64,000 nt of DNA from Calothrix sp. FI2-JRJ7. GTDB taxonomy: Bacteria > Cyanobacteriota > Cyanobacteriia > Cyanobacteriales > Nostocaceae. The notes beneath the pieces were generated by a model. That model had not been told where the DNA came from. It searched no databases and saw only the letters and a list, made by a program, of their open reading frames with translations. Shown in pieces: positions 1 to 64,000 of the stretch (the first letter of the stretch is position 1; each line of letters begins with the position of its first letter). The stretch lies in the NCBI GenBank assembly GCA_019359675.1, contig JAHHGX010000064.1, positions 62,001-126,000 of the forward strand. Direction: 5' to 3'. A program made the position numbers and the translations under genes.

Positions 1-11
1 GCCTTGCTGTA

Positions 12-1571
12 CTAGTGTTCGACAAACTCATTGAGGTAGGCTTTGAAATCTTCTAAGGAAACTTCCGTGGAGATAAATCCAATATAGTTGTCGGGTCTTA
101 GCATCACCTGAAAAGGTTGGTTTGTAGCGAATATCTCTACAACGCGCGGGTAAAGTGGAATAACGTTGAAGTCAATTAAATCCCCATATTCTTTTTCAAG
201 TTCCAACTTTAAACCTTGATAATTATGTTCCCCGTCTGAGAAAACAAGCAGGTGAAATTTGGGAGCGTGGAGTTTGTCATAAACACTGGCGCCATCAACT
301 AAAAAATACGGCATTCTATCTCCGGCTTTTACCTTAAAATCTTTATGGCCATGATGTTGGCTTAAAGAACTCTCACGGTAGTTAATTCCAATTTGAGAAA
401 CCATTGGAAACAGAAATTCTTTTGCGGCGCCGAACTTAGTCACAACACTAGCGAGACTGGGCAAAAGATTATCACGGAAAAATCTAAGATACCACTGGTC
501 ACCTGCTGCAACTTCAAAAAACTGGTCAGTTGTATGCAACAGTCGTTTCGCATTTGCCAAGCGCTCCTCATCATAACTTTGGAGTAGCGACACACCAGCA
601 TAACCTTTTAAAACAAATGCTAATTTCCAAGCTAAATTATAAGCGTCTTGGATACCCGTGTTCATTCCCTGTCCACCCGCAGGTGTATGGATATGTGCGG
701 CATCGCCAGCTAGAAAGCATCTACCAATAGAGAATGTATCAGCGTGACGTGTATGTACTTTGTAAGTCGAAAACCAGCGCACGTTCGTGATGTCGAGTGG
801 ACGCTGCACCAATTGTTTAACCTTGTTTTCGACTTCATCATATGTAACATCTTGATTAACTTGGTCGTTATATTCGGGCAGGTTGCCGACAAGTCTCCAG
901 TGCTTCTCACCTTGCATGGGAAACATTAGTGCAAACGAGTCATGTCCCAAGGCGCCGTAAAATGTACCCTCTTCAACTTGAAAATCCATCTCCACGTCCG
1001 CAACGTAAAATAAACGTGGGTGAGTCGAACCTTCAAAAGCGAGACCGAGGAAATGCCGCGTTGGACTACTGGCACCATCACAGCCTACCAGATATCGGGC
1101 TTCAACTGTTTGTTTGCCGTTTGCTGCTGATAGAACTACCCTCACACCGTCCGCATCTTGCGTTAAACTTTCCATTTCGGTCTGCCAATGAACGTCTTTC
1201 CCGTTTTGCTGAAGATGCTCATAAAGAAGACGCTCGTTTTTGCTTTGTTCAAAAATGAGGAAAAACGGAAACGGGCTAAGGCGCCCACCAAAGTCAGAAA
1301 AATCTAAGCGAGCGCTAATTTTACCGTCGTGCATCAAAGCGCCTTTCTGAACTATCTCACCACCAGAGACGGCTTTTTGCGCTAAATTAACCTGGTCATA
1401 AATCTCCAACGTGCGCGCGTGAACTATCACAGCTTTACTAAGTTCCGTAACACTTTCTTTTTTATCAAAGATTACAAAGTCAATGCCGTAATGTATTAAT
1501 TGTACAGCTAAAGATAAACCCGTTGGACCAGCGCCAACTATTATTACATCGGTTTTAGTTACTGTTTCCAT
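12..1571 (-). CDS. FAD-dependent aromatic-ring monooxygenase (PheA/TfdB family)
   Basis: A 519-residue flavoprotein. Seen: an N-terminal Rossmann motif GAGPTG at residues 13-18, the CDGA motif near residue 165, and the flavin-ribityl motif AGDAAHIHTPAGGQGMN starting near residue 288. These three define the p-hydroxybenzoate-hydroxylase fold; the remaining C-terminal part fits the thioredoxin-like domain of phenol hydroxylase/TfdB proteins. Members hydroxylate aromatic or polyketide substrates using NAD(P)H and oxygen, and some inactivate antibiotics. The ATG has an AGGAG box 8-9 bases upstream. Only 18 bases separate it from devA, so it is probably the last gene of the devBCA operon. The substrate cannot be read from the sequence; modification of a compound exported by the pump is an inference. 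Confidence 0.9.
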   Translation of the reverse strand: METVTKTDVIIVGAGPTGLSLAVQLIHYGIDFVIFDKKESVTELSKAVIVHARTLEIYDQVNLAQKAVSGGEIVQKGALMHDGKISARLDFSDFGGRLSPFPFFLIFEQSKNERLLYEHLQQNGKDVHWQTEMESLTQDADGVRVVLSAANGKQTVEARYLVGCDGASSPTRHFLGLAFEGSTHPRLFYVADVEMDFQVEEGTFYGALGHDSFALMFPMQGEKHWRLVGNLPEYNDQVNQDVTYDEVENKVKQLVQRPLDITNVRWFSTYKVHTRHADTFSIGRCFLAGDAAHIHTPAGGQGMNTGIQDAYNLAWKLAFVLKGYAGVSLLQSYDEERLANAKRLLHTTDQFFEVAAGDQWYLRFFRDNLLPSLASVVTKFGAAKEFLFPMVSQIGINYRESSLSQHHGHKDFKVKAGDRMPYFLVDGASVYDKLHAPKFHLLVFSDGEHNYQGLKLELEKEYGDLIDFNVIPLYPRVVEIFATNQPFQVMLRPDNYIGFISTEVSLEDFKAYLNEFVEH

Positions 1572-1589
1572 AACCTGAACTCCTGTTAT

Positions 1590-2336
1590 TCAACTGTGGA
1601 TAAACTTGTGCGATACTTCTTCATCGGAAGCATTAATACTACCATCGCTAACTAAACGACCATCTTCCATATAAACGATGCGGTCGGCAATATCTAAAAT
1701 TCGGTTATCGTGAGTTACTAATAAAATTGTGCAACCTTGTTCTTTGGCTAGTTTTTGCATCATCTCTACTACATCGCGTCCAGATTTTTTATCCAGCGCA
1801 GCAGTTGGTTCGTCAGCAAGGACAATTTTTGGTTGACTGACTAACGCGCGAGCAATTGCAACCCGTTGTTTTTGACCTCCTGATAAATCATCTGGGTAAT
1901 AATTAACACGTTGTCCTAGACCAACAAATTCTAGCATTTCTTTAGAACGAGCATTCATTACCTCTGGAGAGAGTTTTTTATGAACTTCTAAACCCATCCG
2001 CACATTTTGTAAAGCTGTTAAACTACCGTGTAAATTATGTGCTTGAAAGATATATCCGTTACTTCGCCGAGCTTCAGTTAATTGCTTTTCATTGGCACCG
2101 CAAAGTTCTTTTCCTAAAACTTGTAAACTACCTTCTTGAGTAGAACGTAAACTACCTGCCAAAGTTAGTAAGGTTGTTTTACCAGAACCAGAAGGACCAG
2201 TCATGATAATTATTTCACCTGCCTTTATTTCTAAATTAACATCAAATAAAACTTGCTTGCGAAGTTGTCCTTTACCAAAATAATGGTTAAGATTTTTAAC
2301 TGAAATAACAGACTCGTTGCTAAAATTAGTATGCAT
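1590..2336 (-). CDS. devA: DevA-type ABC exporter ATP-binding protein
   Basis: A 248-residue ATPase subunit. Seen: Walker A GPSGSGKT at residues 47-54, signature LSGGQKQRVAIARAL from residue 150, Walker B IVLADE near 170, and the switch histidine in VTHD. The order and type of neighbours (membrane-fusion protein, DevC permease, this ATPase) identify the DevBCA family, whose founding member exports heterocyst glycolipids in Anabaena; cyanobacteria carry several paralogues, some linked to drug or stress export. It begins 5 bases after the devC stop codon, so the two are probably co-transcribed. The symbol is a family name; which paralogue this is cannot be decided here. Confidence 0.93.
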   Translation of the reverse strand: MHTNFSNESVISVKNLNHYFGKGQLRKQVLFDVNLEIKAGEIIIMTGPSGSGKTTLLTLAGSLRSTQEGSLQVLGKELCGANEKQLTEARRSNGYIFQAHNLHGSLTALQNVRMGLEVHKKLSPEVMNARSKEMLEFVGLGQRVNYYPDDLSGGQKQRVAIARALVSQPKIVLADEPTAALDKKSGRDVVEMMQKLAKEQGCTILLVTHDNRILDIADRIVYMEDGRLVSDGSINASDEEVSHKFIHS

Positions 2337-2341
2337 AATAT

Positions 2342-3517
2342 TTAAAACATATCAGCTGGGTCAGCAGACTGTAACTTACGGGTTGCTATAGTTCCAGAAA
2401 TACTACAAATAATTAAAGTTAAAACAAAAACAAAAATGGCTCGCGCGATTGACATATATAAAGGTAAATTAGTCGCATTTGCCGCTAATTGATAAAGTCC
2501 AACAGGTATGATAAATCCTGGTATATAACCAATTGCTGCAATAATAATCGCTTCTTCAAAAATTACTCCCAGCAAATAACTATTCGGATAGCCCATTGCT
2601 TTAAAAGTTGCATATTCTTTCAAATGAGAGTTAACATCTGTTGAAAGAATTTGATAAACGATAATCACACCAATAAAAAACCCCATTGCTACACCAAAGG
2701 TAAATATAAAAGCAATTGGACTTTCTCTTTTCAAATAACCTTCTTCAAATTCCACAAACTCATCACGAGTCATGATTTTTACATCATCAGGTAGATACGC
2801 TTTTAATGCACTTGCAACTTGAATTGGGTTATATCCTGGTTGAATATAAATTAAACCAAGATTAACACTACCAGCTTTTTGACGCGGAAATAATCTTAAA
2901 TAGTTATCACTACTAGAAATCAACAACCCATCAGAAGCAAAAGAGGCGCCGAATTTAAATAAACCATTTATAGTAATAGTACGTCTATCTACTTCTGTAG
3001 AAACTTCCTTTCCTGCTTCGACTTGTGCGAAAACCTGTTTATATTCTCCTCTTGCTCCTTTATCAAATAAAAAGCTATCTGGTAACTGAATTTTATCAAG
3101 TTGAGCATTAGCTTCAGGTATATTCAAAGCGGGTCGCTCAGGATTAAAACCTATGGCTTGGACTTTTGCCTTTTTTCGGGTTTGAGGATTTCTCCATGTT
3201 ACTGTACTAATATACATGGGTTCTGCTGCTTTTACTCCAGGTACGTCTGATGCATCAAATAATCTTCGTCGTGTAAACGTCGATATATTATCGGTGTTTT
3301 TAGCTTGATTACTAATTAAAACAACATCAGCAAGTATCGCGCGGTTAAGACGAGTATTACTATCGAAAAGTGCGCTTTGAAAGCCTAATTGCATAAACAT
3401 CAGAACATCTGCAAATGCAATTCCAGAAACTGCGACAATTAAACGTCCTTTATGACGATTTAGTTGCAACCACCCTAGAGGTGTACGTCTTTGTAACTCT
3501 TGAATAAAGCCTACCAT
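2342..3517 (-). CDS. devC: DevC-type ABC exporter permease
   Basis: An inner-membrane permease of the FtsX/MacB-like DevC family. Seen: a hydrophobic N-terminal segment after RTPLGWLQL, a large periplasmic domain, and three C-terminal membrane segments with the STDVNSHLKEYATFKAMGY motif typical of the family. The open frame extends 12 codons upstream to 3553. The ATG at 3517 is preferred because AGGAG lies 7 bases before it, the protein then starts MVGFIQELQRRTPLGWLQL like other DevC proteins, and the extension would run into an inverted repeat (3543-3573). It works with the DevB adaptor and DevA ATPase, probably with a TolC-like outer-membrane channel encoded elsewhere. Confidence 0.92.
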   Translation of the reverse strand: MVGFIQELQRRTPLGWLQLNRHKGRLIVAVSGIAFADVLMFMQLGFQSALFDSNTRLNRAILADVVLISNQAKNTDNISTFTRRRLFDASDVPGVKAAEPMYISTVTWRNPQTRKKAKVQAIGFNPERPALNIPEANAQLDKIQLPDSFLFDKGARGEYKQVFAQVEAGKEVSTEVDRRTITINGLFKFGASFASDGLLISSSDNYLRLFPRQKAGSVNLGLIYIQPGYNPIQVASALKAYLPDDVKIMTRDEFVEFEEGYLKRESPIAFIFTFGVAMGFFIGVIIVYQILSTDVNSHLKEYATFKAMGYPNSYLLGVIFEEAIIIAAIGYIPGFIIPVGLYQLAANATNLPLYMSIARAIFVFVLTLIICSISGTIATRKLQSADPADMF

Positions 3518-3542
3518 AGATTTGCTCCTAGATTCCTCCATC

Positions 3543-3573
3543 CAGATTCCCAACTTCTTAAGGAAGTCGGGAA
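3543..3573. repeat. Inverted repeat between devB and devC
   Basis: The arms GATTCCCAACTTC and GAAGTCGGGAATC flank a short TTAAG loop, giving a 13-bp stem with one mismatch. Nearly the same hairpin occurs after the hsp20 gene at 43145-43176, so this is a dispersed element rather than a chance structure. Its place between two genes of one operon suggests a processing or partial termination signal (inference). Confidence 0.7.
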
Positions 3574-3582
3574 TCTAAAAAT

Positions 3583-4899
3583 CTAAAATAATTCAAATAT
3601 TGCTTTGACTTGCAAGTTTGTTAACTTAGCAGCTTTTTGACTTGATGGTTCATCGAGTTTTACTCTAACTTCGACAACTCGTGAATCAATATTATCACTA
3701 GGGTCAGAATTAATAATATTCTGGCGCCGTACTTGCCAACCAACTAATTCAACTTTTCCAAATAACTCACCATTGAGAGAATTACTAGTAACACGCACTG
3801 TTTGCCCAGGTCTAATTTTACTAATATTGCTTTGATACACCTCAGCAATGGCCATCATTTGATTAACTTCTCCAAGTTCAACAATGCCATCGTTTGAAAC
3901 TGTTTCCCCAGAACGAGTATTTACCCTGAAAATAACTCCACTTGAAGGCGCCTTTACAAAAGCTTGCTCAAAATTTGCTTTTGCTTCTTTCTGTGCTGCT
4001 ATCGCTTGTCGAAGTTCGGAAGAAGCTGCGGCAACATCTACCGGACGGACTTCTGCAATTTTATTAAGCGTCGCTTCTGCTGATGTTACTTGCTTGCTAC
4101 TAGTAGCTTGAATACGACTTAAAACAGCTTTGGCTTCTTGAATTTGTCTATTACCAGTACTATTTGTACGTTCAAAATTAGCTCTAGCTTCGCTTAATTG
4201 CTGAGTGAGTGTATCGGCACCCAAACGCTTACTATCAAAATTAGACTGGGAAATGGCGCCTTCTTTGTACAACTGCTCGTAACGACGAAATTCTGATTTA
4301 GCATTATTCAACTCAGCCTCAAGCCTTTTAATAGTCGCTCGTTGTGCAGCTTTATCCCCTTCCCACTGTGCCTCTAATCTCGCTAAAGTTTCCAGTTGCG
4401 CCCTCTCTTCACCCAACGACTGCGCTTGAACGCGCGCAATTTCGGCTTTCTGTGCGTCTATCTCTCCAACTTTCGCACCTGCTTTAACCTTGGCTAAATT
4501 TGCCCGTGAAACTTGCACCGCTTCTGATGCTTTATCGTATGCAGCTTTGAGTGTATCGCTACTATCCAATACTGCAATTACCTGTCCAGCTTTTACTGTA
4601 TCTCCCTCTTCTACTAACAGCTTTTCTAACCGACTTCCTTGACCTGATGCTGTAGGCGCCGAAAGCTTGATAACTTCACCTCTTGGCTCAAGTCTACCTA
4701 ATGCTGTCACCGTTTTGATTTCAGACGGCACAACTTGCTGCGTCTGTTTTTCCTTACCTAGTTGTACTACATGGGTATTGAAGACTTGGGATACTAATAC
4801 ACCAACTGCCAGTAAACTTGTAGTTATGCCAAGTAATACAAGCTGTCGGGGTTTAACTTTTGATAATATTGAATGATTTGCTATTAAATCGCGCACCAC
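3583..4899 (-). CDS. devB: DevB-type membrane-fusion protein (HlyD family)
   Basis: A 438-residue periplasmic adaptor. Seen: an N-terminal membrane anchor (about residues 20-40), a lipoyl/biotinyl-like half motif GDTVKAGQVIAVLD, a long alpha-helical hairpin rich in A, E, K, Q and R (about residues 125-290), the second lipoyl half with VKAPSSGVIFRVNTRSGE, then the beta-barrel and membrane-proximal region. This matches DevB adaptors. Translation starts at one of two adjacent GTG codons; GGGAG lies about 5 bases before the first. It is the first gene of the minus-strand operon and is divergent from the TetR-type regulator, with candidate operator palindromes between them. Confidence 0.92.
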   Translation of the reverse strand: MVRDLIANHSILSKVKPRQLVLLGITTSLLAVGVLVSQVFNTHVVQLGKEKQTQQVVPSEIKTVTALGRLEPRGEVIKLSAPTASGQGSRLEKLLVEEGDTVKAGQVIAVLDSSDTLKAAYDKASEAVQVSRANLAKVKAGAKVGEIDAQKAEIARVQAQSLGEERAQLETLARLEAQWEGDKAAQRATIKRLEAELNNAKSEFRRYEQLYKEGAISQSNFDSKRLGADTLTQQLSEARANFERTNSTGNRQIQEAKAVLSRIQATSSKQVTSAEATLNKIAEVRPVDVAAASSELRQAIAAQKEAKANFEQAFVKAPSSGVIFRVNTRSGETVSNDGIVELGEVNQMMAIAEVYQSNISKIRPGQTVRVTSNSLNGELFGKVELVGWQVRRQNIINSDPSDNIDSRVVEVRVKLDEPSSQKAAKLTNLQVKAIFELF

Positions 4900-4928
4900 A
4901 ATTTCTCCCTCTTGTGCGAGACAGGTAA

Positions 4929-4970
4929 ACTAAATCGTTTAGTGACACTACTAAACTAAACTGTACAGTT
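4929..4970. promoter_or_regulatory. Candidate operator palindromes between devB and the TetR gene
   Basis: The divergent intergenic region contains ACTAAA-TCG-TTTAGT (4929-4943) and a perfect 12-bp palindrome AACTGTACAGTT (4959-4970), linked by TAAACTAAAC-type half repeats. TetR-family repressors usually bind short palindromes next to their own gene, so these are the likely operators for both the exporter operon and the regulator. Binding is inferred, not shown. Confidence 0.6.
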
Positions 4971-5036
4971 GCTTTTGTCAAGGTGCGTATCTTAGAATTT
5001 ATTGTGGTGGCGCCAATAACCCAAGCAAAAGGTGAT

Positions 5037-5885
5037 ATGCAAGCAAAAAACAAAGGTCTCAATAAAGCTTCACAATCGGCAGATAAAATCGAAGCGATTT
5101 TAACTGGCGCCATGCAGGAATTTTTGACACATGGGTTTGCTGGGGCAACGATGGATAGAGTCACAGCAGCGGCAGGTGTATCGAAAACAACCGTTTACAG
5201 CCACTTTCTAGATAAGGAAAAATTATTTATTGCCTTAATTGAGCGTTTGATAACAAGTTGTGCAGGTGTGCTAGACTTACCAAAAGATTTTTTTCAAGGA
5301 GAACCTGCATCTGTATTGGCAGGTTTGGCAAATAATTTTTTAAATCAGCTAAGTAAAAGTGTCAGTGATACACCAGAGCTTTTAGATTTGATACGCTTGG
5401 TAATTGCTGAGTCTGGTCGGTTTCCTACGCTAGCAAGGTATTTAGTTAGTAACACACAAAAAATATTCGTTAATAATATTACTCAGTATTTGCAGTTTCA
5501 TCCAGAATTACAATTAACCGACCCAGAGGCAACAGCACGTATATTCTTAGGCGCCTTATTTCATTTTGTGATGATTGAATATATGCTGCAAAGTGGGGAT
5601 ATTATGCCAATGGAGCGCCAAAGACTGATTGATAACTTAGTTAACTTAATTACTACAAACGTTCAGTTAGATGAAAATAAATATTCTGCTAATAAAGAAA
5701 AATCTACACGACGCAAACGTTCTCCTACAGGTAAGTTTGAACCAGATTATAAAGAACCCAAACGCTTACGCTCAATACGACTTACCGATACAGCTTGGGA
5801 AAATTTAGATGCCATTGCAAAGGCAAACAACCTGACTCGCAGCGAAATAATTGAACTTTTAGCACGGGGTCAAGAGTTGAAATAA
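5037..5885 (+). CDS. TetR/AcrR-family regulator with C-terminal ribbon-helix-helix-like tail
   Basis: Seen: an N-terminal TetR HTH with GVSKTTVYSHFLDKEKLF, then a helical ligand/dimer domain, then a basic linker (KSTRRKRSPTGK) and a final 45 residues beginning RSIRLTDTAWENL and ending in NNLTRSEIIELLARG, which look like a CopG/Arc ribbon-helix-helix unit. TetR proteins usually end near 190-220 residues; this one has about 282. The ATG at 5037 is preferred because AAGGTGAT directly precedes it; a GTG at 4983 in the same frame is possible but lies in the presumed operator/promoter area. It is divergent from devBCA and the monooxygenase, so it is probably their repressor. Confidence 0.88.
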   Translation: MQAKNKGLNKASQSADKIEAILTGAMQEFLTHGFAGATMDRVTAAAGVSKTTVYSHFLDKEKLFIALIERLITSCAGVLDLPKDFFQGEPASVLAGLANNFLNQLSKSVSDTPELLDLIRLVIAESGRFPTLARYLVSNTQKIFVNNITQYLQFHPELQLTDPEATARIFLGALFHFVMIEYMLQSGDIMPMERQRLIDNLVNLITTNVQLDENKYSANKEKSTRRKRSPTGKFEPDYKEPKRLRSIRLTDTAWENLDAIAKANNLTRSEIIELLARGQELK

Positions 5886-5910
5886 TTGTATATACATGGA
5901 TAAGCAGCTT

Positions 5911-6060
5911 TGTAACGGATGTAGCGGATGAGTTATTTGTTAAAAACAAAAGTAAGGTGCGTGATACTACCATTACTCCACTTCGTTTTTAAAGGTTGGT
6001 AATGTCACGCACCCTACTATTTAAAGCCTATGCGTTACATCCGTTTATCATCCGTTGCCA
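5911..6060. repeat. Palindromic repeat (family B) carrying a second repeat (family A) inside
   Basis: The outer arms AACGGATGTAGCGGATGAG and TACATCCGTTTATCATCCG (with GTTGCCA) match the uninterrupted copy at 9741-9841. Between them, at 5954-6016, sits a different hairpin with ends GGTGCGTGATACTACC and TAATGTCACGCACC, the same family as the units at 33204, 50205, 50298 and 56562. The arrangement reads as one repeat inserted into another. Confidence 0.8.
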
Positions 6061-6066
6061 ATCTTT

Positions 6067-7200
6067 CTACTCTTCTTCTTCGCAGTCCTCGCCATCAATA
6101 CAGTAGTCGTAGTCACCGTCTATGGCGTACTCATCGCAAAGCGCATCTAACTCTTCAAGGAATTCGGTTGCGTCTTCAATAGTCAGGTCAAAGTTGAGAA
6201 TATTAAGAACAAAGCTTTCATCATCTTGTTCTTCATACTCGTAATCAAAGTAGTATTCTTCGTCGCTTTCTACATAATTTAGACACAGATTTTCTAAATC
6301 GGTCGCAAAACCCTCTGGGTCAGAAGTTGTAACATAGAAGTCAAATAGCAACAAAGAACCTTCGTCAGCAAAAACAGACTCATCTTCTTCCCAAACCTCA
6401 GCACTAAAGTCTAAATCGCTAACAGATTTTATAATCCACGAGTCGTGTCCGTTATAGTCTTTGTGAATTACATAATCGTAGGGAATATAGCAATACCCTT
6501 CATCTCCCCAAGAAGACCCCCATGAGTTGCGTACTATAAACATTTTATCTTTATCGGAGTAACCAACACACAGCATTGCGTGCCATCCGTGAGTTTCGCG
6601 CACATCATCAGATGATTTAGGCATTGGTACTCGCCCCCGATTTTTTGTAGCTTCATCAAAAGAATTAAATGTATTGAGAGCAAAGGCAATTGGATATCCT
6701 TCTGCTAAAGTATGGCGCCATAAGTCAAGGTCAGTTTCAACGAACTCAGCTTCCTCAATTGTAAAGTTAGCTCCATGTTCGTAGGCTAAATCATCTGGTT
6801 GCTCTAATATTAACTCCTCGGAGTTAGCCCAAAGTTCTTCTGAACACGCTCCATACTTGCACAAAGCATCGATTGCTAGTTCCATTTGTGTCCCTTTGTC
6901 CTCGTCTTCGCTTTCATGCAGCGACCGCGCGTTATAGTAAACAAACAAACGGCTAACATTACCAGATTCACCATTAGCTCTTTTTGCAAGGTATTCATAG
7001 GCGCCTACAAAAGCATTAGCAACACAACTATTACCTACCTGTTCTTCTACATCGGTCATATATTTACGCAGGTCAACTTTGGGTGGTAACTGCTTACTCT
7101 GGAAACGTCCTATTTGATGAAACTTCGCACCCTCTGATTTTTTACCCGGAATATAGCCAGCAGTATATCTAAGAATCATGGTAACTATTTTTACATTCAA
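6067..7200 (-). CDS. Papain-like (C1A) cysteine protease with acidic C-terminal tail
   Basis: A 377-residue protein. Seen: the oxyanion/catalytic region EEQVGNSCVANAF with Gln54 and Cys59, the catalytic-histidine region HGWHAMLCVGY (His207), and NSWGSSWGDEGY with Asn225, so the complete papain-type Gln-Cys-His-Asn set is present. No signal peptide is evident and no long prodomain is visible, which suggests a cytoplasmic enzyme. The last 100 or so residues are extremely acidic and rich in Tyr, Phe, Asp and Glu. The substrate is unknown. An internal ATG (residue 8, MILRYTAGYIPG) is an alternative start. Confidence 0.88.
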   Translation of the reverse strand: MNVKIVTMILRYTAGYIPGKKSEGAKFHQIGRFQSKQLPPKVDLRKYMTDVEEQVGNSCVANAFVGAYEYLAKRANGESGNVSRLFVYYNARSLHESEDEDKGTQMELAIDALCKYGACSEELWANSEELILEQPDDLAYEHGANFTIEEAEFVETDLDLWRHTLAEGYPIAFALNTFNSFDEATKNRGRVPMPKSSDDVRETHGWHAMLCVGYSDKDKMFIVRNSWGSSWGDEGYCYIPYDYVIHKDYNGHDSWIIKSVSDLDFSAEVWEEDESVFADEGSLLLFDFYVTTSDPEGFATDLENLCLNYVESDEEYYFDYEYEEQDDESFVLNILNFDLTIEDATEFLEELDALCDEYAIDGDYDYCIDGEDCEEEE

Positions 7201-7351
7201 CTCACATGTAATACTTGTATAACTTATTGGAATTGGATTGTAAAGATTACCGTGGAATCGGCATCCTTGCCCGTTCTAAACATAGGACTCTAGGGCACGC
7301 CATTAATGTCAAGTTAAGCTCAAACTCGTTACGTCTTCGGAGTAATTATGC

Positions 7352-7540
7352 TTAAAAATTAGGTTTTAGAGGAACAAAAAACGAACTTTGAATGGCGCCA
7401 TAAATGCTTTGTTTATCAGCGTCGCTCTTAAATTCCGTATAAAAGCAATCTTCACAAATTGCTTTAATATCGTAATTGAAAGCTTTTGCATGTTCCTCAC
7501 GAATCCGATGAATTTCCTCTAAAATTTCGTCCTCCCACAT
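7352..7540 (-). CDS. Small hypothetical protein, antitoxin-like
   Basis: About 62 residues beginning MWEDEILEEIHRIREEHAKAF, a charged helical opening that I recognise from short cyanobacterial hypothetical proteins often found near toxin-antitoxin genes. The ATG at 7540 has GGGAGAG 5 bases upstream; a GTG two codons earlier (7546) is also possible. No toxin partner is adjacent: the neighbours are a protease and dprA. Two cysteines in ICEDCFY could bind metal, but this is speculation. Function unknown. Confidence 0.6.
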   Translation of the reverse strand: MWEDEILEEIHRIREEHAKAFNYDIKAICEDCFYTEFKSDADKQSIYGAIQSSFFVPLKPNF

Positions 7541-7685
7541 GTTCACTCTCCCATTCGGCTGTAAACTATTTTATTTAACAACTGCGAACTTAACACCAAG
7601 TTAAAAATAGTTACATTTTAGTTGTGAGCTTTAAATCCAAAACAGGCGTCTGGGAACACTATATATAGTTATTGAGGATGGGAAG

Positions 7686-8804
7686 TTGTCAGAACGCGCG
7701 TATTGGTTAGCTTGGTCGCAGATATCAGGTGTTGGCCCGGTATTATTACAACGGTTGTATCAACATTTTGGTTCTTTACAAGCTGCATGGTCCGTAAAGT
7801 CAAGTGAATTAGGCGCCGTAGAAGGTTTTGGTTTCAACACGATACAAAAAGTCGGCAAAGATCGAGCTAGTTTTAATAAAACTAATCATCCAGAAGAGTT
7901 CCTCGCAAAACACCTCAAAGAAAATCCTAATTTCTGGACACCTGTTGATGATGAGTACCCGCGTTTACTTATGGAAACTGCGAGTCCTCCACCTATTTTG
8001 TATTATTGCGGCGCCGTAGAACTAGAAGAGAACTTAGGGCAAAAAGGACTTATTGGAATTGTGGGGACACGGCAACCGAGTGAATATGGTATTCGCTGGA
8101 CTAGGCAAATTAGTACTGCGCTTGCAAAAAATGGGTTTACAGTTGTTTCGGGAATGGCAGAGGGAATTGATAGCGAAAGTCATGTTGCTGCATTGAAAGC
8201 AGACGGACGCACTATTGCTGTTTTTGGTACAGGTGTTGATGTTGTCTACCCTGCCAAAAATCAAAAACTTTATCAGCAAATATTAAAACAAGGAATAGTC
8301 GTCAGCGAGTATAAAAGCAAAACTCCACCTGACCGCACACATTTCCCTCGTCGCAACCGCATTATTGCTGGTTTGTGTCGCGCGGTTTTGGTACTTGAGG
8401 CGCCTATTAAATCTGGCGCCTTAATTACAGCAGACTACGCGAATGAGTTTGGACGTGATGTGTATGCACTGCCGGGTAGAGTGGATGATTATAATTCTCA
8501 AGGTTGTTTAAAACTGATTGCACAAGGCGCCACACCAATTCCAAGTGAGCTTGATGAGTTAATTAAAATGCTAGGAGCGATACCACAGTTTGATTCCATA
8601 CCTGCAACTGTAAAAACAGCTTTACAAGAGTTAGAACCTGAACTTCAAAAGGTTATCGAAACAGTTTCGATGGACTCTACTGCTTTTGATGTGATTATTC
8701 AACAAACTGGTATGGCGCCGGGTTTAGTTTCTAGTGCGCTGTTACAACTTGAGTTAATGGGTTTAATTGCACAGTTACCGGGGATGCGCTATCAAAGGTG
8801 TTAA
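7686..8804 (+). CDS. dprA: DNA processing protein DprA
   Basis: A 372-residue member of the DprA/Smf family, which binds incoming single-stranded DNA during natural transformation and loads RecA. Seen: an N-terminal SAM-like helical region, then the Rossmann-like DprA core with GIVGTRQPSEYG, SGMAEGIDSESHVAAL, AVFGTGVDVVYP, HFPRRNRIIAGL and the GALITADYANEFGRDVYALPG block, then a C-terminal winged-helix (DML1-like) segment. The frame starts with TTG at 7686, with GAGG and GGA purine stretches just before it; no in-frame ATG fits the conserved N-terminus. It implies a competence pathway in this organism. The length is normal for the family. Confidence 0.95.
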   Translation: MSERAYWLAWSQISGVGPVLLQRLYQHFGSLQAAWSVKSSELGAVEGFGFNTIQKVGKDRASFNKTNHPEEFLAKHLKENPNFWTPVDDEYPRLLMETASPPPILYYCGAVELEENLGQKGLIGIVGTRQPSEYGIRWTRQISTALAKNGFTVVSGMAEGIDSESHVAALKADGRTIAVFGTGVDVVYPAKNQKLYQQILKQGIVVSEYKSKTPPDRTHFPRRNRIIAGLCRAVLVLEAPIKSGALITADYANEFGRDVYALPGRVDDYNSQGCLKLIAQGATPIPSELDELIKMLGAIPQFDSIPATVKTALQELEPELQKVIETVSMDSTAFDVIIQQTGMAPGLVSSALLQLELMGLIAQLPGMRYQRC

Positions 8805-8832
8805 TTTACATATCAAAATTCTCAAGAGAGTT

Positions 8833-9682
8833 CTAAAATTGAATTGGAAGAATTAAACCAAAACCTACAGCAGTGTCATTATCAGCTCTGACTCTAAGAC
8901 TATCATAAGGCGATGTTCCGAGTCTGTTGGTCAGGTAAGTTTCTAATTGCATACCAGTAACGGCACCTGGATACCAACGTAAACCGACAGTCCAAGGTAT
9001 AACTTTTTGGAGGCTGTTACCGATAAAGGCATTGCCGTTGCCTAAAATATCTACACCAGCTTCAGCAATTACATCTAAATTTTTAAACACAGGAACTGAG
9101 GCGCCAAAGCTAAACCCACCAATCTCAAGTCCTGAGCGCTGCACAAATCCTAAAGTGGGAGTCAGCCACACAGCACTTCCACCTTTAAATTTATAGTGCA
9201 TTGGAGTAGACAGGGTGATGATAAGTAATTCTTCGTCCGTTTCATTACTAAACGCAAATCCACCTTTAGTCAAGCCTCGCTGCCTAAATTCGTTACGATT
9301 ATTATTAACAAAGTTAATTATTACGTTATTCGACCGTGCGATTGTTGCTGCTGCACTTAAAGTTACGGGGGCGCCCTCTGCTTGATTTAAAAAGCGTATT
9401 TTGCCGCTAAACCCTAATTGGGATTAGTCTACAGTTCCAGGAATGCTAGAGAGATACGCCCCAATTTCAAAATCATCTAAAAGTCCATAACGAATTCCTG
9501 TTAATAGTCCCTGTTGTCCTTCTTGTAAGCTGAAAAGTAATTGCTGATTAGGAATAGTGCCACCATCAAGCCAACCAAAACCAGCCGGAGTACTTGGAGT
9601 TGGTTGTACGCTTGAACTAAAATGTTGAGAATAACGACGATTGGCACCAGTGATTTTCTTTGCGGTTAGTTTTGTACACTAC
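8833..9682 (-). pseudogene. Decayed outer-membrane beta-barrel-like protein gene
   Basis: The last 146 codons (8833-9273) are open and end in a barrel-type C-terminus (GFGLILPIQF). The same frame continues upstream: it reads QHFSSSVQPTPSTPAGFGW, then a segment ending SSIPGTVD, a TAA at about 9422-9424, and resumes SQLGFSGKIRFLNQ. A single nonsense codon therefore interrupts an otherwise continuous protein. Further upstream the frame closes at a TAG near 9682 with no signal peptide, so the 5' end is missing too. Alternating hydrophobic/polar segments fit a beta-barrel or porin-like protein. It could be mistaken for a short intact gene starting at 9273. Confidence 0.75.
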
Positions 9683-9740
9683 ATATATGCTTCGGAAACA
9701 TAATGTACCTACTTCATGCGTTGATTATGATGTGTTAATT

Positions 9741-9841
9741 AGCAACGGATGCAACAGATGTAACGGATAAATTATTTATTACAAACAAAACTAGTTACAT
9801 AAAATCAACTATCCGCTACATCCGTTCATAATCCGTTGCCA
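9741..9841. repeat. Uninterrupted family B palindromic repeat
   Basis: A 101-base unit with ends GCAACGGATGCAACAGATG and CCGTTCATAATCCGTTGC that pair imperfectly, around an AT-rich centre with ACAAACAAAACTAGTTAC. Other copies: 5911-6060 (interrupted), 41983-42275 (interrupted) and a short version at 55565-55624. It lies between a pseudogene and the ParE-like gene. Confidence 0.8.
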
Positions 9842-9888
9842 ACTTATGGCGGGTTATATTGAAACGATTAAGTTGTCGCATCGGCGCC

Positions 9889-10182
9889 TTATGTATTAGT
9901 TTCTTCTTGTTCCAAGATAGTGGGAATATCGCGACTGCCATGAATGATACGTACTACTGTTAGTAATTCTTCTGTTGCCAAGTAAAAAATAAGATATTTT
10001 TCAAAACCTTTAATACCCGATTTACGCAAACCTTGTAAACGAGGATTATCTACATTATAAAGATTGCCCAAACCAGGATTTTGAGCTAGCTTGGCGATGG
10101 TGCTTCGTGCTGCATCAAAAAAATGTAAAGCTGCATCTGTATTATTTTGGGCAATGTAGTTAAATAAATCATCAATATCCAT
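9889..10182 (-). CDS. ParE/RelE-superfamily toxin-like protein, possibly truncated
   Basis: 97 residues. Seen: FFDAARSTIAKLAQNPGLG, LRKSGIKGFEKYLIFY and VVRIIHGSRDIPTIL, the hallmark blocks of ParE toxins, which poison DNA gyrase or act as ribosome-dependent nucleases. ParE proteins normally have about ten more residues ahead of the DIDDLFNYIAQ helix, forming the first beta strand; here an in-frame TGA lies just upstream of the ATG, so that strand is missing. No antitoxin gene is adjacent. It may be an inactive remnant or an orphan toxin. Confidence 0.8.
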   Translation of the reverse strand: MDIDDLFNYIAQNNTDAALHFFDAARSTIAKLAQNPGLGNLYNVDNPRLQGLRKSGIKGFEKYLIFYLATEELLTVVRIIHGSRDIPTILEQEETNT

Positions 10183-10246
10183 ATTTACTCAAACATATGC
10201 ACAAGCTTAACTCTAGCTTGATTGTAAATCTATCTGTGGCGCCGTA

Positions 10247-10825
10247 TTAGCTATTTACAAACCGGGATAAACTTAAGCTAAATCCGGGCAATAAATTTTC
10301 ACCTGATAATTGTGTCGGTAGATTCCGCACTTCTACATCTTGCTCTTGACGATAAATTTCCACTTGCTGCTGTTGGGGATTAATTAACCATGCCAATTGC
10401 ACCCCTGCATCCGTATATTCCTGCATCTTTTCACGCAGCGTTTCTAAATCATCTGTAGCTGACCTTAATTCAATCGCAAAGTCTGGTGCTATAGGGGGAA
10501 ATTTGCGTCTTTGTTCAGGAGTGAGTGCTTCCCAACGTTCCTTTTTAATCCAAGCAGCATCAGGAGAACGGTTTGCACCATTGGGTAACTTAAATACAGT
10601 AGAGGAACTGAAGGTATAACCGAGACCTGTCTGCCGATTCCAAATACCTAAATCGATAATAAAGTCAGCTTCTCGATTTCCGCTCTCGCCTCCAACTGGT
10701 GACATAATAATTAATTTTCCCTTGGCTGAGAGTTCAAACTGTAACTCGCGGTTATTTTGACATAACTGATAGAATTGTTCGTCACTTAAATGAACGGTGT
10801 CTAAACTTAACGTCAAAGGGGTCAT
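10247..10825 (-). CDS. Uma2-family (DUF820) putative restriction endonuclease-fold protein
   Basis: 192 residues. Seen: RSPDAAWIKKERWEALTPEQ, PDFAIELRSATDDL, then KMQEYTDAGVQLAWLINP, the order of the Uma2 PD-(D/E)xK nuclease fold (Asp, Glu and downstream Lys in place). Uma2 proteins are greatly expanded in cyanobacteria; their role is unsettled. It lies in tandem with the next paralogue on the same strand and faces a third on the other strand, which suggests local duplication or co-acquisition. Confidence 0.9.
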   Translation of the reverse strand: MTPLTLSLDTVHLSDEQFYQLCQNNRELQFELSAKGKLIIMSPVGGESGNREADFIIDLGIWNRQTGLGYTFSSSTVFKLPNGANRSPDAAWIKKERWEALTPEQRRKFPPIAPDFAIELRSATDDLETLREKMQEYTDAGVQLAWLINPQQQQVEIYRQEQDVEVRNLPTQLSGENLLPGFSLSLSRFVNS

Positions 10826-10873
10826 AAATCTACACCTAGCCGCAATAGCGCTGTATATTATATCATATATTTA

Positions 10874-11494
10874 TTACTTGCTCCAGACTCGGCGCATATT
10901 TAAAACAAAACCGGGTAACACATTCTCACCAGATAAGTGAGTAGGGTTCTCCAACACCTCTACCTCTAATCCCGGTCGATAAATTTCCACTTGTCGTTGC
11001 TGCGGGTTGAGTAACCATCCTAAGAGGGCGGCATTATCAATGTATTCTTTCATCTTTGCTTGCAATGGCTCAAGTCCATCTGAGCTTGACCTTAACTCAA
11101 CAACAAAGTCGGGACAGATATTTGCAAAAGTTCCTTTTTGTTCCGGAGTAAGTGCATCCCACCGTTCTTGACTAACCCAAGAAGCATCGGGAGAACGAGT
11201 GGCGCCATTGGGTAAAATAAACCCAGTAGAGGAGTCAAAAGCTTTACCCAAATCTTCGTTTTCTTCGTACCAGCGATACAGTTGTCCGGTAAGACTGAGG
11301 TTGCGTTCCCCAGTTTCCCAACCCGTTGGTGGGTTCACAATTAGCTCTCCTAGTGCGGTTCTTTCCAGTTTCAAGTCTCGGTTTACTGCTGCTAGAGCTG
11401 TAAACTGTTCTTGGGTAACGTACAACCCAATTGATGATGGTAACTCAATCGGCAAAGTTTGGTTTTTAGGACTAGCGGGTGTCTGCACCATCAA
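10874..11494 (-). CDS. Uma2-family (DUF820) putative restriction endonuclease-fold protein
   Basis: 206 residues, clearly paralogous to the neighbour at 10247-10825: it shares RSPDASWVSQERWDALTPEQ, CPDFVVELRSSSDGL and LLGWLLNPQQRQVEIYRP, the same catalytic-fold blocks. The C-terminus SGENVLPGFVLNMRRVW also matches the neighbour's SGENLLPGFSLSLSRF. A 48-base gap separates the pair, so they may be co-transcribed. An internal ATG one codon in is an equivalent start. Confidence 0.9.
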   Translation of the reverse strand: MMVQTPASPKNQTLPIELPSSIGLYVTQEQFTALAAVNRDLKLERTALGELIVNPPTGWETGERNLSLTGQLYRWYEENEDLGKAFDSSTGFILPNGATRSPDASWVSQERWDALTPEQKGTFANICPDFVVELRSSSDGLEPLQAKMKEYIDNAALLGWLLNPQQRQVEIYRPGLEVEVLENPTHLSGENVLPGFVLNMRRVWSK

Positions 11495-11689
11495 TACCTC
11501 TTATATAATGGGGGTTATCTTAAAGACGCTTACCCTATTAACTAACATATTCTACAAGCTATGAAGGCGCCGTCGCATTTCATTTATCTATTGCCGATAC
11601 CAAAATAGTTTGGTAACAGATAGTTTAATATTAAAGTGCGGCAGGAATCTATGTCATAAGTGGAAAAATTTGAGGAAAGCTCATTATAT

Positions 11690-12232
11690 ATGAAGTCACT
11701 AGCAACAACCGCTTTAGCCGAGTTTCTCTCTCAACCCAACATTGAGTCTTCCCCCGCATGGGAGTTAATTAACGGGCAAGCTCTACAAAAACCAATGCCA
11801 ACCCTTTTTCACTCGCGGCTACAACGCAATTTGGTAAATTACGTAAATCTTCATACTGAGCAGTTTGAAGCTGTGCAAGAACTGCGCTGTATTGTACCTC
11901 CCTACTCTCCAGTACCAGATATTTCTGTCGTTACCAGCGAGCGTCTTGGCGATGAAGATGGACCGCTACAGGGGGCGCCGGAATGGTTAATTGAAATTCT
12001 CTCTCCTGATCAAAGCACTTTAGACGTGCAAAACAAAATTCTCCACTGCCTCAGCAATGGAACACAATTAGCTTGGCTAATAGACATAACTCGACAACAG
12101 GTTTGGGTATGGTTTGGAGATAACCTACCCCAAGTTTTTTCTACTGAAGACATTTTACCAACTTTGGGCGATTTACCAGAGCTTACGGTCAAGGCAGTAA
12201 TCGCTATGACTCGCAAGCAAAGCCGACAATAA
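11690..12232 (+). CDS. Uma2-family (DUF820) putative restriction endonuclease-fold protein
   Basis: About 180 residues, a more distant Uma2 subfamily from the two on the minus strand: LINGQALQKPMPTLFHSRLQ, PVPDISVVTSERL, APEWLIEILSPDQS and LDVQNKILHCLSNGTQLAWL give the family's Asp, Glu and Lys positions. The frame also allows a GTG start at 11660; the ATG at 11690 with GAGGAAAG about 12 bases upstream seems better. It is transcribed divergently from the other two. Confidence 0.87.
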   Translation: MKSLATTALAEFLSQPNIESSPAWELINGQALQKPMPTLFHSRLQRNLVNYVNLHTEQFEAVQELRCIVPPYSPVPDISVVTSERLGDEDGPLQGAPEWLIEILSPDQSTLDVQNKILHCLSNGTQLAWLIDITRQQVWVWFGDNLPQVFSTEDILPTLGDLPELTVKAVIAMTRKQSRQ

Positions 12233-12342
12233 AAACTGCTCCTATGCTCCTGTGTGTTTAGCATTTGGGAAACCGTTGCTCGGTCAGAGTAAATAATTCG
12301 CTTTCTTATACTCTATTTATCAATAATGAAAGGTAATTTTTG

Positions 12343-12729
12343 TTATAAATTATTTGTTTTATTAGAAATCACCTCCGTGAGTTGGTCGGACAAAGTAAAT
12401 GGGTCATAGGGTTTAGTAATTAATGCTGCCAATTTTAACTGGCTAAATTGACGCTGTTCGGCAGGTTGTGCTTTTGCTGTCAAAAAAACTACGGGAATAT
12501 GCTGAATTTCTGGGTCAGATTGTATTTTTTTTAATGTAGTTAACCCATCCATATCTGGCATCATTACATCTAAAAGAATTACATCAGGTTGTGAACTAGC
12601 AGCTAGCACTAAACCTTCTTTACCCGAACTAGCTGTAAAAACTTCCCAATCTCCAGTTATTTCTAAACACACTTGAGTTGTTTCTCGAATACCCTGCTCA
12701 TCATCTATTATTAATACACGCTTAGTCAT
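12343..12729 (-). CDS. CheY-like single-domain response regulator
   Basis: 128 residues forming one receiver domain: acidic pair DD at residues 9-10, phospho-acceptor Asp54 in VILLDVMMPDMDG, Thr in FLTAKA and Lys in ITKPYDP. There is no output domain, so it acts by protein interaction or as a phosphorelay intermediate. It starts 2 bases after the end of the upstream sensor kinase and is the third gene of a compact minus-strand operon with that kinase and an OmpR/HPt regulator. Confidence 0.93.
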   Translation of the reverse strand: MTKRVLIIDDEQGIRETTQVCLEITGDWEVFTASSGKEGLVLAASSQPDVILLDVMMPDMDGLTTLKKIQSDPEIQHIPVVFLTAKAQPAEQRQFSQLKLAALITKPYDPFTLSDQLTEVISNKTNNL

Positions 12730-12731
12730 AA

Positions 12732-15218
12732 TTATGCTCCTCGCAATAAAGGTAATGTAAAATAAAATGTACTACCTACTTCTAATACACTTTCTGCCCA
12801 AATGGCGCCTCCATGTTGCTGTACAATACTTCGACATATAGCAAGTCCCAAACCCGTCCCTCCTTGGTTACGAGAATTTGATGCATCGACTTGCTGAAAA
12901 CGGTCAAATATAGTTTCTAATTTATCTTCCGGAATTCCTCTCCCTTCATCTTTGACTTTAAATAATATATGAGGAGTCATCTGAATTTCCGCGCTTAACC
13001 AAACAGTACTACCAGCACCTGAAAACTTAATTGCATTACTAATTAAATTAGTAAGCGTTTGAACTATTTTATCAGGGTCTGCCCAAAGTTGAGCATCTAG
13101 TCGCGCCACACAAAGAGTAATTTCGGCTTTTTCTGCCATCGCGCGCATTTCATCAACAGCTTGAGTCATTAGGTCAGCAGCATTACATATTTGAAAATGC
13201 ATTGAAACTTTGCCGGAGTTGATGCGCTCGATATCAAGGATATCGTTGATAAGACGCACCAAGCGGTTTGTATTTTCAAACGCAATTTCTAACATACGCT
13301 GTTTTTTAACTGGTTGGCTATCAAGCGAATTATTTGATAGTAAACCTAAAGCGCTGCATATCGAAGTTAAAGGTGTTCGCAGTTCGTGACTAACAACAGA
13401 AACAAACTCATCCTTCATGCGCTCAATTATTTGCCGTTCGGTTATATCTTTGAAAATAACTACGGCGCCGATAATTTGACCTTGTTCTTGGATTGGTGTT
13501 GAAATATACTCAACAGGAAATTTTGTGCCATCTCGACGATAGTATATATCATCGCTAATGTTTTGGACTTTGCCATATTCTAAAGTCGCACGTATTGGGT
13601 TCTCTGACCATTTGTAGGCAGTATTATCAGATTTAGTGTGTTTTATAACAGACTCTAGAAAATGCTGACCTAGGGTAATTAGTTCTTCGACTTGATAACC
13701 CAACATCCTGGCGCCAGCAGAATTGATAAAAGTGAGTTTTGCGTCGGCATCTAAACCGTAAATTCCCTCACCTGCTGAGTTTAAAATTAACTCATTATAC
13801 CGACTTAAACGTTCTACAGAAGCTTGTGCTTGTTGACGTTCTTTAACTTCATGTTTCAACTCGGTATTGGCTTGCTGTAACTCAGCGGTACGTTCAATTA
13901 CTCGTGTTTCTAACTCGGCATTTAATGCAGAAATTTTGCTTTCAAACAGCTTTCTTTGTTCAATATCTCTATGTAAATTATAATTAGCAACATGTATTTT
14001 TTGATATAATTGATATTGCTGAATCGCCATTGCAAAGTGGCTACCCAAAGAATTAGCTAAATCAATTTCCGGTGCCGTCCAAGGGTTGACTTGAGCTTTT
14101 TTTAACTCTTGCCATGCTTCAAACGATTGTACCGGACGTAAGTGTCGCGCTTCCAGAGGGTCTCGGCGCCGTGCCCATAAAGTTTCTGTATCAATAGAGC
14201 GACGGAAAATACTCAAATAACCCACAATTGAAGTATGGTACTCCAAACGAACAATTAATAAGCTCCGAATTTCAGCTTTATTAAAATCATTCGCTAAATA
14301 TTCTGGTAAAGAGTACACAAGCAAATCATTAAATACCCAAATATGGCTCAGTTCAGGTAATGTTGATTGAGTAGTTAACCAATCGCAATAATCTTCATTC
14401 AATATACTCCCAGACCCACAACTATATATTTGTGCTTCTTCGTTTGGTTTTTGTGGCGCAATATAAACTCTACCACCGCTAGCTTGTAAACCCGACACAG
14501 CTAACTCTAAAGCTTCTTGCAACTGCATTTCGGTCATCGAATGTAACAGTTTAGCAACGCGGTTAATTGTAGCTTCTTGTTGTGCTAAAATTCGAGTTTG
14601 TTGAAGTAAGGTTGACTGTCCCACCGCAATAGATAATTGGTCTGCTACAAGTTGCAATACTTGTAATTCTCGTTCGGTAACATTTCGCGGTACGCTATGA
14701 TGAGAAACTAATAATCCCCACAACTGTTGACGGTGTAAAATTGGCACAACTACAGAAGAATTTACACCCATTGATATCAAATATTCAATATGGCAAGGGT
14801 CTACGTGACGAAACCAAATATCATTATTATCACTGTCAGGATATAAAAATCGACTTAACCCTATAGTTTGAGCAGGCACATCTACAATTGTACGCTGGCG
14901 AACTTTTTGAAACATTTCACGCGCTTCAAGTGGAATATCCTCTGCGGGGAAATTTTGCCCTAATAGTGAGGGTAAACACTCGTTAACAGACTCAGCGACA
15001 ACTTCACCGCTACCATCTGTATCAAATTTATATACCTTAACCCGGTCAGTTTCTAAAAAAACCCGCACTTCATTAACTGTGACAGACAAAATATCAGATA
15101 TTTCTGCATATTGACGAACACGGTTCATTAATTTATGCAGCAATACTTCCAGTGAGTCTACAGGGTTTATTGACTCTGTTGCCGGATATTCATGGTTTGT
15201 AAAAGTATCATTTAACAC
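12732..15218 (-). CDS. Sensor histidine kinase with phytochrome/cyanobacteriochrome-type GAF domain
   Basis: 828 residues. Order seen: a GAF domain (about 25-200) of phytochrome type with DRVKVYKF, GQNFPAEDIP and DPCHIEYLISMGVNSSVVVP, in which Cys142-His143 sit where bilin-binding GAF domains carry their chromophore Cys; a second GAF (about 225-410); a coiled coil; a PAS domain (about 465-590); HisKA with phospho-acceptor His611 in SVVSHELRTPL; and an HATPase ending GTGLGLAICRSIVQQHGG. It overlaps the upstream regulator by 11 bases and the CheY-like gene follows 2 bases later, so the three proteins probably form one phosphorelay. Light sensing is plausible but unproven. Confidence 0.93.
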   Translation of the reverse strand: MLNDTFTNHEYPATESINPVDSLEVLLHKLMNRVRQYAEISDILSVTVNEVRVFLETDRVKVYKFDTDGSGEVVAESVNECLPSLLGQNFPAEDIPLEAREMFQKVRQRTIVDVPAQTIGLSRFLYPDSDNNDIWFRHVDPCHIEYLISMGVNSSVVVPILHRQQLWGLLVSHHSVPRNVTERELQVLQLVADQLSIAVGQSTLLQQTRILAQQEATINRVAKLLHSMTEMQLQEALELAVSGLQASGGRVYIAPQKPNEEAQIYSCGSGSILNEDYCDWLTTQSTLPELSHIWVFNDLLVYSLPEYLANDFNKAEIRSLLIVRLEYHTSIVGYLSIFRRSIDTETLWARRRDPLEARHLRPVQSFEAWQELKKAQVNPWTAPEIDLANSLGSHFAMAIQQYQLYQKIHVANYNLHRDIEQRKLFESKISALNAELETRVIERTAELQQANTELKHEVKERQQAQASVERLSRYNELILNSAGEGIYGLDADAKLTFINSAGARMLGYQVEELITLGQHFLESVIKHTKSDNTAYKWSENPIRATLEYGKVQNISDDIYYRRDGTKFPVEYISTPIQEQGQIIGAVVIFKDITERQIIERMKDEFVSVVSHELRTPLTSICSALGLLSNNSLDSQPVKKQRMLEIAFENTNRLVRLINDILDIERINSGKVSMHFQICNAADLMTQAVDEMRAMAEKAEITLCVARLDAQLWADPDKIVQTLTNLISNAIKFSGAGSTVWLSAEIQMTPHILFKVKDEGRGIPEDKLETIFDRFQQVDASNSRNQGGTGLGLAICRSIVQQHGGAIWAESVLEVGSTFYFTLPLLRGA

Positions 15219-16299
15219 TATCTTCCTCCTCTACGAAATTCAAAACTGCTTTGTAAAATTCTTCAAAGACTGGTTTATTGAGTTCTTGTTGGAGAAGTCC
15301 TACTAAGTGGCAGAGGTTAAATGCTGTACTTTGGTCTCGTGGCATTCCCAACTGAAACATTTGCTCTACCTGTTTTGCAAGACGTGAACCCTCTACTAAA
15401 CCAAATACACCTAATATTCCTGCTAACTTGTGTGCTGTCGCTTGTGCTTTTTGTTTTTGTTCTTCTGCCAATTCATTTAAAGTTAATGCTGTAGCTGTTT
15501 GTTGTAAAACGGCTAAACGTTCGTTTGTTTTAAATTGTAAGTTTTGCCATAGTTCGCTTAATGCAGTCTTTATTTTACTCTTTTTTTTCTGCTGCACCTT
15601 CAAAGATTGATTTTTGGTACTAAATCCTGTTTCTTTTAAACGATAACCGATGCCGAATACTGTTTCTATGCAATCATTGGTGGCGCCTGCAAGACTTAGT
15701 TTTTGCCGCAAACCTTTAATATGCGCTGTTACTGTATCTTCTTTTGGCGCCTGTTCGATAGACCAAAGGTGGTCAAGAATGTCACTTCGGCTAAAAACTT
15801 GATGTCTATTACGCAGAAAAAGTTCTAGTAAACGGTACTCTTTGGGAGTTAAGGTGAGTAAATTACCGTTGTAGGTAACTTCACAGCTATCTTTATATAA
15901 ACACAAGTTTTCCCATTGTAGTACCGTTTGAATGGGCGAAGAGAGGCACCGTAGCAATACACGAATACGCGCAAGTAGCTCAGAAAATTCAAATGGCTTA
16001 ACCACATAATCATCTGCTCCTGCTTCTAGTCCCTTGACTTTATCTGTATTTGAGTTTTTTGCCGTCAGTATTAAAATAGGGGTTTGGTAGTTTTTAGAGC
16101 GCAACCTCTGACAAATCTTGAGTCCATCTAACTTTGGCAGCATGACATCAAGCAGTATCAAATCGTAAAACAAAGCTTGTATTAACTCCCAACCTAAGTT
16201 ACCATCGCTAGCTACATCAACTGTATAGTGCTGGTTGCCAAGGACACTCAACAGTGTTTTGGCTATGCACTCGTCATCTTCTACTATTAAAATTCGCAT
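15208..16299 (-). CDS. OmpR-type response regulator with C-terminal HPt domain
   Basis: 363 residues in three parts. Receiver domain with Asp51 in LILLDVMLPKLDG and KPFEFSELLARI; winged-helix DNA-binding domain (about 130-230) with LTPKEYRLLELFLRN and DTVTAHIKGLRQKL; a lysine-rich linker; then a histidine phosphotransfer domain with ATAHKLAGILGVFG (His290). A receiver, DNA-binding domain and HPt in one chain is uncommon and suggests a multistep relay with the neighbouring kinase and CheY-like protein. It is the first gene of the three-gene operon and is divergent from the giant kinase at 16938. Confidence 0.92.
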   Translation of the reverse strand: MRILIVEDDECIAKTLLSVLGNQHYTVDVASDGNLGWELIQALFYDLILLDVMLPKLDGLKICQRLRSKNYQTPILILTAKNSNTDKVKGLEAGADDYVVKPFEFSELLARIRVLLRCLSSPIQTVLQWENLCLYKDSCEVTYNGNLLTLTPKEYRLLELFLRNRHQVFSRSDILDHLWSIEQAPKEDTVTAHIKGLRQKLSLAGATNDCIETVFGIGYRLKETGFSTKNQSLKVQQKKKSKIKTALSELWQNLQFKTNERLAVLQQTATALTLNELAEEQKQKAQATAHKLAGILGVFGLVEGSRLAKQVEQMFQLGMPRDQSTAFNLCHLVGLLQQELNKPVFEEFYKAVLNFVEEEDSVK

Positions 16300-16937
16300 T
16301 GAATTAAACCTCTGTGTACTTCAACGCTGTTGTTCGGCATAATTAATCTCTAATTTTCTATCGATAGTATGGTTGACTTATTTTTGTTAAAAATGACCTC
16401 GCACAGATTTGTTAAAAGAGTATTATCGTCAAATTTGGGAATCAATAGTCACTTAAGTTTAATATACTTAATTTTTCGTATTGTTTCTTAATTAACTTTT
16501 AAAGTGTAAACTATCAGTTAATATAAACTTTTCTTTACTACATTTAAGAAACCACGTTTTTAGGCAAAATAGTCATTTTTATAACAGATTTTAATGAAAA
16601 AACCCGGTTTCTAGGATTTTTATTTTGTTAAGTATTGTAAAGAAAATCTTATACTTCATGAGTTATTCATTTTGATTTACTATTGTTCTGACAAAGCTGA
16701 AATTGGTCTGCTACATTTTGCATCGATTGTAATGTTCTGCCCCATTACTTTAGATTTCAAAAATCTGCTGTAATGGGGAATTTCTAAATTCACCTTTTTC
16801 CATTCATTGCTATAAACCACATCCTAAAGACAAATGATACAGGAAAAGGCTGAAAACCAATAAATTTTCTGAAGTTTTATAATTTTCTGGGTATATCTGG
16901 GAATACTAAGCGTGAAAGTCATAAGGATAAAGTTAGT
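16300..16937. promoter_or_regulatory. AT-rich divergent intergenic region with a long hairpin
   Basis: 638 bases without a credible gene, between two divergently transcribed signalling genes. It holds a two-step hairpin at 16740-16778: outer arms CCCCATTAC and GTAATGGGG, inner arms AGATTT and AAATCT around CAA. Upstream of that, 16547-16617 carries a degenerate pair of the AGAAACC...GGTTTCT repeat. Promoters for both genes must lie here, but no consensus boxes stand out. Confidence 0.55.
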
Positions 16938-19900
16938 ATGATTAGCGCCTTTGTCAGTATTCCCGGATATCAACTTAGCGAAGAAGTTTATAAAAGCTCG
17001 AGAACCATCGTTTATCGAGGATATCGAGAAGCTGACTATTTACCCGTAGTCATCAAACTGCTGAAAAATCCTTATCCCAGCTTTAACGAACTCGTACAAT
17101 TTCGTAATCAGTACACTATTGCCAAAAACCTGAATTTTCAAGGAATTATTCAAACCTATAGCCTTGAAACGTTCCAAAACGGTTATATATTGGTGATGGA
17201 AGACTTTGGAGGAGTTTCACTAGGTGATTATTATTCTCATAATCAGGAATTTCTACAAATTGCCATATCCCTATGCGATACCTTAGATGTTCTCTATCAT
17301 CAGAGAATAATTCATAAAGATATTAAACCCAGAAATATTTTAATTAATCCAGAAACAAAGCAGGTTAAATTAATAGACTTTAGTATAGCCTCTTTATTGC
17401 CACGAGAAACCCAATCTCTAAAAAACCCTAATGTTTTAGAAGGAACATTATCTTATATATCGCCAGAACAAACAGGAAGAATGAATCGGGGTATTGATTA
17501 CCGTACAGACTTTTATTCTTTGGGTGTTACTTTTTACGAATTATTAACCGGGCAATTACCGTTTATCTCTGACGAGCCGATGGAGTTGGTGCATTGTCAC
17601 ATTGCCAAAATACCTCCTTGTATAACTGATATCAAACCAGAAATTCCCAAAGTTCTTGGTAAAATTGTCAGTAAACTGATGGCAAAGAATGCTGAAGATA
17701 GATACCAAAGCGCTTTAGGATTAAAACACGATTTAGAAACTTGTTTATATCAAATCAAGAATACTGGCAAAATTGAATATTTTAACATCGCTCAAAAAGA
17801 TATTAGCGATTGCTTTATTATTCCTGATAAATTATATGGACGAGGCGCCGAAGTGCAAATGGTGTTGGAAGCTTTCGAGCGCGTTGCAGGCAATTCAACA
17901 TCCGAATTGATGCTAGTTGCTGGTTTTTCTGGTATTGGTAAAACTGCGGTTGTCAACGAAGTACATAAACCCATTGTTCGCCAAAGGGGTTATTTTATTA
18001 AAGGGAAATTTGACCAATTTAATCGCAATATTCCTTTTTCTGCTTTTGTGCAAGCTTTCCGAGATTTAATGCAACAATTATTAAGCGAAAGCGATACTCA
18101 ACTTCAACAATGGAAAACTCATATTTTAGAAGCAGTTGGAGAAAATGGACAGGTAATTATTGAAGTTATCCCCGAATTAGAAAAAATTATTGGTCAACAG
18201 GCGCCAGCTATTCAATTATCGGGCACAGCGGCGCAAAATCGCTTTAATTTGTTATTTCAAAAATTTCTTCAAGTGTTTACCACACCCAAACATCCTTTAG
18301 TCATTTTTCTGGATGATTTACAATGGGCAGATTCTGCATCTTTAAAGTTAATGCAGTTATTACATAGTGATTCTCAAACAAATTATTTATTTACTATCGG
18401 CGCCTATCGAGACTCAGAAGTCTCTCCGGCTCATCCATTAATGTTGATGTTAAATGAAGTCGCAAATACAGGAGCAATAATTAATACAATTACTTTGAAG
18501 GCATTATCTACAAACAGCCTAAATAATTTAGTTGCAGATACACTCAACTGTTCTGAAGAATCAGCGCGAACGCTTGCGGACTTAATCTATCAAAAAACCC
18601 AAGGTAATCCATTTTTTGCTACCCAGTTTCTCAAAGCACTACATCAAGACGGATTAATTAGCTTTAATAATCAACGAGGATGGGAATGTGATATTACCCA
18701 AGTGCAACAAGCCGCATTAACTGATGATGCCGTGGAATTTATGTCCGCGCAGCTACAAAAATTACCACAGACAACACAAGAAATTTTAAAATTAGCAGCT
18801 TGTATTGGCAACCAATTTGATTTAAATACCCTAGCTATTGTCTCCGAAAAATCTGAAATCGAAACAGCGACGGATTTATGGACAGCTTTACAAGCAGGCT
18901 TGGTTTTACCGCAAACTCAAATTTATAAGTTTTATCAGCGAGACTTGGAGGAGCAATTAGAGTTAGGACACACTCATAAGCAATTAGCAGAATATAAATT
19001 TCTGCACGACCGCGTTCAACAAGCTGCTTATTCTCTCATTCCCGATAACCATAAACAAGCTGTTCATCTCAAAATTGGGCAATTACTCCAACAAAACTTA
19101 TCAGAGATAGAAAAAGAAGAAAAGCTATTTGATATCATTGGACATTTAAATTTAGGTCGATACTTAATAACCCAACCCGAAGAACGCTCAGTCTTAGCTC
19201 AACTTAACTTATCAGCTGGACAGAAAGCCAGAAATGCGACCGCATACAATGCCTCCAAAATTTATTTACAAACGGGAATTGATTTACTTCCCGTTGATTG
19301 TTGGCAAAACCAGTATAAATTAACACTCAATCTTTATGTAGCAGCTACCGAATCAGCTTATTTGAATGGTGAGTTTGACGAGATGGAACTCATAGCAACC
19401 CAAGTTTTACAATCTGCCCAAACGATACTAGACAAAGTTAAAATTTACGAGATTCAAATCAGCGCACTAACAGCTCAAAGTAAAATGTTAGAAGCGATTG
19501 CTGTCGGTCAAAATGCTTTGACACAACTGGGTGTTGAGTTTTCATGTGAACCTGACAAAGTTTTGACAGACAAAGTACTACAAACGCTTACAGAGCAACT
19601 TCAAGGTAAACAAATAGAGGAATTGATTAATCTGCCTGTAATGAGCGATGAAAAGACAATTGCGGCGATGCAAGTGTTAGCCATATTGTTTAGTTCCATT
19701 CTTTTGGCACGTTCTGATTTGCTACCTTTGCTTGGCTCTATAATGGTGAGTCTATCACTCCACTTTGGTAATGCACCCGCATCAATCATCGGGTATATCA
19801 TTTATGGCATGGTACTGTCTACTTTTTGGGAAGAGGTAGAAAGGGGCTATTGCTTTGGGCGAGTAGCACTAAGCTTACTTAATCAGTTAGATACACACGA

Positions 19901-22373
19901 ATTCAAGTCTCAAACTTTATCTTTGTTTAGCTTTTTTCTCCAACATCGTCAGGAACCATTGAGGACTACAATACTAACGATGAAAGAGGGTTATTTAGCA
20001 GGAATTGAAACAGGTGATTTGCTATATGCTGGTTACAATATAAATAATTATTTTGATGATACTTTCTTCGCTGGGATATCTTTAGAAGATTGGAAATTAG
20101 AAATAGAAAACTATTGTGTTGTCTTAGCCAATGCAAAGCAATATTCTCCTCTGACTTACCTGAAAATAAAACAACAGGCATTGCATAACTTGAGAGAAAT
20201 TGTCAATCAACCAGATTTATTAATCGGAACTGCGTATGATGAAGCGGTGATGCTTCCTAAGCACCATCAAGATAATGAATTTTCAGCCCTCACTGTTGCC
20301 TATATTTACAAACTAAAACTTGCCTATTTCTTTGACAACTATACCAATGCTCTAGACTACATTTCCCAAGCAAACCTTTATTTAACAGCAGCAGTAGGAG
20401 CAATTTTTATTCCGATTTTTCATTTCTATGCTGCGTTAACTTACTTGGGGTCATTATCTACACAGTCAGAAATTGAGCAAGCTAACACTCTCACTTTGGT
20501 AGAAACCCATCAAACTACCCTGAAACAATGGGCACATCATGCTCCCATGAATCACCAGCATAAACTTGATTTAATCGAGGCAGAGAAATGTCGAGTTTTA
20601 GGCAAGAATCATGAAGCAGGGGACTGGTACGACCGTGCTATAAAAGGCGCCGTCATAAACGAATTTCTCTCTGAAGAAGCTCTTGCAAACGAACTTGCTG
20701 CGAAATTTTACCTATATTTGGGTAAACATCAGGTAGCCTGCGGTTATATGCAATCAGCTTACTGCTGCTATGCTAAATGGGGCGCCACAGCCAAAATTAA
20801 CCATTTAGAACAAAATTACCCACAGCTACTAGCATCTATTCTCGAACCTTCAAGTCTTTCTATTACTAATGAAAGTACCATCGCTCCAACGCTAATACGA
20901 AGTTTCACTAATATTAGTAGCAGCAAAAATTTCTCCTTAGATTTTCCTGTAGTAATGAAAGCAGCACAAGCCATCTCACAAGAAATTGAACTAGAAAAAC
21001 TACTAGCCACTTTAATGCAGACAGTAATTACCGGAGCGGGAGCGCAAATTGGTCATTTAATTCTCCAACAGAACAAACAATGGTTAGTAGTTGCAAGAGC
21101 TTCTTCTGAGCAAACTCAAAGGTTAGAAATTCCCCTCGAACAATATCGGCAAATTCCCCAAAGCTTAATTTATTCTGTCGCACGAACCCAAGAAACAGCC
21201 GTATTTGCTTGCCTTAGTGAAACATTGCAATTTGCAAGTGATGACTATATTATTAAAAATCAACCCAAATCAGTGCTGTGTACTCCAATTAGCCAGCAAG
21301 GACAATTAATTGGCATTCTCTATCTAGAAAATAACTTAACCGTAGATGCATTTACAAGCGCGCGTCTACAAGTAATTCAACTGCTTACCGCTCAAGCAGC
21401 AATTTCCCTCAAAAACGCCCAATTATATAGTCAACTAGAAGAATATTCGCAAACTCTAGAACAAAAAGTTTCTCAACGAACTCAAGAACTGACGCAAAAA
21501 ACTACTCAACTCGAATCAACCTTGCAAGAGTTACAGCACACCCAAGCTCAACTGATTCAATCTGAAAAAATGTCGAGTTTAGGACAATTAGTCGCTGGTA
21601 TTGCCCACGAAATTAATAACCCCGTCAATTTTATCCACGGAAATATTAAACATGTCAAAGAATATACTCAAGATTTATTAAATGTAATAAATCTCTGTCA
21701 GCAGTCTAATTTTAATCAAAAATCTGTTGAACAAATATTAGACGATATTGATTTAGAGTTTATTGAAGAAGATTTACCCAAAACTCTCAAATCAATGCTA
21801 GTGGGAACCGAACGGATTCGTGAAATTGTTCTATCTCTGCGAACTTTTTCTCGTATAGATGAATCAGAACTTAAGCAAGTTGATATTCATGGAGGTATCA
21901 ATAGTACTCTGTTAATGTTACAACATCGTCTCAACCAAACAACCGAACGTTCAGCTATCGAGGTAATTAAAAATTATGGCCAATTACCCCTCATTGAGTG
22001 TTATGCTGGGCAATTAAATCAAGTATTTCTAAATATATTAACAAACGCAATTGATGCGATTGAAGAGAAAAATATTCAGCAAAATGAACAGCAAATAGAA
22101 CTAAACGCTCCGCAAATAATAATTAGAACTACAGTTATTGATAGTAACTTGATTGAAATTGCCGTAAAAGACACTGGTATTGGAATGAATGATAAAGTTA
22201 CACGACAAATGTTTAACCCATTTTTCACCACAAAATCTGTTGGCAAAGGAACTGGTATGGGAATGTCAATTAGTTATCAAATTATTACAAAAAAACATGG
22301 TGGAAAGTTAAATTGTATTTCCATACCCAACCAGGAAACTGAGCTGATTATACAAATTCCAATTTGTCAATGA
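16938..22373 (+). CDS. Giant Ser/Thr kinase - AAA ATPase - GAF - histidine kinase (HstK type)
   Basis: 1811 residues. Order seen: Hanks-type kinase (about 1-270) with HKDIKPRNIL, DFSIASLL and GTLSYISPEQTGRMN; an STAND/AAA-like ATPase (about 285-560) with Walker A GFSGIGKT near residue 330 and Walker B LVIFLDDLQWADSASL; a long helical TPR-like region (about 560-1300); a GAF domain (about 1330-1480); a coiled coil; HisKA with GQLVAGIAHEINNPVNF; and a final HATPase with GKGTGMGMSISYQI. This is the domain plan of the HstK dual kinases of Nostoc/Anabaena, thought to link Ser/Thr phosphorylation, environmental sensing and His-Asp signalling. The conserved catalytic motifs I checked are present. Its partner regulator is not adjacent. 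Confidence 0.95.
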   Translation: MISAFVSIPGYQLSEEVYKSSRTIVYRGYREADYLPVVIKLLKNPYPSFNELVQFRNQYTIAKNLNFQGIIQTYSLETFQNGYILVMEDFGGVSLGDYYSHNQEFLQIAISLCDTLDVLYHQRIIHKDIKPRNILINPETKQVKLIDFSIASLLPRETQSLKNPNVLEGTLSYISPEQTGRMNRGIDYRTDFYSLGVTFYELLTGQLPFISDEPMELVHCHIAKIPPCITDIKPEIPKVLGKIVSKLMAKNAEDRYQSALGLKHDLETCLYQIKNTGKIEYFNIAQKDISDCFIIPDKLYGRGAEVQMVLEAFERVAGNSTSELMLVAGFSGIGKTAVVNEVHKPIVRQRGYFIKGKFDQFNRNIPFSAFVQAFRDLMQQLLSESDTQLQQWKTHILEAVGENGQVIIEVIPELEKIIGQQAPAIQLSGTAAQNRFNLLFQKFLQVFTTPKHPLVIFLDDLQWADSASLKLMQLLHSDSQTNYLFTIGAYRDSEVSPAHPLMLMLNEVANTGAIINTITLKALSTNSLNNLVADTLNCSEESARTLADLIYQKTQGNPFFATQFLKALHQDGLISFNNQRGWECDITQVQQAALTDDAVEFMSAQLQKLPQTTQEILKLAACIGNQFDLNTLAIVSEKSEIETATDLWTALQAGLVLPQTQIYKFYQRDLEEQLELGHTHKQLAEYKFLHDRVQQAAYSLIPDNHKQAVHLKIGQLLQQNLSEIEKEEKLFDIIGHLNLGRYLITQPEERSVLAQLNLSAGQKARNATAYNASKIYLQTGIDLLPVDCWQNQYKLTLNLYVAATESAYLNGEFDEMELIATQVLQSAQTILDKVKIYEIQISALTAQSKMLEAIAVGQNALTQLGVEFSCEPDKVLTDKVLQTLTEQLQGKQIEELINLPVMSDEKTIAAMQVLAILFSSILLARSDLLPLLGSIMVSLSLHFGNAPASIIGYIIYGMVLSTFWEEVERGYCFGRVALSLLNQLDTHEFKSQTLSLFSFFLQHRQEPLRTTILTMKEGYLAGIETGDLLYAGYNINNYFDDTFFAGISLEDWKLEIENYCVVLANAKQYSPLTYLKIKQQALHNLREIVNQPDLLIGTAYDEAVMLPKHHQDNEFSALTVAYIYKLKLAYFFDNYTNALDYISQANLYLTAAVGAIFIPIFHFYAALTYLGSLSTQSEIEQANTLTLVETHQTTLKQWAHHAPMNHQHKLDLIEAEKCRVLGKNHEAGDWYDRAIKGAVINEFLSEEALANELAAKFYLYLGKHQVACGYMQSAYCCYAKWGATAKINHLEQNYPQLLASILEPSSLSITNESTIAPTLIRSFTNISSSKNFSLDFPVVMKAAQAISQEIELEKLLATLMQTVITGAGAQIGHLILQQNKQWLVVARASSEQTQRLEIPLEQYRQIPQSLIYSVARTQETAVFACLSETLQFASDDYIIKNQPKSVLCTPISQQGQLIGILYLENNLTVDAFTSARLQVIQLLTAQAAISLKNAQLYSQLEEYSQTLEQKVSQRTQELTQKTTQLESTLQELQHTQAQLIQSEKMSSLGQLVAGIAHEINNPVNFIHGNIKHVKEYTQDLLNVINLCQQSNFNQKSVEQILDDIDLEFIEEDLPKTLKSMLVGTERIREIVLSLRTFSRIDESELKQVDIHGGINSTLLMLQHRLNQTTERSAIEVIKNYGQLPLIECYAGQLNQVFLNILTNAIDAIEEKNIQQNEQQIELNAPQIIIRTTVIDSNLIEIAVKDTGIGMNDKVTRQMFNPFFTTKSVGKGTGMGMSISYQIITKKHGGKLNCISIPNQETELIIQIPICQ

Positions 22374-22378
22374 TTGGA

Positions 22379-22402
22379 AGAAACCGGGTTTCTACGGTTT
22401 CT
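22379..22402. terminator. AGAAACCGGGTTTCT element at convergent gene ends
   Basis: A near-palindrome AGAAACCGGGTTTCT followed by ACGGTTTCTTATT lies exactly between the stop of the giant kinase and the stop of the convergent gene at 22402. Similar elements end several other genes in this window. Bidirectional termination is inferred from position. Confidence 0.5.
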
Positions 22403-24030
22403 TATTGTTGGTAAGGATAATAATATTGAGGATTTACTACAGGCGCCTGATAACCAGTAGGAGGAATATTAGTTCCCATATTTGGTACAGGAGTCATAAA
22501 TGTAGAGCTAGGTATAGGATTCATAATTGGTGGAGTATAGCCACCTGGGGGAATTGGATTAATATTAGGATTAATATTAGGATTAATATTAGTAGTTGGT
22601 GGAAGCGGTTGAGTAATAACAGGAGGTTGAATTGGATTTACAGGTGCAGGAATATTATTAGGTACAGCAGGGTTAACAGAATTATTCGGCGCCATGCTAA
22701 TACCACTAAACTGCTGATACGCAACACGTGAAATCCCATTTATCAGCTTTTCTGCACTGACATCGTTTCGAGGACGTTGTACCATTACCGAAATCAGATA
22801 GCGTTTTCCTGATGGCAACTCAATTAAACCCGTATCTGCTAAAATTCCGCCAATTTCACCTGTTTTATGAGCAATTTTTGCACCTTGTTCTAAACCAGCA
22901 GGTAACAAAGTATCTTTGACAGTACGCTGCATAATATCAATAATACGTTCGCGTGACTGAGAACTAACTATATTACCTTTAGTTATCATTGCCATTAAAT
23001 TACTCAACTCTTTTGGAGACGTTTTATTCGTTCCCTCAATATCAGGTAAAATATTACCAAGCGAAGTAGTGTTAAGTCCCCAACTGCGGAAGCGCTGATT
23101 TAATTTTTCAATTCCCCCCATTCGCTCAATCAGCATGTTAGTTGCTGTATTGTCGCTAATAGTCATCATTTTAGTAGCGACTTCAAGTATCCCATACTGA
23201 GTACCAACGGGTCTATTTTGCATGTCTCCTGAACCACCAGCTACAGTAGACTTACTAGTGCGGAGAGTTTCTTCAAGGTTAATTTTGCCTTCATCAACAT
23301 CTTGGAAAAAGGCGATAAGAATTGGCAGTTTTATTGTACTGGCGCTGGAGAACATGGCGCCGCCATTAAAATCAACATAACCACCATTATCTAAATCGGC
23401 AACAAATACCCCTGGAGTTAAATTTGGGTTTTGGATTGCTAGATTTTGGATTGCTGATTTTAAAGAAGGTATTTCTTGTGATAGCTGTAATATGTTAGCA
23501 ACAGTAGGAGCTTGAGTTTGTGGTGCAGTTGGTTGTACTGTAGGTGTTTGCCCGTTCTGGCTATTCAACTTTGTGGCAGGGTCTAATACAGAAAGCGCAG
23601 TACCAACAATGGCGCCAATACCGACTCCAACAATTAATAATCTTAAAGCATATAAAATATTACGTGCCATCGGCTTTAATCGCGTCCGACGGGTAACAAC
23701 TTTTTTTCGAGCGGTAGGTTGCTTGCGAACTCGGACTGATTTTACCTTAACGGTATTGGGATTATAAACAGGTATTTGGTTTTTGACGCTTTTCGGGCTG
23801 GCAGGTCTAACAGTACTTTTAACTATATTTTTACTTTCCGAGGGCACTGTTGTTTTAGGCGATGTCGATTTGACAGCTTTGGCAGTCGGTTTGACTTTCT
23901 TGAGTCCTGGTTGAGTTTTTTTAGCGACTTTCGGTTGAGGAAGTCCCGACTTTTTAACAGGACGCGACACACGACGGCCAGCGCTTTGACCTCGCGACGA
24001 AGGTGTTAATCTATAACTCGAATCTGACAC
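22402..24030 (-). CDS. Beta-lactamase-fold serine hydrolase with basic N-terminal extension
   Basis: 542 residues. Seen: an N-terminal 125-residue Lys/Arg/Pro/Ser-rich region, one membrane segment (about residues 125-147, ending VGTALSVLDPA), then a class A beta-lactamase-like domain with Ser-x-x-Lys in SSASTIKLPILIAF, an SDN triad in ISDNTATNML and KTG in HKTGEIGG, then a Pro/Asn/Gln-rich tail. These are the catalytic elements of the penicillin-recognising superfamily; many cyanobacterial members act on cell-wall peptides rather than antibiotics. The very basic N-terminus should stay in the cytoplasm and could bind nucleic acid (inference). A 12-bp tandem repeat encodes the INPN repeats of the tail. 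Confidence 0.88.
   Translation of the reverse strand: MSDSSYRLTPSSRGQSAGRRVSRPVKKSGLPQPKVAKKTQPGLKKVKPTAKAVKSTSPKTTVPSESKNIVKSTVRPASPKSVKNQIPVYNPNTVKVKSVRVRKQPTARKKVVTRRTRLKPMARNILYALRLLIVGVGIGAIVGTALSVLDPATKLNSQNGQTPTVQPTAPQTQAPTVANILQLSQEIPSLKSAIQNLAIQNPNLTPGVFVADLDNGGYVDFNGGAMFSSASTIKLPILIAFFQDVDEGKINLEETLRTSKSTVAGGSGDMQNRPVGTQYGILEVATKMMTISDNTATNMLIERMGGIEKLNQRFRSWGLNTTSLGNILPDIEGTNKTSPKELSNLMAMITKGNIVSSQSRERIIDIMQRTVKDTLLPAGLEQGAKIAHKTGEIGGILADTGLIELPSGKRYLISVMVQRPRNDVSAEKLINGISRVAYQQFSGISMAPNNSVNPAVPNNIPAPVNPIQPPVITQPLPPTTNINPNINPNINPIPPGGYTPPIMNPIPSSTFMTPVPNMGTNIPPTGYQAPVVNPQYYYPYQQ
22556..22591. repeat. 12-bp tandem repeat inside the serine hydrolase gene
   Basis: Three consecutive copies of GGATTAATATTA, in frame, encode a repeating Asn-Ile-Asn-Pro in the flexible tail of the hydrolase. 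Slippage here changes length by whole residues only. Confidence 0.85.
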
Positions 24031-24105
24031 CGCTACTCCTTATAACCACTGAACTATACTTGTACCGACCCCAAAGCAAGCACACATAGCACTCAGCACT
24101 CGTAC

Positions 24106-24125
24106 AGACGCAATTAATTGCGTCT
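24106..24125. repeat. Palindromic repeat, AGACG family
   Basis: A perfect 20-bp palindrome AGACGCAATTAATTGCGTCT within CGTACAGACG...CGTCTCTAC. It belongs to the same family as 30645-30672, 35481-35523 and 48648-48672, which share GTAGAGAC(G/C)...(C/G)GTCTCTAC ends and variable centres. It is intergenic here, 3' of trmJ on the opposite side. Confidence 0.75.
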
Positions 24126-24213
24126 CTACTCAGCACTTTACACTCTGCTTGTTTAGTTTAAGCCATATTATTTAGTTTGGGGTGGTGGCAAAAGCACATC
24201 ATAAATATATTTG

Positions 24214-24969
24214 CTAATCGCCAGCATGGTTTTTTTTATCAAGTGCCCATTGTACCTGATGTAAAATTCCTCTCAACATAGCTAATTCCCTATTTTTTAG
24301 CTGCGTGCGGTTGTACAGTTGTCGGAATTTTTCCATACGGCTTTTTGCAGTATGAGGAAAAAGATAACCAATACTAAGCAGTAGTAATTCTAACTGCTGG
24401 TAATACGATTCGACAAGCTCTACAGGCGCCAGTTGGTTTAAATAAGGTATGTTTTTTGTTACATCTGTTTCGTGTAATGATACGGTCGCTTGCTGTGCAA
24501 GTTCGTAACAGCAAACACCAACAGCCATTGCCAAATTTAATGATGAATATTCTTCGCTGGAAGGAATACGAATAAATCGTTGGGCATAATTTAATTCTTG
24601 GTTACTCAACCCCCGGTCTTCACGACCAAATATTAAAGCGCTGGGTTGTGCGTTTTCTTCAAGTAACCAGGGTAAAGTATCACGTGGTGTTTCCAAAGGT
24701 GCATCCCAGTCATGGTCTGCACCAGTTGTAGCTATCGCACGCTTACATCCAATTAAAGCTTCGGGTAAAGAGTTTACAATAATTGCCGATTCTAATATAT
24801 CCGATGCACGAACCGCCATAAGTTTCGCTTCGGCGCCTATATGGTCACATTGTGGGTTGACTAAGATGAGTTGAGTCAAACCAAAATTTTTCATGACACG
24901 CGCTGTTGAACCCACGTTCAATGGACCTGCTGGTTCGACTAATATTATTTTTATCCCGGTTATGGTCAT
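24214..24969 (-). CDS. trmJ: tRNA (cytidine/uridine-32-2'-O)-methyltransferase TrmJ family
   Basis: 251 residues of the SpoU/TrmH-type knotted methyltransferases. Seen: motif 1 VEPAGPLNVGSTARVMKNFG, motif 2 LIFGREDRGLSNQEL and motif 3 RIPSSEEYSSLNLAMAVGV, the knot that binds S-adenosylmethionine. The C-terminal helical extension with SRMEKFRQLYNRTQL and a final ILHQV segment is typical of TrmJ rather than TrmH. It would 2'-O-methylate position 32 of tRNA anticodon loops. It appears monocistronic; the ATG follows an AT-rich stretch. Confidence 0.88.
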   Translation of the reverse strand: MTITGIKIILVEPAGPLNVGSTARVMKNFGLTQLILVNPQCDHIGAEAKLMAVRASDILESAIIVNSLPEALIGCKRAIATTGADHDWDAPLETPRDTLPWLLEENAQPSALIFGREDRGLSNQELNYAQRFIRIPSSEEYSSLNLAMAVGVCCYELAQQATVSLHETDVTKNIPYLNQLAPVELVESYYQQLELLLLSIGYLFPHTAKSRMEKFRQLYNRTQLKNRELAMLRGILHQVQWALDKKNHAGD

Positions 24970-25328
24970 TTATATATATTATTCACGTATTGCGTAATCG
25001 CGTATCCCACCCCTATAAGGGTACGACTACACGGGCGAAGCCTGCCAACGCTTGCTAAAAATTTTAATGATTTGTCATGCTAAGGTACGTAAACGCAGTT
25101 TTCCCGTAGGGTAGCATCTCTCTTGTGATTGTCATGCTGAGGAACGAAGTTATTAAGTTAATGGCAGGCGCCTTTATAGTTAAAGAAGAAACATAGGCGC
25201 CTTGTCATTGTTTAGTTGTTTTCACATTCAACTGGCAGAATTCATAAATTTCTTTTTGCGACTCTTGCTTCAGTATAATCCGGTATAATTTGAATTATTC
25301 CAGGAAGCAATGTACGATAACCCTTGAT
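24970..25328. other. Intergenic region with short direct repeats
   Basis: No gene seen. It contains two related copies of TTGTCATGCT(A/G)AGG(T/A)ACG (about 25073-25090 and 25127-25147), a pattern seen as dispersed junk repeats in filamentous cyanobacteria, and two GGCGCC hexamers only 28 bases apart (25167 and 25195). Confidence 0.5.
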
Positions 25329-27605
25329 TTAATTTGCATACACAAACACGGGGACTCTTTTATATGCTGGTGTTCCTGCTCGTTTGTCAACCTGTGCGTT
25401 AAAAATTACATTTACTTCTGGGTAAAACATTAACGCTGCTCCTGGACGTACTGCTCCGTGAATAACTTCCACATTTTCTAATTTACCTGCGTTTCCCTTT
25501 ACAGTAACTCGTTGATGTTCTTTCAATCCTGCTTTTTCTAAATCGATTCGATTCATTAAGATGCAGTTACGGTGGGGCATTCCTCGATACTTGTCTTCTA
25601 TTTGATACACTACTGTATTATGTTGAGCATAGCTACGTGCTGTTATTAATGCTACTACAATTCCTTGGGTTTGCTCTGAGGCGCCAAAAGCTTTTCGGTC
25701 AGGAAGTGTTAATTGTGGCAGTGGTGTAACAAACATTTTAGCTTTACCGTTCTCAGTAGGGAAGTGAGGTGTATTAATAATGCGTCCACTAATAGTAAAC
25801 TCTTCTTTGGTTTCGTCAATCGTACCTATTTTCTCATAACCTGGAACAGTTTGCGCGATTAGTTTACGAATAAATTTTGTATCTCGAAGCTGGCGCCAAT
25901 CTACCGGATATTCGCCGTGAATTCTATGAGCTAATTCTGTCAAAAATTCTACTTCGGGAATTAAATCAGCGTCTTTAAGATGAGTTTTACCCTCGTCATT
26001 GAGACGTACAAAGTTATTACCCGATTCAACGGTTGTTTTATGAGGATTTTCAAATCTATTCAATACGGGAATAACAATTGTATTTTGTTTAGCTAATCCG
26101 TGAAAATGTCCTAGGTTGGGTTTCGTAGCTAAGTATATTATAGTCTCAATATTACCTAACGCACGTTTTGCCTGAGTTGAATCTGGATTGGCGCCATATA
26201 AATTTCCACCTAGACAGATGAGTGTATCTACCTTGTGTTCGTCAGCAGCTTCAATTAACGAACGAGTATCATACCCTTTAACACTACTTAGAGAACGTCC
26301 TAAAAGCCTTTCTAATGCTTCTTGAAGTCCTTTTTTTATTTTTTGGCTTGTCACACCCATTGAGCCAAATCCCTGAACGTTTGAGTGTCCTCGCACGGGC
26401 ATTACACCCGCTCCTTCTCTACCTATATTGCCACTCATTAATGCAGTATTACCAATACTATAAACGTTATCTACACCATTTTCATGTTGCGTGATGCCCA
26501 TTGCCCAACCAAACACAACACCTTTAGCATTGGCTATTATAGTTGCGGCTGCCTCAATTTCTGCTTGTGAGACTCCACATGTTTCTGTAATAGTTTCCCA
26601 AGAAATAGAGCGAGCATTTTCAACGACTGCCTCCCATCCCTCTGTGTAAGCTTGAAGAAACTCTGTTTTAATATTTCCTGCTTCAATAAGTGCTTTTTGA
26701 ATTCCAATAAATAAAACAGAATCACTACCGGGAATTAGTTGAAGATACAGCGAAGCAATATCTGAACCAGGTACTAGAGATTTAATAGGGAAAGCAGGAG
26801 AACCAAATTTCACCAATCCAATTTCCATAATAGGATTAATAACAATTATCTTTCCCCCACGCTCTCGCAATTTAATCAACTCATTCATCAAACGTGGATG
26901 GTTGTAAGCAGAATTGGCGCCAGTTAAAACAACACAATCAGCTTCATTTAAACTTTCTAAACTAACAATAGAAGTTTTTGTGCCAAACATCTGCTGAAGA
27001 CCATAAGTCGAAGGAGCATGACACAAATCTGAACAATCAGCTAAATTATTAGAGCCAAGCGACCGCATCATTAATTGCAGTAAAAAAGCCGCTTCGTTAG
27101 AAGACCGACCCGAACTATAAGAAGCTACTCGTTCTGGGGTTTTACGGAAACCAGCTTCAGCTATTTGATAAATTTCTGACCAAGAAATCCGCTCATAGTG
27201 CGATTGACCCGCTCGCAAAATCATTGGAAAACTTAACCGTCCCAACCTATCAGCTTCCATTGAAGTCAGTTTTTGTAGCTCAGTAATACTTTGTTGCTCA
27301 AAAAATTGCTGTTTAATACCCGGTTTAATTTCCGCCGAAATAGCCTCAACACTTTTCATACAGCGTTGAAGCTTTTCCCCATCCTCATTAGTAAAACCCC
27401 CCTTTTGCCCTCCCGTCCCCCAAGAGCAAGAAAGACAAGCACTATGGTGAAGTAAAGTTTTCCAAAGTTTTGGTCCTTCCGGAGAAATAGTATGCTTTGC
27501 CCAATATTCAATAACAGGTAAGCCACCCCCAATATCTGGCGCCTCTTCATTCTTATCATTAAACGGAGGAAACTGCTGAACGTTTTGGTTCTTATCCTGA
27601 CTCAT
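25329..27605 (-). CDS. FdhF/YdeP-family molybdopterin oxidoreductase
   Basis: 758 residues. Seen: an N-terminal CLSCSWGTGGQKGGF motif, YSSGRSSNEAAFLLQLM, DLCHAPSTYGLQQMFG, GWAMGITQHENGVDN, GNIGREGAGVMPVRGHSNVQG and a C-terminal dinucleotide-binding region with RSYAQHNT and HRNCILMN. These match the YdeP/FdhF oxidoreductase alpha-subunit family, which binds bis-molybdopterin guanine dinucleotide; YdeP of E. coli is linked to acid resistance, but the substrate is unknown. The N-terminal Cys pair replaces the usual four-Cys [4Fe-4S] motif. There is no partner subunit nearby, so it probably acts as a single soluble protein. Confidence 0.92.
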   Translation of the reverse strand: MSQDKNQNVQQFPPFNDKNEEAPDIGGGLPVIEYWAKHTISPEGPKLWKTLLHHSACLSCSWGTGGQKGGFTNEDGEKLQRCMKSVEAISAEIKPGIKQQFFEQQSITELQKLTSMEADRLGRLSFPMILRAGQSHYERISWSEIYQIAEAGFRKTPERVASYSSGRSSNEAAFLLQLMMRSLGSNNLADCSDLCHAPSTYGLQQMFGTKTSIVSLESLNEADCVVLTGANSAYNHPRLMNELIKLRERGGKIIVINPIMEIGLVKFGSPAFPIKSLVPGSDIASLYLQLIPGSDSVLFIGIQKALIEAGNIKTEFLQAYTEGWEAVVENARSISWETITETCGVSQAEIEAAATIIANAKGVVFGWAMGITQHENGVDNVYSIGNTALMSGNIGREGAGVMPVRGHSNVQGFGSMGVTSQKIKKGLQEALERLLGRSLSSVKGYDTRSLIEAADEHKVDTLICLGGNLYGANPDSTQAKRALGNIETIIYLATKPNLGHFHGLAKQNTIVIPVLNRFENPHKTTVESGNNFVRLNDEGKTHLKDADLIPEVEFLTELAHRIHGEYPVDWRQLRDTKFIRKLIAQTVPGYEKIGTIDETKEEFTISGRIINTPHFPTENGKAKMFVTPLPQLTLPDRKAFGASEQTQGIVVALITARSYAQHNTVVYQIEDKYRGMPHRNCILMNRIDLEKAGLKEHQRVTVKGNAGKLENVEVIHGAVRPGAALMFYPEVNVIFNAQVDKRAGTPAYKRVPVFVYAN

Positions 27606-27800
27606 GGGACTTACCTACATCTAATAACGTTACGGCTTTTTTGATTATAAGCTTGCTCAAAAGGGCGCCAATACCATAATACTAACTATACTCATCTCCG
27701 GGCATTTAATTTAATTTTTGAAAATTCTTTAGTCACAACCAAGCTCTGAGGTCACGAGTGTGCCCTTTGTGGTTTATCACACTAACATTGTTTTTACAAA

Positions 27801-28097
27801 TCAATTAGGAATGCTATATCTGTACTTAAGTTCAAGTGCAGCACAAAAGCTGTTGAGACTATTTAATAAAGCATTGTAGTAAGAATAAGCATCATCATGT
27901 TCGTTCTGAAGATGAGCATATAAAGCCAGTTCAGGCTCTTGGGCTAGAGGTAAGTTCGGAATATTTAAGCCAGCTTTTCTTAAGCGTACAGATGCAATCG
28001 CGATTAATAGCGACCCGACAGTATTATTTTTGCCGTGGAGAAGATCATCCAGTCCAAGTAAGATTAACTCCGCTCCTGGCAGTTCGTTTAGCTCCAT
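27801..28097 (-). CDS. Small hypothetical protein coupled to a nucleotidyltransferase gene
   Basis: 98 residues beginning MELNELPGAELILLGLDDL. It is leucine-rich and mostly helical by eye, with no motif I recognise. Its ATG overlaps the stop of the upstream nucleotidyltransferase frame as TAATG, the usual sign of translational coupling, so the pair is likely a functional unit, possibly a toxin-antitoxin-like system. The upstream partner is frameshifted in this sequence. Confidence 0.65.
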   Translation of the reverse strand: MELNELPGAELILLGLDDLLHGKNNTVGSLLIAIASVRLRKAGLNIPNLPLAQEPELALYAHLQNEHDDAYSYYNALLNSLNSFCAALELKYRYSIPN

Positions 28098-28644
28098 TAT
28101 TTATCGCTCCCTAGTATATTTTCGCAACGCTCGATAAATTCTTCAATCCTGCTTTTCAAAACATCAGGATTAAGGGAAGGAAATCGAATCAATTCAGGTT
28201 CAATTGCGTTAAAGCAATCGCGTAATTCTTTTAAAGAAAATAATTTCTGTTCGTACATAGCTTGAACATCATTAATATCACGGTTATATCCCCTAGATAG
28301 CTTAGAAATAGCTTGAGATGTAAAATCGTAATGATAAAACGAGATTTCACCTTGCCTTCCAATGAAGATGCTTCGGTTACGCCATCAGGGAGCGGAGGTA
28401 AGAAATCCTGTGGGGAAGCTAGTTCAATATTAATGTCCAGCTGTTGTTTTAGTTTAGCGAGCGCTTGAAAAATACCTGGAGGTTCGGGGTCTAAACGGAT
28501 ATCGATATCCACTGTAGAACTGCGCCACCCGATAAGTAAAGCACTGGCACCACCCGTAAAGTAGATACAGCCAGAACCACGGGCTTCTCTACCTAAGACT
28601 TTCATGAGTTCTTCAATCTTATGAGGATCAACATTTGAGCGCAT
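28095..28644 (-). pseudogene. DUF6036-like nucleotidyltransferase gene, frameshifted
   Basis: The 5' part (28644 to about 28385) encodes MRSNVDPHKIEELMKVLGRE and then YFTGGASALLIGWRSSTVDID, a nucleotidyltransferase-like GG...D.D core. At about 28376-28388 the reading frame shifts: the protein-like sequence continues in another frame as RSIFIGRQGEISFYHYDF and runs to a stop overlapping the next gene's ATG. One missing base near CCTGATGGC (minus strand) explains it. Without correction, an out-of-frame 137-codon product would be made. A sequencing error remains possible. Confidence 0.75.
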
Positions 28645-29082
28645 AACTTTACATTAGCATAAACCAAGTATTAGAAGATATGTGTACTTCTCTGATGTAA
28701 TTATCACGCTTCAGACTCGTAAAGCAGGCGCCCCGGAACGTAGGTAAAATTTACAATGAGTTACAGTACAAACTTACCGCCCATCAACCTAATTCCCTTA
28801 GAAGCTAAAAAACTCCTCTCACCTCCGACCTACGACTTCATACCTCCGATTTCTTCTGACATTCGCTTCTCAAAAGTACAAGAATTTTTGCGAAGTGTAA
28901 GGAAAAGCGCCTAACAGTCGTAAATTATACGAGCGTGAACTACGAAGATTCTTGGCTTGGAGACCCATCCGGAAATAAAATTTGCGGCTTCTAATGGGAT
29001 TCCCAAACCTATTACAGGCGCCCGCAAACAGCTTTCTCTTCATTTTTTTGATAGAGTAATGCTTTAATCGCTGTTCATCTCT
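28645..29082. other. Intergenic region, no confident gene
   Basis: 438 bases with two GGCGCC hexamers (28727, 29018). A 52-codon frame from ATG at 28756 (starting MSYSTNLPPINLIPLEAKKL) has no good ribosome site and no recognised relatives, so I do not call it. The region contains the promoter of the dihydrouridine synthase gene, which I could not resolve. Confidence 0.4.
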
Positions 29083-30102
29083 ATGTCCCAGGTACTGCTT
29101 CCCCAAACACTCCAGAAAAACCTACCCCTCACTGCTCTTGCCCCCATGCAAGATGTCACAAACCTCTGGTTTATGAAGGTTATTGCTCAATACGGCAGTC
29201 CTGATTACTTCTTCACCGAATATTTCCGCGTCAATGACACCTCACGCCTCAATCGTACCATTTTATCTTCAATTACAGAAAATGATACGGGGCGCCCTGT
29301 TTTTGCTCAAATGATTGGCGAAAGCATTCCAGACTTAGTAAGAACAGCAAAGGAACTATGCACCTATAATATAGCTGGAGTTGATTTAAATATGGGATGT
29401 CCGGCGCCTAGAATATACCGCAAAAATGTTGGGGGTGGATTACTGCGAGAACCGGAAAAAGTAGATAAAATTTTGAGAGAACTAAGGCAAGCTGTCACCG
29501 ATAAACCTTTGACTGTTAAAATGCGTGTAGGCTTTGAAAATACAGATACCTTTTACGAAATATTAGATATAATCAATCGCCACAACATAGATTTACTAAG
29601 TTTGCATGGTCGCACAGTAAAAGACATGTACCACGGGGCAGTAAAATATGATTTGATTGCCGATGCGGTTAAACGGGTTGATTGTCCAGTGCTTGCTAAT
29701 GGTAATATTCACTCTGCAACAACTGCCCTCGAAGTGCTTGAAAAAACGGGAGCAGCAGGTGTCATGGTAGGACGTTGGGCAATAGGGAATCCTTGGATTT
29801 TTAACCAAATTCGGCAAGCTTTACGGTCTGAAACAATAACACCCGTTCCTTTAGTAGAGGTACGCAATTATATCGAACGTTTATGGCAAACCCCTAATAA
29901 AGATAACTTTCCAGTACAATCACGCCTAGGCTACCTCAAAATGTTCCTTAACTACATTGCCCTTTTGGTTGATGCTGAAGGGCATTTTCTGCGGTTAATG
30001 CGAAAAACTTCTACCGAGCTAGAACTATTTAACCTCTGTGATAGCGTTCTCCTTACCGATAGTACAAAAACTTTAGCTCTGGCGCCGTATTTAGGACTGT
30101 GA
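29083..30102 (+). CDS. dus: tRNA-dihydrouridine synthase
   Basis: 339 residues of the Dus family, FMN enzymes that reduce uridines in tRNA. Seen: LAPMQDVTNLWFMKVIAQYG at the start of the TIM barrel, QMIGESIPDL, NMGCPAPRIYRKNVGGGLL with the catalytic Cys, KMRVGF, LSLHGRTVKDMYHG and ANGNIHSATTAL followed by GAAGVMVGRWAIGNPW, the flavin-phosphate site. The C-terminal helical domain is present and the length is typical. A decayed HAD gene begins immediately after the stop codon. Confidence 0.93.
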   Translation: MSQVLLPQTLQKNLPLTALAPMQDVTNLWFMKVIAQYGSPDYFFTEYFRVNDTSRLNRTILSSITENDTGRPVFAQMIGESIPDLVRTAKELCTYNIAGVDLNMGCPAPRIYRKNVGGGLLREPEKVDKILRELRQAVTDKPLTVKMRVGFENTDTFYEILDIINRHNIDLLSLHGRTVKDMYHGAVKYDLIADAVKRVDCPVLANGNIHSATTALEVLEKTGAAGVMVGRWAIGNPWIFNQIRQALRSETITPVPLVEVRNYIERLWQTPNKDNFPVQSRLGYLKMFLNYIALLVDAEGHFLRLMRKTSTELELFNLCDSVLLTDSTKTLALAPYLGL

Positions 30103-30605
30103 CTATTCTACGGTAGACCACTTTCAAAAAACTTTATTGAACTTTGTAAAGAACGAGAAATTGCCGCATTACAGAAAGAACTACAGCCAGTTCCAAAAAT
30201 TACCGAAGTATTAAAGCAAATAACATTACCAATTTAGGTGTTGCATCAAATAGTAGTCATCACCATATTCAAATGGTTTTAACATTAACCGAACTTTTGC
30301 ATCACTTTCAAGGGAAGTTATATAGTTGCTATGACGTGGAACGTCCCAAACCTTTTCCCGATTTGTATCTCTATGCAGCCCAGCAAATGAATACAAATCC
30401 AGAAAATTGTCTTGTAATCGAAGACTCTGCAACAGGTGTACAAGCAGCATGTGCAGCAGGAATGACAGTGTTTGGATACGCTCAATATAGCGATGGCGCC
30501 GCGATGGCTGTACGGGCGCCAATTTTTAAGCCAGCAGATTCTACATCTAGTCCCTCGTATTCAGAGAATATTGCTTCTGCGGTTGGACTTCGCAATTTAT
30601 TTTGA
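30103..30605 (+). pseudogene. HAD-family phosphatase remnant (5' truncated and frameshifted)
   Basis: Right after the dus stop codon the sequence reads FYGRPLSKNFIELCKERE...LKQITLP, a HAD cap-domain segment, then shifts frame at about 30226-30236 and continues NLGVASNSSHHHIQMVL, DVERPKPFPDLYLYAAQQM and CLVIEDSATGVQAACAAGM, the distal HAD motifs (K-P-PD and GDS/EDS-type). The N-terminal DxDGT/V nucleophile region is absent. The family includes beta-phosphoglucomutase-like phosphatases. The open part from 30273 could be mistaken for a 110-residue gene. Confidence 0.8.
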
Positions 30606-30644
30606 CTACATATAAATAGAAGTTTTTTCATTTTAACCAAATAC

Positions 30645-30672
30645 GTAGAGACCGTATTAATTCGGTCTCTAC
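30645..30672. repeat. Palindromic repeat, AGACC variant
   Basis: The arms GTAGAGACCG and CGGTCTCTAC flank an AT-rich centre (TATTAATT). Shortly after, a perfect palindrome ACGGTTACGTAACCGT lies at about 30685-30700. Together they separate the HAD remnant from the convergent fasciclin gene and may act as a terminator. Confidence 0.65.
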
Positions 30673-30739
30673 AAGGATTTTATTACGGTTACGTAACCGT
30701 TTCAATATATGAATTTATCCGTTATACCTTTTGCTAGTA

Positions 30740-31399
30740 TTACTTAAACTTAGGTGGTAAAAGTACCTTATCAACTACGTGAACAATACCGTTACTTGCA
30801 GGAATATCAGCTTGCACAACTTTGGCGCCATTAACAGTAACACCTGTACCAACAGATACTTTCAGCGATTGACCTTCTACAGTATTAACGTTTCCAGATT
30901 TTAATTGGCTTGATGTAACTCTTCCGGGTACAACATGATAACCAAGAAGCTGAACTAATTTTTGCTTGTTGGCTGGTTTTAACAAGTTATCTACAGTACC
31001 TGTTGGTAAAGCATTAAAAGCTGCATCGGTAGGTGCAAATACAGTGTAAGGACCTTGCCCACCCAAATTTTGCTCTAAACCAGCCGCTTTAACTGCCTTT
31101 GTTAAAATTGTAAACTGTCCTTGGCTTGATGCAGCTTGTGCTAATTGTCCTAAATTTTCACTTCCTGTTGTGGCGCCTGTTGTAGGAGTTGGTGAAGCTG
31201 TTACAGTCACAGTTTCAGTAGGTGTAGCAGTAACAGTAGGAATTTCTGCGACTGGAGAGGTATTTGGATTTGCGGTTTCCACAGCCGAAGGAGTTGTTGT
31301 ATTATCAGTTGTTGGTTGTCCGCAACCTGATAAAGCAACGACGCCACCCAGTAATAATGTGCTTAAAAACGTCTTTTTTAACATTCCAATTGCCTTCAT
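30740..31399 (-). CDS. Fasciclin (FAS1)-domain lipoprotein
   Basis: 219 residues. Seen: a signal peptide with lipobox LSGC (Cys26), a low-complexity Thr/Pro/Ala/Val linker (about 27-80), then one FAS1 domain with YTVFAPTDAAFNALPTGTV and YHVVPGRV and a C-terminal ASNGIVHVVDKVLLPP. FAS1 lipoproteins are surface-exposed adhesion-like proteins, common in cyanobacteria. A start at residue 6 (MLKKTFLS) is equally plausible. It is isolated from its neighbours and convergent with the decayed HAD gene. Confidence 0.9.
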   Translation of the reverse strand: MKAIGMLKKTFLSTLLLGGVVALSGCGQPTTDNTTTPSAVETANPNTSPVAEIPTVTATPTETVTVTASPTPTTGATTGSENLGQLAQAASSQGQFTILTKAVKAAGLEQNLGGQGPYTVFAPTDAAFNALPTGTVDNLLKPANKQKLVQLLGYHVVPGRVTSSQLKSGNVNTVEGQSLKVSVGTGVTVNGAKVVQADIPASNGIVHVVDKVLLPPKFK

Positions 31400-31524
31400 T
31401 GCTTTTTATAGAAAAACTCTATGTGTTTACAAAAGTTAATAGAATATTTTCAATAATTTCTCTGTCTAATGGCATAAATAAGGCATAAGCAATCTTATTT
31501 TTTGACATATAGCAAAATTTAATC

Positions 31525-31881
31525 ATGCAACTAACACCATTACACACAGCAATACTCGTCACGGACTTAGAAAAAGCCGAGCATTTCTACGGTGAAGTAT
31601 TGGGAATGTCAAAAATTGACCGAGTAATCAAGTTTCCGGGTACGTGGTATCAAGTTGGAGATTACCAACTTCATTTAATTGTGGCAAAAGAAGTCGTAAA
31701 TAAGCCCAAACACGAAAAATGGGGACGCAACCCCCATATAGCTTTTTCAGTTTCCGACTTAGATGCCGCTAAACAGCGGCTACTAAATTATAACTTCCCA
31801 ATACAACCAAGTGCGTCAGGGCGCCCAGCAATTTTTACTCAAGACCCAGATGGAAATGTAATTGAGTTAGGTCAACCATAA
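31525..31881 (+). CDS. VOC (glyoxalase/dioxygenase-fold) protein
   Basis: 118 residues, one vicinal-oxygen-chelate module pair. Seen: LHTAILVTDLEKAEHFYGEV, with a metal-type His at the start, LHLIVAKE, NPHIAFSVSDLDAAKQRL and a final QDPDGNVIELGQP. The His/Glu positions of the metal site are present. Substrate unknown; such proteins include glyoxalase I-like and dioxygenase-like enzymes. It lies 24 bases upstream of the recombinase gene and may be co-transcribed. Confidence 0.88.
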   Translation: MQLTPLHTAILVTDLEKAEHFYGEVLGMSKIDRVIKFPGTWYQVGDYQLHLIVAKEVVNKPKHEKWGRNPHIAFSVSDLDAAKQRLLNYNFPIQPSASGRPAIFTQDPDGNVIELGQP

Positions 31882-31905
31882 TATAGTCATTACCGTAACT
31901 GTACT

Positions 31906-33204
31906 ATGACGGTTTTTGCTTATTCTTACACCGACCCACTTTTAGATGTTACTCCCGAACCAAATAGTTGGGGGTGGGAGGTTGACCGAGTTTATGAGGA
32001 CTTGGGAAAACGCGAACAACTCGAAAATTTACTAACAGACTGTCGAGACAACCCTCCAAAATATCTGTTAATTCGTACTTTAGAAGAATTGGGTGATAAT
32101 TTGGAGCAAGTTAGCGCACGTATTACAGAATTAAAAGCTTTAGGAATTATTCTAGTTGCAGTTGAGCAAACCTATAATTCTTCAGAAAATACACTTAATC
32201 AACACATAGAACTAATTAATTTAATACAGCAAATTCAATATCAACATCGTAGTCGTCGCATTCGCCAAGGTCATGCTCGCAACCGTCTTGATGTGGCGCC
32301 TCCTCCTGGTAAAGTTCCTTACGGTTATCGTAGGGGTAAAGGTAAATACATAGTTGACCGTACCACAGCACTTGTTGTTAAAGACTTTTTCGAGAACTTC
32401 TTGCTTTATGGTTCATTACGAAATGCTGTACGGTACATCGCGAAAAAGTACAACAAAAAAATTTCTGTCACCACAGGAAAGCGCTGGTTAACAAATCAGG
32501 TATATAGAGGCAACACCGCATACCAAAATGGCGAGATTATTTCAGATACACATGTACCCATAATTACTAAAGAAGAAGCAGCACAAGTAGACAGGTTATT
32601 GCGTCGTAACAGTCGTTTAAGTACACGTTCCGCTAGCGCACCCCGTTCTTTAGCAGGTTTAGTAACTTGCAGCGAATGTAAATCACACATGACTATTACG
32701 CGCGTCACTATACGCAAACAAACAAAAGAATATCTATATTTACGTCCCATCAACTGTCCTAAACAACCCAAATGCCCATCAATTCCTTACCAAGAAGTTT
32801 TAGGGAAAACGATTTCTGCTGTATGTCAGGACTTACCAAAAGCAGTAGAGGGAGTAAATTTTCCTCAACTAGACACAGTAAAAAATCACTTAGGACAAGA
32901 AATTGCGCGCGCAAATGCCATCTTAGAAAAAATTCCAGAATTGATTGAAACAGGTGTTCTAGACGAAGAAACAGCCAAACTTAGAACTTATAAGCTTCGC
33001 ACCGAAATTTCAGCAATGGAAGCGAAACTAGCAACACTTCCCCCTGTCAACTTACGTTCAGTAGCGCAAGCAGTATCAATTCCTCAATTTTGGCTCGACC
33101 TCTCCGAATCTGAGCGACGATTTTACCTGCGCGAATTTATTAGAGAAATTCAACTCGTGCGTCAAGATAACTCTTGGGAACTACAGATTATCTTTATTTT
33201 TTAG
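31906..33204 (+). CDS. Large serine recombinase homologue with altered catalytic residues
   Basis: 432 residues. The C-terminal two thirds fit a large serine recombinase: a recombinase domain with GKVPYGYRRGKGKYIVDR, a zinc-ribbon LVTCSECKSHM...INCPKQPKCP, and a coiled coil. The N-terminus aligns with resolvase folds but reads FAYSYTDPLLD where active enzymes have Y-A-R-x-S, so the expected Arg and nucleophilic Ser appear to be replaced by Tyr and Asp; the later LDRLGR-type arginines read LEELGD. It sits among ordinary genes, without att sites or an element that I can see. A DNA-binding but non-recombining role is an inference. Confidence 0.85.
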   Translation: MTVFAYSYTDPLLDVTPEPNSWGWEVDRVYEDLGKREQLENLLTDCRDNPPKYLLIRTLEELGDNLEQVSARITELKALGIILVAVEQTYNSSENTLNQHIELINLIQQIQYQHRSRRIRQGHARNRLDVAPPPGKVPYGYRRGKGKYIVDRTTALVVKDFFENFLLYGSLRNAVRYIAKKYNKKISVTTGKRWLTNQVYRGNTAYQNGEIISDTHVPIITKEEAAQVDRLLRRNSRLSTRSASAPRSLAGLVTCSECKSHMTITRVTIRKQTKEYLYLRPINCPKQPKCPSIPYQEVLGKTISAVCQDLPKAVEGVNFPQLDTVKNHLGQEIARANAILEKIPELIETGVLDEETAKLRTYKLRTEISAMEAKLATLPPVNLRSVAQAVSIPQFWLDLSESERRFYLREFIREIQLVRQDNSWELQIIFIF

Positions 33205-33266
33205 TAGGGTGCGTGACGCCATGAACAAATTTCAATGTAATTATAAGACTTGTAGGGTCACGCACC
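33204..33266. repeat. Family A palindromic repeat (GGTGCGTGACGC)
   Basis: The ends GTAGGGTGCGTGACGCC and TAGGGTCACGCACC form a hairpin directly abutting the recombinase stop codon. Other copies: 5954-6016, 50205-50268, 50298-50360 and 56562-56624. Confidence 0.8.
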
Positions 33267-33306
33267 AGCTTTTAATTATGACTCGCTACAAATTTTTTAA
33301 ATAATA

Positions 33307-33372
33307 GAACAGGCAGGGATGCCTGTTCCACAATTTTACAGTTTCAGCTTACAGTTTCAGTTTACAGTTTCT
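33307..33372. repeat. Hairpin plus 13-bp tandem repeat
   Basis: A perfect 9-bp hairpin, GAACAGGCA-GGGA-TGCCTGTTC (33307-33328), is followed by about three copies of a 13-base unit TTACAGTTTCAG(C/T) from 33336. These fill the gap between the recombinase gene and the convergent ycf45-like gene. Confidence 0.75.
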
Positions 33373-33389
33373 TTTTTGGTAGCAGGGTT

Positions 33390-35138
33390 TTATGCTGGGT
33401 AAATTCTTAGCCTGCGGTTAGGTTCTTCACCGAAACTGTTAGATTTTAATCGATAATGCTCGACTAATTCGTGTTGCATTTTACGTACTTGAGCGGAACG
33501 GGGTAATAATTCTACTGGTTGCCCTTTGGGAATTACTATTTGCTCGACTGCAAGTCTTGCTTCTTCCAAAGCATCCATTTCATCGTCGGTGCCGTTGTGA
33601 AGAAATAGCTGCAATTCGTTTTCGTCAGAAAATTCTGGGTCATCGATGTTAAGCATTCTTCGCAACCCGCGCGTAATTTGCGGGATGGTACTCGATTTAA
33701 TCATGTGCAGTGGTAGGTGTCTTGACTTCGCCAATTGCCTTAATTTGGCATGGTTTTTGACGTGTGACCGCAGTGCCAAAATAGAATCTGCACTGTCTAT
33801 GTCTTTTGTCAAGATAACTGGCAAGTTTAATACTTTGACGACTTGTTCGAGTTGATGGCGACTCACACCATATGGATAAATGTGCAACGGCAAGTCTTCG
33901 CCATTGGGTCCTGGTACTCGTGAGTTTTCATCAAATTCTAAGTCTGAGGTATCAAAACTTGCTTCTTGTGAAAGCAAACGGTCAAATTCGCTTTTCGGTG
34001 CTGATGAGCCGTTTAAATCAGTGGGTACTGCCTGCAACGGGGTCATTCTACCCGATGACCGCCAATTATTTCCTTGCTGCCGTTGGGATGCAAAGTTTTC
34101 ATCGAGAGTAGTGACGTTTCCACCTCGACCATTTATTGCTGTTAACTGGCGAGTAATAGAAAGTTTACCATTTTCATCGACGGTTCGGGTTTGCGGACTC
34201 GGTTGGCGCCCACGTAATAATGTGTCAACTGTATCAGCAACACTTTCGTGAACAACCCAGCGCTTACGTTCGTGCATTTCAACTGCAATATCGAACGTAG
34301 GCAATGCTTTACGTTCCAAAACAGTTTTTTGACTGCCTCTTCGTCGTGCCTCGTCGTCTCCCAACGTCACAGCTTGAATACCACCTACTAAATCCGATAA
34401 AGTGGGGTTTTTAATCAAGTTCTCAATTTGATTCCCATGCGCTGTACCAACTAACTGCACGCCTCGTTCCGCAATTGTCCGCGCTGCTACGGCTTCAAGC
34501 TCGGTACCAATTTCATCAATAACGATAACTTCTGGCATGTGGTTTTCCACTGCCTCAATCATCACTTGATGCTGCTCGTTTGGATGGGCGACTTGCATCC
34601 TACGAGCTCTGCCAATTGCTGGGTGCGGCACATCACCATCTCCAGCAATTTCATTCGATGTATCAATTATCACCACACGCTTGTTAAGCTCATCCGCCAA
34701 GACGCGGGCAATTTCGCGCAGCGCAGTAGTTTTACCAACACCTGGGCGACCTAGCATGAGTATCGATTTACCTGTTTCCACTAAATCGCGAATCATGCCA
34801 ATCGTTCCAAAAATTGCTCGACCAACACGACAGGTCAAACCAATTATTTTGCCGGAACGGTTACGGATGGCACTGATACGGTGCAGAGTCAGCTCAATCC
34901 CCGCACGATTGTCTCCACCAAAGCTTCCCACTCTAGATACACAATCATCGATTTGTGCTTGAGTGATAGGTGCCTCCCTTAGATACTCAGCTTTATCAGG
35001 AAAGCGAGCTTCTGGACGGCGCCCTAAATCCAAGACCACTTCTACTAAACTATCTCGTTGCGGATGATTCTCTAGAATTTCTCGCAGGTCTTGAGGCAGT
35101 ATATCTAATAACTTCTGGAGCTCGTCTTTAATCGTCAT
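33390..35138 (-). CDS. Ycf45-type AAA ATPase with R3H domain
   Basis: 582 residues. Seen: an N-terminal domain, a RecA/AAA-type ATPase with Walker A GRPGVGKTTAL (about 130-140), IIDTSNEIAGDGDVPH and Walker B VIVIDEIGTELEA, a low-complexity linker (about 330-400), and a C-terminal R3H-like single-stranded nucleic-acid-binding region with EEARLAVEQI and MQHELVEHY. Homologues occur in nearly all cyanobacteria and as Ycf45 in algal plastids; the function is not established, probably nucleic-acid remodelling. The start at 35138 gives MTIKDELQKLLDILP, as expected. Confidence 0.9.
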   Translation of the reverse strand: MTIKDELQKLLDILPQDLREILENHPQRDSLVEVVLDLGRRPEARFPDKAEYLREAPITQAQIDDCVSRVGSFGGDNRAGIELTLHRISAIRNRSGKIIGLTCRVGRAIFGTIGMIRDLVETGKSILMLGRPGVGKTTALREIARVLADELNKRVVIIDTSNEIAGDGDVPHPAIGRARRMQVAHPNEQHQVMIEAVENHMPEVIVIDEIGTELEAVAARTIAERGVQLVGTAHGNQIENLIKNPTLSDLVGGIQAVTLGDDEARRRGSQKTVLERKALPTFDIAVEMHERKRWVVHESVADTVDTLLRGRQPSPQTRTVDENGKLSITRQLTAINGRGGNVTTLDENFASQRQQGNNWRSSGRMTPLQAVPTDLNGSSAPKSEFDRLLSQEASFDTSDLEFDENSRVPGPNGEDLPLHIYPYGVSRHQLEQVVKVLNLPVILTKDIDSADSILALRSHVKNHAKLRQLAKSRHLPLHMIKSSTIPQITRGLRRMLNIDDPEFSDENELQLFLHNGTDDEMDALEEARLAVEQIVIPKGQPVELLPRSAQVRKMQHELVEHYRLKSNSFGEEPNRRLRIYPA

Positions 35139-35263
35139 GCTTTTTATGGTGACGTTTTAAAAGATTTTTGGACATTTATGATGCGCGATATTAACGATAA
35201 CAAAGTGCTTTAAAAAGTACTTGTTATAAACCCTATTAACTGAAATAACACAAACATGCAGTT

Positions 35264-36409
35264 TCAGTACAAGGTACGCGCTATACTTTGCTGTGACTTG
35301 AGCTGGGAAACGAGAGAATGGGCAAGTTTTACCGCTTGCCAGAGCAATTCAGGCTCGTCCTCTAGACGAACACATTTAACATCGTATTGATTCACCTCCT
35401 TTGTTTCTAACTGTTCCAAAATTGGTGACAGCAATGCACGCGCATAACTGCCGTATGCTATACCAGAAATATAATTCCGCGTAGAGACGTGATTTGTAGA
35501 GACGTGATTAATCACGTCTCTACGTAGCATTCCCATTGCCTTTAACTTAGCAACAGTGTAGCTATTTGTGCCTCCTGCTAACTGCACATATCCTGGTAAA
35601 GAAGCTGCCAAAACTTTTTGCCCTAGCTTTATTGCCGCAATAGTGGCGCCAGAACCAATATCACCACTCATTGGACGACCATCCGTTTGCCAAATTAAAT
35701 TAGGAACAGTCGGAGCTATTAGTTCATATAGGGCATGTAAATAGTCAATTAAATCTTCGCCATCAGGACAACTGACAGCAACTAATTTCAACTGCTCTAC
35801 GTGCGGCTCGATTGCTTGCCACAACCGCTTAAATTCCGCAAAACGTCCTACTTTGGTATGTATTTCTACTGCGTCTACTCCTGTTGACAATACCAATGGT
35901 GCTATCGCTCCTGGCGTTGATACATAAGAACTTGTATAAATTATATCATAGGGACAGATAGGGATACAACGTCCACAGCCATAACATTTTTGCGATACTA
36001 CACCAGAGAAATTACTGGAATGCTCTTTAAAAACGATTGCTTGAGCGGGACATACTTTCTCGCAGGGTCTTGGGCAAGTCGAAGGACATAAACGCTCATC
36101 AAATTCGGCTTTGCGAAAGTGGGGGTCTTCTCCATCGTTTAGACTTACCATCAAGAAAGGCATCTTTACTTCACAGTTGATACCCAGGCTTTGAGATTTG
36201 GCGGATAATATCGAAGCAACTCTAAGCGCGTCTTGTGCTGCTGAAATTACAGCAGGGTCGGCTGCTACATCGATACAGTCGGCGCCTGCCAGTGCATAAG
36301 CTAAAGTTAAACTTCTCACCGCAGGCAAGTGTTGATAACTGGCTCCGCAGATCAGCTTGAACCAGTGACCAAAATCTAGAGAACGTAAAGGGTTAAACAA
36401 ATCAGTCAC
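35264..36409 (-). CDS. ldpA: LdpA, redox/circadian iron-sulfur protein
   Basis: 381 residues. Seen: two [4Fe-4S] cluster motifs, CPSTCPRPCEKVCP (Cys108, 112, 116, 120) and CYGCGRCIPICP (Cys142, 145, 148, 152), within the LdpA fold. In Synechococcus LdpA tunes the light-dependent circadian period by sensing redox state. Residues about 297-312 (RDVINHVSTNHVSTRN) are encoded by a palindromic interspersed repeat (35481-35523), so the protein carries an in-frame insert between AMGMLR and YISGIAYGS. The rest of the protein is intact, so the insert is presumably tolerated. Confidence 0.93.
   Translation of the reverse strand: MTDLFNPLRSLDFGHWFKLICGASYQHLPAVRSLTLAYALAGADCIDVAADPAVISAAQDALRVASILSAKSQSLGINCEVKMPFLMVSLNDGEDPHFRKAEFDERLCPSTCPRPCEKVCPAQAIVFKEHSSNFSGVVSQKCYGCGRCIPICPYDIIYTSSYVSTPGAIAPLVLSTGVDAVEIHTKVGRFAEFKRLWQAIEPHVEQLKLVAVSCPDGEDLIDYLHALYELIAPTVPNLIWQTDGRPMSGDIGSGATIAAIKLGQKVLAASLPGYVQLAGGTNSYTVAKLKAMGMLRRDVINHVSTNHVSTRNYISGIAYGSYARALLSPILEQLETKEVNQYDVKCVRLEDEPELLWQAVKLAHSLVSQLKSQQSIARTLY
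35481..35523. repeat. Palindromic repeat inserted in frame in ldpA
   Basis: A 28-bp perfect palindrome at 35496-35523 has arms GTAGAGACGTGATT and AATCACGTCTCTAC, preceded by a partial direct copy GTAGAGACGTGATTT at 35481-35495. The same family is otherwise intergenic in this window (24106, 30645, 48648). Confidence 0.9.
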
Positions 36410-36528
36410 ACTTCTATTATGCTATTTGTGACAAAAAATGGTAGCCCTAACCTCTAAAAAAGTTTTCAATTCAAAACAAATCTCTACGGCGCCGTTGTTT
36501 CTAAGCAAAAGACCAAAAACCTTTTTAG

Positions 36529-37923
36529 TTACAACGTACTATAAGTAATTGGAATTTCGATGACAAATTTAGCTCCTTCTCCCGGCAAAGAATAGCACGT
36601 TAAATTGCCATGATGCTTTTGAACCACAATTTGGTAACTAATCGATAATCCTAATCCAGTACCTTTACCTACAGGCTTTGTAGTAAAAAATGGGTCAAAC
36701 AATCGTGAACACGTAGAAGAATCAATTCCAGGTCCGTTGTCAGCAATAATAATTTTGACGGTATTTTTGCTTGTATGCTGCGTTTGAATCAAAATTTGCG
36801 GTGAGCCATGAGAATTTAGAATTTGTTGTTGGGAAGCTAATGTTTGTGTCGTGTCAAAATTATCTTGACTTAACGATACTACAGCATCTTCTTGCAATCG
36901 GTTCTTTGTCCCCAGGCGCCATGCTCCATTTCCCATCTCTAAAGCATCAATGGCGTTATTCAAAATATGCATGAAAACCTGATTTAGCTCGCTAGCGTAA
37001 CACATGACTTTCGGCAAAGCTGCAAAATCTTTGACAACGGCAATCATTGGACGATGAACAGTCTCCTTGAACCTATGCTCCAACATAACCAACGTACTTT
37101 CGATGCCTTCATGAATATCCACCGACTTCATAATCGCTTCATCTAAACGCGAGAAATTTTGCAGCGCTAGTACAATAGCTCTAATTCTCTCTGTACCTCG
37201 ATACATGGCGCCCATTAAACTTTGTAAGTCATGAACTACAAAATTCAAGTCGATTTCTTTAATTGTTGCTTGAAGCTTTGGCGTTGGATTCGGATATTCT
37301 TTTTGGTATGTTTCTACTATTTTTACTAAATCTAGAATATATTCATTTGCGTATTGTAAATTGCCGTAGATAAAACTAACGGGGTTATTAATTTCGTGCG
37401 CGACTCCTGCGACTAATTGTCCAAGAGCAAACATTTTCTCATTTTGTATTTGTTGGACTTGAGCAGCTTTTAATTCGTCGAACGCATTTTGCAGTAATAT
37501 ATTCTTCTCTTGTAATTTATTTTGTAGTAGACGTAAATTAATTTGATTTTCAATTCGTAATACTACTTCGGCACCGTGAAAAGGTTTAGTGATATAATCA
37601 ACACCACCAACATCGAAAGCCTTAACTTTGTCTAACACATCATCGAGTGCGCTAATAAAAATTACAGGAATCTCACTTGTTTTATCTTCGGATTTGAGTT
37701 GTTTACATACTTCATAGCCATCCATACCGGGCATATTGATATCAAGTAAAATGACATCAGGCAAAAGCATTTGACAGGCAGTTAACGCCATTTTACCGTT
37801 CAGAGCTTTACGAACTTCGTACCCTTGTGCTGTCAACATTGCTGATAGCAACCGCAAGTTGTCAGGTGTGTCATCGACAACGAGTATATTAGCTTTATAA
37901 TTATGATTCCGCTCTAAAAGCAT
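36529..37923 (-). CDS. Response regulator-histidine kinase hybrid (REC-HisKA-HATPase)
   Basis: 464 residues. Seen: an N-terminal receiver domain with VILLDINMPGMDGYEV and ITKPFHGAEVVLRI; a coiled coil; HisKA with ALGQLVAGVAHEINNPVSF; and an HATPase with NQVFMHILNNAIDAL, IADNGPGI and GKGTGLGLSISYQI. A receiver placed before the kinase suggests that another kinase modulates its activity. It is followed by a similarly built REC-GGDEF-EAL protein on the same strand, whose receiver is closely related, although 470 bases apart. Confidence 0.93.
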   Translation of the reverse strand: MLLERNHNYKANILVVDDTPDNLRLLSAMLTAQGYEVRKALNGKMALTACQMLLPDVILLDINMPGMDGYEVCKQLKSEDKTSEIPVIFISALDDVLDKVKAFDVGGVDYITKPFHGAEVVLRIENQINLRLLQNKLQEKNILLQNAFDELKAAQVQQIQNEKMFALGQLVAGVAHEINNPVSFIYGNLQYANEYILDLVKIVETYQKEYPNPTPKLQATIKEIDLNFVVHDLQSLMGAMYRGTERIRAIVLALQNFSRLDEAIMKSVDIHEGIESTLVMLEHRFKETVHRPMIAVVKDFAALPKVMCYASELNQVFMHILNNAIDALEMGNGAWRLGTKNRLQEDAVVSLSQDNFDTTQTLASQQQILNSHGSPQILIQTQHTSKNTVKIIIADNGPGIDSSTCSRLFDPFFTTKPVGKGTGLGLSISYQIVVQKHHGNLTCYSLPGEGAKFVIEIPITYSTL

Positions 37924-38395
37924 CTCAAAAAATAACCTGTTCTATATTATCTTAACAATTAATATTACAAAACACATATACTGGTAAACGAATAAGACAC
38001 TTCAAAGAAACCTGGTTTCTACGCATTCATTGTCGCAGACAAATCGTCTTTTTATTACAATATCTCAATGAAGAAACCAGGTTTCTACGATTTAAAAGTA
38101 TACTTGTTACACTTCTGCTAAAAATAGTTTACTTCAAGTACGTAAATAAATTTGTAAAAAAATATACTTAGAGTGCAATATAATCCACAGGCATATAGCA
38201 TTCGGTCGATTTATCGCGCAACGTATAGTCGGCAAAACTTATAATTGTCTACTAACTATCGGGTAGTGCAATACTTTTTGTAACAAGTCTAATTTAAGTA
38301 TATTATATAACATGCACGTCTGAATTAAATTGTCGTCATTTTCACATAAGCTTTTTATTTGTGTAGCATCATATATTATGTTACGTTACCAAGCG
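37924..38395. other. Intergenic region with an inverted pair of AGAAACC elements
   Basis: No gene seen. It contains AGAAACCTGGTTTCT (38006-38020) and its exact reverse complement AGAAACCAGGTTTCT (38072-38086), each followed by ACG, so the pair can form a 15-bp stem with a loop of about 50 bases. The rest is AT-rich. Confidence 0.65.
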
Positions 38396-40231
38396 CTACC
38401 ATTGCGGATTGGAAGCAATAAAATCGAGAACAAGTTCTTGCTTTAGTGGTTGAGAGAATAAAAATCCTTGAGCAAGGTCGCAATTTAGAGTACGCAGTTG
38501 AGCTAGTTGTTCTTGGGTTTCGACACCTTCAGCGATTGTCAGCATTCCCATTGAGTGTGAAATGCCGATCATTGCGGGTACTAGTCCCATATTTTCTTGA
38601 TTATCTTGCATCCTCTTGACAAAAGACTTATCAATCTTTAGCGCATTCAACGGAAAACTATGAAGGTAGCTTAACGAAGAATAACCCGTACCAAAATCAT
38701 CAATAACAAGTTTGAATTTTTTTTGTTTTAACTGCTGTAGAATTCCTCTAACTATATCGTTATTTTCCATAATCACGCTTTCTGTAATTTCCAATTCAAC
38801 ATAGCTAGGATTAACCTGAGTTTCTGCGATAATCTTATCTACGACGGCGCCGAAATCAGGATAAGAAAATAACCGTGCCGATAAATTAATATTGATTGTG
38901 ATATTTTTTGAGAAGGCTGAATGCTTTTGCCAAATTTTGAGTTGCCTTAAAGCAGTTTCCAATATCCAAATATTCAGTGTGTAAATCAACCCAATTTCTT
39001 CTGCTGCGGGTATAAATTCAGTAGGTGGAATCATACCTTTAGTTGGGTGTTGCCATCGAACAAGAGCTTCAAAACCAGCGATTTTACCTGTAGCAAGTGA
39101 AATAATTGGCTGGTAGTAAATTAAAAATTCTTCACGCTCCACAGCTCGACGTAAGTCATTTTCGAGTTCTAATATTTGAATAGCTTTAAAATGCATATCA
39201 GGGTCAAATACATGATAACGCGCGCGTCCTGAAGACTTTGCACGATACATTGCAGTGTCCGCATCACGTAATAAATATTCGGCTTTTTCGTAGTTACTAT
39301 TACCCCAACTAATACCAATACTAGCATTCATAAACACTTCGTATCGAGACAATTTGAATGCTAATGACAATTTTTTCAAAACAGCTTCGGCAACATCAAT
39401 AGCCATATTTAAACTAGTGATGTTTTCTAATAAAATAGCGAATTCATCACCGCCAAATCTTGCTAAAGTATCGAAAGGACTTAGTAATCGCTGAATGCGA
39501 CGAGCAATAGCAATAAGTAATTCGTCTCCAACAAAATGACCAAGCGAGTCGTTAATCACTTTGAAACGGTCACAATCTAAAAATAAAACGGCAAATTGAT
39601 AGTTAGTATCTTCTTTGGCATGGTTCAGCGCTCTTTCAAGCTGTCGAATGAATAAAACGCGATTTGGTAAACCAGTTAAGGAGTCATGCAAAGCAATGTC
39701 AAGAAGTTTACCCTGTAGTTCACGTCGAGAATGAATCTCAACTTGCAGTTGTTGCATAGCTTGTTCTAACTCTTGAGTCCGCTTCTTTACTCGTTCCTCC
39801 AACTCAGCATTTAGCTTTACAACCTCTAAACGAGCTTCACGCAGAGCAATTTGATTTTGCACTCGTACCAAAACTTCTTCAAATTCAAACGGTTTTGTGA
39901 TATAATCTACACCGCCTACGCGAAAAGCCTTCACTTTGTCAAAAACATCATCAAGTGCGCTGACAAAAATCACTGGAATATCAGTAGTCTTATGCCAGTT
40001 TTTCAAACGATGGCAAACTTCATAGCCATCCATTTCAGGCATCATGATATCAAGCAAAATTAAATCGGGTAGAATCGTTTGGCACGCAGTTAAAGCCATT
40101 TGCCAGTTCAGAGCTTTGCGAACGTTGTACCCTTCCCTGATTAAAATCGCTGACAAAACTCTGAGATTATCGGCGGTATCGTCGATAATTAATATATCTT
40201 TCTTTGGATTAATCAAACTGACATCGTTCAT
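38396..40231 (-). CDS. REC-GGDEF-EAL cyclic-di-GMP protein
   Basis: About 611 residues from the preferred ATG at 40231 (MNDVSLINPKKDILIIDD); the frame extends 25 codons upstream to 40306 without a convincing ribosome site. Seen: a receiver domain with DLILLDIMMPEMDGYEV and ITKPFEFEEVLVRV; a coiled coil; a diguanylate cyclase domain with intact RFGGDEFAILL; and a phosphodiesterase domain with FEALVRWQHPTKG, ELEITESVIMENN and DDFGTGYSSL. Both signature sites look intact, so it may both make and degrade c-di-GMP or only one in vivo. The receiver closely resembles that of the adjacent kinase, suggesting shared ancestry. Confidence 0.92.
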   Translation of the reverse strand: MNDVSLINPKKDILIIDDTADNLRVLSAILIREGYNVRKALNWQMALTACQTILPDLILLDIMMPEMDGYEVCHRLKNWHKTTDIPVIFVSALDDVFDKVKAFRVGGVDYITKPFEFEEVLVRVQNQIALREARLEVVKLNAELEERVKKRTQELEQAMQQLQVEIHSRRELQGKLLDIALHDSLTGLPNRVLFIRQLERALNHAKEDTNYQFAVLFLDCDRFKVINDSLGHFVGDELLIAIARRIQRLLSPFDTLARFGGDEFAILLENITSLNMAIDVAEAVLKKLSLAFKLSRYEVFMNASIGISWGNSNYEKAEYLLRDADTAMYRAKSSGRARYHVFDPDMHFKAIQILELENDLRRAVEREEFLIYYQPIISLATGKIAGFEALVRWQHPTKGMIPPTEFIPAAEEIGLIYTLNIWILETALRQLKIWQKHSAFSKNITININLSARLFSYPDFGAVVDKIIAETQVNPSYVELEITESVIMENNDIVRGILQQLKQKKFKLVIDDFGTGYSSLSYLHSFPLNALKIDKSFVKRMQDNQENMGLVPAMIGISHSMGMLTIAEGVETQEQLAQLRTLNCDLAQGFLFSQPLKQELVLDFIASNPQW

Positions 40232-40306
40232 TCTGCATTTGCTGTCTAGAAATTCTTTAATTTTCACCAAATCGCTTAACCAAAGGCGCCTGTATAGCGG
40301 AAACAT

Positions 40307-40681
40307 TAACTAGTCGAGCAACAAGGCATCGATAATGCCATAATAACTACCTCTAAACTCTTGAAGCACTATCCAGATCGCTTCAAGTCAGCTATTCGCT
40401 TAATACACATTTATACCTAATTTCTGCATAAATAACAAAGTTTCAAACTTGTTATAGCATCTTGGTTATTGGTTAAGTATTACTGAATAAGGTCAAATAG
40501 CCGTATGCAGCAGAGTTTGAAAATCTTTTCACTATTTTTTCTTTAAAAGGTTAGTAAAATAAATTACCATGATTTTACCCGTACTGCAATATATTACGTT
40601 GTAGAGTGAAAATCATTGAGAACGAGAGAATAACATAGTTTACTCGGTTTATTGGTATCGCACCATAGTCAGCCAAGAACA
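40307..40681. other. Intergenic region, nothing recognised
   Basis: 375 bases of AT-rich sequence containing the upstream region of the REC-GGDEF-EAL gene and leading into a decayed kinase gene. I see no gene, strong hairpin or repeat. Confidence 0.4.
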
Positions 40682-41090
40682 ATTTTTAAACGCGAGTTGC
40701 CCGTCTTGCAGCAGGTTGTAGACCAAGTATCCATTGCTATTACTCAAAGCAATTTGGTTGCACAAGCGCGGGTTTGGAGCAAAAGCGCGGGTTTGGAGCA
40801 GTGAAGATATTACACTTGCTCAAACATTGGCATATCATATTTCCATGTCAATTCAACAGCAGTTAATGTATCAAGAACTGCAAGAATTTAACTTAACTCT
40901 CAAACAGCAGGTACAAGCACAAACATCCGAATTAGAAAAATCACTACTAATTACCGATGCTGTTCGATTAATTAGCCAACAAATCGTGGTTGAAAAGCAC
41001 GGTGGTATGATAGAATGCACCTCCAAGCCGAATCAAAATACTGAATTTATGATTGAAATTCCTTTAAAACAAGCTATTATGCACAAATAA
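40682..41090 (+). pseudogene. Remnant of a GAF-histidine kinase gene
   Basis: Reading starts RELPVLQQVVDQVSIAITQ, the end of a GAF domain. A 19-bp tandem duplication (AAGCGCGGGTTTGGAGCAA, copies at 40764 and 40783) shifts the frame, which then continues SSEDITLAQTLAYHISMSIQ, a coiled coil, and jumps directly to LISQQIVVEKHGGMIECTS, the very end of an HATPase domain. The HisKA and most of the ATPase domain are deleted. The 118-codon open frame from 40734 is therefore not an intact gene. Confidence 0.85.
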
Positions 41091-41122
41091 TTATTCAATT
41101 TAATGGTTTCTAGGTAGCTAAT

Positions 41123-41896
41123 ATGAAATATTGGCACGAAACGATTGCGGTCTCACAGCGAATAATAACTGAACTTCTGCGCCGAAAACGCAGCTTAATT
41201 TTCTGGTGTATATTTCCTGTCTCAGTATTAATTATTAATGGATTGATTATAGCTGAACGAGCAAAGCTTTCACAATCAGTCGCATTTGAAAACGCTGCAC
41301 CATCAACCTTAGTGGGAGCAGCATTATTTTTTAGCTGCTTAGGTGGAAGTGTTGCCACCGTAGTCGCAGAACGAGAACAGCGCACCTTAAAACGTTTATT
41401 TATTTCTCCCTTAAGCGGCGCCTCATATTTTATGGGTATTTTTTTAGCTCACAGCTTTATTGGCATAGGGCAAACACTACTTATATATACCGTAGCAGCA
41501 TTTTGGGGCGCCAGTTTCAAAGGTTCCATCCTACTTGGAGCAATTATCATTCTTGCCAGCATCATCGCTTACGTAGGATTAGGATTCATATTAGGCACAC
41601 AGCTAGCACGTCGCACCGAAGACGTAAACGCCCTAGTAGCAGCATTTGGAGTACCCTTACTAATACTAGGAGGTTCCTTTCTACCAACATCACTATTTCC
41701 CAAAAGCCTACTAAATATTGCCCGCTTCAACCCCATATACCACATGAACGAAGCTCTACTAAAAGTATCCGCAAACGGAGGAAACATCGCCGACATAGAA
41801 CCGAACCTTCTATTCTTACTATGGTTCGCACTAATCATGATAGTATCCGGCTGGCTCTCATACAGACGAATGCTCCTTGTAGAAAGAAGACTTTAA
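41123..41896 (+). CDS. ABC-2 type exporter permease
   Basis: 257 residues, with about six membrane segments separated by short loops. Seen: RRKRSLIFWCIFPVSVLIING, the ABC-2 block TVVAEREQRTLKRLFISPLS, and the late motif FGVPLLILGGSFLPTSLFP with FNPIYHMNEALL. It should pair with the ATPase at 43327-44244, since ABC-2 permease and ATPase genes are normally adjacent; here about 1.4 kb of repeats, gene scraps and an hsp20 gene separate them. The transported substrate is unknown. Confidence 0.88.
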   Translation: MKYWHETIAVSQRIITELLRRKRSLIFWCIFPVSVLIINGLIIAERAKLSQSVAFENAAPSTLVGAALFFSCLGGSVATVVAEREQRTLKRLFISPLSGASYFMGIFLAHSFIGIGQTLLIYTVAAFWGASFKGSILLGAIIILASIIAYVGLGFILGTQLARRTEDVNALVAAFGVPLLILGGSFLPTSLFPKSLLNIARFNPIYHMNEALLKVSANGGNIADIEPNLLFLLWFALIMIVSGWLSYRRMLLVERRL

Positions 41897-42277
41897 CAAA
41901 ACCGTAGGTTGGGTGGAGCTTGCGGAACCCAACATAAATACATTTTTTACCACAGAGACACAGAGTACACTCTTGAGAGATTAGCAACGGATTCCGAAAC
42001 GGATGTAACGGATGAGTTATTAGCTACCAACAAATTGTCTTCTGGCTAAGACTTTAGTGTGATACTTCTAACCTTTACGGTTTCTGAATTACTAACCAAT
42101 CCTCAAATCCCGATTTTTGGTACTACTGGTTGAGTTAACCAGTAGTACTTCGCCCTTGGTTTACTTTCAGGCTGGCGCCCATCACAGTACGAATTAAAAA
42201 GATAAATTATTGGTTACAAACAAAACTAGTATATAAAATGAACTATCCGTTACATCCGTTCATCATCCGTTGCCAGT
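41897..42277. repeat. Repeat-rich gap with interrupted family B element
   Basis: This starts with a GTAGGTTGGGTGGAGC...GGAACCCAACAT element and a CCACAGAGACACAGAG motif. A family B repeat follows, with one end at 41983 (GCAACGGATTCCGAAACGG) and the other at about 42206-42275 (ends CCGTTCATCATCCGTTGCCA). The centre is expanded by about 150 bases, including a perfect hairpin TACTACTGGTT/AACCAGTAGTA at 42121-42147. No gene. Confidence 0.7.
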
Positions 42278-42410
42278 CTACCCACCAATGAGATTTTGCC
42301 TTGCCCAAAGAGCTGCTTGAGTCCGGTCACGCACTTCTAAACGAGCGAGAATTTAACTAACATAGTTTTTTACAGTTCCTTCCGTCAAATACAGTTCCTC
42401 GGCAAACAGT
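42278..42410 (-). pseudogene. LuxR/NarL-type response regulator C-terminal scrap
   Basis: On the minus strand the sequence reads FAEELYLTEGTVKNYVS, a TAA at 42353-42355, then ILARLEVRDRTQAALWARQ and a stop at 42278. This is the recognition and dimer helix region of a LuxR-family DNA-binding domain with one nonsense codon and no upstream remainder. Confidence 0.8.
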
Positions 42411-42572
42411 ATTACAGGGAATCCTTCTGGAGTGCGAGGTAAACCAGGTAGTGGTTACGGTTATGGTCTAGGTATTCGCATTCAATCACCACTTGTCCCA
42501 ATTCGTCTTGATTACGGCATTAATAATGAAGAAGATAACCGTATTCAATTTAGTTTTGGGGAAAAGTTTTAA
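42411..42572 (+). pseudogene. Outer-membrane BamA/Omp85-type C-terminal scrap
   Basis: 54 codons: GVRGKPGSGYGYGLGIRIQ, SPLVPIRLDYGINNEED and NRIQFSFGEKF with a stop, the last beta strands of a BamA/Omp85 or related barrel (final aromatic residue, GIR.QSP..PIRLDYG motif). No start or upstream part is present; it is joined head-on to the LuxR scrap. Confidence 0.8.
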
Positions 42573-42693
42573 GAATTAAGAGAATGTGTGGTAATCATGA
42601 AAATTTCAGGTGTAACTAACCGTAATCTTATAAAATTAGGCGCCATTACTATAAGAATTAAAGCAACCAAAACAAACTATTCCTAAAATTATT

Positions 42694-43119
42694 ATGATGT
42701 TAACACGCTATAACCCTTGGCAAGAATTAAACGCATTACAACGCCAAATGGATTCTTTATTTGAACAAAAAGCGACAGTAAAAGCTCCTGTAGCAGAACT
42801 TCATGAAACTGATGCAGCATTAATTCTGAAATTAGAACTTCCTGGAGTTGAAGCTAAAGATGTAGATATTCAAGTTTCAGAAAAAGCTGTCTCTGTCACC
42901 GCAGAACGCAAGACAGAAACAAAAACCGAAGACAACGGCAACGTCAGAAGCGAATTTTACTACGGTAAATTCCAACGAGTTATTCCTCTTCCTGCCCGAA
43001 TTCAAAATACCGATGTAAAAGCTGAATACAAAGACGGTATCTTGAACTTAACCTTACCAAAAGCTGAAGCTGAGAAAAACAAAGTTGTCAAAGTTAATCT
43101 TGAACAACCAACTGCATAA
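42694..43119 (+). CDS. Small heat-shock protein (Hsp20)
   Basis: 141 residues, the usual length for cyanobacterial Hsp17/HspA. Seen: an N-terminal MLTRYNPWQELNALQRQMD, then the alpha-crystallin domain beginning VAELHETDAALILKLELPG and ending with EYKDGILNLTLPKAE, where the conserved G-x-L motif is G-I-L. It acts as an ATP-independent holdase and may protect membranes and phycobilisomes under heat. Two adjacent ATG codons make the first or second Met possible. A hairpin with a T run follows. It sits between the two halves of an ABC exporter. Confidence 0.93.
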   Translation: MMLTRYNPWQELNALQRQMDSLFEQKATVKAPVAELHETDAALILKLELPGVEAKDVDIQVSEKAVSVTAERKTETKTEDNGNVRSEFYYGKFQRVIPLPARIQNTDVKAEYKDGILNLTLPKAEAEKNKVVKVNLEQPTA

Positions 43120-43144
43120 TAGCTAAACATTTCTAAATAATTTA

Positions 43145-43180
43145 GATTTCCAATTTCTTAAAGAAATTGGGAATCTTTTT
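43145..43180 (+). terminator. Probable intrinsic terminator of hsp20
   Basis: The arms AGATTTCCAATTTC and GAAATTGGGAATCT around TTAAA are followed by TTTTTG. It is almost the same repeat as the one between devB and devC at 3543-3573. Confidence 0.7.
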
Positions 43181-43208
43181 GTTTAAATATTTTGGTATAG
43201 TAATTTAA

Positions 43209-43315
43209 ATCTCCCCAACCCCCTTAATAAGGGGGGGGCTAGGATTTGTTGACGTATCAAAAAAATTATTCTTTCTTCTCTTGTTCCCCCCTTATTAAGG
43301 GGGGCTAGGGGGGAT
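43209..43315. repeat. Large inverted repeat with G/C-run arms
   Basis: The arms contain CCCCCTTAATAAGGGGGG (43217 on) and CCCCCCTTATTAAGGGGGG (43286 on), each itself palindromic, and together form a longer inverted repeat ending CTAGGGGGGATC. Similar elements are widespread in filamentous cyanobacteria. It lies directly upstream of the ABC ATPase gene and could affect its expression. Confidence 0.75.
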
Positions 43316-43326
43316 CAAAATCAGTT

Positions 43327-44244
43327 ATGCTTAAAATTAAAAATTTAAACAAATCATACGGTGCCAGAAAAGTCCTGAATAATTTAAATTTAAATATAAA
43401 CACAGGTCAAATATATGGACTACTCGGCGCCAACGGAGCAGGCAAAACAACTACTATAAATATTATTTGTAATCTTATCCAAGCTGACAGCGGTTATATT
43501 TCAATTCATAATCAACCGATTACAGATGATACAAAAGCATTAATTGGCATTGCCCCCCAAGAAAATTTACTGTATAAAACTTTGTCATGTGAGGAAAATC
43601 TGACATTTTTTGCACAAATATACGGTTTACGTGCAAGAACATGTCGTGAGCAAGTACTCAAAACACTCGCTGACGTAAAGCTATTTGACCGGGCAAAAAG
43701 TCCAGTTGAAACTTTAAGTGGAGGAATGCAACGGCGCCTAAATATGGCAGTTGCTTTAGTACACCAACCAAAACTCGTAATTTTAGATGAACCAACCACC
43801 GGGTTAGACATCGAAGCACGTTACGAAATTTGGGAGCTTATCAAACAACTTAAAAATCAGGGTATCACAATTTTACTCACAACCCATTTACTCGACGAAG
43901 CCGAACGACTATGTGATAAAATAGGCATCCTTAAAAATGGTCAAATATTAGCAGAAGGCAATTTAGCGCAATTACGGCAGTATATACCCGCAGACGAAGT
44001 TGTAACTATAAAAACTCCAAACGAGGAAAAAGCGATTGCTTTAGCACAAGAATACGGTTTTACACCTCGACGTTACGGAAGCGATTTGACATTTTGGATA
44101 CCCGAAGCACTAGAACTAAAAGAAATTATCGCGCGTTTTGAAGGTGTTGATATTGATTCTATTTCTCGTCAACCTGTGCGCTTAGAGCATATCTACCTCG
44201 AAGTCACGCAGCAAGATAGCGTAAAATCCAACAATGTTAGATAG
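43327..44244 (+). CDS. ABC-2 type exporter ATP-binding protein
   Basis: 305 residues. Seen: Walker A GANGAGKTT (about 34-42), signature LSGGMQRRLNMAVAL, Walker B LVILDEPTTGLD and the switch His in TTHLLDEAERL, followed by a C-terminal domain of the DrrA/CcmA type (about 220-305). It is the likely partner of the permease at 41123-41896. A separate membrane-fusion protein is not seen. The ATG is preceded by the end of the G-rich repeat, with GGGGGATC as possible ribosome site. Confidence 0.93.
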   Translation: MLKIKNLNKSYGARKVLNNLNLNINTGQIYGLLGANGAGKTTTINIICNLIQADSGYISIHNQPITDDTKALIGIAPQENLLYKTLSCEENLTFFAQIYGLRARTCREQVLKTLADVKLFDRAKSPVETLSGGMQRRLNMAVALVHQPKLVILDEPTTGLDIEARYEIWELIKQLKNQGITILLTTHLLDEAERLCDKIGILKNGQILAEGNLAQLRQYIPADEVVTIKTPNEEKAIALAQEYGFTPRRYGSDLTFWIPEALELKEIIARFEGVDIDSISRQPVRLEHIYLEVTQQDSVKSNNVR

Positions 44245-44297
44245 AAACTGCGTTTCATAAAAAATCGGTTTCTAACACCTAAAACAGAGGAACCACG

Positions 44298-44648
44298 ATG
44301 AGTTGGACTAAAGTTCTGGCACAAGACGAACTATCTGGTGATGCACGAAAAGTAGTTAAAGTCGAAAAGCGCTCGATTTTATTACTCAATCACAATAACC
44401 AAATTTACGCCATTGAAAATTCTTGTCCGCACTTAAACCTGCCACTGAAAAACGGCAAAATAACCGAAGACGGGTCTATTGTATGCCCATTTCACCGTAG
44501 TGCGTTTGATTTAACTACAGGTCAACCCTCAAAATGGATTCCTTTTCCACCTGGTATAGGCAAACTAATGGGGATGATTTCTACTGAAAAAGGAATTGCT
44601 GTCTTTCCGACTCGCATTGAAGAAGGAAGCATTTGGGTAGACGTTTAG
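44298..44648 (+). CDS. Rieske [2Fe-2S] ferredoxin-like protein
   Basis: 116 residues. Seen: the two cluster motifs, CPHLNLPLKNG and CPFHRSAFDLTTG, giving the Cys-x-His...Cys-x2-His ligand set. It has no membrane anchor, so it is a soluble Rieske protein (nitrite reductase small-subunit/ferredoxin type) rather than the cytochrome b6f subunit. AGAGGAAC precedes the ATG. Redox partner unknown. It lies 53 bases after the ABC ATPase gene and is followed by a strong hairpin. Confidence 0.9.
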   Translation: MSWTKVLAQDELSGDARKVVKVEKRSILLLNHNNQIYAIENSCPHLNLPLKNGKITEDGSIVCPFHRSAFDLTTGQPSKWIPFPPGIGKLMGMISTEKGIAVFPTRIEEGSIWVDV

Positions 44649-44653
44649 CCAAA

Positions 44654-44687
44654 GAAACTGGGTTTCCCTAAAAAGAAACCCGGTTTT
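44654..44687 (+). terminator. Terminator-like AGAAACC element after the Rieske gene
   Basis: The stem AAACTGGGTTTC/GAAACCCGGTTT with a short A-rich loop is followed by TTTTTG-like sequence, 6 bases after the stop codon. It belongs to the same dispersed AGAAACC...GGTTTCT family. Confidence 0.65.
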
Positions 44688-44893
44688 TGAACATGCATAA
44701 CTTCCAAAATAAAACCGTATCAGATATTAGAACTCAAATATTTAAACCGTATATCTTGACACTTCGCTTTTTATGGATAATCTTTATTGTATCTTCATGA
44801 AATCTTTATTGTATTTTCGGGAAATATCTATAGGGAGCATGAAGATAACAATTAGAGATTTTGATTAAATGAAGTACAATCCGGAGCAAAAAC

Positions 44894-45055
44894 GTGAAAA
44901 GCAGCCAAAATAGCGCAAATACGCGCCCCACTAAATCTGACAAAAAACGCCAATCATCGACTTACGTAGATATTGGTACACCGAAAGTGCCACTTAAAAA
45001 GCAGTCCTCTAAGGAAAGCCAAGAATCACTGAGTGATTGGGCACACGCAAGCTAG
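44894..45055 (+). CDS. Short basic/serine-rich hypothetical protein
   Basis: 53 residues from a GTG start with GGAG 8 bases upstream: it begins VKSSQNSANTRPTKSDKKR, contains STYVDIGTPKVPLKKQSS and ends SLSDWAHAS. The composition (K, S, Q, T) suggests a disordered, possibly nucleic-acid-binding peptide. I do not recognise a family; the codon-like structure and ribosome site make it plausible. A longer AT-rich upstream region (44700-44893) could hold its promoter. Confidence 0.45.
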   Translation: MKSSQNSANTRPTKSDKKRQSSTYVDIGTPKVPLKKQSSKESQESLSDWAHAS

Positions 45056-45198
45056 ACATTAAAATTAAGCGTTCAATAATCTTCAATGTCCGGGAACAAT
45101 CGATTTTGAGGCGCCGTCATCGGTTGTATGAGTAGGACTCCAAGTTTTAGGTAGTGTTTACTCAAGCTATACTTCTCCTTTATGATTACCAACTATTC

Positions 45199-45232
45199 AA
45201 CCCCTCACGCTTTATGAACTGCGTGGGGGGTT
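45199..45232 (+). terminator. Hairpin just upstream of the Ap4A-phosphorylase gene
   Basis: The arms AACCCCTCACGC and GCGTGGGGGGTT pair with one mismatch around TTTATGAACT. It ends 19 bases before the next start codon, so it is either the terminator of upstream transcription or a leader hairpin of the following gene. Confidence 0.55.
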
Positions 45233-45251
45233 ACTTATATATATTGGGAAT

Positions 45252-46130
45252 ATGAGGGAGCAGAGTATGCATAGATTATGGGACTGTGTGAAAGCGACGA
45301 CAGAACGCGCGCTGTCGTGTGGTGCTTTACTATCAATACAGACAAATTACGAGTTTGTCGAGCAAGATGGTGTAGTATTCATGGTGCGGATATTATCAAA
45401 TCTGGTGCGAAAGGATGAAGCCAAGAAGAAAGAAAAGCAAATAACTCAAAATGCAATTGACTTTAATCCTTTCCTTCCTTACGACCAAGATTTATGGGTT
45501 GCTGACATTTCAGATACCCACGTTTGTATTTTGAACAAATTTAATGTTGTTGATTACCACTTACTTATTATTACTCGCGCATTTGAGGCACAAGAATCTT
45601 TACTAACAGAACGAGACTTTGCGGCAATGTGGTCTTGCATGGCTGATTTCGATGGATTAGCGTTTTATAATGGCGGTCAAATTGCCGGCGCCAGTCAAAA
45701 GCATAAACATTTACAACTAGTTCCTTTACCATTGGTGCCTATTGGAACAAAATTACCAATTGAACCTTTACTTTCATCAGCTTCATTTCAAGGTTCTGTA
45801 GGTACAATACCCGGACTTCCATTCGTACACGCATTGACACGCTTAAATCCTGATTGGGTAAAATCTCCAATCTCTGCTGGTGTCGCTACTTTAAAACAGT
45901 ACCATGACTCACTCGCAGCAGTAGGGTTACAAGATGGCGGCGCCTATAACTTGCTTGCAACACGAGAGTGGATGCTCATCATACCGCGACAACACGAATG
46001 TTTCGAGTCCATATCAGTAAATTCACTAGGTTTTGCAGGCGCCTTACTCGTGCGAAACTCCGAGCAACTCCAACGTCTTAAGGATTATGGACCAATGAAT
46101 ATCCTTAAAAGCGTAGCCATACCTCTCTGA
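45252..46130 (+). CDS. ATP adenylyltransferase / Ap4A phosphorylase-like protein
   Basis: 292 residues of the GalT/APA1-2 HIT-superfamily branch. Seen: NPFLPYDQDLWVADISDTHV in the N-terminal core, the nucleotide-binding QKHKHLQLVPLPL with the H-x-H-x-Q active site, and a C-terminal YNLLATREWMLIIPRQHE. Such enzymes split diadenosine tetraphosphate with phosphate to ADP and ATP. In cyanobacteria they may also act in sulfur or nucleotide recycling. The first Met may be at codon 1 or 5 (MREQSMHRLW). It is separated from its neighbours and probably monocistronic. Confidence 0.88.
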   Translation: MREQSMHRLWDCVKATTERALSCGALLSIQTNYEFVEQDGVVFMVRILSNLVRKDEAKKKEKQITQNAIDFNPFLPYDQDLWVADISDTHVCILNKFNVVDYHLLIITRAFEAQESLLTERDFAAMWSCMADFDGLAFYNGGQIAGASQKHKHLQLVPLPLVPIGTKLPIEPLLSSASFQGSVGTIPGLPFVHALTRLNPDWVKSPISAGVATLKQYHDSLAAVGLQDGGAYNLLATREWMLIIPRQHECFESISVNSLGFAGALLVRNSEQLQRLKDYGPMNILKSVAIPL

Positions 46131-46262
46131 GAGTTAATTCAAATACTTTGCATTGGTACCCAAGATTAGAGTAAAGTTAAAAAGTGTAACAAAGTATCAG
46201 TTTTACTTTAAGCTTTGAAACAAGCTTTTAACACTTAACGTTGAAATTCTTATAAAAAGTCC

Positions 46263-47072
46263 ATGCAAAAAAGTTTTTGGCGGCGCCTAGGGGCGTTTGT
46301 AGGGTTATTATTCTTAGCTGGTTCCATTTGGGTAATGCATCCTGCCGATGCCTTAGCTTATGACAACCCAGAACTATTACCAAAAACAGCAACCCCAGTT
46401 GTAGACCTAGCCAAAACTCTGACTGATGTCCAAGAAGAGAATTTGGTTAAAGAACTTAATAGTTTTCAAGAAGAAACAGGCTGGAAACTACGAGTATTAA
46501 CGCAGTTCGACCGTACACCTGGTCGGGCAGTTATCAACTTTTGGGGTCTAGATGATAAAAGCATTTTGCTTGTATCAGATGCTCGTGGTGGTAACATTCT
46601 CAGCTTTAGTGTTGGTGATGCTGTGTATGAATTATTACCTCGTACATTTTGGATAGAACTGCAAACCAGGTTTGGGAACTTGTATTACGTCCGTGAGAAT
46701 GGTGAAGACAAAGCAATACTCGACACATTAACGACTGTAGAAGGTTGTTTACGTAAAGGTGGTTGTGGCGTAGTACCAGGATTACCGCGTGAACAGTGGA
46801 TTTTAACCTTAATTACATCGGTCATTGGAGGTGTGATTTGCGGTTTTGCAGCACAACCACGTCGTGAAGGTCAAGTGTTTGCATGGCAGTGGGCATTAAT
46901 TTTTTCACCTTTATGGGGAATTTTATTTCTTGCCTTCGGTATCGGCCCCGTCGTCACTCGTACAACCGAATGGCTACCTTTATTTCGCAACGTAGCAGGT
47001 TTCCTAATGGGTGTTATAGTAGCTTACCTCTCACCAGTATTTGGGCGCCCGTCACCAAACGCCGAATCTTAA
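46263..47072 (+). CDS. TPM-domain membrane protein, Psb32-like
   Basis: 269 residues. Seen: a signal/anchor (about 8-30), then a TPM domain with TPVVDLAKTLTDVQEENLV, GWKLRVLTQFDRTPGRAV and VSDARGGNILSFSVGDAVYEL, a CLRKGGCG pair of cysteines, and two C-terminal membrane segments (about 183-200 and 207-255). I recognise the close resemblance to the cyanobacterial Psb32 protein linked to photosystem II repair. The TPM domain would lie in the lumen or periplasm. Assignment as Psb32 rests on recall of the sequence pattern. Confidence 0.8.
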   Translation: MQKSFWRRLGAFVGLLFLAGSIWVMHPADALAYDNPELLPKTATPVVDLAKTLTDVQEENLVKELNSFQEETGWKLRVLTQFDRTPGRAVINFWGLDDKSILLVSDARGGNILSFSVGDAVYELLPRTFWIELQTRFGNLYYVRENGEDKAILDTLTTVEGCLRKGGCGVVPGLPREQWILTLITSVIGGVICGFAAQPRREGQVFAWQWALIFSPLWGILFLAFGIGPVVTRTTEWLPLFRNVAGFLMGVIVAYLSPVFGRPSPNAES

Positions 47073-47107
47073 AAAAGTTATGAGTTAAGAGTTAGGAGGC
47101 GCGGAGT

Positions 47108-47150
47108 ATAACTCATAATTCATAACTCATAACTCATAACTCATAACTAA
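47108..47150. repeat. Heptanucleotide tandem repeat (ATAACTC)
   Basis: About five copies of ATAACTC, with one imperfect copy (ATAATTC), lie between the Psb32-like gene and precorrin-8X methylmutase. Short tandemly repeated heptamers (STRR) of this type are a known feature of heterocystous cyanobacteria; here the unit is also mirrored just upstream by GTTATGAGTTAAGAGTTAGG. Confidence 0.85.
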
Positions 47151-47191
47151 TTTACTGTAAGCTTATTGCTGTTGTGCGTTGCAGAACTCGA

Positions 47192-47812
47192 ATGGAATGG
47201 CATATAACTGATGCTCAAAGCTTGGCAATAATTGATAGTGAAATTGGCGACCATGTTTTTTCACCCGCAGAATACGAAATCGTAAGGCGTGTTATTTATG
47301 CCACATGTGATTTTGAATATAAATCATTGCTAAATTTTTCAGAGCGTGCTTTACAATCAGCAGCAGCAGCTTTAGCCGCTCGCACTACTATAATTGTCGA
47401 TGTACCGATGGTACAGGTAGGTATAGCAAATGACATACAAAATACTTTTGCAAATCCAGTATTTTGCAGTTTTGAAACTGTAAATGAATTTCAAAACAAA
47501 AAAACTCGCGCTGCATCAGGTACAGAAGTACTTGCAAAACGATATCCAGAAGGAATTTTTATAGTTGGTCAAGCTCAAACTGCACTTTCCACACTTGTGG
47601 AATTAATAGAAGCAGAAGAAATTAAACCAGCTTTAATAATTGCAACTCCTCCAGGATTTATAGATGTAGATATGGTAAAAGAGGGTTTACGTGAATCACT
47701 TGTCCCAAATATCATGATTGAAGGTCGTAAAGGAAACGCAGTAGTTGCCGCAGCAATCGTTGATGGTTTGGTAGATTTAGCTTGGCAAGCTTATGGGTCA
47801 GATGGAAAATAA
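47192..47812 (+). CDS. cobH: Precorrin-8X methylmutase (CobH/CbiC)
   Basis: About 206 residues from the ATG at 47192 (MEWHITDAQSLAIIDSEIG); an upstream GTG at 47174 is in frame but less likely. Seen: VRRVIYATCDFEYKSLLNFS and the catalytic-pocket region, ERALQSAAAALAARTTIIVD with VPMVQVGI, and PALIIATPPGFIDV. It moves a methyl group from C11 to C12 in corrin-ring synthesis (vitamin B12 pathway). The other cobalamin genes are not in this window. Convergent with the following gene. Confidence 0.92.
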   Translation: MEWHITDAQSLAIIDSEIGDHVFSPAEYEIVRRVIYATCDFEYKSLLNFSERALQSAAAALAARTTIIVDVPMVQVGIANDIQNTFANPVFCSFETVNEFQNKKTRAASGTEVLAKRYPEGIFIVGQAQTALSTLVELIEAEEIKPALIIATPPGFIDVDMVKEGLRESLVPNIMIEGRKGNAVVAAAIVDGLVDLAWQAYGSDGK

Positions 47813-47820
47813 TAAATCCC

Positions 47821-47886
47821 AGAAACCCGGTTTCTTCTCGATATCCTGCAATAAAAATGAGGATTTTGGACAGAAACCGGGTTTCT
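47821..47886. terminator. Inverted pair of AGAAACC elements between convergent genes
   Basis: AGAAACCCGGTTTCT (47821-47835) and its reverse complement AGAAACCGGGTTTCT (47872-47886) flank a spacer of 36 bases. The pair lies between the stop codons of two convergent genes, so a bidirectional terminator is likely (inference). Confidence 0.65.
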
Positions 47887-47896
47887 TTGATGAGTT

Positions 47897-48634
47897 TTAA
47901 TAATCTTCTTCTGTATCCCAATCATCGCGTCTTCTGCGTCTCGTATCTTCTTGTGGACGACGACGGCGCCTTGGTCTATCATACTCGTCATCATCATCGC
48001 GTAAGCGCTTTCCAACTTCTGTAAAAAACTCTCTTCGTAAATAAGGGTAATCACTTATCCAGATATTGCGATTAGGAATATATATATCAGTAATTTCTTC
48101 AATACGGCTGAGGTCAGCACGATTTGACAACACAAGCATTTCAGCAATTTGACCACGTGTCACAGCTTTATATGCAACTTGTAATGGTGCTTGATACTCA
48201 GCAGTAAACCCTGTTTCATCACCAACTTCTAAATTGATGCGCTTTTCGCGATTTTCGACAATTACCAACTCACCCTTCCCATTAACAGTTTCTTGCTTAC
48301 CGACTAACTCTTCAGTAATCCAAATATCCACGACTCGACCGCGAAAAAAGCCACAATACTTATAACGTCGGCATTTACTATTTCGGACGCTAGCTTGAAA
48401 CACAGGTCCCCACAACCAATAAAAAGCGCTAACTAGTCCAAGCACGAATACAAGTAGCCCAAAATTAAGTCCCAGAACAAACCTTAAAAGTAAAACAACA
48501 GCAGCAGCAACTACAGAAATTAATAATCTTTGTAAAAGTTTAGAAAAATTACCCCAATAATATTTGTACTGAGGTCCAGTCCCTATCAAAGGAATAAGTT
48601 GGTCAAATTTTTCGCGTGTCAGTGGAATAAGCAT
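47897..48634 (-). CDS. Conserved cyanobacterial membrane protein, function unknown
   Basis: 245 residues. Seen: an N-terminal region LTREKFDQLIPLIGTGPQYKY, two membrane segments (about 35-75), a soluble domain with VVDIWITEELVG and ITDIYIPNRNIWISDYPYL, and a C-terminal tail of Arg/Asp repeats (DRPRRRRRPQ, DTRRRRRDDWD). I recognise this type from other cyanobacteria, where it is sometimes labelled 'phosphate ABC transporter permease', but no transporter motif is visible. The charged tail is presumably disordered. Confidence 0.75.
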   Translation of the reverse strand: MLIPLTREKFDQLIPLIGTGPQYKYYWGNFSKLLQRLLISVVAAAVVLLLRFVLGLNFGLLVFVLGLVSAFYWLWGPVFQASVRNSKCRRYKYCGFFRGRVVDIWITEELVGKQETVNGKGELVIVENREKRINLEVGDETGFTAEYQAPLQVAYKAVTRGQIAEMLVLSNRADLSRIEEITDIYIPNRNIWISDYPYLRREFFTEVGKRLRDDDDEYDRPRRRRRPQEDTRRRRRDDWDTEEDY

Positions 48635-48647
48635 AATTTTTTACATG

Positions 48648-48672
48648 TAGAGACGTGACATGTCACGTCTCC
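48648..48672. repeat. Palindromic repeat, AGACGTGACA variant
   Basis: A perfect 20-bp palindrome AGACGTGACATGTCACGTCT (48651-48670), preceded by TGT, within GTAGAGACG...CGTCTCCCCC. Same family as the insert in ldpA. It lies between dapB and the gene downstream. Confidence 0.75.
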
Positions 48673-48679
48673 CCCTTGT

Positions 48680-49516
48680 CTACAATATTTTTTCTAATCC
48701 ATATACTAACGACTTTAACTGTTGAACCTTGCGAATAGCCAGTAAAACCCCTGGCATGTAACAAGCTCGGTCGGAAGTATCATGACGCAGTGTATAAATT
48801 TGCCCTGCTGCACCAAATATAACTTCTTGGTGTGCAATTAATCCAGGTAAACGAATACTGTGAATTCTTATCCCTTCTCCAGCATCACTACCCCTCGCAC
48901 CTTTCAGCTTTTCTTCTTCCTTGACAATCGCAGGGTTAAAAGATTTACCCATTTCCGCGAGCATTTGAGCAGTTTGAATAGCAGTACCGCTAGGAGCATC
49001 AGCCTTTTGGTTATGATGCAATTCAATAATTTCCACATGGTCAAAATACTGTGATGCTGTTACTGCTGCTTGCTGCAACAATACCATCCCAATCGAGAAG
49101 TTAGGGATAATTAAACAACCAGTGCTAGCTTTATCAGCAAAATCTGCTAAATCTTGTAGCTGTTGAGGACTTAAACCAGTAGTACCAACCACCGGACGAA
49201 TACCATAAGCAATAGCGCTACGAACATTATCATACACCCCCGAAGGATGAGTAAAATCTACTATCACCCCAGGAAGCATTTGCCGTTCACCTGCCACATA
49301 ACCCAACATCGGTTCTAACTGGTTAGTTATTGGCACCTCTAACGGTTCGCTCAAACCAGCTAATTCACCAATATCTTTACCTTGATGTTCTGGACTAGTG
49401 TCAATGGCGCCCATTATCGTCATATCAGATGCTTGGGACACAGCTTTAACAACCTCACGTCCCATTTTACCCGCAGCACCATTAATAATTACCGGAATTT
49501 TATTTTGATTAGCCAT
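48680..49516 (-). CDS. dapB: 4-hydroxy-tetrahydrodipicolinate reductase
   Basis: About 278 residues from the ATG at 49516 ([20 protein letters not shown]); the frame extends 11 codons further but MANQNK is the family's usual start. Seen: the NAD(P)H-binding [37 protein letters not shown], and the catalytic [18 protein letters not shown], with the proton-donor His pair and substrate-binding KADAPSGT. It performs the second step of the diaminopimelate/lysine branch, feeding peptidoglycan and lysine synthesis. Length normal. Confidence 0.95.
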
Positions 49517-49826
49517 ACTCAAACAAATATTCTGCCAGCGTAATTTCAACCCAACACACGAATTTTAAGGGAATTTGAGGCGCCACGTAAAAACCAACGT
49601 TAGTTATTGTTGGGAACTTGGCAGATTTAAATGAAGTCAGTCGCTTAAAATAAAGCACTCTACATCACTCATACGTGAGCTTCACAAGGGCAAATACCAA
49701 ATGTCGAAAATTTAGTCAGTAATAACCATGACAATAGTCACATCTTTGTATAAAATGCACTGAGCAACAACCAAAAGATGTGAAATCATTAATGCGGTCT
49801 CTGTAGTTCAAAATAAAATTGAGTCA

Positions 49827-50201
49827 ATGAATAAGAAATTTGTCCTCACCTTACTTTCCAGTCCAGCATTGTTTGCCTCAGTTGCATCAATGCTGATGAC
49901 CACTCCTGCCCAAGCAAGCCAAGTACTTCACCAAGGGTCACTTGACTGTATTCAATCACCCCACACCAAACAACATGCATTTGTTTGTGAGCGGCGCCAA
50001 AAAGCAACAACAGCACCCGGACAACAAGTAGCCATAGCACAAAAACAACCAGAACTAATACCACAGGCGCCGAACAAAATTACCGAGCTAGCATTTACCG
50101 ACGAAGAAAGCGACACAGCCATCCAACTCTTTGGATGCGACTGTCCCGCTTGTCTTAACTCATTACGCCAACTGCGTAACATGACACAAATGGCTGTATA
50201 A
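49827..50201 (+). CDS. Secreted small protein with clustered cysteines
   Basis: 124 residues. Seen: a clear signal peptide (MNKKFVLTLLSSPALFASVA) with cleavage probably after AQA near residue 30, a polar middle, and a C-terminal FGCDCPACLNSLRQLRNM. Four or five cysteines, three in CDCPAC, could bind metal or form disulfides. I do not recognise a family. It is isolated, followed by two family A repeats, with one GGCGCC in each half. Confidence 0.7.
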   Translation: MNKKFVLTLLSSPALFASVASMLMTTPAQASQVLHQGSLDCIQSPHTKQHAFVCERRQKATTAPGQQVAIAQKQPELIPQAPNKITELAFTDEESDTAIQLFGCDCPACLNSLRQLRNMTQMAV

Positions 50202-50204
50202 AAA

Positions 50205-50268
50205 GTAGGGTGCGTGAAAGCCATTACAATCAAGCAACGTAAGCAAAATTAAACTGCTTTCACGCACC
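50205..50268. repeat. Family A palindromic repeat
   Basis: The ends GTAGGGTGCGTGAAAGCC and CTGCTTTCACGCACC pair as an imperfect hairpin. It is followed after 29 bases by a second copy. Confidence 0.75.
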
Positions 50269-50297
50269 ATCAATTTTAAGCACCATTCACCTGTATT

Positions 50298-50360
50298 GGT
50301 GCGTGACGCTACCAGATTATTATCTTCGTTGTAAATTGTTGTTAGCGTCACGCACCCTAC
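50298..50360. repeat. Family A palindromic repeat, second copy
   Basis: The ends GGTGCGTGACGCTACC and GTTAGCGTCACGCACCCTAC form a strong hairpin. It directly abuts the end of psaK (stop at 50361), so it may serve as that gene's terminator. It is in opposite orientation to the first copy with respect to the GTAGGG end. Confidence 0.75.
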
Positions 50361-50627
50361 TTAAATTCTTCCAAGGTTGTGTAAACCTAAAATTACACCA
50401 ATTCCCAGGATATGACCAAAGCTGGTTGTCGCTAAAATAGCAGGCAAGCCAAAACCACCAAAGAAATTAGACGCAGGCACAGCAGGTTCAGCATTCGGAT
50501 ACTTAATAGTCGATTTACCGAACGCAATAGCCAAGATATTACAAACAACCATTATCGCTCCAACGGTTGGACTCCACTCTAACGGCGCCGTTACTGCTGT
50601 AACAGCCAGTAAAGTTGATGTTAACAA
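50361..50627 (-). CDS. psaK: Photosystem I subunit PsaK
   Basis: 88 residues, the usual PsaK length. Seen: two membrane helices (about 20-38 and 60-85) with the conserved WSPTVGAIMVVCNILAIAFG, a loop with IKYPNAEPAVP, and FGLPAILATTSFGHILGIGV. PsaK lies at the edge of photosystem I and binds chlorophyll and carotenoid; some paralogues support state transitions. The frame starts at TTG (50627) with AAGGAG 9 bases upstream and no in-frame ATG before it, so the TTG is the likely start. Confidence 0.93.
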   Translation of the reverse strand: MLTSTLLAVTAVTAPLEWSPTVGAIMVVCNILAIAFGKSTIKYPNAEPAVPASNFFGGFGLPAILATTSFGHILGIGVILGLHNLGRI

Positions 50628-50884
50628 GCGATTTGCTCCTTGATTTAATTAAATGTTTTACTGGGTTGAAAATATTACTCCTAAAAATTTTTAGCAAAAA
50701 ACCTTTGCCTAGCGCTAACTTTCGTATCACTAATTCATATTTCGTTGTAATATTTCATCACATTTTTGTAAAAATTATTTATTTTTATTTACATTATCTC
50801 AATATGAAGTTTTGACAGTGAGGTAGCGCAGGCATCATTGAAGAGAATACAGTGTAAAAAAGAGCTATTTTGCACTAACCCACC

Positions 50885-52561
50885 ATGAAACGTAGATGGA
50901 AGTCTTTGTTCCTTTCTCTCAGCTGGGTATTTCTCTCAGTAGGGACATCTATTTTTGTTATCGTGACGCAGCCTTTAATTACACCAGCACAACAGCCTGC
51001 GTCTGTTGACCAGTATAATAAAACACACATACAAACCAAAGAAGATAAAAAACCTGAATTAAAAAAACCCGAAGAAGAAGAAAAACCAACACCCGAAGAA
51101 ATAGCTCGTCAACAAAAGTTGATAGAAGGCGATAAATTATACCTAGCAGGCAATGTAGCCGAAGCTGAGAAAATTTATCGCTCTCTCAAACAACCATTCA
51201 AGCTAGCAGCTAATAACAGTAACGAACAACTCCAACCTGCAATTGCCGATGCAGCACAATTAACACCAGCAGGAAGAGTATACTGGCGTGAAGCTGAAGC
51301 GGGAATTATTGGCAATCTACAAACTCGCATTTTGGTTCCTTTAGATTTATTAGTTCAACAGGTACCTCAGTTTATACCCGGACATATTAAGTATGCTGAA
51401 TATCTGAAGAAGTACGGAGATGAGAAAAAAGCGTTACAAGTATTAGAACGCGCAGCTACACTGTATCCAAATCAACCAGACTTAGTACGAGCGCGCGTCG
51501 CTGCGTTAGGGGATGCCGAAAAGTGGATGGAAGCGTCGCTAGCTGCACGTCAATATGCAATTCTCAACCCTAATGACCCCTTAATGCCAGAATTTACCAA
51601 GTTGGCAGATGATAATTTAAAGCGTTACAAATCTCATATTCGTGGTGAAATTCGCGGTAATGCCATAGCCAATATTATTACAGGCGCCATAGGTTATGCC
51701 GTTACAGGCAGTCTACTAGGCCCATTTTCAGCGCTTGACTCAACGGTAATGTTGCTGCAAGGAGAAGAATCTATTGGTGAAAGCGTAGCTAAACAAGCGA
51801 AAAAACAACTTGATTTGGTCAAAGACGAAACCGTTAACGCATACGTTAATGATATTGGTCAAAAACTTGCCCAAGTTGCTGGACGCAATGAATTTAAATA
51901 TGAGTTTTTCGTAATTCCCGAACCTGATTTAAATGCATTCGCTTTACCTGGTGGTAAAGTGTTTATAAATGCAGGCGCGATTGAAAAAGCAAAATCAGAA
52001 GCTGAATTAGCAGGGTTAATTGGTCATGAATTAGCCCACGTCGTACTATCCCACGGATTTCAACTAGTAACTCAAGGTAATTTAATTTCAAATATTACTC
52101 AGTATTTACCGTTAGGTGGAACCGTTGGACAGCTATTTGGACTGTCTTATAGCCGTGATATGGAACGTCAAGCCGATGTTTTGGGCACACGCTTACTCGT
52201 AACAACTGGGTATGCAGCAGATGGGTTAAGAAACCTTATGGTAACGCTCAAAGAACAAATGAAAAATAAAAACGCACCACCAACTTGGGCATCATCGCAC
52301 CCAGGTGGTAACGAACGGGTGGGTTACTTGGAAGAGTTAATAACACGCAATAGTTACAATCGTTATGCTTATGAGGGAGTTGCCAAGCATGAAGAAATTC
52401 GCTCAAAAGTTAAAACTATATTAAAAGAGGTAAAAGAGTGTCGCGAAGACAAAAAGAAATGCCCTGATGATAAGAAAGATGAAACAGAGCGCAAAAAGCC
52501 AGAACAACCTCCAAACCCCACCCAGCAAACAGAACAACAACCGAATGAATCTAAAAAATAA
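50885..52561 (+). CDS. M48-family metalloprotease with TPR-like region
   Basis: 558 residues. Seen: a signal peptide or anchor (about 8-35), a Lys/Glu/Pro-rich linker, TPR-like helices (about 130-230), the metalloprotease domain with zinc-binding GHELAHVVLSHGF (HExxH) and the third ligand in DMERQADVLGTRLL, and a C-terminal Lys/Glu/Gln/Pro-rich tail. It resembles BepA/YfgC-type periplasmic M48 proteases that maintain outer-membrane proteins. The helical TPR segment precedes rather than follows the protease domain. It is divergent from psaK and probably monocistronic. Confidence 0.92.
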   Translation: MKRRWKSLFLSLSWVFLSVGTSIFVIVTQPLITPAQQPASVDQYNKTHIQTKEDKKPELKKPEEEEKPTPEEIARQQKLIEGDKLYLAGNVAEAEKIYRSLKQPFKLAANNSNEQLQPAIADAAQLTPAGRVYWREAEAGIIGNLQTRILVPLDLLVQQVPQFIPGHIKYAEYLKKYGDEKKALQVLERAATLYPNQPDLVRARVAALGDAEKWMEASLAARQYAILNPNDPLMPEFTKLADDNLKRYKSHIRGEIRGNAIANIITGAIGYAVTGSLLGPFSALDSTVMLLQGEESIGESVAKQAKKQLDLVKDETVNAYVNDIGQKLAQVAGRNEFKYEFFVIPEPDLNAFALPGGKVFINAGAIEKAKSEAELAGLIGHELAHVVLSHGFQLVTQGNLISNITQYLPLGGTVGQLFGLSYSRDMERQADVLGTRLLVTTGYAADGLRNLMVTLKEQMKNKNAPPTWASSHPGGNERVGYLEELITRNSYNRYAYEGVAKHEEIRSKVKTILKEVKECREDKKKCPDDKKDETERKKPEQPPNPTQQTEQQPNESKK

Positions 52562-52697
52562 TCGAAAATAATCATCCTATGGTTATAAAGTTTTGATGAC
52601 ACATAACAAAAACATGTGGAAATCAACGCTATTGACAGACACATCAATGCAAGAGGGCAAGTTATAATTTTTTAGCGGACGACTATTGTAAACATTT

Positions 52698-53018
52698 ATG
52701 ACTACCCCTCTTGTACAAGCTTTTTTTGTAGGCAGAGCTGTCGCTGAGATTCTTAGCGAACGGCTTGAACACACTGTTACTGATACCCTATCGCAACTCG
52801 GTAAGTTAGATGCTGAGTTACGCGAGCAAATGCGCTCGTTTACGGATGAAGTTATGGTTCGTGCCCAAAGCGCATCAAGCGCAGCAGGTGCTGGTTTTAC
52901 TTCTCCAGGCACTGGTGGACAATCAGCATCAGTTGATACACAAGCAATGATTGATGATTTACGCGCCGAAATTGCCACACTACGCACTGAACTCCAACGT
53001 CATCGCGTTAGTGGTTGA
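52698..53018 (+). CDS. Short conserved cyanobacterial protein (DUF6825-like)
   Basis: 106 residues: MTTPLVQAFFVGRAVAEILS, then a helical stretch with LGKLDAELREQMRSF, a Gly/Ser/Ala-rich linker, and a C-terminal amphipathic helix IDDLRAEIATLRTELQ. I recognise this pattern from conserved cyanobacterial/plastid proteins of unknown function. It lies 105 bases upstream of an ABC1 kinase gene; a hairpin GGTGGC-TTCG-GCCACC (53025-53040) follows. Confidence 0.8.
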   Translation: MTTPLVQAFFVGRAVAEILSERLEHTVTDTLSQLGKLDAELREQMRSFTDEVMVRAQSASSAAGAGFTSPGTGGQSASVDTQAMIDDLRAEIATLRTELQRHRVSG

Positions 53019-53024
53019 CGGTAG

Positions 53025-53040
53025 GGTGGCTTCGGCCACC
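53025..53040 (+). terminator. TTCG-loop hairpin after the 106-residue gene
   Basis: The perfect hairpin GGTGGC-TTCG-GCCACC sits 6 bases after the stop codon and is extended by GTA ends. UUCG loops give very stable RNA hairpins; there is only a weak T run (ATTTT) after it. Confidence 0.5.
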
Positions 53041-53123
53041 GTACAAATTTTACAAACAAGCAAAAAATAACAAAGTATTTTCTCCCTTTAAGATTCAGTT
53101 AATCCCAGCGGTATTTAAAGCAT

Positions 53124-54806
53124 ATGGAAAAAGGATATTCGGATAAGGCATACCGTTGGAATCGCGAGAACTACTCTAGCAGGCGCCGCTTTATAGATAT
53201 TTGGGGGTTTGTGCTGCTATTGATGTATCGCCTTTGGCTGTATAACAAATCTTGGAGTTATCCAGGAGGAGTTAGCGACGCAAAGCAAGCTGCAAGGCGC
53301 CGGACTTTAGCGGTTTGGATTCGCAACACATTACTCGATTTAGGCCCAACTTTTATTAAGGTTGGACAATTATTTTCGACGCGCGCGGATATATTTCCTG
53401 CTGAATATGTCGAAGAACTAACAAAGTTACAAGACCGTGTTCCAGCTTTTAGCTACGAGCAGGTAGAGTCTACTATCGAGAAAGAACTAGGTAAAAAAAT
53501 TCCTGAACTTTTCCATAGCTTTGAACCCGTACCTTTAGCAGCAGCTTCTTTAGGTCAAGTTCATAAAGCGGTTTTACACTCCGGTGAAGCTGTTGTCGTC
53601 AAAGTTCAGCGTCCCGGACTTAAAAAGCTTTTTGAAATTGATTTAAGAATTCTCAAAGGTATCTCGCGCTATTTTCAAAACCATCCTAAATGGGGAAAAG
53701 GACGCGACTGGATGGGAATTTACGAAGAGTGCTGCAAAATTCTTTGGGAAGAAATCGATTATTTGAGCGAAGGTCGCAATGCCGACGCTTTTCGTCGTAA
53801 TTTTCGCGCTTATGACTGGGTAAAAGTTCCCCGCGTTTACTGGCGTTACGCCTCTTCTCGTGTACTCACACTCGAATATGCTCCTGGTATCAAAATTAGC
53901 CAGTACGAAGCGTTAGAAGCGGCTGGTTTAGATAGAAAAGTTTTGGCTCGCCAAGGCGCCGAAGCGTATTTACACCAGTTACTTGATAATGGTTTTTTCC
54001 ACGCCGACCCACACCCAGGTAATATTGCCGTTAGTCCCGAAGGCGCCTTAATTTTTTATGACTTCGGTATGATGGGACGTATCAAGTCGAACGTGCGTGA
54101 AGGGTTAATGGAGACCTTATTTGGCATCGCCTCTAAAGATGGTGATAGAGTTGTGCAGTCACTAATTGATTTAGGCGCCATAGCACCAACCGACGACATG
54201 GGTCCAGTCAGACGTTCGGTACAGTACATGCTCGATCACTTTATGGATAAACCATTTGAAAACCAATCGGTTGCCTCCATCAGTGACGACTTGTACGAAA
54301 TCGCTTATAATCAGCCATTTAGATTTCCTGCAACATTTACCTTCGTCATGCGCGCGTTTTCGACGCTAGAAGGTGTTGGTAAAGGACTTGACCCAGAGTT
54401 CAGCTTTATGGAAATCGCTAAACCCTACGCAATGCAGCTTATGACTAATACGAATGGTGAGGGCAATAGTTTGCTCAACGAACTAGGCCGTCAAGCAGTC
54501 CAAGTTAGTAGTACAGCTTTGGGACTACCGCGCCGTCTCGAAGATACTCTTGAAAAACTAGAACGCGGTGATGTTAGAATGCGTGTTCGCGCTATAGAAA
54601 CCGAGCGCTTATTAAGGCGGCAAAGTAACATCCAATTAACTACCACTTACGCGGTGCTTATAGGTACTTTCACCCTTTCAGCCTCGATTTTATTGGTTAA
54701 AAATTATATATGGGCAGCCGTATTTGTAGCTTTTGTCGCAGTAAGCGTATCATGGCTGTTAATTAGGCTGATTTCACGCCTTGACCGTTATGACCGTATG
54801 TATTAA
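53124..54806 (+). CDS. ABC1/UbiB-family atypical kinase
   Basis: 560 residues of the ABC1K/AarF family. Seen: the KxGQ motif IKVGQLFSTRADIFPAEYV, the Ala-rich nucleotide loop PLAAASLGQVHKAV, the catalytic-core motif VVVKVQRPG, DNGFFHADPHPGNIAVSPEG and YDFGMMG, and two C-terminal membrane segments. ABC1 kinases in cyanobacteria and plastids regulate prenyl-quinone and tocopherol metabolism and plastoglobule functions. The PP2C phosphatase gene starts 29 bases downstream, so a functional link is plausible. Confidence 0.93.
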   Translation: MEKGYSDKAYRWNRENYSSRRRFIDIWGFVLLLMYRLWLYNKSWSYPGGVSDAKQAARRRTLAVWIRNTLLDLGPTFIKVGQLFSTRADIFPAEYVEELTKLQDRVPAFSYEQVESTIEKELGKKIPELFHSFEPVPLAAASLGQVHKAVLHSGEAVVVKVQRPGLKKLFEIDLRILKGISRYFQNHPKWGKGRDWMGIYEECCKILWEEIDYLSEGRNADAFRRNFRAYDWVKVPRVYWRYASSRVLTLEYAPGIKISQYEALEAAGLDRKVLARQGAEAYLHQLLDNGFFHADPHPGNIAVSPEGALIFYDFGMMGRIKSNVREGLMETLFGIASKDGDRVVQSLIDLGAIAPTDDMGPVRRSVQYMLDHFMDKPFENQSVASISDDLYEIAYNQPFRFPATFTFVMRAFSTLEGVGKGLDPEFSFMEIAKPYAMQLMTNTNGEGNSLLNELGRQAVQVSSTALGLPRRLEDTLEKLERGDVRMRVRAIETERLLRRQSNIQLTTTYAVLIGTFTLSASILLVKNYIWAAVFVAFVAVSVSWLLIRLISRLDRYDRMY

Positions 54807-54835
54807 ATGATTGTTTCCGATACGCCTAAAAAAAT

Positions 54836-55561
54836 ATGAAAATAAACTATATAGGAGCTAGCGACCCCGGACTTATTCGATTTTCTAATCAGGATGCTTA
54901 TTATACTGACCCAGAAGGACGATTTTTCGTGGTTGCCGATGGGATGGGTGGTCATGCGGGTGGTGAAGAAGCCAGTCGTATCGCCACCCAAGAAATTCAG
55001 GCTTATTTAGTCGCAAACTGGGATTCACAAATTCCTTCCGAAAAATTGCTCGAAGAAGCATTACTTCAAGCAAACGAAGCCATCATACGTGACCAACAAA
55101 GCCATCCAGAACGTGCCGATATGGGCACAACTGCCGTCGTCATACTGTTGCGCGACCCCGAATCACCCTTATGCGCGCACGTCGGTGACTCCAGATTATA
55201 CCGTTGGCGAGAACTCAAACTCGAACAAATTACAGAAGATCATACTTGGGTAGCACGTGCGTTAAAAGTTGGTGACATTTCCCCCGATGAAGCGCGTATT
55301 CACCCCTTCCGTCACGTACTATCACGTTGCCTAGGACGCGAAGATTTACAAGGAGTTGACATTCAACCTCTGAGTTTAAAACCAGGAGACCGCTTACTCC
55401 TATGTAGTGACGGTTTAACCGAAGAACTAGTCGATGAAAAAATCGCCAGTTACCTGCAAGAAACTTCAATGCTCGACAAAGCAGCTTTCGCGCTGATTGA
55501 AGGCGCCAAAGAACAAGGTGGACACGATAATATTACTGTTGTACTAGTAGCGCTTGATTAA
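54836..55561 (+). CDS. PP2C-family Ser/Thr protein phosphatase
   Basis: 241 residues, a complete bacterial PP2C. Seen: NQDAYYT and FFVVADGMGGHAGGEEAS with the metal-binding Asp-Gly, MGTTAVVILL, AHVGDSRLYRWRELKL, LLLCSDGLTEELVD and GGHDNITVVLV, covering the conserved metal and phosphate residues. It reverses Ser/Thr phosphorylation; the window holds at least two Hanks-type kinases. It is 29 bases after an ABC1 kinase gene, and a family B short repeat follows its stop codon. Confidence 0.93.
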   Translation: MKINYIGASDPGLIRFSNQDAYYTDPEGRFFVVADGMGGHAGGEEASRIATQEIQAYLVANWDSQIPSEKLLEEALLQANEAIIRDQQSHPERADMGTTAVVILLRDPESPLCAHVGDSRLYRWRELKLEQITEDHTWVARALKVGDISPDEARIHPFRHVLSRCLGREDLQGVDIQPLSLKPGDRLLLCSDGLTEELVDEKIASYLQETSMLDKAAFALIEGAKEQGGHDNITVVLVALD

Positions 55562-55564
55562 TAT

Positions 55565-55624
55565 TGGCAACGGATACAACAGATGTAACGGATAGTTGAT
55601 TCGTAAGATATACATCTGTTGCCA
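55565..55624. repeat. Short family B repeat
   Basis: The ends TGGCAACGGATACAACAGATG and TACATCTGTTGCCAA pair as a hairpin. It is a compact version of the repeat at 9741-9841 and lies right after the PP2C stop codon. Confidence 0.7.
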
Positions 55625-55676
55625 ATTTGTTCATTTTAAGCATTTTTCATCTTTACAATTTGATACAAAATACATT

Positions 55677-55702
55677 ACCCTCCAAGAATTACGTTGGAGG
55701 GT
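55677..55702 (+). terminator. Hairpin ACCCTCCAA/TTGGAGGGT
   Basis: A perfect 9-bp stem with an 8-base loop, followed by TAATTATATAAATT. Position after the phosphatase gene suggests a terminator, weak in T run. Confidence 0.55.
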
Positions 55703-56128
55703 TAATTATATAAATTATCACGTTGTATGAATTGACATCTTGCTACTTTTACTGTATGCCGAATAAAATCGACTTTAATACTCCAAGTCCTTTTATTTCC
55801 CATACAGGGAACAGGCGTATTAACTCACGTTAAATACTGAATCCTTGACTTTTGGTCGTATAGTGCAAAGTTTACCGAAATATGCATAGGTAAACTTGGT
55901 ATATATATTTAGCTAGAAGCTCACGAGTCTAAACTAGACGACATTATAGAAAGACAACACAAAATTACCACCTAAAGGAGTGGGCATTTTGTCAAACTCT
56001 TGTTATCTTTCGTAATAAAGAGGTACACAATTAGATTTTATTCGCTCGAATTTAATCAACGGCGCCTCGGTTACTCAGTCTAACTTACTTCACTGTTTCA
56101 CGTCATCTTCTCTATTTGGAGCTATTTT
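55703..56128. promoter_or_regulatory. Upstream region of nblA
   Basis: 426 bases without a gene. nblA genes are usually induced by nitrogen or sulfur starvation. I looked for a GTA-N8-TAC NtcA site and found none; the nearest pattern is GTAAACTTGGTATATATATT at about 55892. A ribosome site GGAG lies about 9-13 bases before the ATG (TTTGGAGCTATTTT). No clear promoter. Confidence 0.35.
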
Positions 56129-56323
56129 ATGAACAACCCAATCGAACTTTCACTCGAACAGCAATTCAGCATTCACTCATTTGCTAACCAAGTACAAGAT
56201 ATGAGCCATGAGCAAGCAAAAGACTTTTTAGTCAAGCTTTACGAGCAAATGGTAGTAAGAGAAGCAACATACAAAGAACTTCTTAAGCACCAATGGGGCT
56301 TAGATGGTACTGGATTGGCTTAA
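56129..56323 (+). CDS. nblA: Phycobilisome degradation protein NblA
   Basis: 64 residues, the usual NblA length. Seen: IELSLEQQFSIHSFANQV, the first helix, then MSHEQAKDFLVKLYEQMVVR and the conserved LKHQWGLD near the end. NblA dimers bind phycobiliproteins and hand them to the Clp protease under starvation. A GGAG site lies upstream. It is isolated, with 400 bases of non-coding sequence before and 376 after. Confidence 0.93.
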   Translation: MNNPIELSLEQQFSIHSFANQVQDMSHEQAKDFLVKLYEQMVVREATYKELLKHQWGLDGTGLA

Positions 56324-56699
56324 GCAATGTGATTGAAGTCCAGTGTCGCATAGAGGCGACCTCCTTCTCTTGCTTAGTTCCAACAATGGAAAGGAGCTGG
56401 GGATGCTGGGGCGTCAACTTAAGACTCAAAGGACTACCAGTAGCAGCGTTAATTACGTTCAGTACCATTAATATTTATATTTCCTATGAGCTTTTATTAC
56501 AACCGTAATTTATTTATTATTATTATTTCTTAACAACCCTATAAAAAAAGGTTACATTCTCGTAGGGTGCGTAATGCCATAGCAATATATCAACGAAGCA
56601 AATAACCTAGCAGCGTTACGCACCAAAAATATTTATTATTACATAAACAAAACTTATACTTAATATAATACAAATAATCAGATTTAGCAAGCTTAGTAT
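56324..56699. other. Intergenic region 3' of nblA with a family A repeat
   Basis: No gene recognised. A family A hairpin lies at 56562-56624 (ends GTAGGGTGCGTAATGCC and AGCAGCGTTACGCACC). The nearby ORF-like stretch from 56293 overlaps nblA in another frame and is not supported. Confidence 0.6.
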
Positions 56700-58271
56700 C
56701 TAAGCAGAAAGGTCGAAAGGAGAATCAGTATTAATCGAGGCAAGCTTAGTTAAAATTTGGGGTTTAATTTTTTCATATTCGGTTTTGAGGTAGGTTTTGC
56801 TAATTTGGGGATTAGCAGACGAAGGAAGTGTATTCCCCAGTAATGACCATTCCTTTAAACGACGACATTGAGAAAAAGCAATAGTAGAAACTAGGATATG
56901 AGTGGGGTGAGTAGGTTGCTCGCGCGCAAAAAACAGCAGGCGATAGTAACCTTTATCACTAAGTAAGTGTACAGTTTCTTGTCCAAAATTGGTTTTAAGG
57001 TCAAGGTAATAAGGAAGCCATTTGGCGCCAAACCTACGATTATAGATAACAGTTACCCAAAGTAGCATGGGGTGAGGAGAAGGAATAAAAAGAAATTGGT
57101 TGTAGCGAGTACAAACCGAGCGCTTTTGAATTTCGAGCATTGGTAACATCATCCACAATGCAGGGGTAAGTTGATTGTGAACACGAATAGGTTGAGGAAA
57201 AACAATATCAGCGATTGGTTTATTCTTGGGCCAAGTCGAAAGTTTTACAATCTCATCTGGTAGGGGGCTAGGCAGGTTTTCAGATTTATCGACTTCTGGA
57301 GCAACAACCGTAGGAGCATCACCACTAGTAGTTTGGCGCCCTGTATGAGTAGTAGGTGTACTAGTAGTTTTGTTAAACTCAGATGTAATATCAATTGCTG
57401 ATAGTGTTTGTATAATGTCATTAATATTTTGCGGACGGTCATTAGGTTTTTTAGCAAGACATGACATTACTAACTCTTCTAAAGACTTAGGAACGTCAAA
57501 ACTCATATCAATTTCCGCAAACGAACGCGGTTCTTGGAAATGATGTGCTTTATACCAGGCGCCGAATGAATGAGTAGGAGCACTAAGAGGTAACTTGCCC
57601 GTAAGCATTTCAAACATCATCACACCCAAACTATAAATATCCGAACGGTTATCTAACTCTTTACCCTCCATTTGTTCGGGGGAAGAATAAGCCAAAGTTC
57701 CCAGATAGTAATTAGTTTGCTGCGTATTCGACTGTAGTAACTTAGCAATGCCAAAATCAAGAATTTTAACTAATTCACCAAACGTCGGGTCAACAATCAC
57801 CAACATATTACTAGGTTTAATGTCACGATGAATAATGGGGTAAATAGTGCCATCTACAGGAATACCATCGTGAGCACACTGCAACCCCAAACTAATTTGA
57901 CGTGCCATGCTCAAAAACCGTACCAATGACATTTCTTGCTTGCGGATAATATATGACAAGCTTTTACCTTTAAGGTATTCCATAACGTAAAACGGAGTAT
58001 CATACTCGTCCACACCATAATCCATAACTCGAACAATTTGAATACTTTTTTGTCCCAAAAGCGCGCAGGTTTTAGCTTCACGCTCAAAGCGTTCCTGCAA
58101 CCGCATTTTTTTATTAGTTTGGATGGACATTGAGAGAAACTTCACCGCAACAGGCACATCTCCCAACAAAGTATCCTTAGCACGATATACTCGTCCCATA
58201 GCTCCAGTTCCTATTAACTCCTGAAGCTGGTACCTTTTGCTAAGTTTGCGACCGACGTTGGGGTCCGACAT
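56700..58271 (-). CDS. Hanks-type Ser/Thr protein kinase
   Basis: About 523 residues from the ATG at 58271 (MSDPNVGRKLSKRYQLQELIG); the frame runs 29 codons further upstream, but this start gives the usual kinase N-terminus. Seen: GTGAMGRVYRAKD glycine loop, AVKFLS with the Lys, IHRDIKPSNML catalytic loop, LDFGIAKLL (DFG), GTLAYSSPEQMEG and DIYSLGVMMFEMLTG. After a Thr/Ser/Pro linker (about 310-370), the C-terminal third (IADIVFPQPIRVHNQ on) has no motif I recognise and no membrane helix, so it is probably a cytoplasmic sensor or docking domain. Confidence 0.92.
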   Translation of the reverse strand: MSDPNVGRKLSKRYQLQELIGTGAMGRVYRAKDTLLGDVPVAVKFLSMSIQTNKKMRLQERFEREAKTCALLGQKSIQIVRVMDYGVDEYDTPFYVMEYLKGKSLSYIIRKQEMSLVRFLSMARQISLGLQCAHDGIPVDGTIYPIIHRDIKPSNMLVIVDPTFGELVKILDFGIAKLLQSNTQQTNYYLGTLAYSSPEQMEGKELDNRSDIYSLGVMMFEMLTGKLPLSAPTHSFGAWYKAHHFQEPRSFAEIDMSFDVPKSLEELVMSCLAKKPNDRPQNINDIIQTLSAIDITSEFNKTTSTPTTHTGRQTTSGDAPTVVAPEVDKSENLPSPLPDEIVKLSTWPKNKPIADIVFPQPIRVHNQLTPALWMMLPMLEIQKRSVCTRYNQFLFIPSPHPMLLWVTVIYNRRFGAKWLPYYLDLKTNFGQETVHLLSDKGYYRLLFFAREQPTHPTHILVSTIAFSQCRRLKEWSLLGNTLPSSANPQISKTYLKTEYEKIKPQILTKLASINTDSPFDLSA

Positions 58272-58420
58272 AGTAAGCTTTGGCTCCAATCTTTTAAAAT
58301 AAGCGAATTTCCTGTTAAATTTAGTATTCCCAAATTTTTGCCAATAAACAGCAAACATTGACCAAACAAATGCAACACAAACAAAAATATTTAAGTATCT
58401 CTTTATACTTTCACATTTAG

Positions 58421-61363
58421 TTATTTATTCGTAACTAAATTAGCAATGGCATCTGCTAAAGCATCAGGTTCAACAGGTTTAGCGACATGAAGATGGAAAC
58501 CAGCATCAAGAATCTTTTGACGGTCATATTCTCCAGCAAATGCCGTCAGCGCAATTGCTGGAATCAGCCCGCCATTTTCCGGCGCCCACTTTCTGACTTG
58601 CCGTAATAATTCATACCCATCCATCAAGGGCATACCAATATCACTAACTAAAATATGAGGTTTTGAAATTGTCAATAGCTGTAGTGCTTCAACCGCACTA
58701 GACACGCTTTGAACTTCGGCGCCGTATAAATCCAAAGCAAAGCAAATAAAATCTCGTGAGTCTGGGTCATCATCAACAGCCAAAACTCGAACACCAGAAA
58801 GCAAAGATTTAGTGATGAGTGAGTCGTGAGTCGTACTGAGTGATAAATTCTCAGCACGACTCACTTTTAACTCAGCACTATTTAATAGAGGCAGTTTAAC
58901 AATAAAAGAGGCGCCTTGATTTAAACCAGAACTATGCGCTTCAACAGTTCCACCATGAAGCTCAACCAAATTACGAACAATAGCTAACCCAAGTCCCAGT
59001 CCACCAAATTTTCTAGTAGTCGTACTATCTTCTTGACGGAAATAATCAAAAATATGAGGTAAAAACTCAGAATTAATACCCTTCCCAGTATCACTAACAA
59101 TAACCTTAACAAAAGGAACTTCCATCAATAAATCCACCTTTACGTGCCCACCACCAGGTGTAAACTTAATAGCATTAGACAAAAGATTCCAGAAAACCTG
59201 CTGCAAACGTGCAGCATCCCCCATCGTCGTAATAAGCACTGAAGTGCTTCCACCCCCAAAATTACTTTCAATCTCAATCCCCTTACTCTCCGCAGCCAAC
59301 CGCACAGTATCAATAGCAGCGGAAACCACACCAACTAAATTAACACGAGTCGAATTAAGCGTCAGCTTACCACGAAGAATACGAGAAACATCAAGTAAAT
59401 CTTCAATTAAATTAACCTGTAACTTAGCATTACGCTCAATAGTATTCAAAGCTTCAGAAACCTTAGTTGGATTCAACTTACCACTCTTCAACAACTTGAC
59501 CCAACCAATAATCGGATTAAGCGGAGTCCGTAACTCATGAGAAAGAACAGCAAGAAACTCATCCTTAACACGATTAGCATTTTCAGCTTGCTCACGTGCA
59601 GCTTGCTCACTTAATAATAATCGTTCTCGCTCAATCTCCGACTCCTTACGGTCATGAATATCATTAGCAACACCCACCCACTTAACAATTCGTCCAGAAT
59701 CATCCTTTAAAGGCAACCCACGCGCAATAAACCAACGATACATCCCATCCGACGCACGACGACAGCGTACTTCCGCTTCATAATTATCACCATTACCTGT
59801 AGCATGATTCCAAACCGTTAAAACTTTGTTACGGTCATCAGGATGAATGGCGCCAACCCATTGATAGCCGATAGTTTGTTGCATCGACAAACCAGTATAA
59901 TCAAGCCAGTACTGATTACAGTAAGTAATTTTGCCATCATTTTGAGACATCCAAACAACTTGAGGAGCAACTTCCGTCAGAATTCGATAACGTTCCTCAC
60001 TTTCACGTAAAGCTTGGTCAACCCGTTTAGTATCATCAATATCAGTACAAGAACCAAACCAGCGAATTATCTTACCGTCTTTATCTCGCAATGGAAAAGC
60101 TTTACCAAGAAACCAACGGTACTGTCCATCAGAAGCACGTTTAAAACGATATTCAATATTATAGTATTTACCAGTACGCAACGATTCGTTCCAGATATCC
60201 AAACACCTTTGTTGGTCATCTGGATGTAATAAATGACTCCATCCCCAACCTTGGGTTTGCTCTAAAGTCATGCCAGTATACTCAAACCAACGGCTATTAA
60301 AATAATCATGATAGCCATCAGGTAAACTAGTCCAAAATAACTGTGGCATTGTATCTGCCAAAGTTCGGAAGTTCAACTCGCTTTGCTGTAAAGCTTGCTC
60401 TTGTTGCTTTCTCTCACTAATATCTCGAATTGACCATCGTAAACCAGTAAACTGTCCAACATTATCGTGTATACTAACAACTGTCACCTCAGCATAAAAA
60501 GGCGCCTTTTTATGCTGAATGAGAAATTCTTTTGTTTGTGTTTGTAGCTGTGGTAATGCACGTAACTGGTTGAATTGTGAGTAAAACGCTTGATATTCTT
60601 GACGCGGAATAAAACCTATTAGATATTTACCAATTAAATCTTGTTGTTTTAAGCCAAGAAGAATAGCAATAGACTGGTTTGCTTCCTGAATTTTACCCTT
60701 AGTGTCGGTAACAATATACCCATCAGGAGCAAAGTTAAATAAATCTTGATAACGTTGTCGTTCGGTTTCTAACAATAAATTCTGGTATTCTAGTTCTTCT
60801 TCTGCAATACTAAGTTCTTCTAATACAATTTGTAAATCATCATTGACATTTGATAAATTTGTGTTCTCTGTCTCTAAATCCAAGTAAGTCCTAGATATTA
60901 TTTGTTTTATTGTGCGACTATGACCATTGGGTATAAAATTATTTTGAGCTTGTATTTGCCCTAATACATGAAAATTTGATACCACAGCATAAGGTTTACT
61001 GGCGCCAGATAAAAACAGGGGTTGAAAGTTTAATTCAAGCCATATGGCATTTTCAGTATTAGACTTACAAAACCCGATTATGACCTTTTGATAAGAATTA
61101 GATGTTTTAAATGCTGCAATGGCTGGGTAAGTATTATGTGTGTAACTTGCCCCATTTACATCTATAATTTGTGTGAATAAGTCAAACAGGCTTTTACCTA
61201 TCATCTCGTTTGGAGTATATCCAAAACAAGCAATATTATTACAACCGCAAATCGTGCCGTCACCAATATGAAGTAAAATTCCGTCTTCTTGGATGATGGA
61301 ATCACCTTTTAGCATTTGCTGCATGTTCGCAGGTAGATTAGAAGACGTTTCTTCAGGTAGCAT
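58421..61363 (-). CDS. PAS-rich hybrid sensor histidine kinase
   Basis: 980 residues. Order seen: an N-terminal PAS-like domain (about 20-150), a coiled coil (about 165-215), three PAS/PAC domains (about 210-325, 330-450, 455-575; QGWGWSHLLHPDDQQRC and GYQWVGAIHPDDRNK mark two PAS_3 units), a HisKA domain with FLAVLSHELRTPLNPIIG, an HATPase with FWNLLSNAIKFT and FGGLGLGLAIVRNLVELHGG, and a C-terminal receiver domain with ILVSDIGMPLMDGYEL. All are soluble; no membrane segments. A hybrid kinase with its own receiver usually passes phosphate through an HPt protein. No partner is adjacent. Confidence 0.94.
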   Translation of the reverse strand: MLPEETSSNLPANMQQMLKGDSIIQEDGILLHIGDGTICGCNNIACFGYTPNEMIGKSLFDLFTQIIDVNGASYTHNTYPAIAAFKTSNSYQKVIIGFCKSNTENAIWLELNFQPLFLSGASKPYAVVSNFHVLGQIQAQNNFIPNGHSRTIKQIISRTYLDLETENTNLSNVNDDLQIVLEELSIAEEELEYQNLLLETERQRYQDLFNFAPDGYIVTDTKGKIQEANQSIAILLGLKQQDLIGKYLIGFIPRQEYQAFYSQFNQLRALPQLQTQTKEFLIQHKKAPFYAEVTVVSIHDNVGQFTGLRWSIRDISERKQQEQALQQSELNFRTLADTMPQLFWTSLPDGYHDYFNSRWFEYTGMTLEQTQGWGWSHLLHPDDQQRCLDIWNESLRTGKYYNIEYRFKRASDGQYRWFLGKAFPLRDKDGKIIRWFGSCTDIDDTKRVDQALRESEERYRILTEVAPQVVWMSQNDGKITYCNQYWLDYTGLSMQQTIGYQWVGAIHPDDRNKVLTVWNHATGNGDNYEAEVRCRRASDGMYRWFIARGLPLKDDSGRIVKWVGVANDIHDRKESEIERERLLLSEQAAREQAENANRVKDEFLAVLSHELRTPLNPIIGWVKLLKSGKLNPTKVSEALNTIERNAKLQVNLIEDLLDVSRILRGKLTLNSTRVNLVGVVSAAIDTVRLAAESKGIEIESNFGGGSTSVLITTMGDAARLQQVFWNLLSNAIKFTPGGGHVKVDLLMEVPFVKVIVSDTGKGINSEFLPHIFDYFRQEDSTTTRKFGGLGLGLAIVRNLVELHGGTVEAHSSGLNQGASFIVKLPLLNSAELKVSRAENLSLSTTHDSLITKSLLSGVRVLAVDDDPDSRDFICFALDLYGAEVQSVSSAVEALQLLTISKPHILVSDIGMPLMDGYELLRQVRKWAPENGGLIPAIALTAFAGEYDRQKILDAGFHLHVAKPVEPDALADAIANLVTNK

Positions 61364-61534
61364 TATTAGTACTTCAAAAACAGTTAAGCAATTGTTATAG
61401 ATTCAACTATATAGATTTTAATTAATGCCAGTGGCGCCGCAGTGTAACGTGGCAAAAATTTAATAATCATAAATTACAACGTTACGACATTGCAAACAGT
61501 TGTAACTTCTACCTAAAGATTTATTTATAAAGTA

Positions 61535-61987
61535 TTATATCTGAGTTTGTTGACGTTCGAGTTTTGCCTCCATTGTACTAGAAAGGAAATGACCAACGAG
61601 AATACCGCCAGTCATACAATAAGCGTCATTAGAAACGCGGTGTAGAGTTTCAAAACCACTACAACGCTGACGGTCACTAAGCACCCAGTAGCGTTGTACT
61701 ATAGTTTCCGGACCTATCCAACCTTCACCTTCAATTTGTCCAAACAGGTTATGTTGCAGCAAAAACGAGTAATGACGCTCACCATCATCTAAACGTCCTT
61801 TGTACTGTAAAGCAATTTCTGGGCGTTCGCTGCCAGGAAAAATGAGTTTAGTTGCCATAGTGAACCAATTATCGCGGTTCCAGGCAACCAAAGTCATACC
61901 TTTAACGGCAACAGGCATAGCATCACGCTCTAACCAACTGCCTTGTAAAGTCCAGCGTCCAGCTTCGAGTAAAAAAGAGTGTCTCAC
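61535..61987 (-). CDS. Conserved hypothetical protein
   Basis: 150 residues. Starts MRHSFLLEAGRWTLQGSWLE, contains VAWNRDNWFTMATKLIFPG, DDGERHYSFLLQHNLFGQIE and QRYWVLSDRQRCSGFETLHR, and is rich in Trp, Arg and Phe with a beta-rich look. I have a weak sense that it is found across cyanobacteria, but I cannot name a family or function. It lies 171 bases from the PAS kinase and 101 bases from anmK on the same strand. Confidence 0.7.
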   Translation of the reverse strand: MRHSFLLEAGRWTLQGSWLERDAMPVAVKGMTLVAWNRDNWFTMATKLIFPGSERPEIALQYKGRLDDGERHYSFLLQHNLFGQIEGEGWIGPETIVQRYWVLSDRQRCSGFETLHRVSNDAYCMTGGILVGHFLSSTMEAKLERQQTQI

Positions 61988-62088
61988 TTGTTAATACCTT
62001 TATGTGTTTATTTTTTCCTAGTTTTGCAGCGCCAAAACCGGAGATAAAAATAAAACACCTCTGGCGGCGAGTACACTTAGTATACCCA

Positions 62089-63243
62089 TTACTTTTCGTT
62101 GACTTCTCCTAATAGCACTTCAAGTTTGGCGCCAGTTGCACAAGGCAAGTTACCGGGACTGCCATTTCGGCGCCAGTATGCCAGTACAGCAAAAGCGATA
62201 GCCTCTTTAAAATCAGCATTTAATCCAAATTCGTCGGTAGTTGTAACAGGTGTTGAGCCTAAAAGCGCTTGTAACCTTTGTTTTAAATAAAGATTACGAC
62301 TGCCACCACCGCACAAAAGTACTCGTTGTGGTGTTTGTGGGAGAAAATGACGGTAATTATAAACAATTGAAGCTGCCGTCAGTTCAGTAAGTGTTGCTAA
62401 AAAATCGGCAGCATTTAATTGATACTCTTTGGCTTCGTCAAAACACTGAGTAATATAATCAAAACCAAATAACTCACGTCCAGTTGATTTAGGTGGAGGC
62501 GCCTGGAAGTATGGGTGTTTGAGCCATTTATCAACTAAGGGTTGGCAGATACTGCCGCTAGCAGCCCACTCGCCATTTTCATCATAATTTTTGGTACCAT
62601 CGCTTAATTGATTTACCGCCAAGTCAAGTAAACTATTTCCTGGGCCAGTGTCCCAACCGCGAATTTGAGAAAGCCAATCACCGCTTCGATTTGGGATGTA
62701 AGTAACATTACCAATACCGCCAATATTTTGAATACATCTTGTTTCATCGGCATGAGCAAGTAATGCCGCATCAACACGGGGAACAAGTGGCGCCCCTTGA
62801 CCACCCACAGCAATATCAGCGGCACGAAAATTACTGACGGTGGTAATACCCGTTAAGGCAGTAATCAAGGCGCCGCGACCAAGTTGCAAACTATAACCCA
62901 GGTTCACTTCATTAGCTTCTTCAATTCCTATTGGTGGTCGATGAAATAAGGTTTGTCCATGCGAACCAATAAGTGAGGCGCCTTCGTGTACAGTTTGAAT
63001 ATTTACAGCAGCTTCAGCAAAAGCAATAGCAATAGCATCATCAAGCTGTGCAAATTCAGGCATCGAAATAGCCTCACCTGCACAGATACTCAAAATACGT
63101 TCTCTAAGTGCGGAAGGGTAAGGGTAAGTCGCTTTTTCTACTAGCTCGACTTTAATATCCAAATCTTGACCGGAAATATCAACCAAGGCAGCATCAATAC
63201 CATCGACTGATGTACCGCTCATTAAACCAATTACGCGCGTCAT
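62089..63243 (-). CDS. anmK: Anhydro-N-acetylmuramic acid kinase
   Basis: 384 residues of the sugar-kinase/actin fold. Seen: the ATP-site start [60 protein letters not shown]-like [14 protein letters not shown] and [19 protein letters not shown]. AnmK phosphorylates anhydro-MurNAc released from the cell wall for recycling. Length normal. Its upstream gap contains a G/C-run repeat and it is downstream of purN on the same strand, so shared transcription is possible. Confidence 0.94.
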
Positions 63244-63251
63244 GTTTGTTG

Positions 63252-63350
63252 GGGCGGGGGGGCGGGTTTACAGATATGCTAATGATAGCGGAAGTTTTTG
63301 GGTTAACCCGCCCTTACAGACCCGCCCTTACAGTTACACCGTCCTTACAG
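63252..63350. repeat. G-run/ACCCGCCCTTACAG tandem repeat between purN and anmK
   Basis: A GGCGGGGGGGCGGG stretch is followed by two exact copies of ACCCGCCCTTACAG (63306-63319, 63320-63333) and a degenerate third copy that includes the purN stop codon (TTA at 63345-63347). Confidence 0.7.
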
Positions 63351-63998
63351 TTGCCCTGCCCCTAGAGCGAGGGATATTGCAGCAGGGAGGATTCGGTGTT
63401 CTTCAATTTGAATTCGTTGATGAAGCGTTTCGGTTGTATCGTCTGGCAAGATAGGTACTGCTGCCTGCATCAAAATTGGCCCATCGTCAACTTCCAAGCG
63501 TACTATGTGTACTGTACAGCCAGCTATTTTGACTCCGCTCGCTAAAGCTTGTTCGATGGCACGGGCGCCTTTAAAGCTGGGTAATAAGCTGGGATGGATA
63601 TTTATAATTTTGTCAGTGTATGCCTGAATTAGTACTTGGGTAACAATTCGCATCCAGCCAGCCATTACCACCCATTCAACATTGTACTTTTGTAGAGTGC
63701 GTACAATTTCCGCGTCAAAATCTTCGCGACTTTTGTAGTCACGGTGATTTAACAGTACTGCTGGAATATCCCAATTTGCCGCGCGTGCTGCTGCATATGC
63801 ATCTGGGTTATTGTAAATTAAAACCTGAATTTGGGCGTTGAGTTGTCCATCTTTTATTGCCTGGGCAACTGCTTCAAAGTTACTGCCGCTACCCGAAGCT
63901 AAAATTCCCAGATGAAAGTTGGCGCCACTAGGTGAAATGCTGGTAATACTGGGAGAAATCAAACTATTTGTCGTCATAGCAATTGAGTAGGACACCAT
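63345..63998 (-). CDS. purN: Phosphoribosylglycinamide formyltransferase (GAR transformylase)
   Basis: 217 residues. Seen: the N-terminal LGILASGSGSNFEAVAQAI, the folate-site VVMAGWMRIVTQVLI, the catalytic HPSLLPSFKGARAIEQAL with Asn-His-Asp triad elements (INIHPS; VDDGP), and GCTVHIV. It transfers the formyl group from 10-formyl-THF in purine synthesis. The start at 63998 (MVSYSIAMTTNS) or the ATG at 63977 gives the family's usual length; the gene reaches almost to the window end and appears complete. Confidence 0.94.
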   Translation of the reverse strand: MVSYSIAMTTNSLISPSITSISPSGANFHLGILASGSGSNFEAVAQAIKDGQLNAQIQVLIYNNPDAYAAARAANWDIPAVLLNHRDYKSREDFDAEIVRTLQKYNVEWVVMAGWMRIVTQVLIQAYTDKIINIHPSLLPSFKGARAIEQALASGVKIAGCTVHIVRLEVDDGPILMQAAVPILPDDTTETLHQRIQIEEHRILPAAISLALGAGQL

Positions 63999-64000
63999 AA

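Follow-up and report, generated by a model that had tools for sequence, protein, structure and literature searches.

A palindrome recurs roughly once per kilobase in the genomes of most cyanobacteria, and why it does so has, to our knowledge, been an open question since the 1990s. In most cyanobacteria the palindrome is HIP1 (GCGATCGC). For Calothrix PCC 7103, and also for fragments of Calothrix D253, GGCGCC has been described as an alternate HIP (Elhai 2015, PMC4390886). According to that paper, HIP1 is near absent from PCC 7103, GATC stands at 16% of expectation, a GATC endonuclease is potentially active and there are two GRCGYC methyltransferases (MTases); G-meC-directed mismatch repair is proposed as the model (PMC4390886). 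Exceptional HIPs are presented there as sporadic, not in clades. A passing remark names HIP1 as a point from which gene conversion might start, and another names polyploidy, but no methylation drive is proposed there (PMC4390886). No later literature on GGCGCC as a HIP appeared among the matches listed in our search, subscription journals lying largely outside its coverage.

Here we analyze a stretch of 64,000 nucleotides (the window) of Calothrix sp. FI2-JRJ7, together with its genome and those of its relatives. PCC 7103 is closely related to it (94.8% identity in one region with 134 kb of alignment), so the replacement of HIP1 by GGCGCC is already described for a close relative; the suggestion of the initial annotation that the motif may be known for relatives is borne out by the published PCC 7103 and D253 (PMC4390886). 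The present genome shares with these the hexamer, the near absence of HIP1, the depletion of GATC, the GRCGYC-family m5C MTases and the GATC endonuclease. It differs from the alternate HIP as described in that seven genomes share the trait, PCC 7103 among them, that one of these has a single full-length MTase copy, that losses leave a footprint at the inner cytosine, and that there is no signal of saturation. These points are new here, as is the link to the absence of a HindVP endonuclease, and the tests made here count against the published model in two respects, its saturation step and its requirement for two MTase copies. The group provides a natural swap experiment, with another palindrome, a named candidate MTase, relatives that are about 95% identical, and outgroups in which the restriction system is intact. 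We think it probable that in the Dulcicalothrix/Calothrix PCC 7103 group GGCGCC stands as the alternative HIP, in a reading that takes in the repair bias proposed below.

Replacement of HIP1 by GGCGCC

The window contains 117 GGCGCC sites (Table 1), where 3.8 are expected from base composition and 6.3 from a first-order Markov model; a maximal-order model gives 59, but is built on 5-mers that GGCGCC itself inflates. The genome of 8,663,394 bases (91 contigs) contains 14,889, or 1,719 per Mb, within the range of about 500-2500 per Mb of an alternate HIP. In a 644-kb sample, made up of the window together with 400 kb from contig C20 and the initial 180 kb of contig C79, there are 1,108 against 56 expected, 19.7 times the first-order expectation. 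There GGCGCC exceeds all other arrangements of three G and three C, the next being GCGCCG (296) and CGGCGC (267), both of which can overlap GGCGCC, followed by CGCGCG (253). The reversed motif CCGCGG (8 copies) was dropped as a control because it is itself avoided and the genome encodes an Eco29kI-type system, whose target we take to be CCGCGG.

Table 1. Positions of the sites and genes discussed. Coordinates without a contig name refer to the window.
Feature	Position	Strand	Remark
GGCGCC sites, n = 117	1..64000; first 288, 426, 951; last 63564, 63921	.	within and between genes
All ten GATC sites	span 7860..55241; starts 7860, 12008, 28043, 28626, 36350, 38567, 40376, 43313, 54234, 55238	.	
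1811-aa ORF, putative kinase	16938-22373	+	longest in window; presumably the 5.4-kb kinase gene of the initial annotation
D12 MTase, then DpnII endonuclease	match C85:81207-82040	+	outside window, same genome
m5C MTase (C79)	C79:135478-136428	-	outside window, same genome
Second MTase (C38)	C38:10020-10934	-	outside window, same genome

HIP1 does not occur in the window and is present in 31 copies in the whole 8.66-Mb genome, the low level that goes with an alternate HIP; the genome-wide count refers to this genome only, HIP1 in the relatives being taken from loci and samples. The ten GATC sites of the window compare with 151 expected, and GATC stands at 311 per Mb against 2,329 expected. The 1811-aa ORF contains no GATC and five GGCGCC (17844, 18200, 18399, 20646 and 20781). 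Exact counting thus upholds what had been read by eye from the window: about 117 GGCGCC where roughly 5 would occur at random, no HIP1, hardly any GATC and none in the kinase gene (presuming the gene to be the same). The GGCGCC positions quoted were correct or displaced by 1-2 (17844 rather than 17845, 30495 rather than 30496, 62128 rather than 62130). Genome-wide, GGCGCC is neither near expectation nor matched by an equal abundance of GCGATCGC, and the proposal that this lineage replaced HIP1 by GGCGCC is supported both by these counts and by the example of PCC 7103. Like HIP1, GGCGCC is a GC-rich palindrome occurring about once per kb throughout the genome and linked to an MTase; it differs in sequence and in MTase, and has no GATC core.

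How widely is the motif shared? We scanned one genome per species (84,980 species) for patterns of the MTases of this genome, and took the best 80 of 185 relatives. Six named relatives are rich in GGCGCC. With MTase identity to our own genome and genome-wide GGCGCC count given for each, these are Dulcicalothrix desertica PCC 7102 (97%; 19,393), Calothrix PCC 7103 (97%; 17,704), PCC 7716 (92%; 20,380), the MAG C42_A2020_038 (83%; 7,475), HK-06 (82%; 15,449) and NIES-4105 (81%; 18,131). With our own they form the group, membership of which rests on the MTase tree and the conserved neighbourhood. All seven are GGCGCC-rich (7,475-20,380 each), against none of nine other genomes fetched by the MTase (1-277 each). 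The MTase loci of GGCGCC-rich genomes (20.9 kb, one of 16.8 kb) have 16-41 GGCGCC and 0-1 HIP1 each; GGCGCC is absent from those of Calothrix CSU_2_0 and C. elsteri, which have 22 and 27 HIP1, respectively. The swap is therefore common to at least seven genomes, including the published PCC 7103, and is not confined to isolated strains.

Several of the 291 genomes of the order that were screened for GGCGCC looked high, G059, G116, G170 and G008 among them. G170 (120 kb) and G008 (20 kb) proved to be HIP1/CGATCG genomes of about 50% GC in which GGCGCC is about 1.5 times expectation (68 against 44, and 12 against 8). The sample of G116 (20 kb) is 63% GC, with 18 GGCGCC against 28 expected and 17 HIP1, and G059 has a different motif. 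This compositional follow-up covered the samples of G170, G008 and G116; moderately high genomes such as G037, G060, G193, G136 and G194 lie outside it.

The scarcity of GATC has a ready explanation. The genome has a DpnII-type system, a D12 MTase beside a PF04556 endonuclease, and both are found in all seven genomes of the group, with endonucleases 88-97% identical to our own. We attribute the GATC depletion to restriction avoidance under this system. The initial annotation noted that HIP1 contains GATC, so that the two scarcities fit together. This is only a partial account: three relatives (G297, G298 and G299) keep HIP1 (22, 27 and 6 copies in sampled loci of about 20 kb) beside a DpnII-type system 63-67% identical to our own, with milder GATC depletion. 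The system can thus account for HIP1 loss only in part, if at all. A truncated MTase on contig C89 was considered as the lost CGATCG enzyme, and was ruled out. It is an open frame of 413 aa in PCC 7102 and HK-06, and at E ≤ 1e-20 no relative was found in 11 of the 24 genomes searched, including genomes with HIP1 at their loci.

A HindVP-family methyltransferase lacking its endonuclease

There are nine matches to PF00145 in the genome, two being pieces of one gene and one falling under the cut-off. The MTases on C79 and C38 are close kin (61% identical), and are HindVP-family m5C MTases with all five of the motifs searched for. The C79-type enzymes form one group of the tree (seven rows, support 100/98), and their neighbourhood is conserved in five of the six named relatives. 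The C38-type enzymes group separately, together with a copy from a plasmid of NIES-4105. Of 22 loci examined, 10 show a gene of family F1 directly followed by the MTase, and in the three members scanned the F1 product is the HindVP endonuclease PF09519, whose target we take to be GRCGYC. The ten F1-MTase loci together have a single GRCGYC site where about 76 are expected. The C79 and C38 enzymes combine a PF00145 domain with close kinship to enzymes that lie beside a HindVP-type endonuclease in GRCGYC-poor loci, the MTase being 69-72% identical to the PF09519-adjacent enzymes of other Calothrix (L050 and L051). From the partner family and the avoidance of sites in relatives we infer that their specificity is GRCGYC. 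The initial annotation had suspected a changed set of methyltransferases, and suggested looking for a GGCGCC MTase and for dam-like genes. What the genome has on this side is an unpartnered m5C enzyme of the HindVP/GRCGYC family and a complete DpnII-type GATC system, which supports the suspicion.

The group departs from a HindVP-type system in one essential respect. No match to PF09519 was found in any of its seven genomes by profile search (E up to 0.001), leaving the MTase without an endonuclease partner in all seven, and a site that the MTase presumably targets is not avoided but hugely abundant. Across 80 genomes with the MTase (uncorrected for kinship) the median number of GGCGCC per Mb is 1.0 where the endonuclease is full or split (39 genomes), 7.8 where there are fragments (13), 33 where it is absent outside the group (21) and 1,545 in the group (7). 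G000 aside, 67 genomes of the order match the MTase at E ≤ 1e-50; the endonuclease survey covered 64 of them and left out three with fragments. The two-piece genes of G235, G237, G278 and G298 and those with internal stops in G210, G266, G270 and G304 (G278 having both) were counted as full, and both the MTase tree and the 80-genome comparison exclude L141, L059, L070, L081, G059 and G136. Absence of the endonuclease accompanies the end of GGCGCC avoidance, but it does not alone make a HIP. Outside the group 20 of the 21 endonuclease-free genomes have no more than about 132 GGCGCC per Mb, showing that an unpartnered MTase is not sufficient. Nor is a second copy of the MTase needed, since PCC 7102 has one full-length A1-type copy where our own genome has two. 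The MAG C42_A2020_038 also has one copy, though it is a MAG and the match includes a stop.

Near-misses and the mutation footprint

In the 644-kb sample 16 of the 18 one-base neighbours of GGCGCC are at 0.18-0.81 of expectation, the undepleted ones being GGTGCC (0.93) and GGCACC (1.10); in a HIP1 relative, G265, these are at 0.20 and 0.53. Because they are the least depleted near-misses, we reject very-short-patch repair as the maker of GGCGCC. The other forms of GRCGYC are rare (GACGCC 0.34, GGCGTC 0.26 and GACGTC 0.07 of expectation), and as GACGTC is a presumed target of the MTase, methylation alone does not favor a site. The preference for GGCGCC over the remaining GRCGYC sequences is unexplained by methylation alone; it is predicted by the G-meC rule of Elhai or by a narrower specificity of the MTase.

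Changes at the site were followed in three aligned blocks with identities of 93-96%: C79 with PCC 7102, PCC 7103 and PCC 7716, C20 with PCC 7102 and PCC 7103, and the window with PCC 7102, PCC 7103, PCC 7716 and HK-06. In 556 consensus GGCGCC windows, with 44 multi-change windows set aside, single losses comprise 105 C3-to-T or G4-to-A changes and 40 of other kinds. As a measure of protection this raw count is overstated, because 27 control hexamers averaged 0.51 and not 1; the four non-inner positions of the motif are at 0.158, about 0.31 of the control mean, with the lowest control at 0.32. A scaled selection value from the hexamer test was set aside as it rests on the uncorrected ratio. We therefore used a codon-matched count in place of the raw one, comparing synonymous changes in the same codon with neighbouring codons unchanged. 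By this measure positions 5 and 6 of the motif are about three-fold suppressed (16 changes against 48.4 expected), and positions 3 and 4 have 58 against 67.4 expected. At these inner positions 57 of the 58 changes are of C-to-T type, compared with 150 of 210 in the controls, and in a GCG context C-to-T is found in 13.2% inside GGCGCC and 7.4% outside. This is the signature to be expected of 5-methylcytosine at the inner C, superimposed on protection of the site. The methylated base may thus be predicted from sequence alone, and it is most likely the HindVP-family MTase that methylates the inner C of GGCGCC, judged from this footprint. Near-miss codons also changed to GGCGCC in 5 of 14 cases, against 0.56 expected (codon-matched).

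Forces acting on the palindrome

We propose that with an MTase but no endonuclease GGCGCC sites would go unpunished and could accumulate, and that a weak, site-autonomous directional force would then favor each GGCGCC over its one-base neighbours. The force we think most likely is methylation-biased repair, in which the strand carrying the methylated motif would serve as template over the near-miss strand, either at replication or between chromosome copies, while C-to-T changes at the methylated C would escape the bias. HIP1 would have been lost along the way, probably aided by the GATC-depleting DpnII-type system. Biased repair would explain why the motif is tied to the MTase and changes when the MTase does, why sites are protected, and why C-to-T at the methylated base escapes.

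A different possibility, which we regard as doubtful though deserving of weight, is that GGCGCC is selected as a functional site (a strand signal, a site of recombination or segregation, or of protein binding), and that methylation belongs to this function. Depleted near-misses and the three-fold protection of synonymous positions 5 and 6 agree with this, as does a density of about 1.1-1.7 per kb resembling that of HIP1, and hypermutability of m5C with uniform selection gives the same spectrum as biased repair. Yet as many as about 20,000 sites in a genome would have to be under weak selection, and a function that depends on the sequence would not readily shift from HIP1 to GGCGCC. Nor does the distribution of sites suggest it. 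Spacing in the 644-kb sample is near-exponential (CV 1.01 over 1,105 gaps, with a deficit mainly below 50 bases), and isolated sites are no better kept, the numbers changed by quartile of nearest-neighbour distance being 57, 51, 33 and 48 of 139 each, with no steady fall.

The same random spacing and distance-independent change point to a force that acts site by site and takes no feedback from density, which speaks against saturation at about one per kb. They consequently bear on Elhai's model in its full form, in which a second GRCGYC MTase copy triggers the mismatch repair and GGCGCC accrues until it saturates at that level. The model fits the inner-C footprint, the preference for GGCGCC over GACGCC, GGCGTC and GACGTC, and the two MTase copies of our own genome; but PCC 7102 has its single full-length copy, no dependence on density is seen, and HIPs that Elhai called sporadic are here represented by one that seven genomes share. 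The model is weakened for the second copy and for saturation, and as a whole we think it unlikely.

Methylation-biased repair might also be taken further, to a motif that spreads itself in polyploid cyanobacteria, where an m5C MTase lacking its endonuclease would mark GGCGCC and heteroduplex repair between chromosome copies would copy methylated GGCGCC over unmethylated near-misses. This is speculative, and we would not expect it to be correct. If it were, HIPs would be the footprint of methylation-directed biased conversion, would shift with the methylation repertoire and would need no function.

An origin of GGCGCC in preferred Gly-Ala codons is refuted by the counts. In the initial 180 kb of C79 (295 sites; mechanical ORFs of ≥100 aa) ORFs hold 244 sites, and 136 of these are indeed in the GGC|GCC frame; but the other frames (58 and 50) and about 40 kb of non-ORF DNA (51) are dense too, hexamers with these letters in another order are far rarer, and at positions 5 and 6 the codons change about three times as often when they lie outside the motif.

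Lastly, polarised changes in the C79 block comprise 61 losses and 16 gains, and over all blocks the single-step changes are 145 losses against 11 gains. With losses exceeding gains net decay is possible, although rapid reversal could mislead parsimony here. PCC 7103, in which GGCGCC density is lower, has the most losses, 27 of the 61 in the C79 block and 62 of the 145 overall.

A candidate second alternate HIP

In the 113 kb counted of G059, a genome from another family of the same order, CGGCGCCG is a candidate for an alternate HIP distinct from GGCGCC, being present in 156 copies against 5.9 expected. Two further words are also in excess there, CAGCGCCG with 51 copies and CGGCGCTG with 66 (2.9 expected for each), and the same 113 kb contains 0 copies of GCGATCGC. 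G059 encodes a methyltransferase of the HindVP family, and a search of this genome for the HindVP endonuclease (PF09519) gave no match. In 20-kb samples of two congeneric genomes, HIP1 occurs 15 times in G036 and 0 times in G007.

State of the replacement in PCC 7103

In PCC 7103, one of the seven GGCGCC-rich genomes, it looks as if the replacement of HIP1 by GGCGCC were in decay. In a 200-kb sample at its contig C7, GGCGCC (1,420 per Mb) lies below the sampled relatives, and both GATC (550 per Mb) and HIP1 (35 per Mb) lie above them. Separately, the counterpart of the shortened m5C methyltransferase gene on C89 (Table) has an open frame of 413 aa in PCC 7102 and HK-06, and of 281 aa in PCC 7103.

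Features and loci. G000 is Calothrix sp. FI2-JRJ7.
Feature	Location	Basis
m5C methyltransferase gene, shortened to a 139-aa frame	G000 C89, L011:1483-1902	
m5C methyltransferase with Eco29kI-type endonuclease (PF09517)	G000 C61, L009:1462-3345	Pfam match
Dispersed repeat, ~90 bases, 15-nt inverted ends	window 38006-38086	
G059 loci	L222, L223, L258-L260, L302	

Other words and elements

GGCC is scarce in the window (13 observed, 124 expected), and TTCGAA, GCATGC, GTGCAC and CCATGG are among many palindromes almost missing from the window and the 644-kb G000 sample; this scarcity might fit multiple restriction systems. CCGCGG, the target of Eco29kI-type systems such as the one on C61 (Table), is scarce genome-wide throughout the group, with 1-8 copies in each of the seven genomes. 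In the G000 sample, window included, CGCGCG (253 against 54 expected) and GCGCGC (177 against 70) are in excess, mainly as lone hexamers rather than long runs, as they are in the three further group genomes sampled.

The dispersed repeat has matches at many places in relatives, and the span around it (37990-38120) contains 0 GGCGCC. Around the C38-type methyltransferase, one of two related HindVP-family (GRCGYC) types, there are 73 GGCGCC per 20.9 kb on NIES-4105 plasmid 2 (L111) and 61 per 20.9 kb in PCC 7716 (L119), ~2x the respective genome averages.
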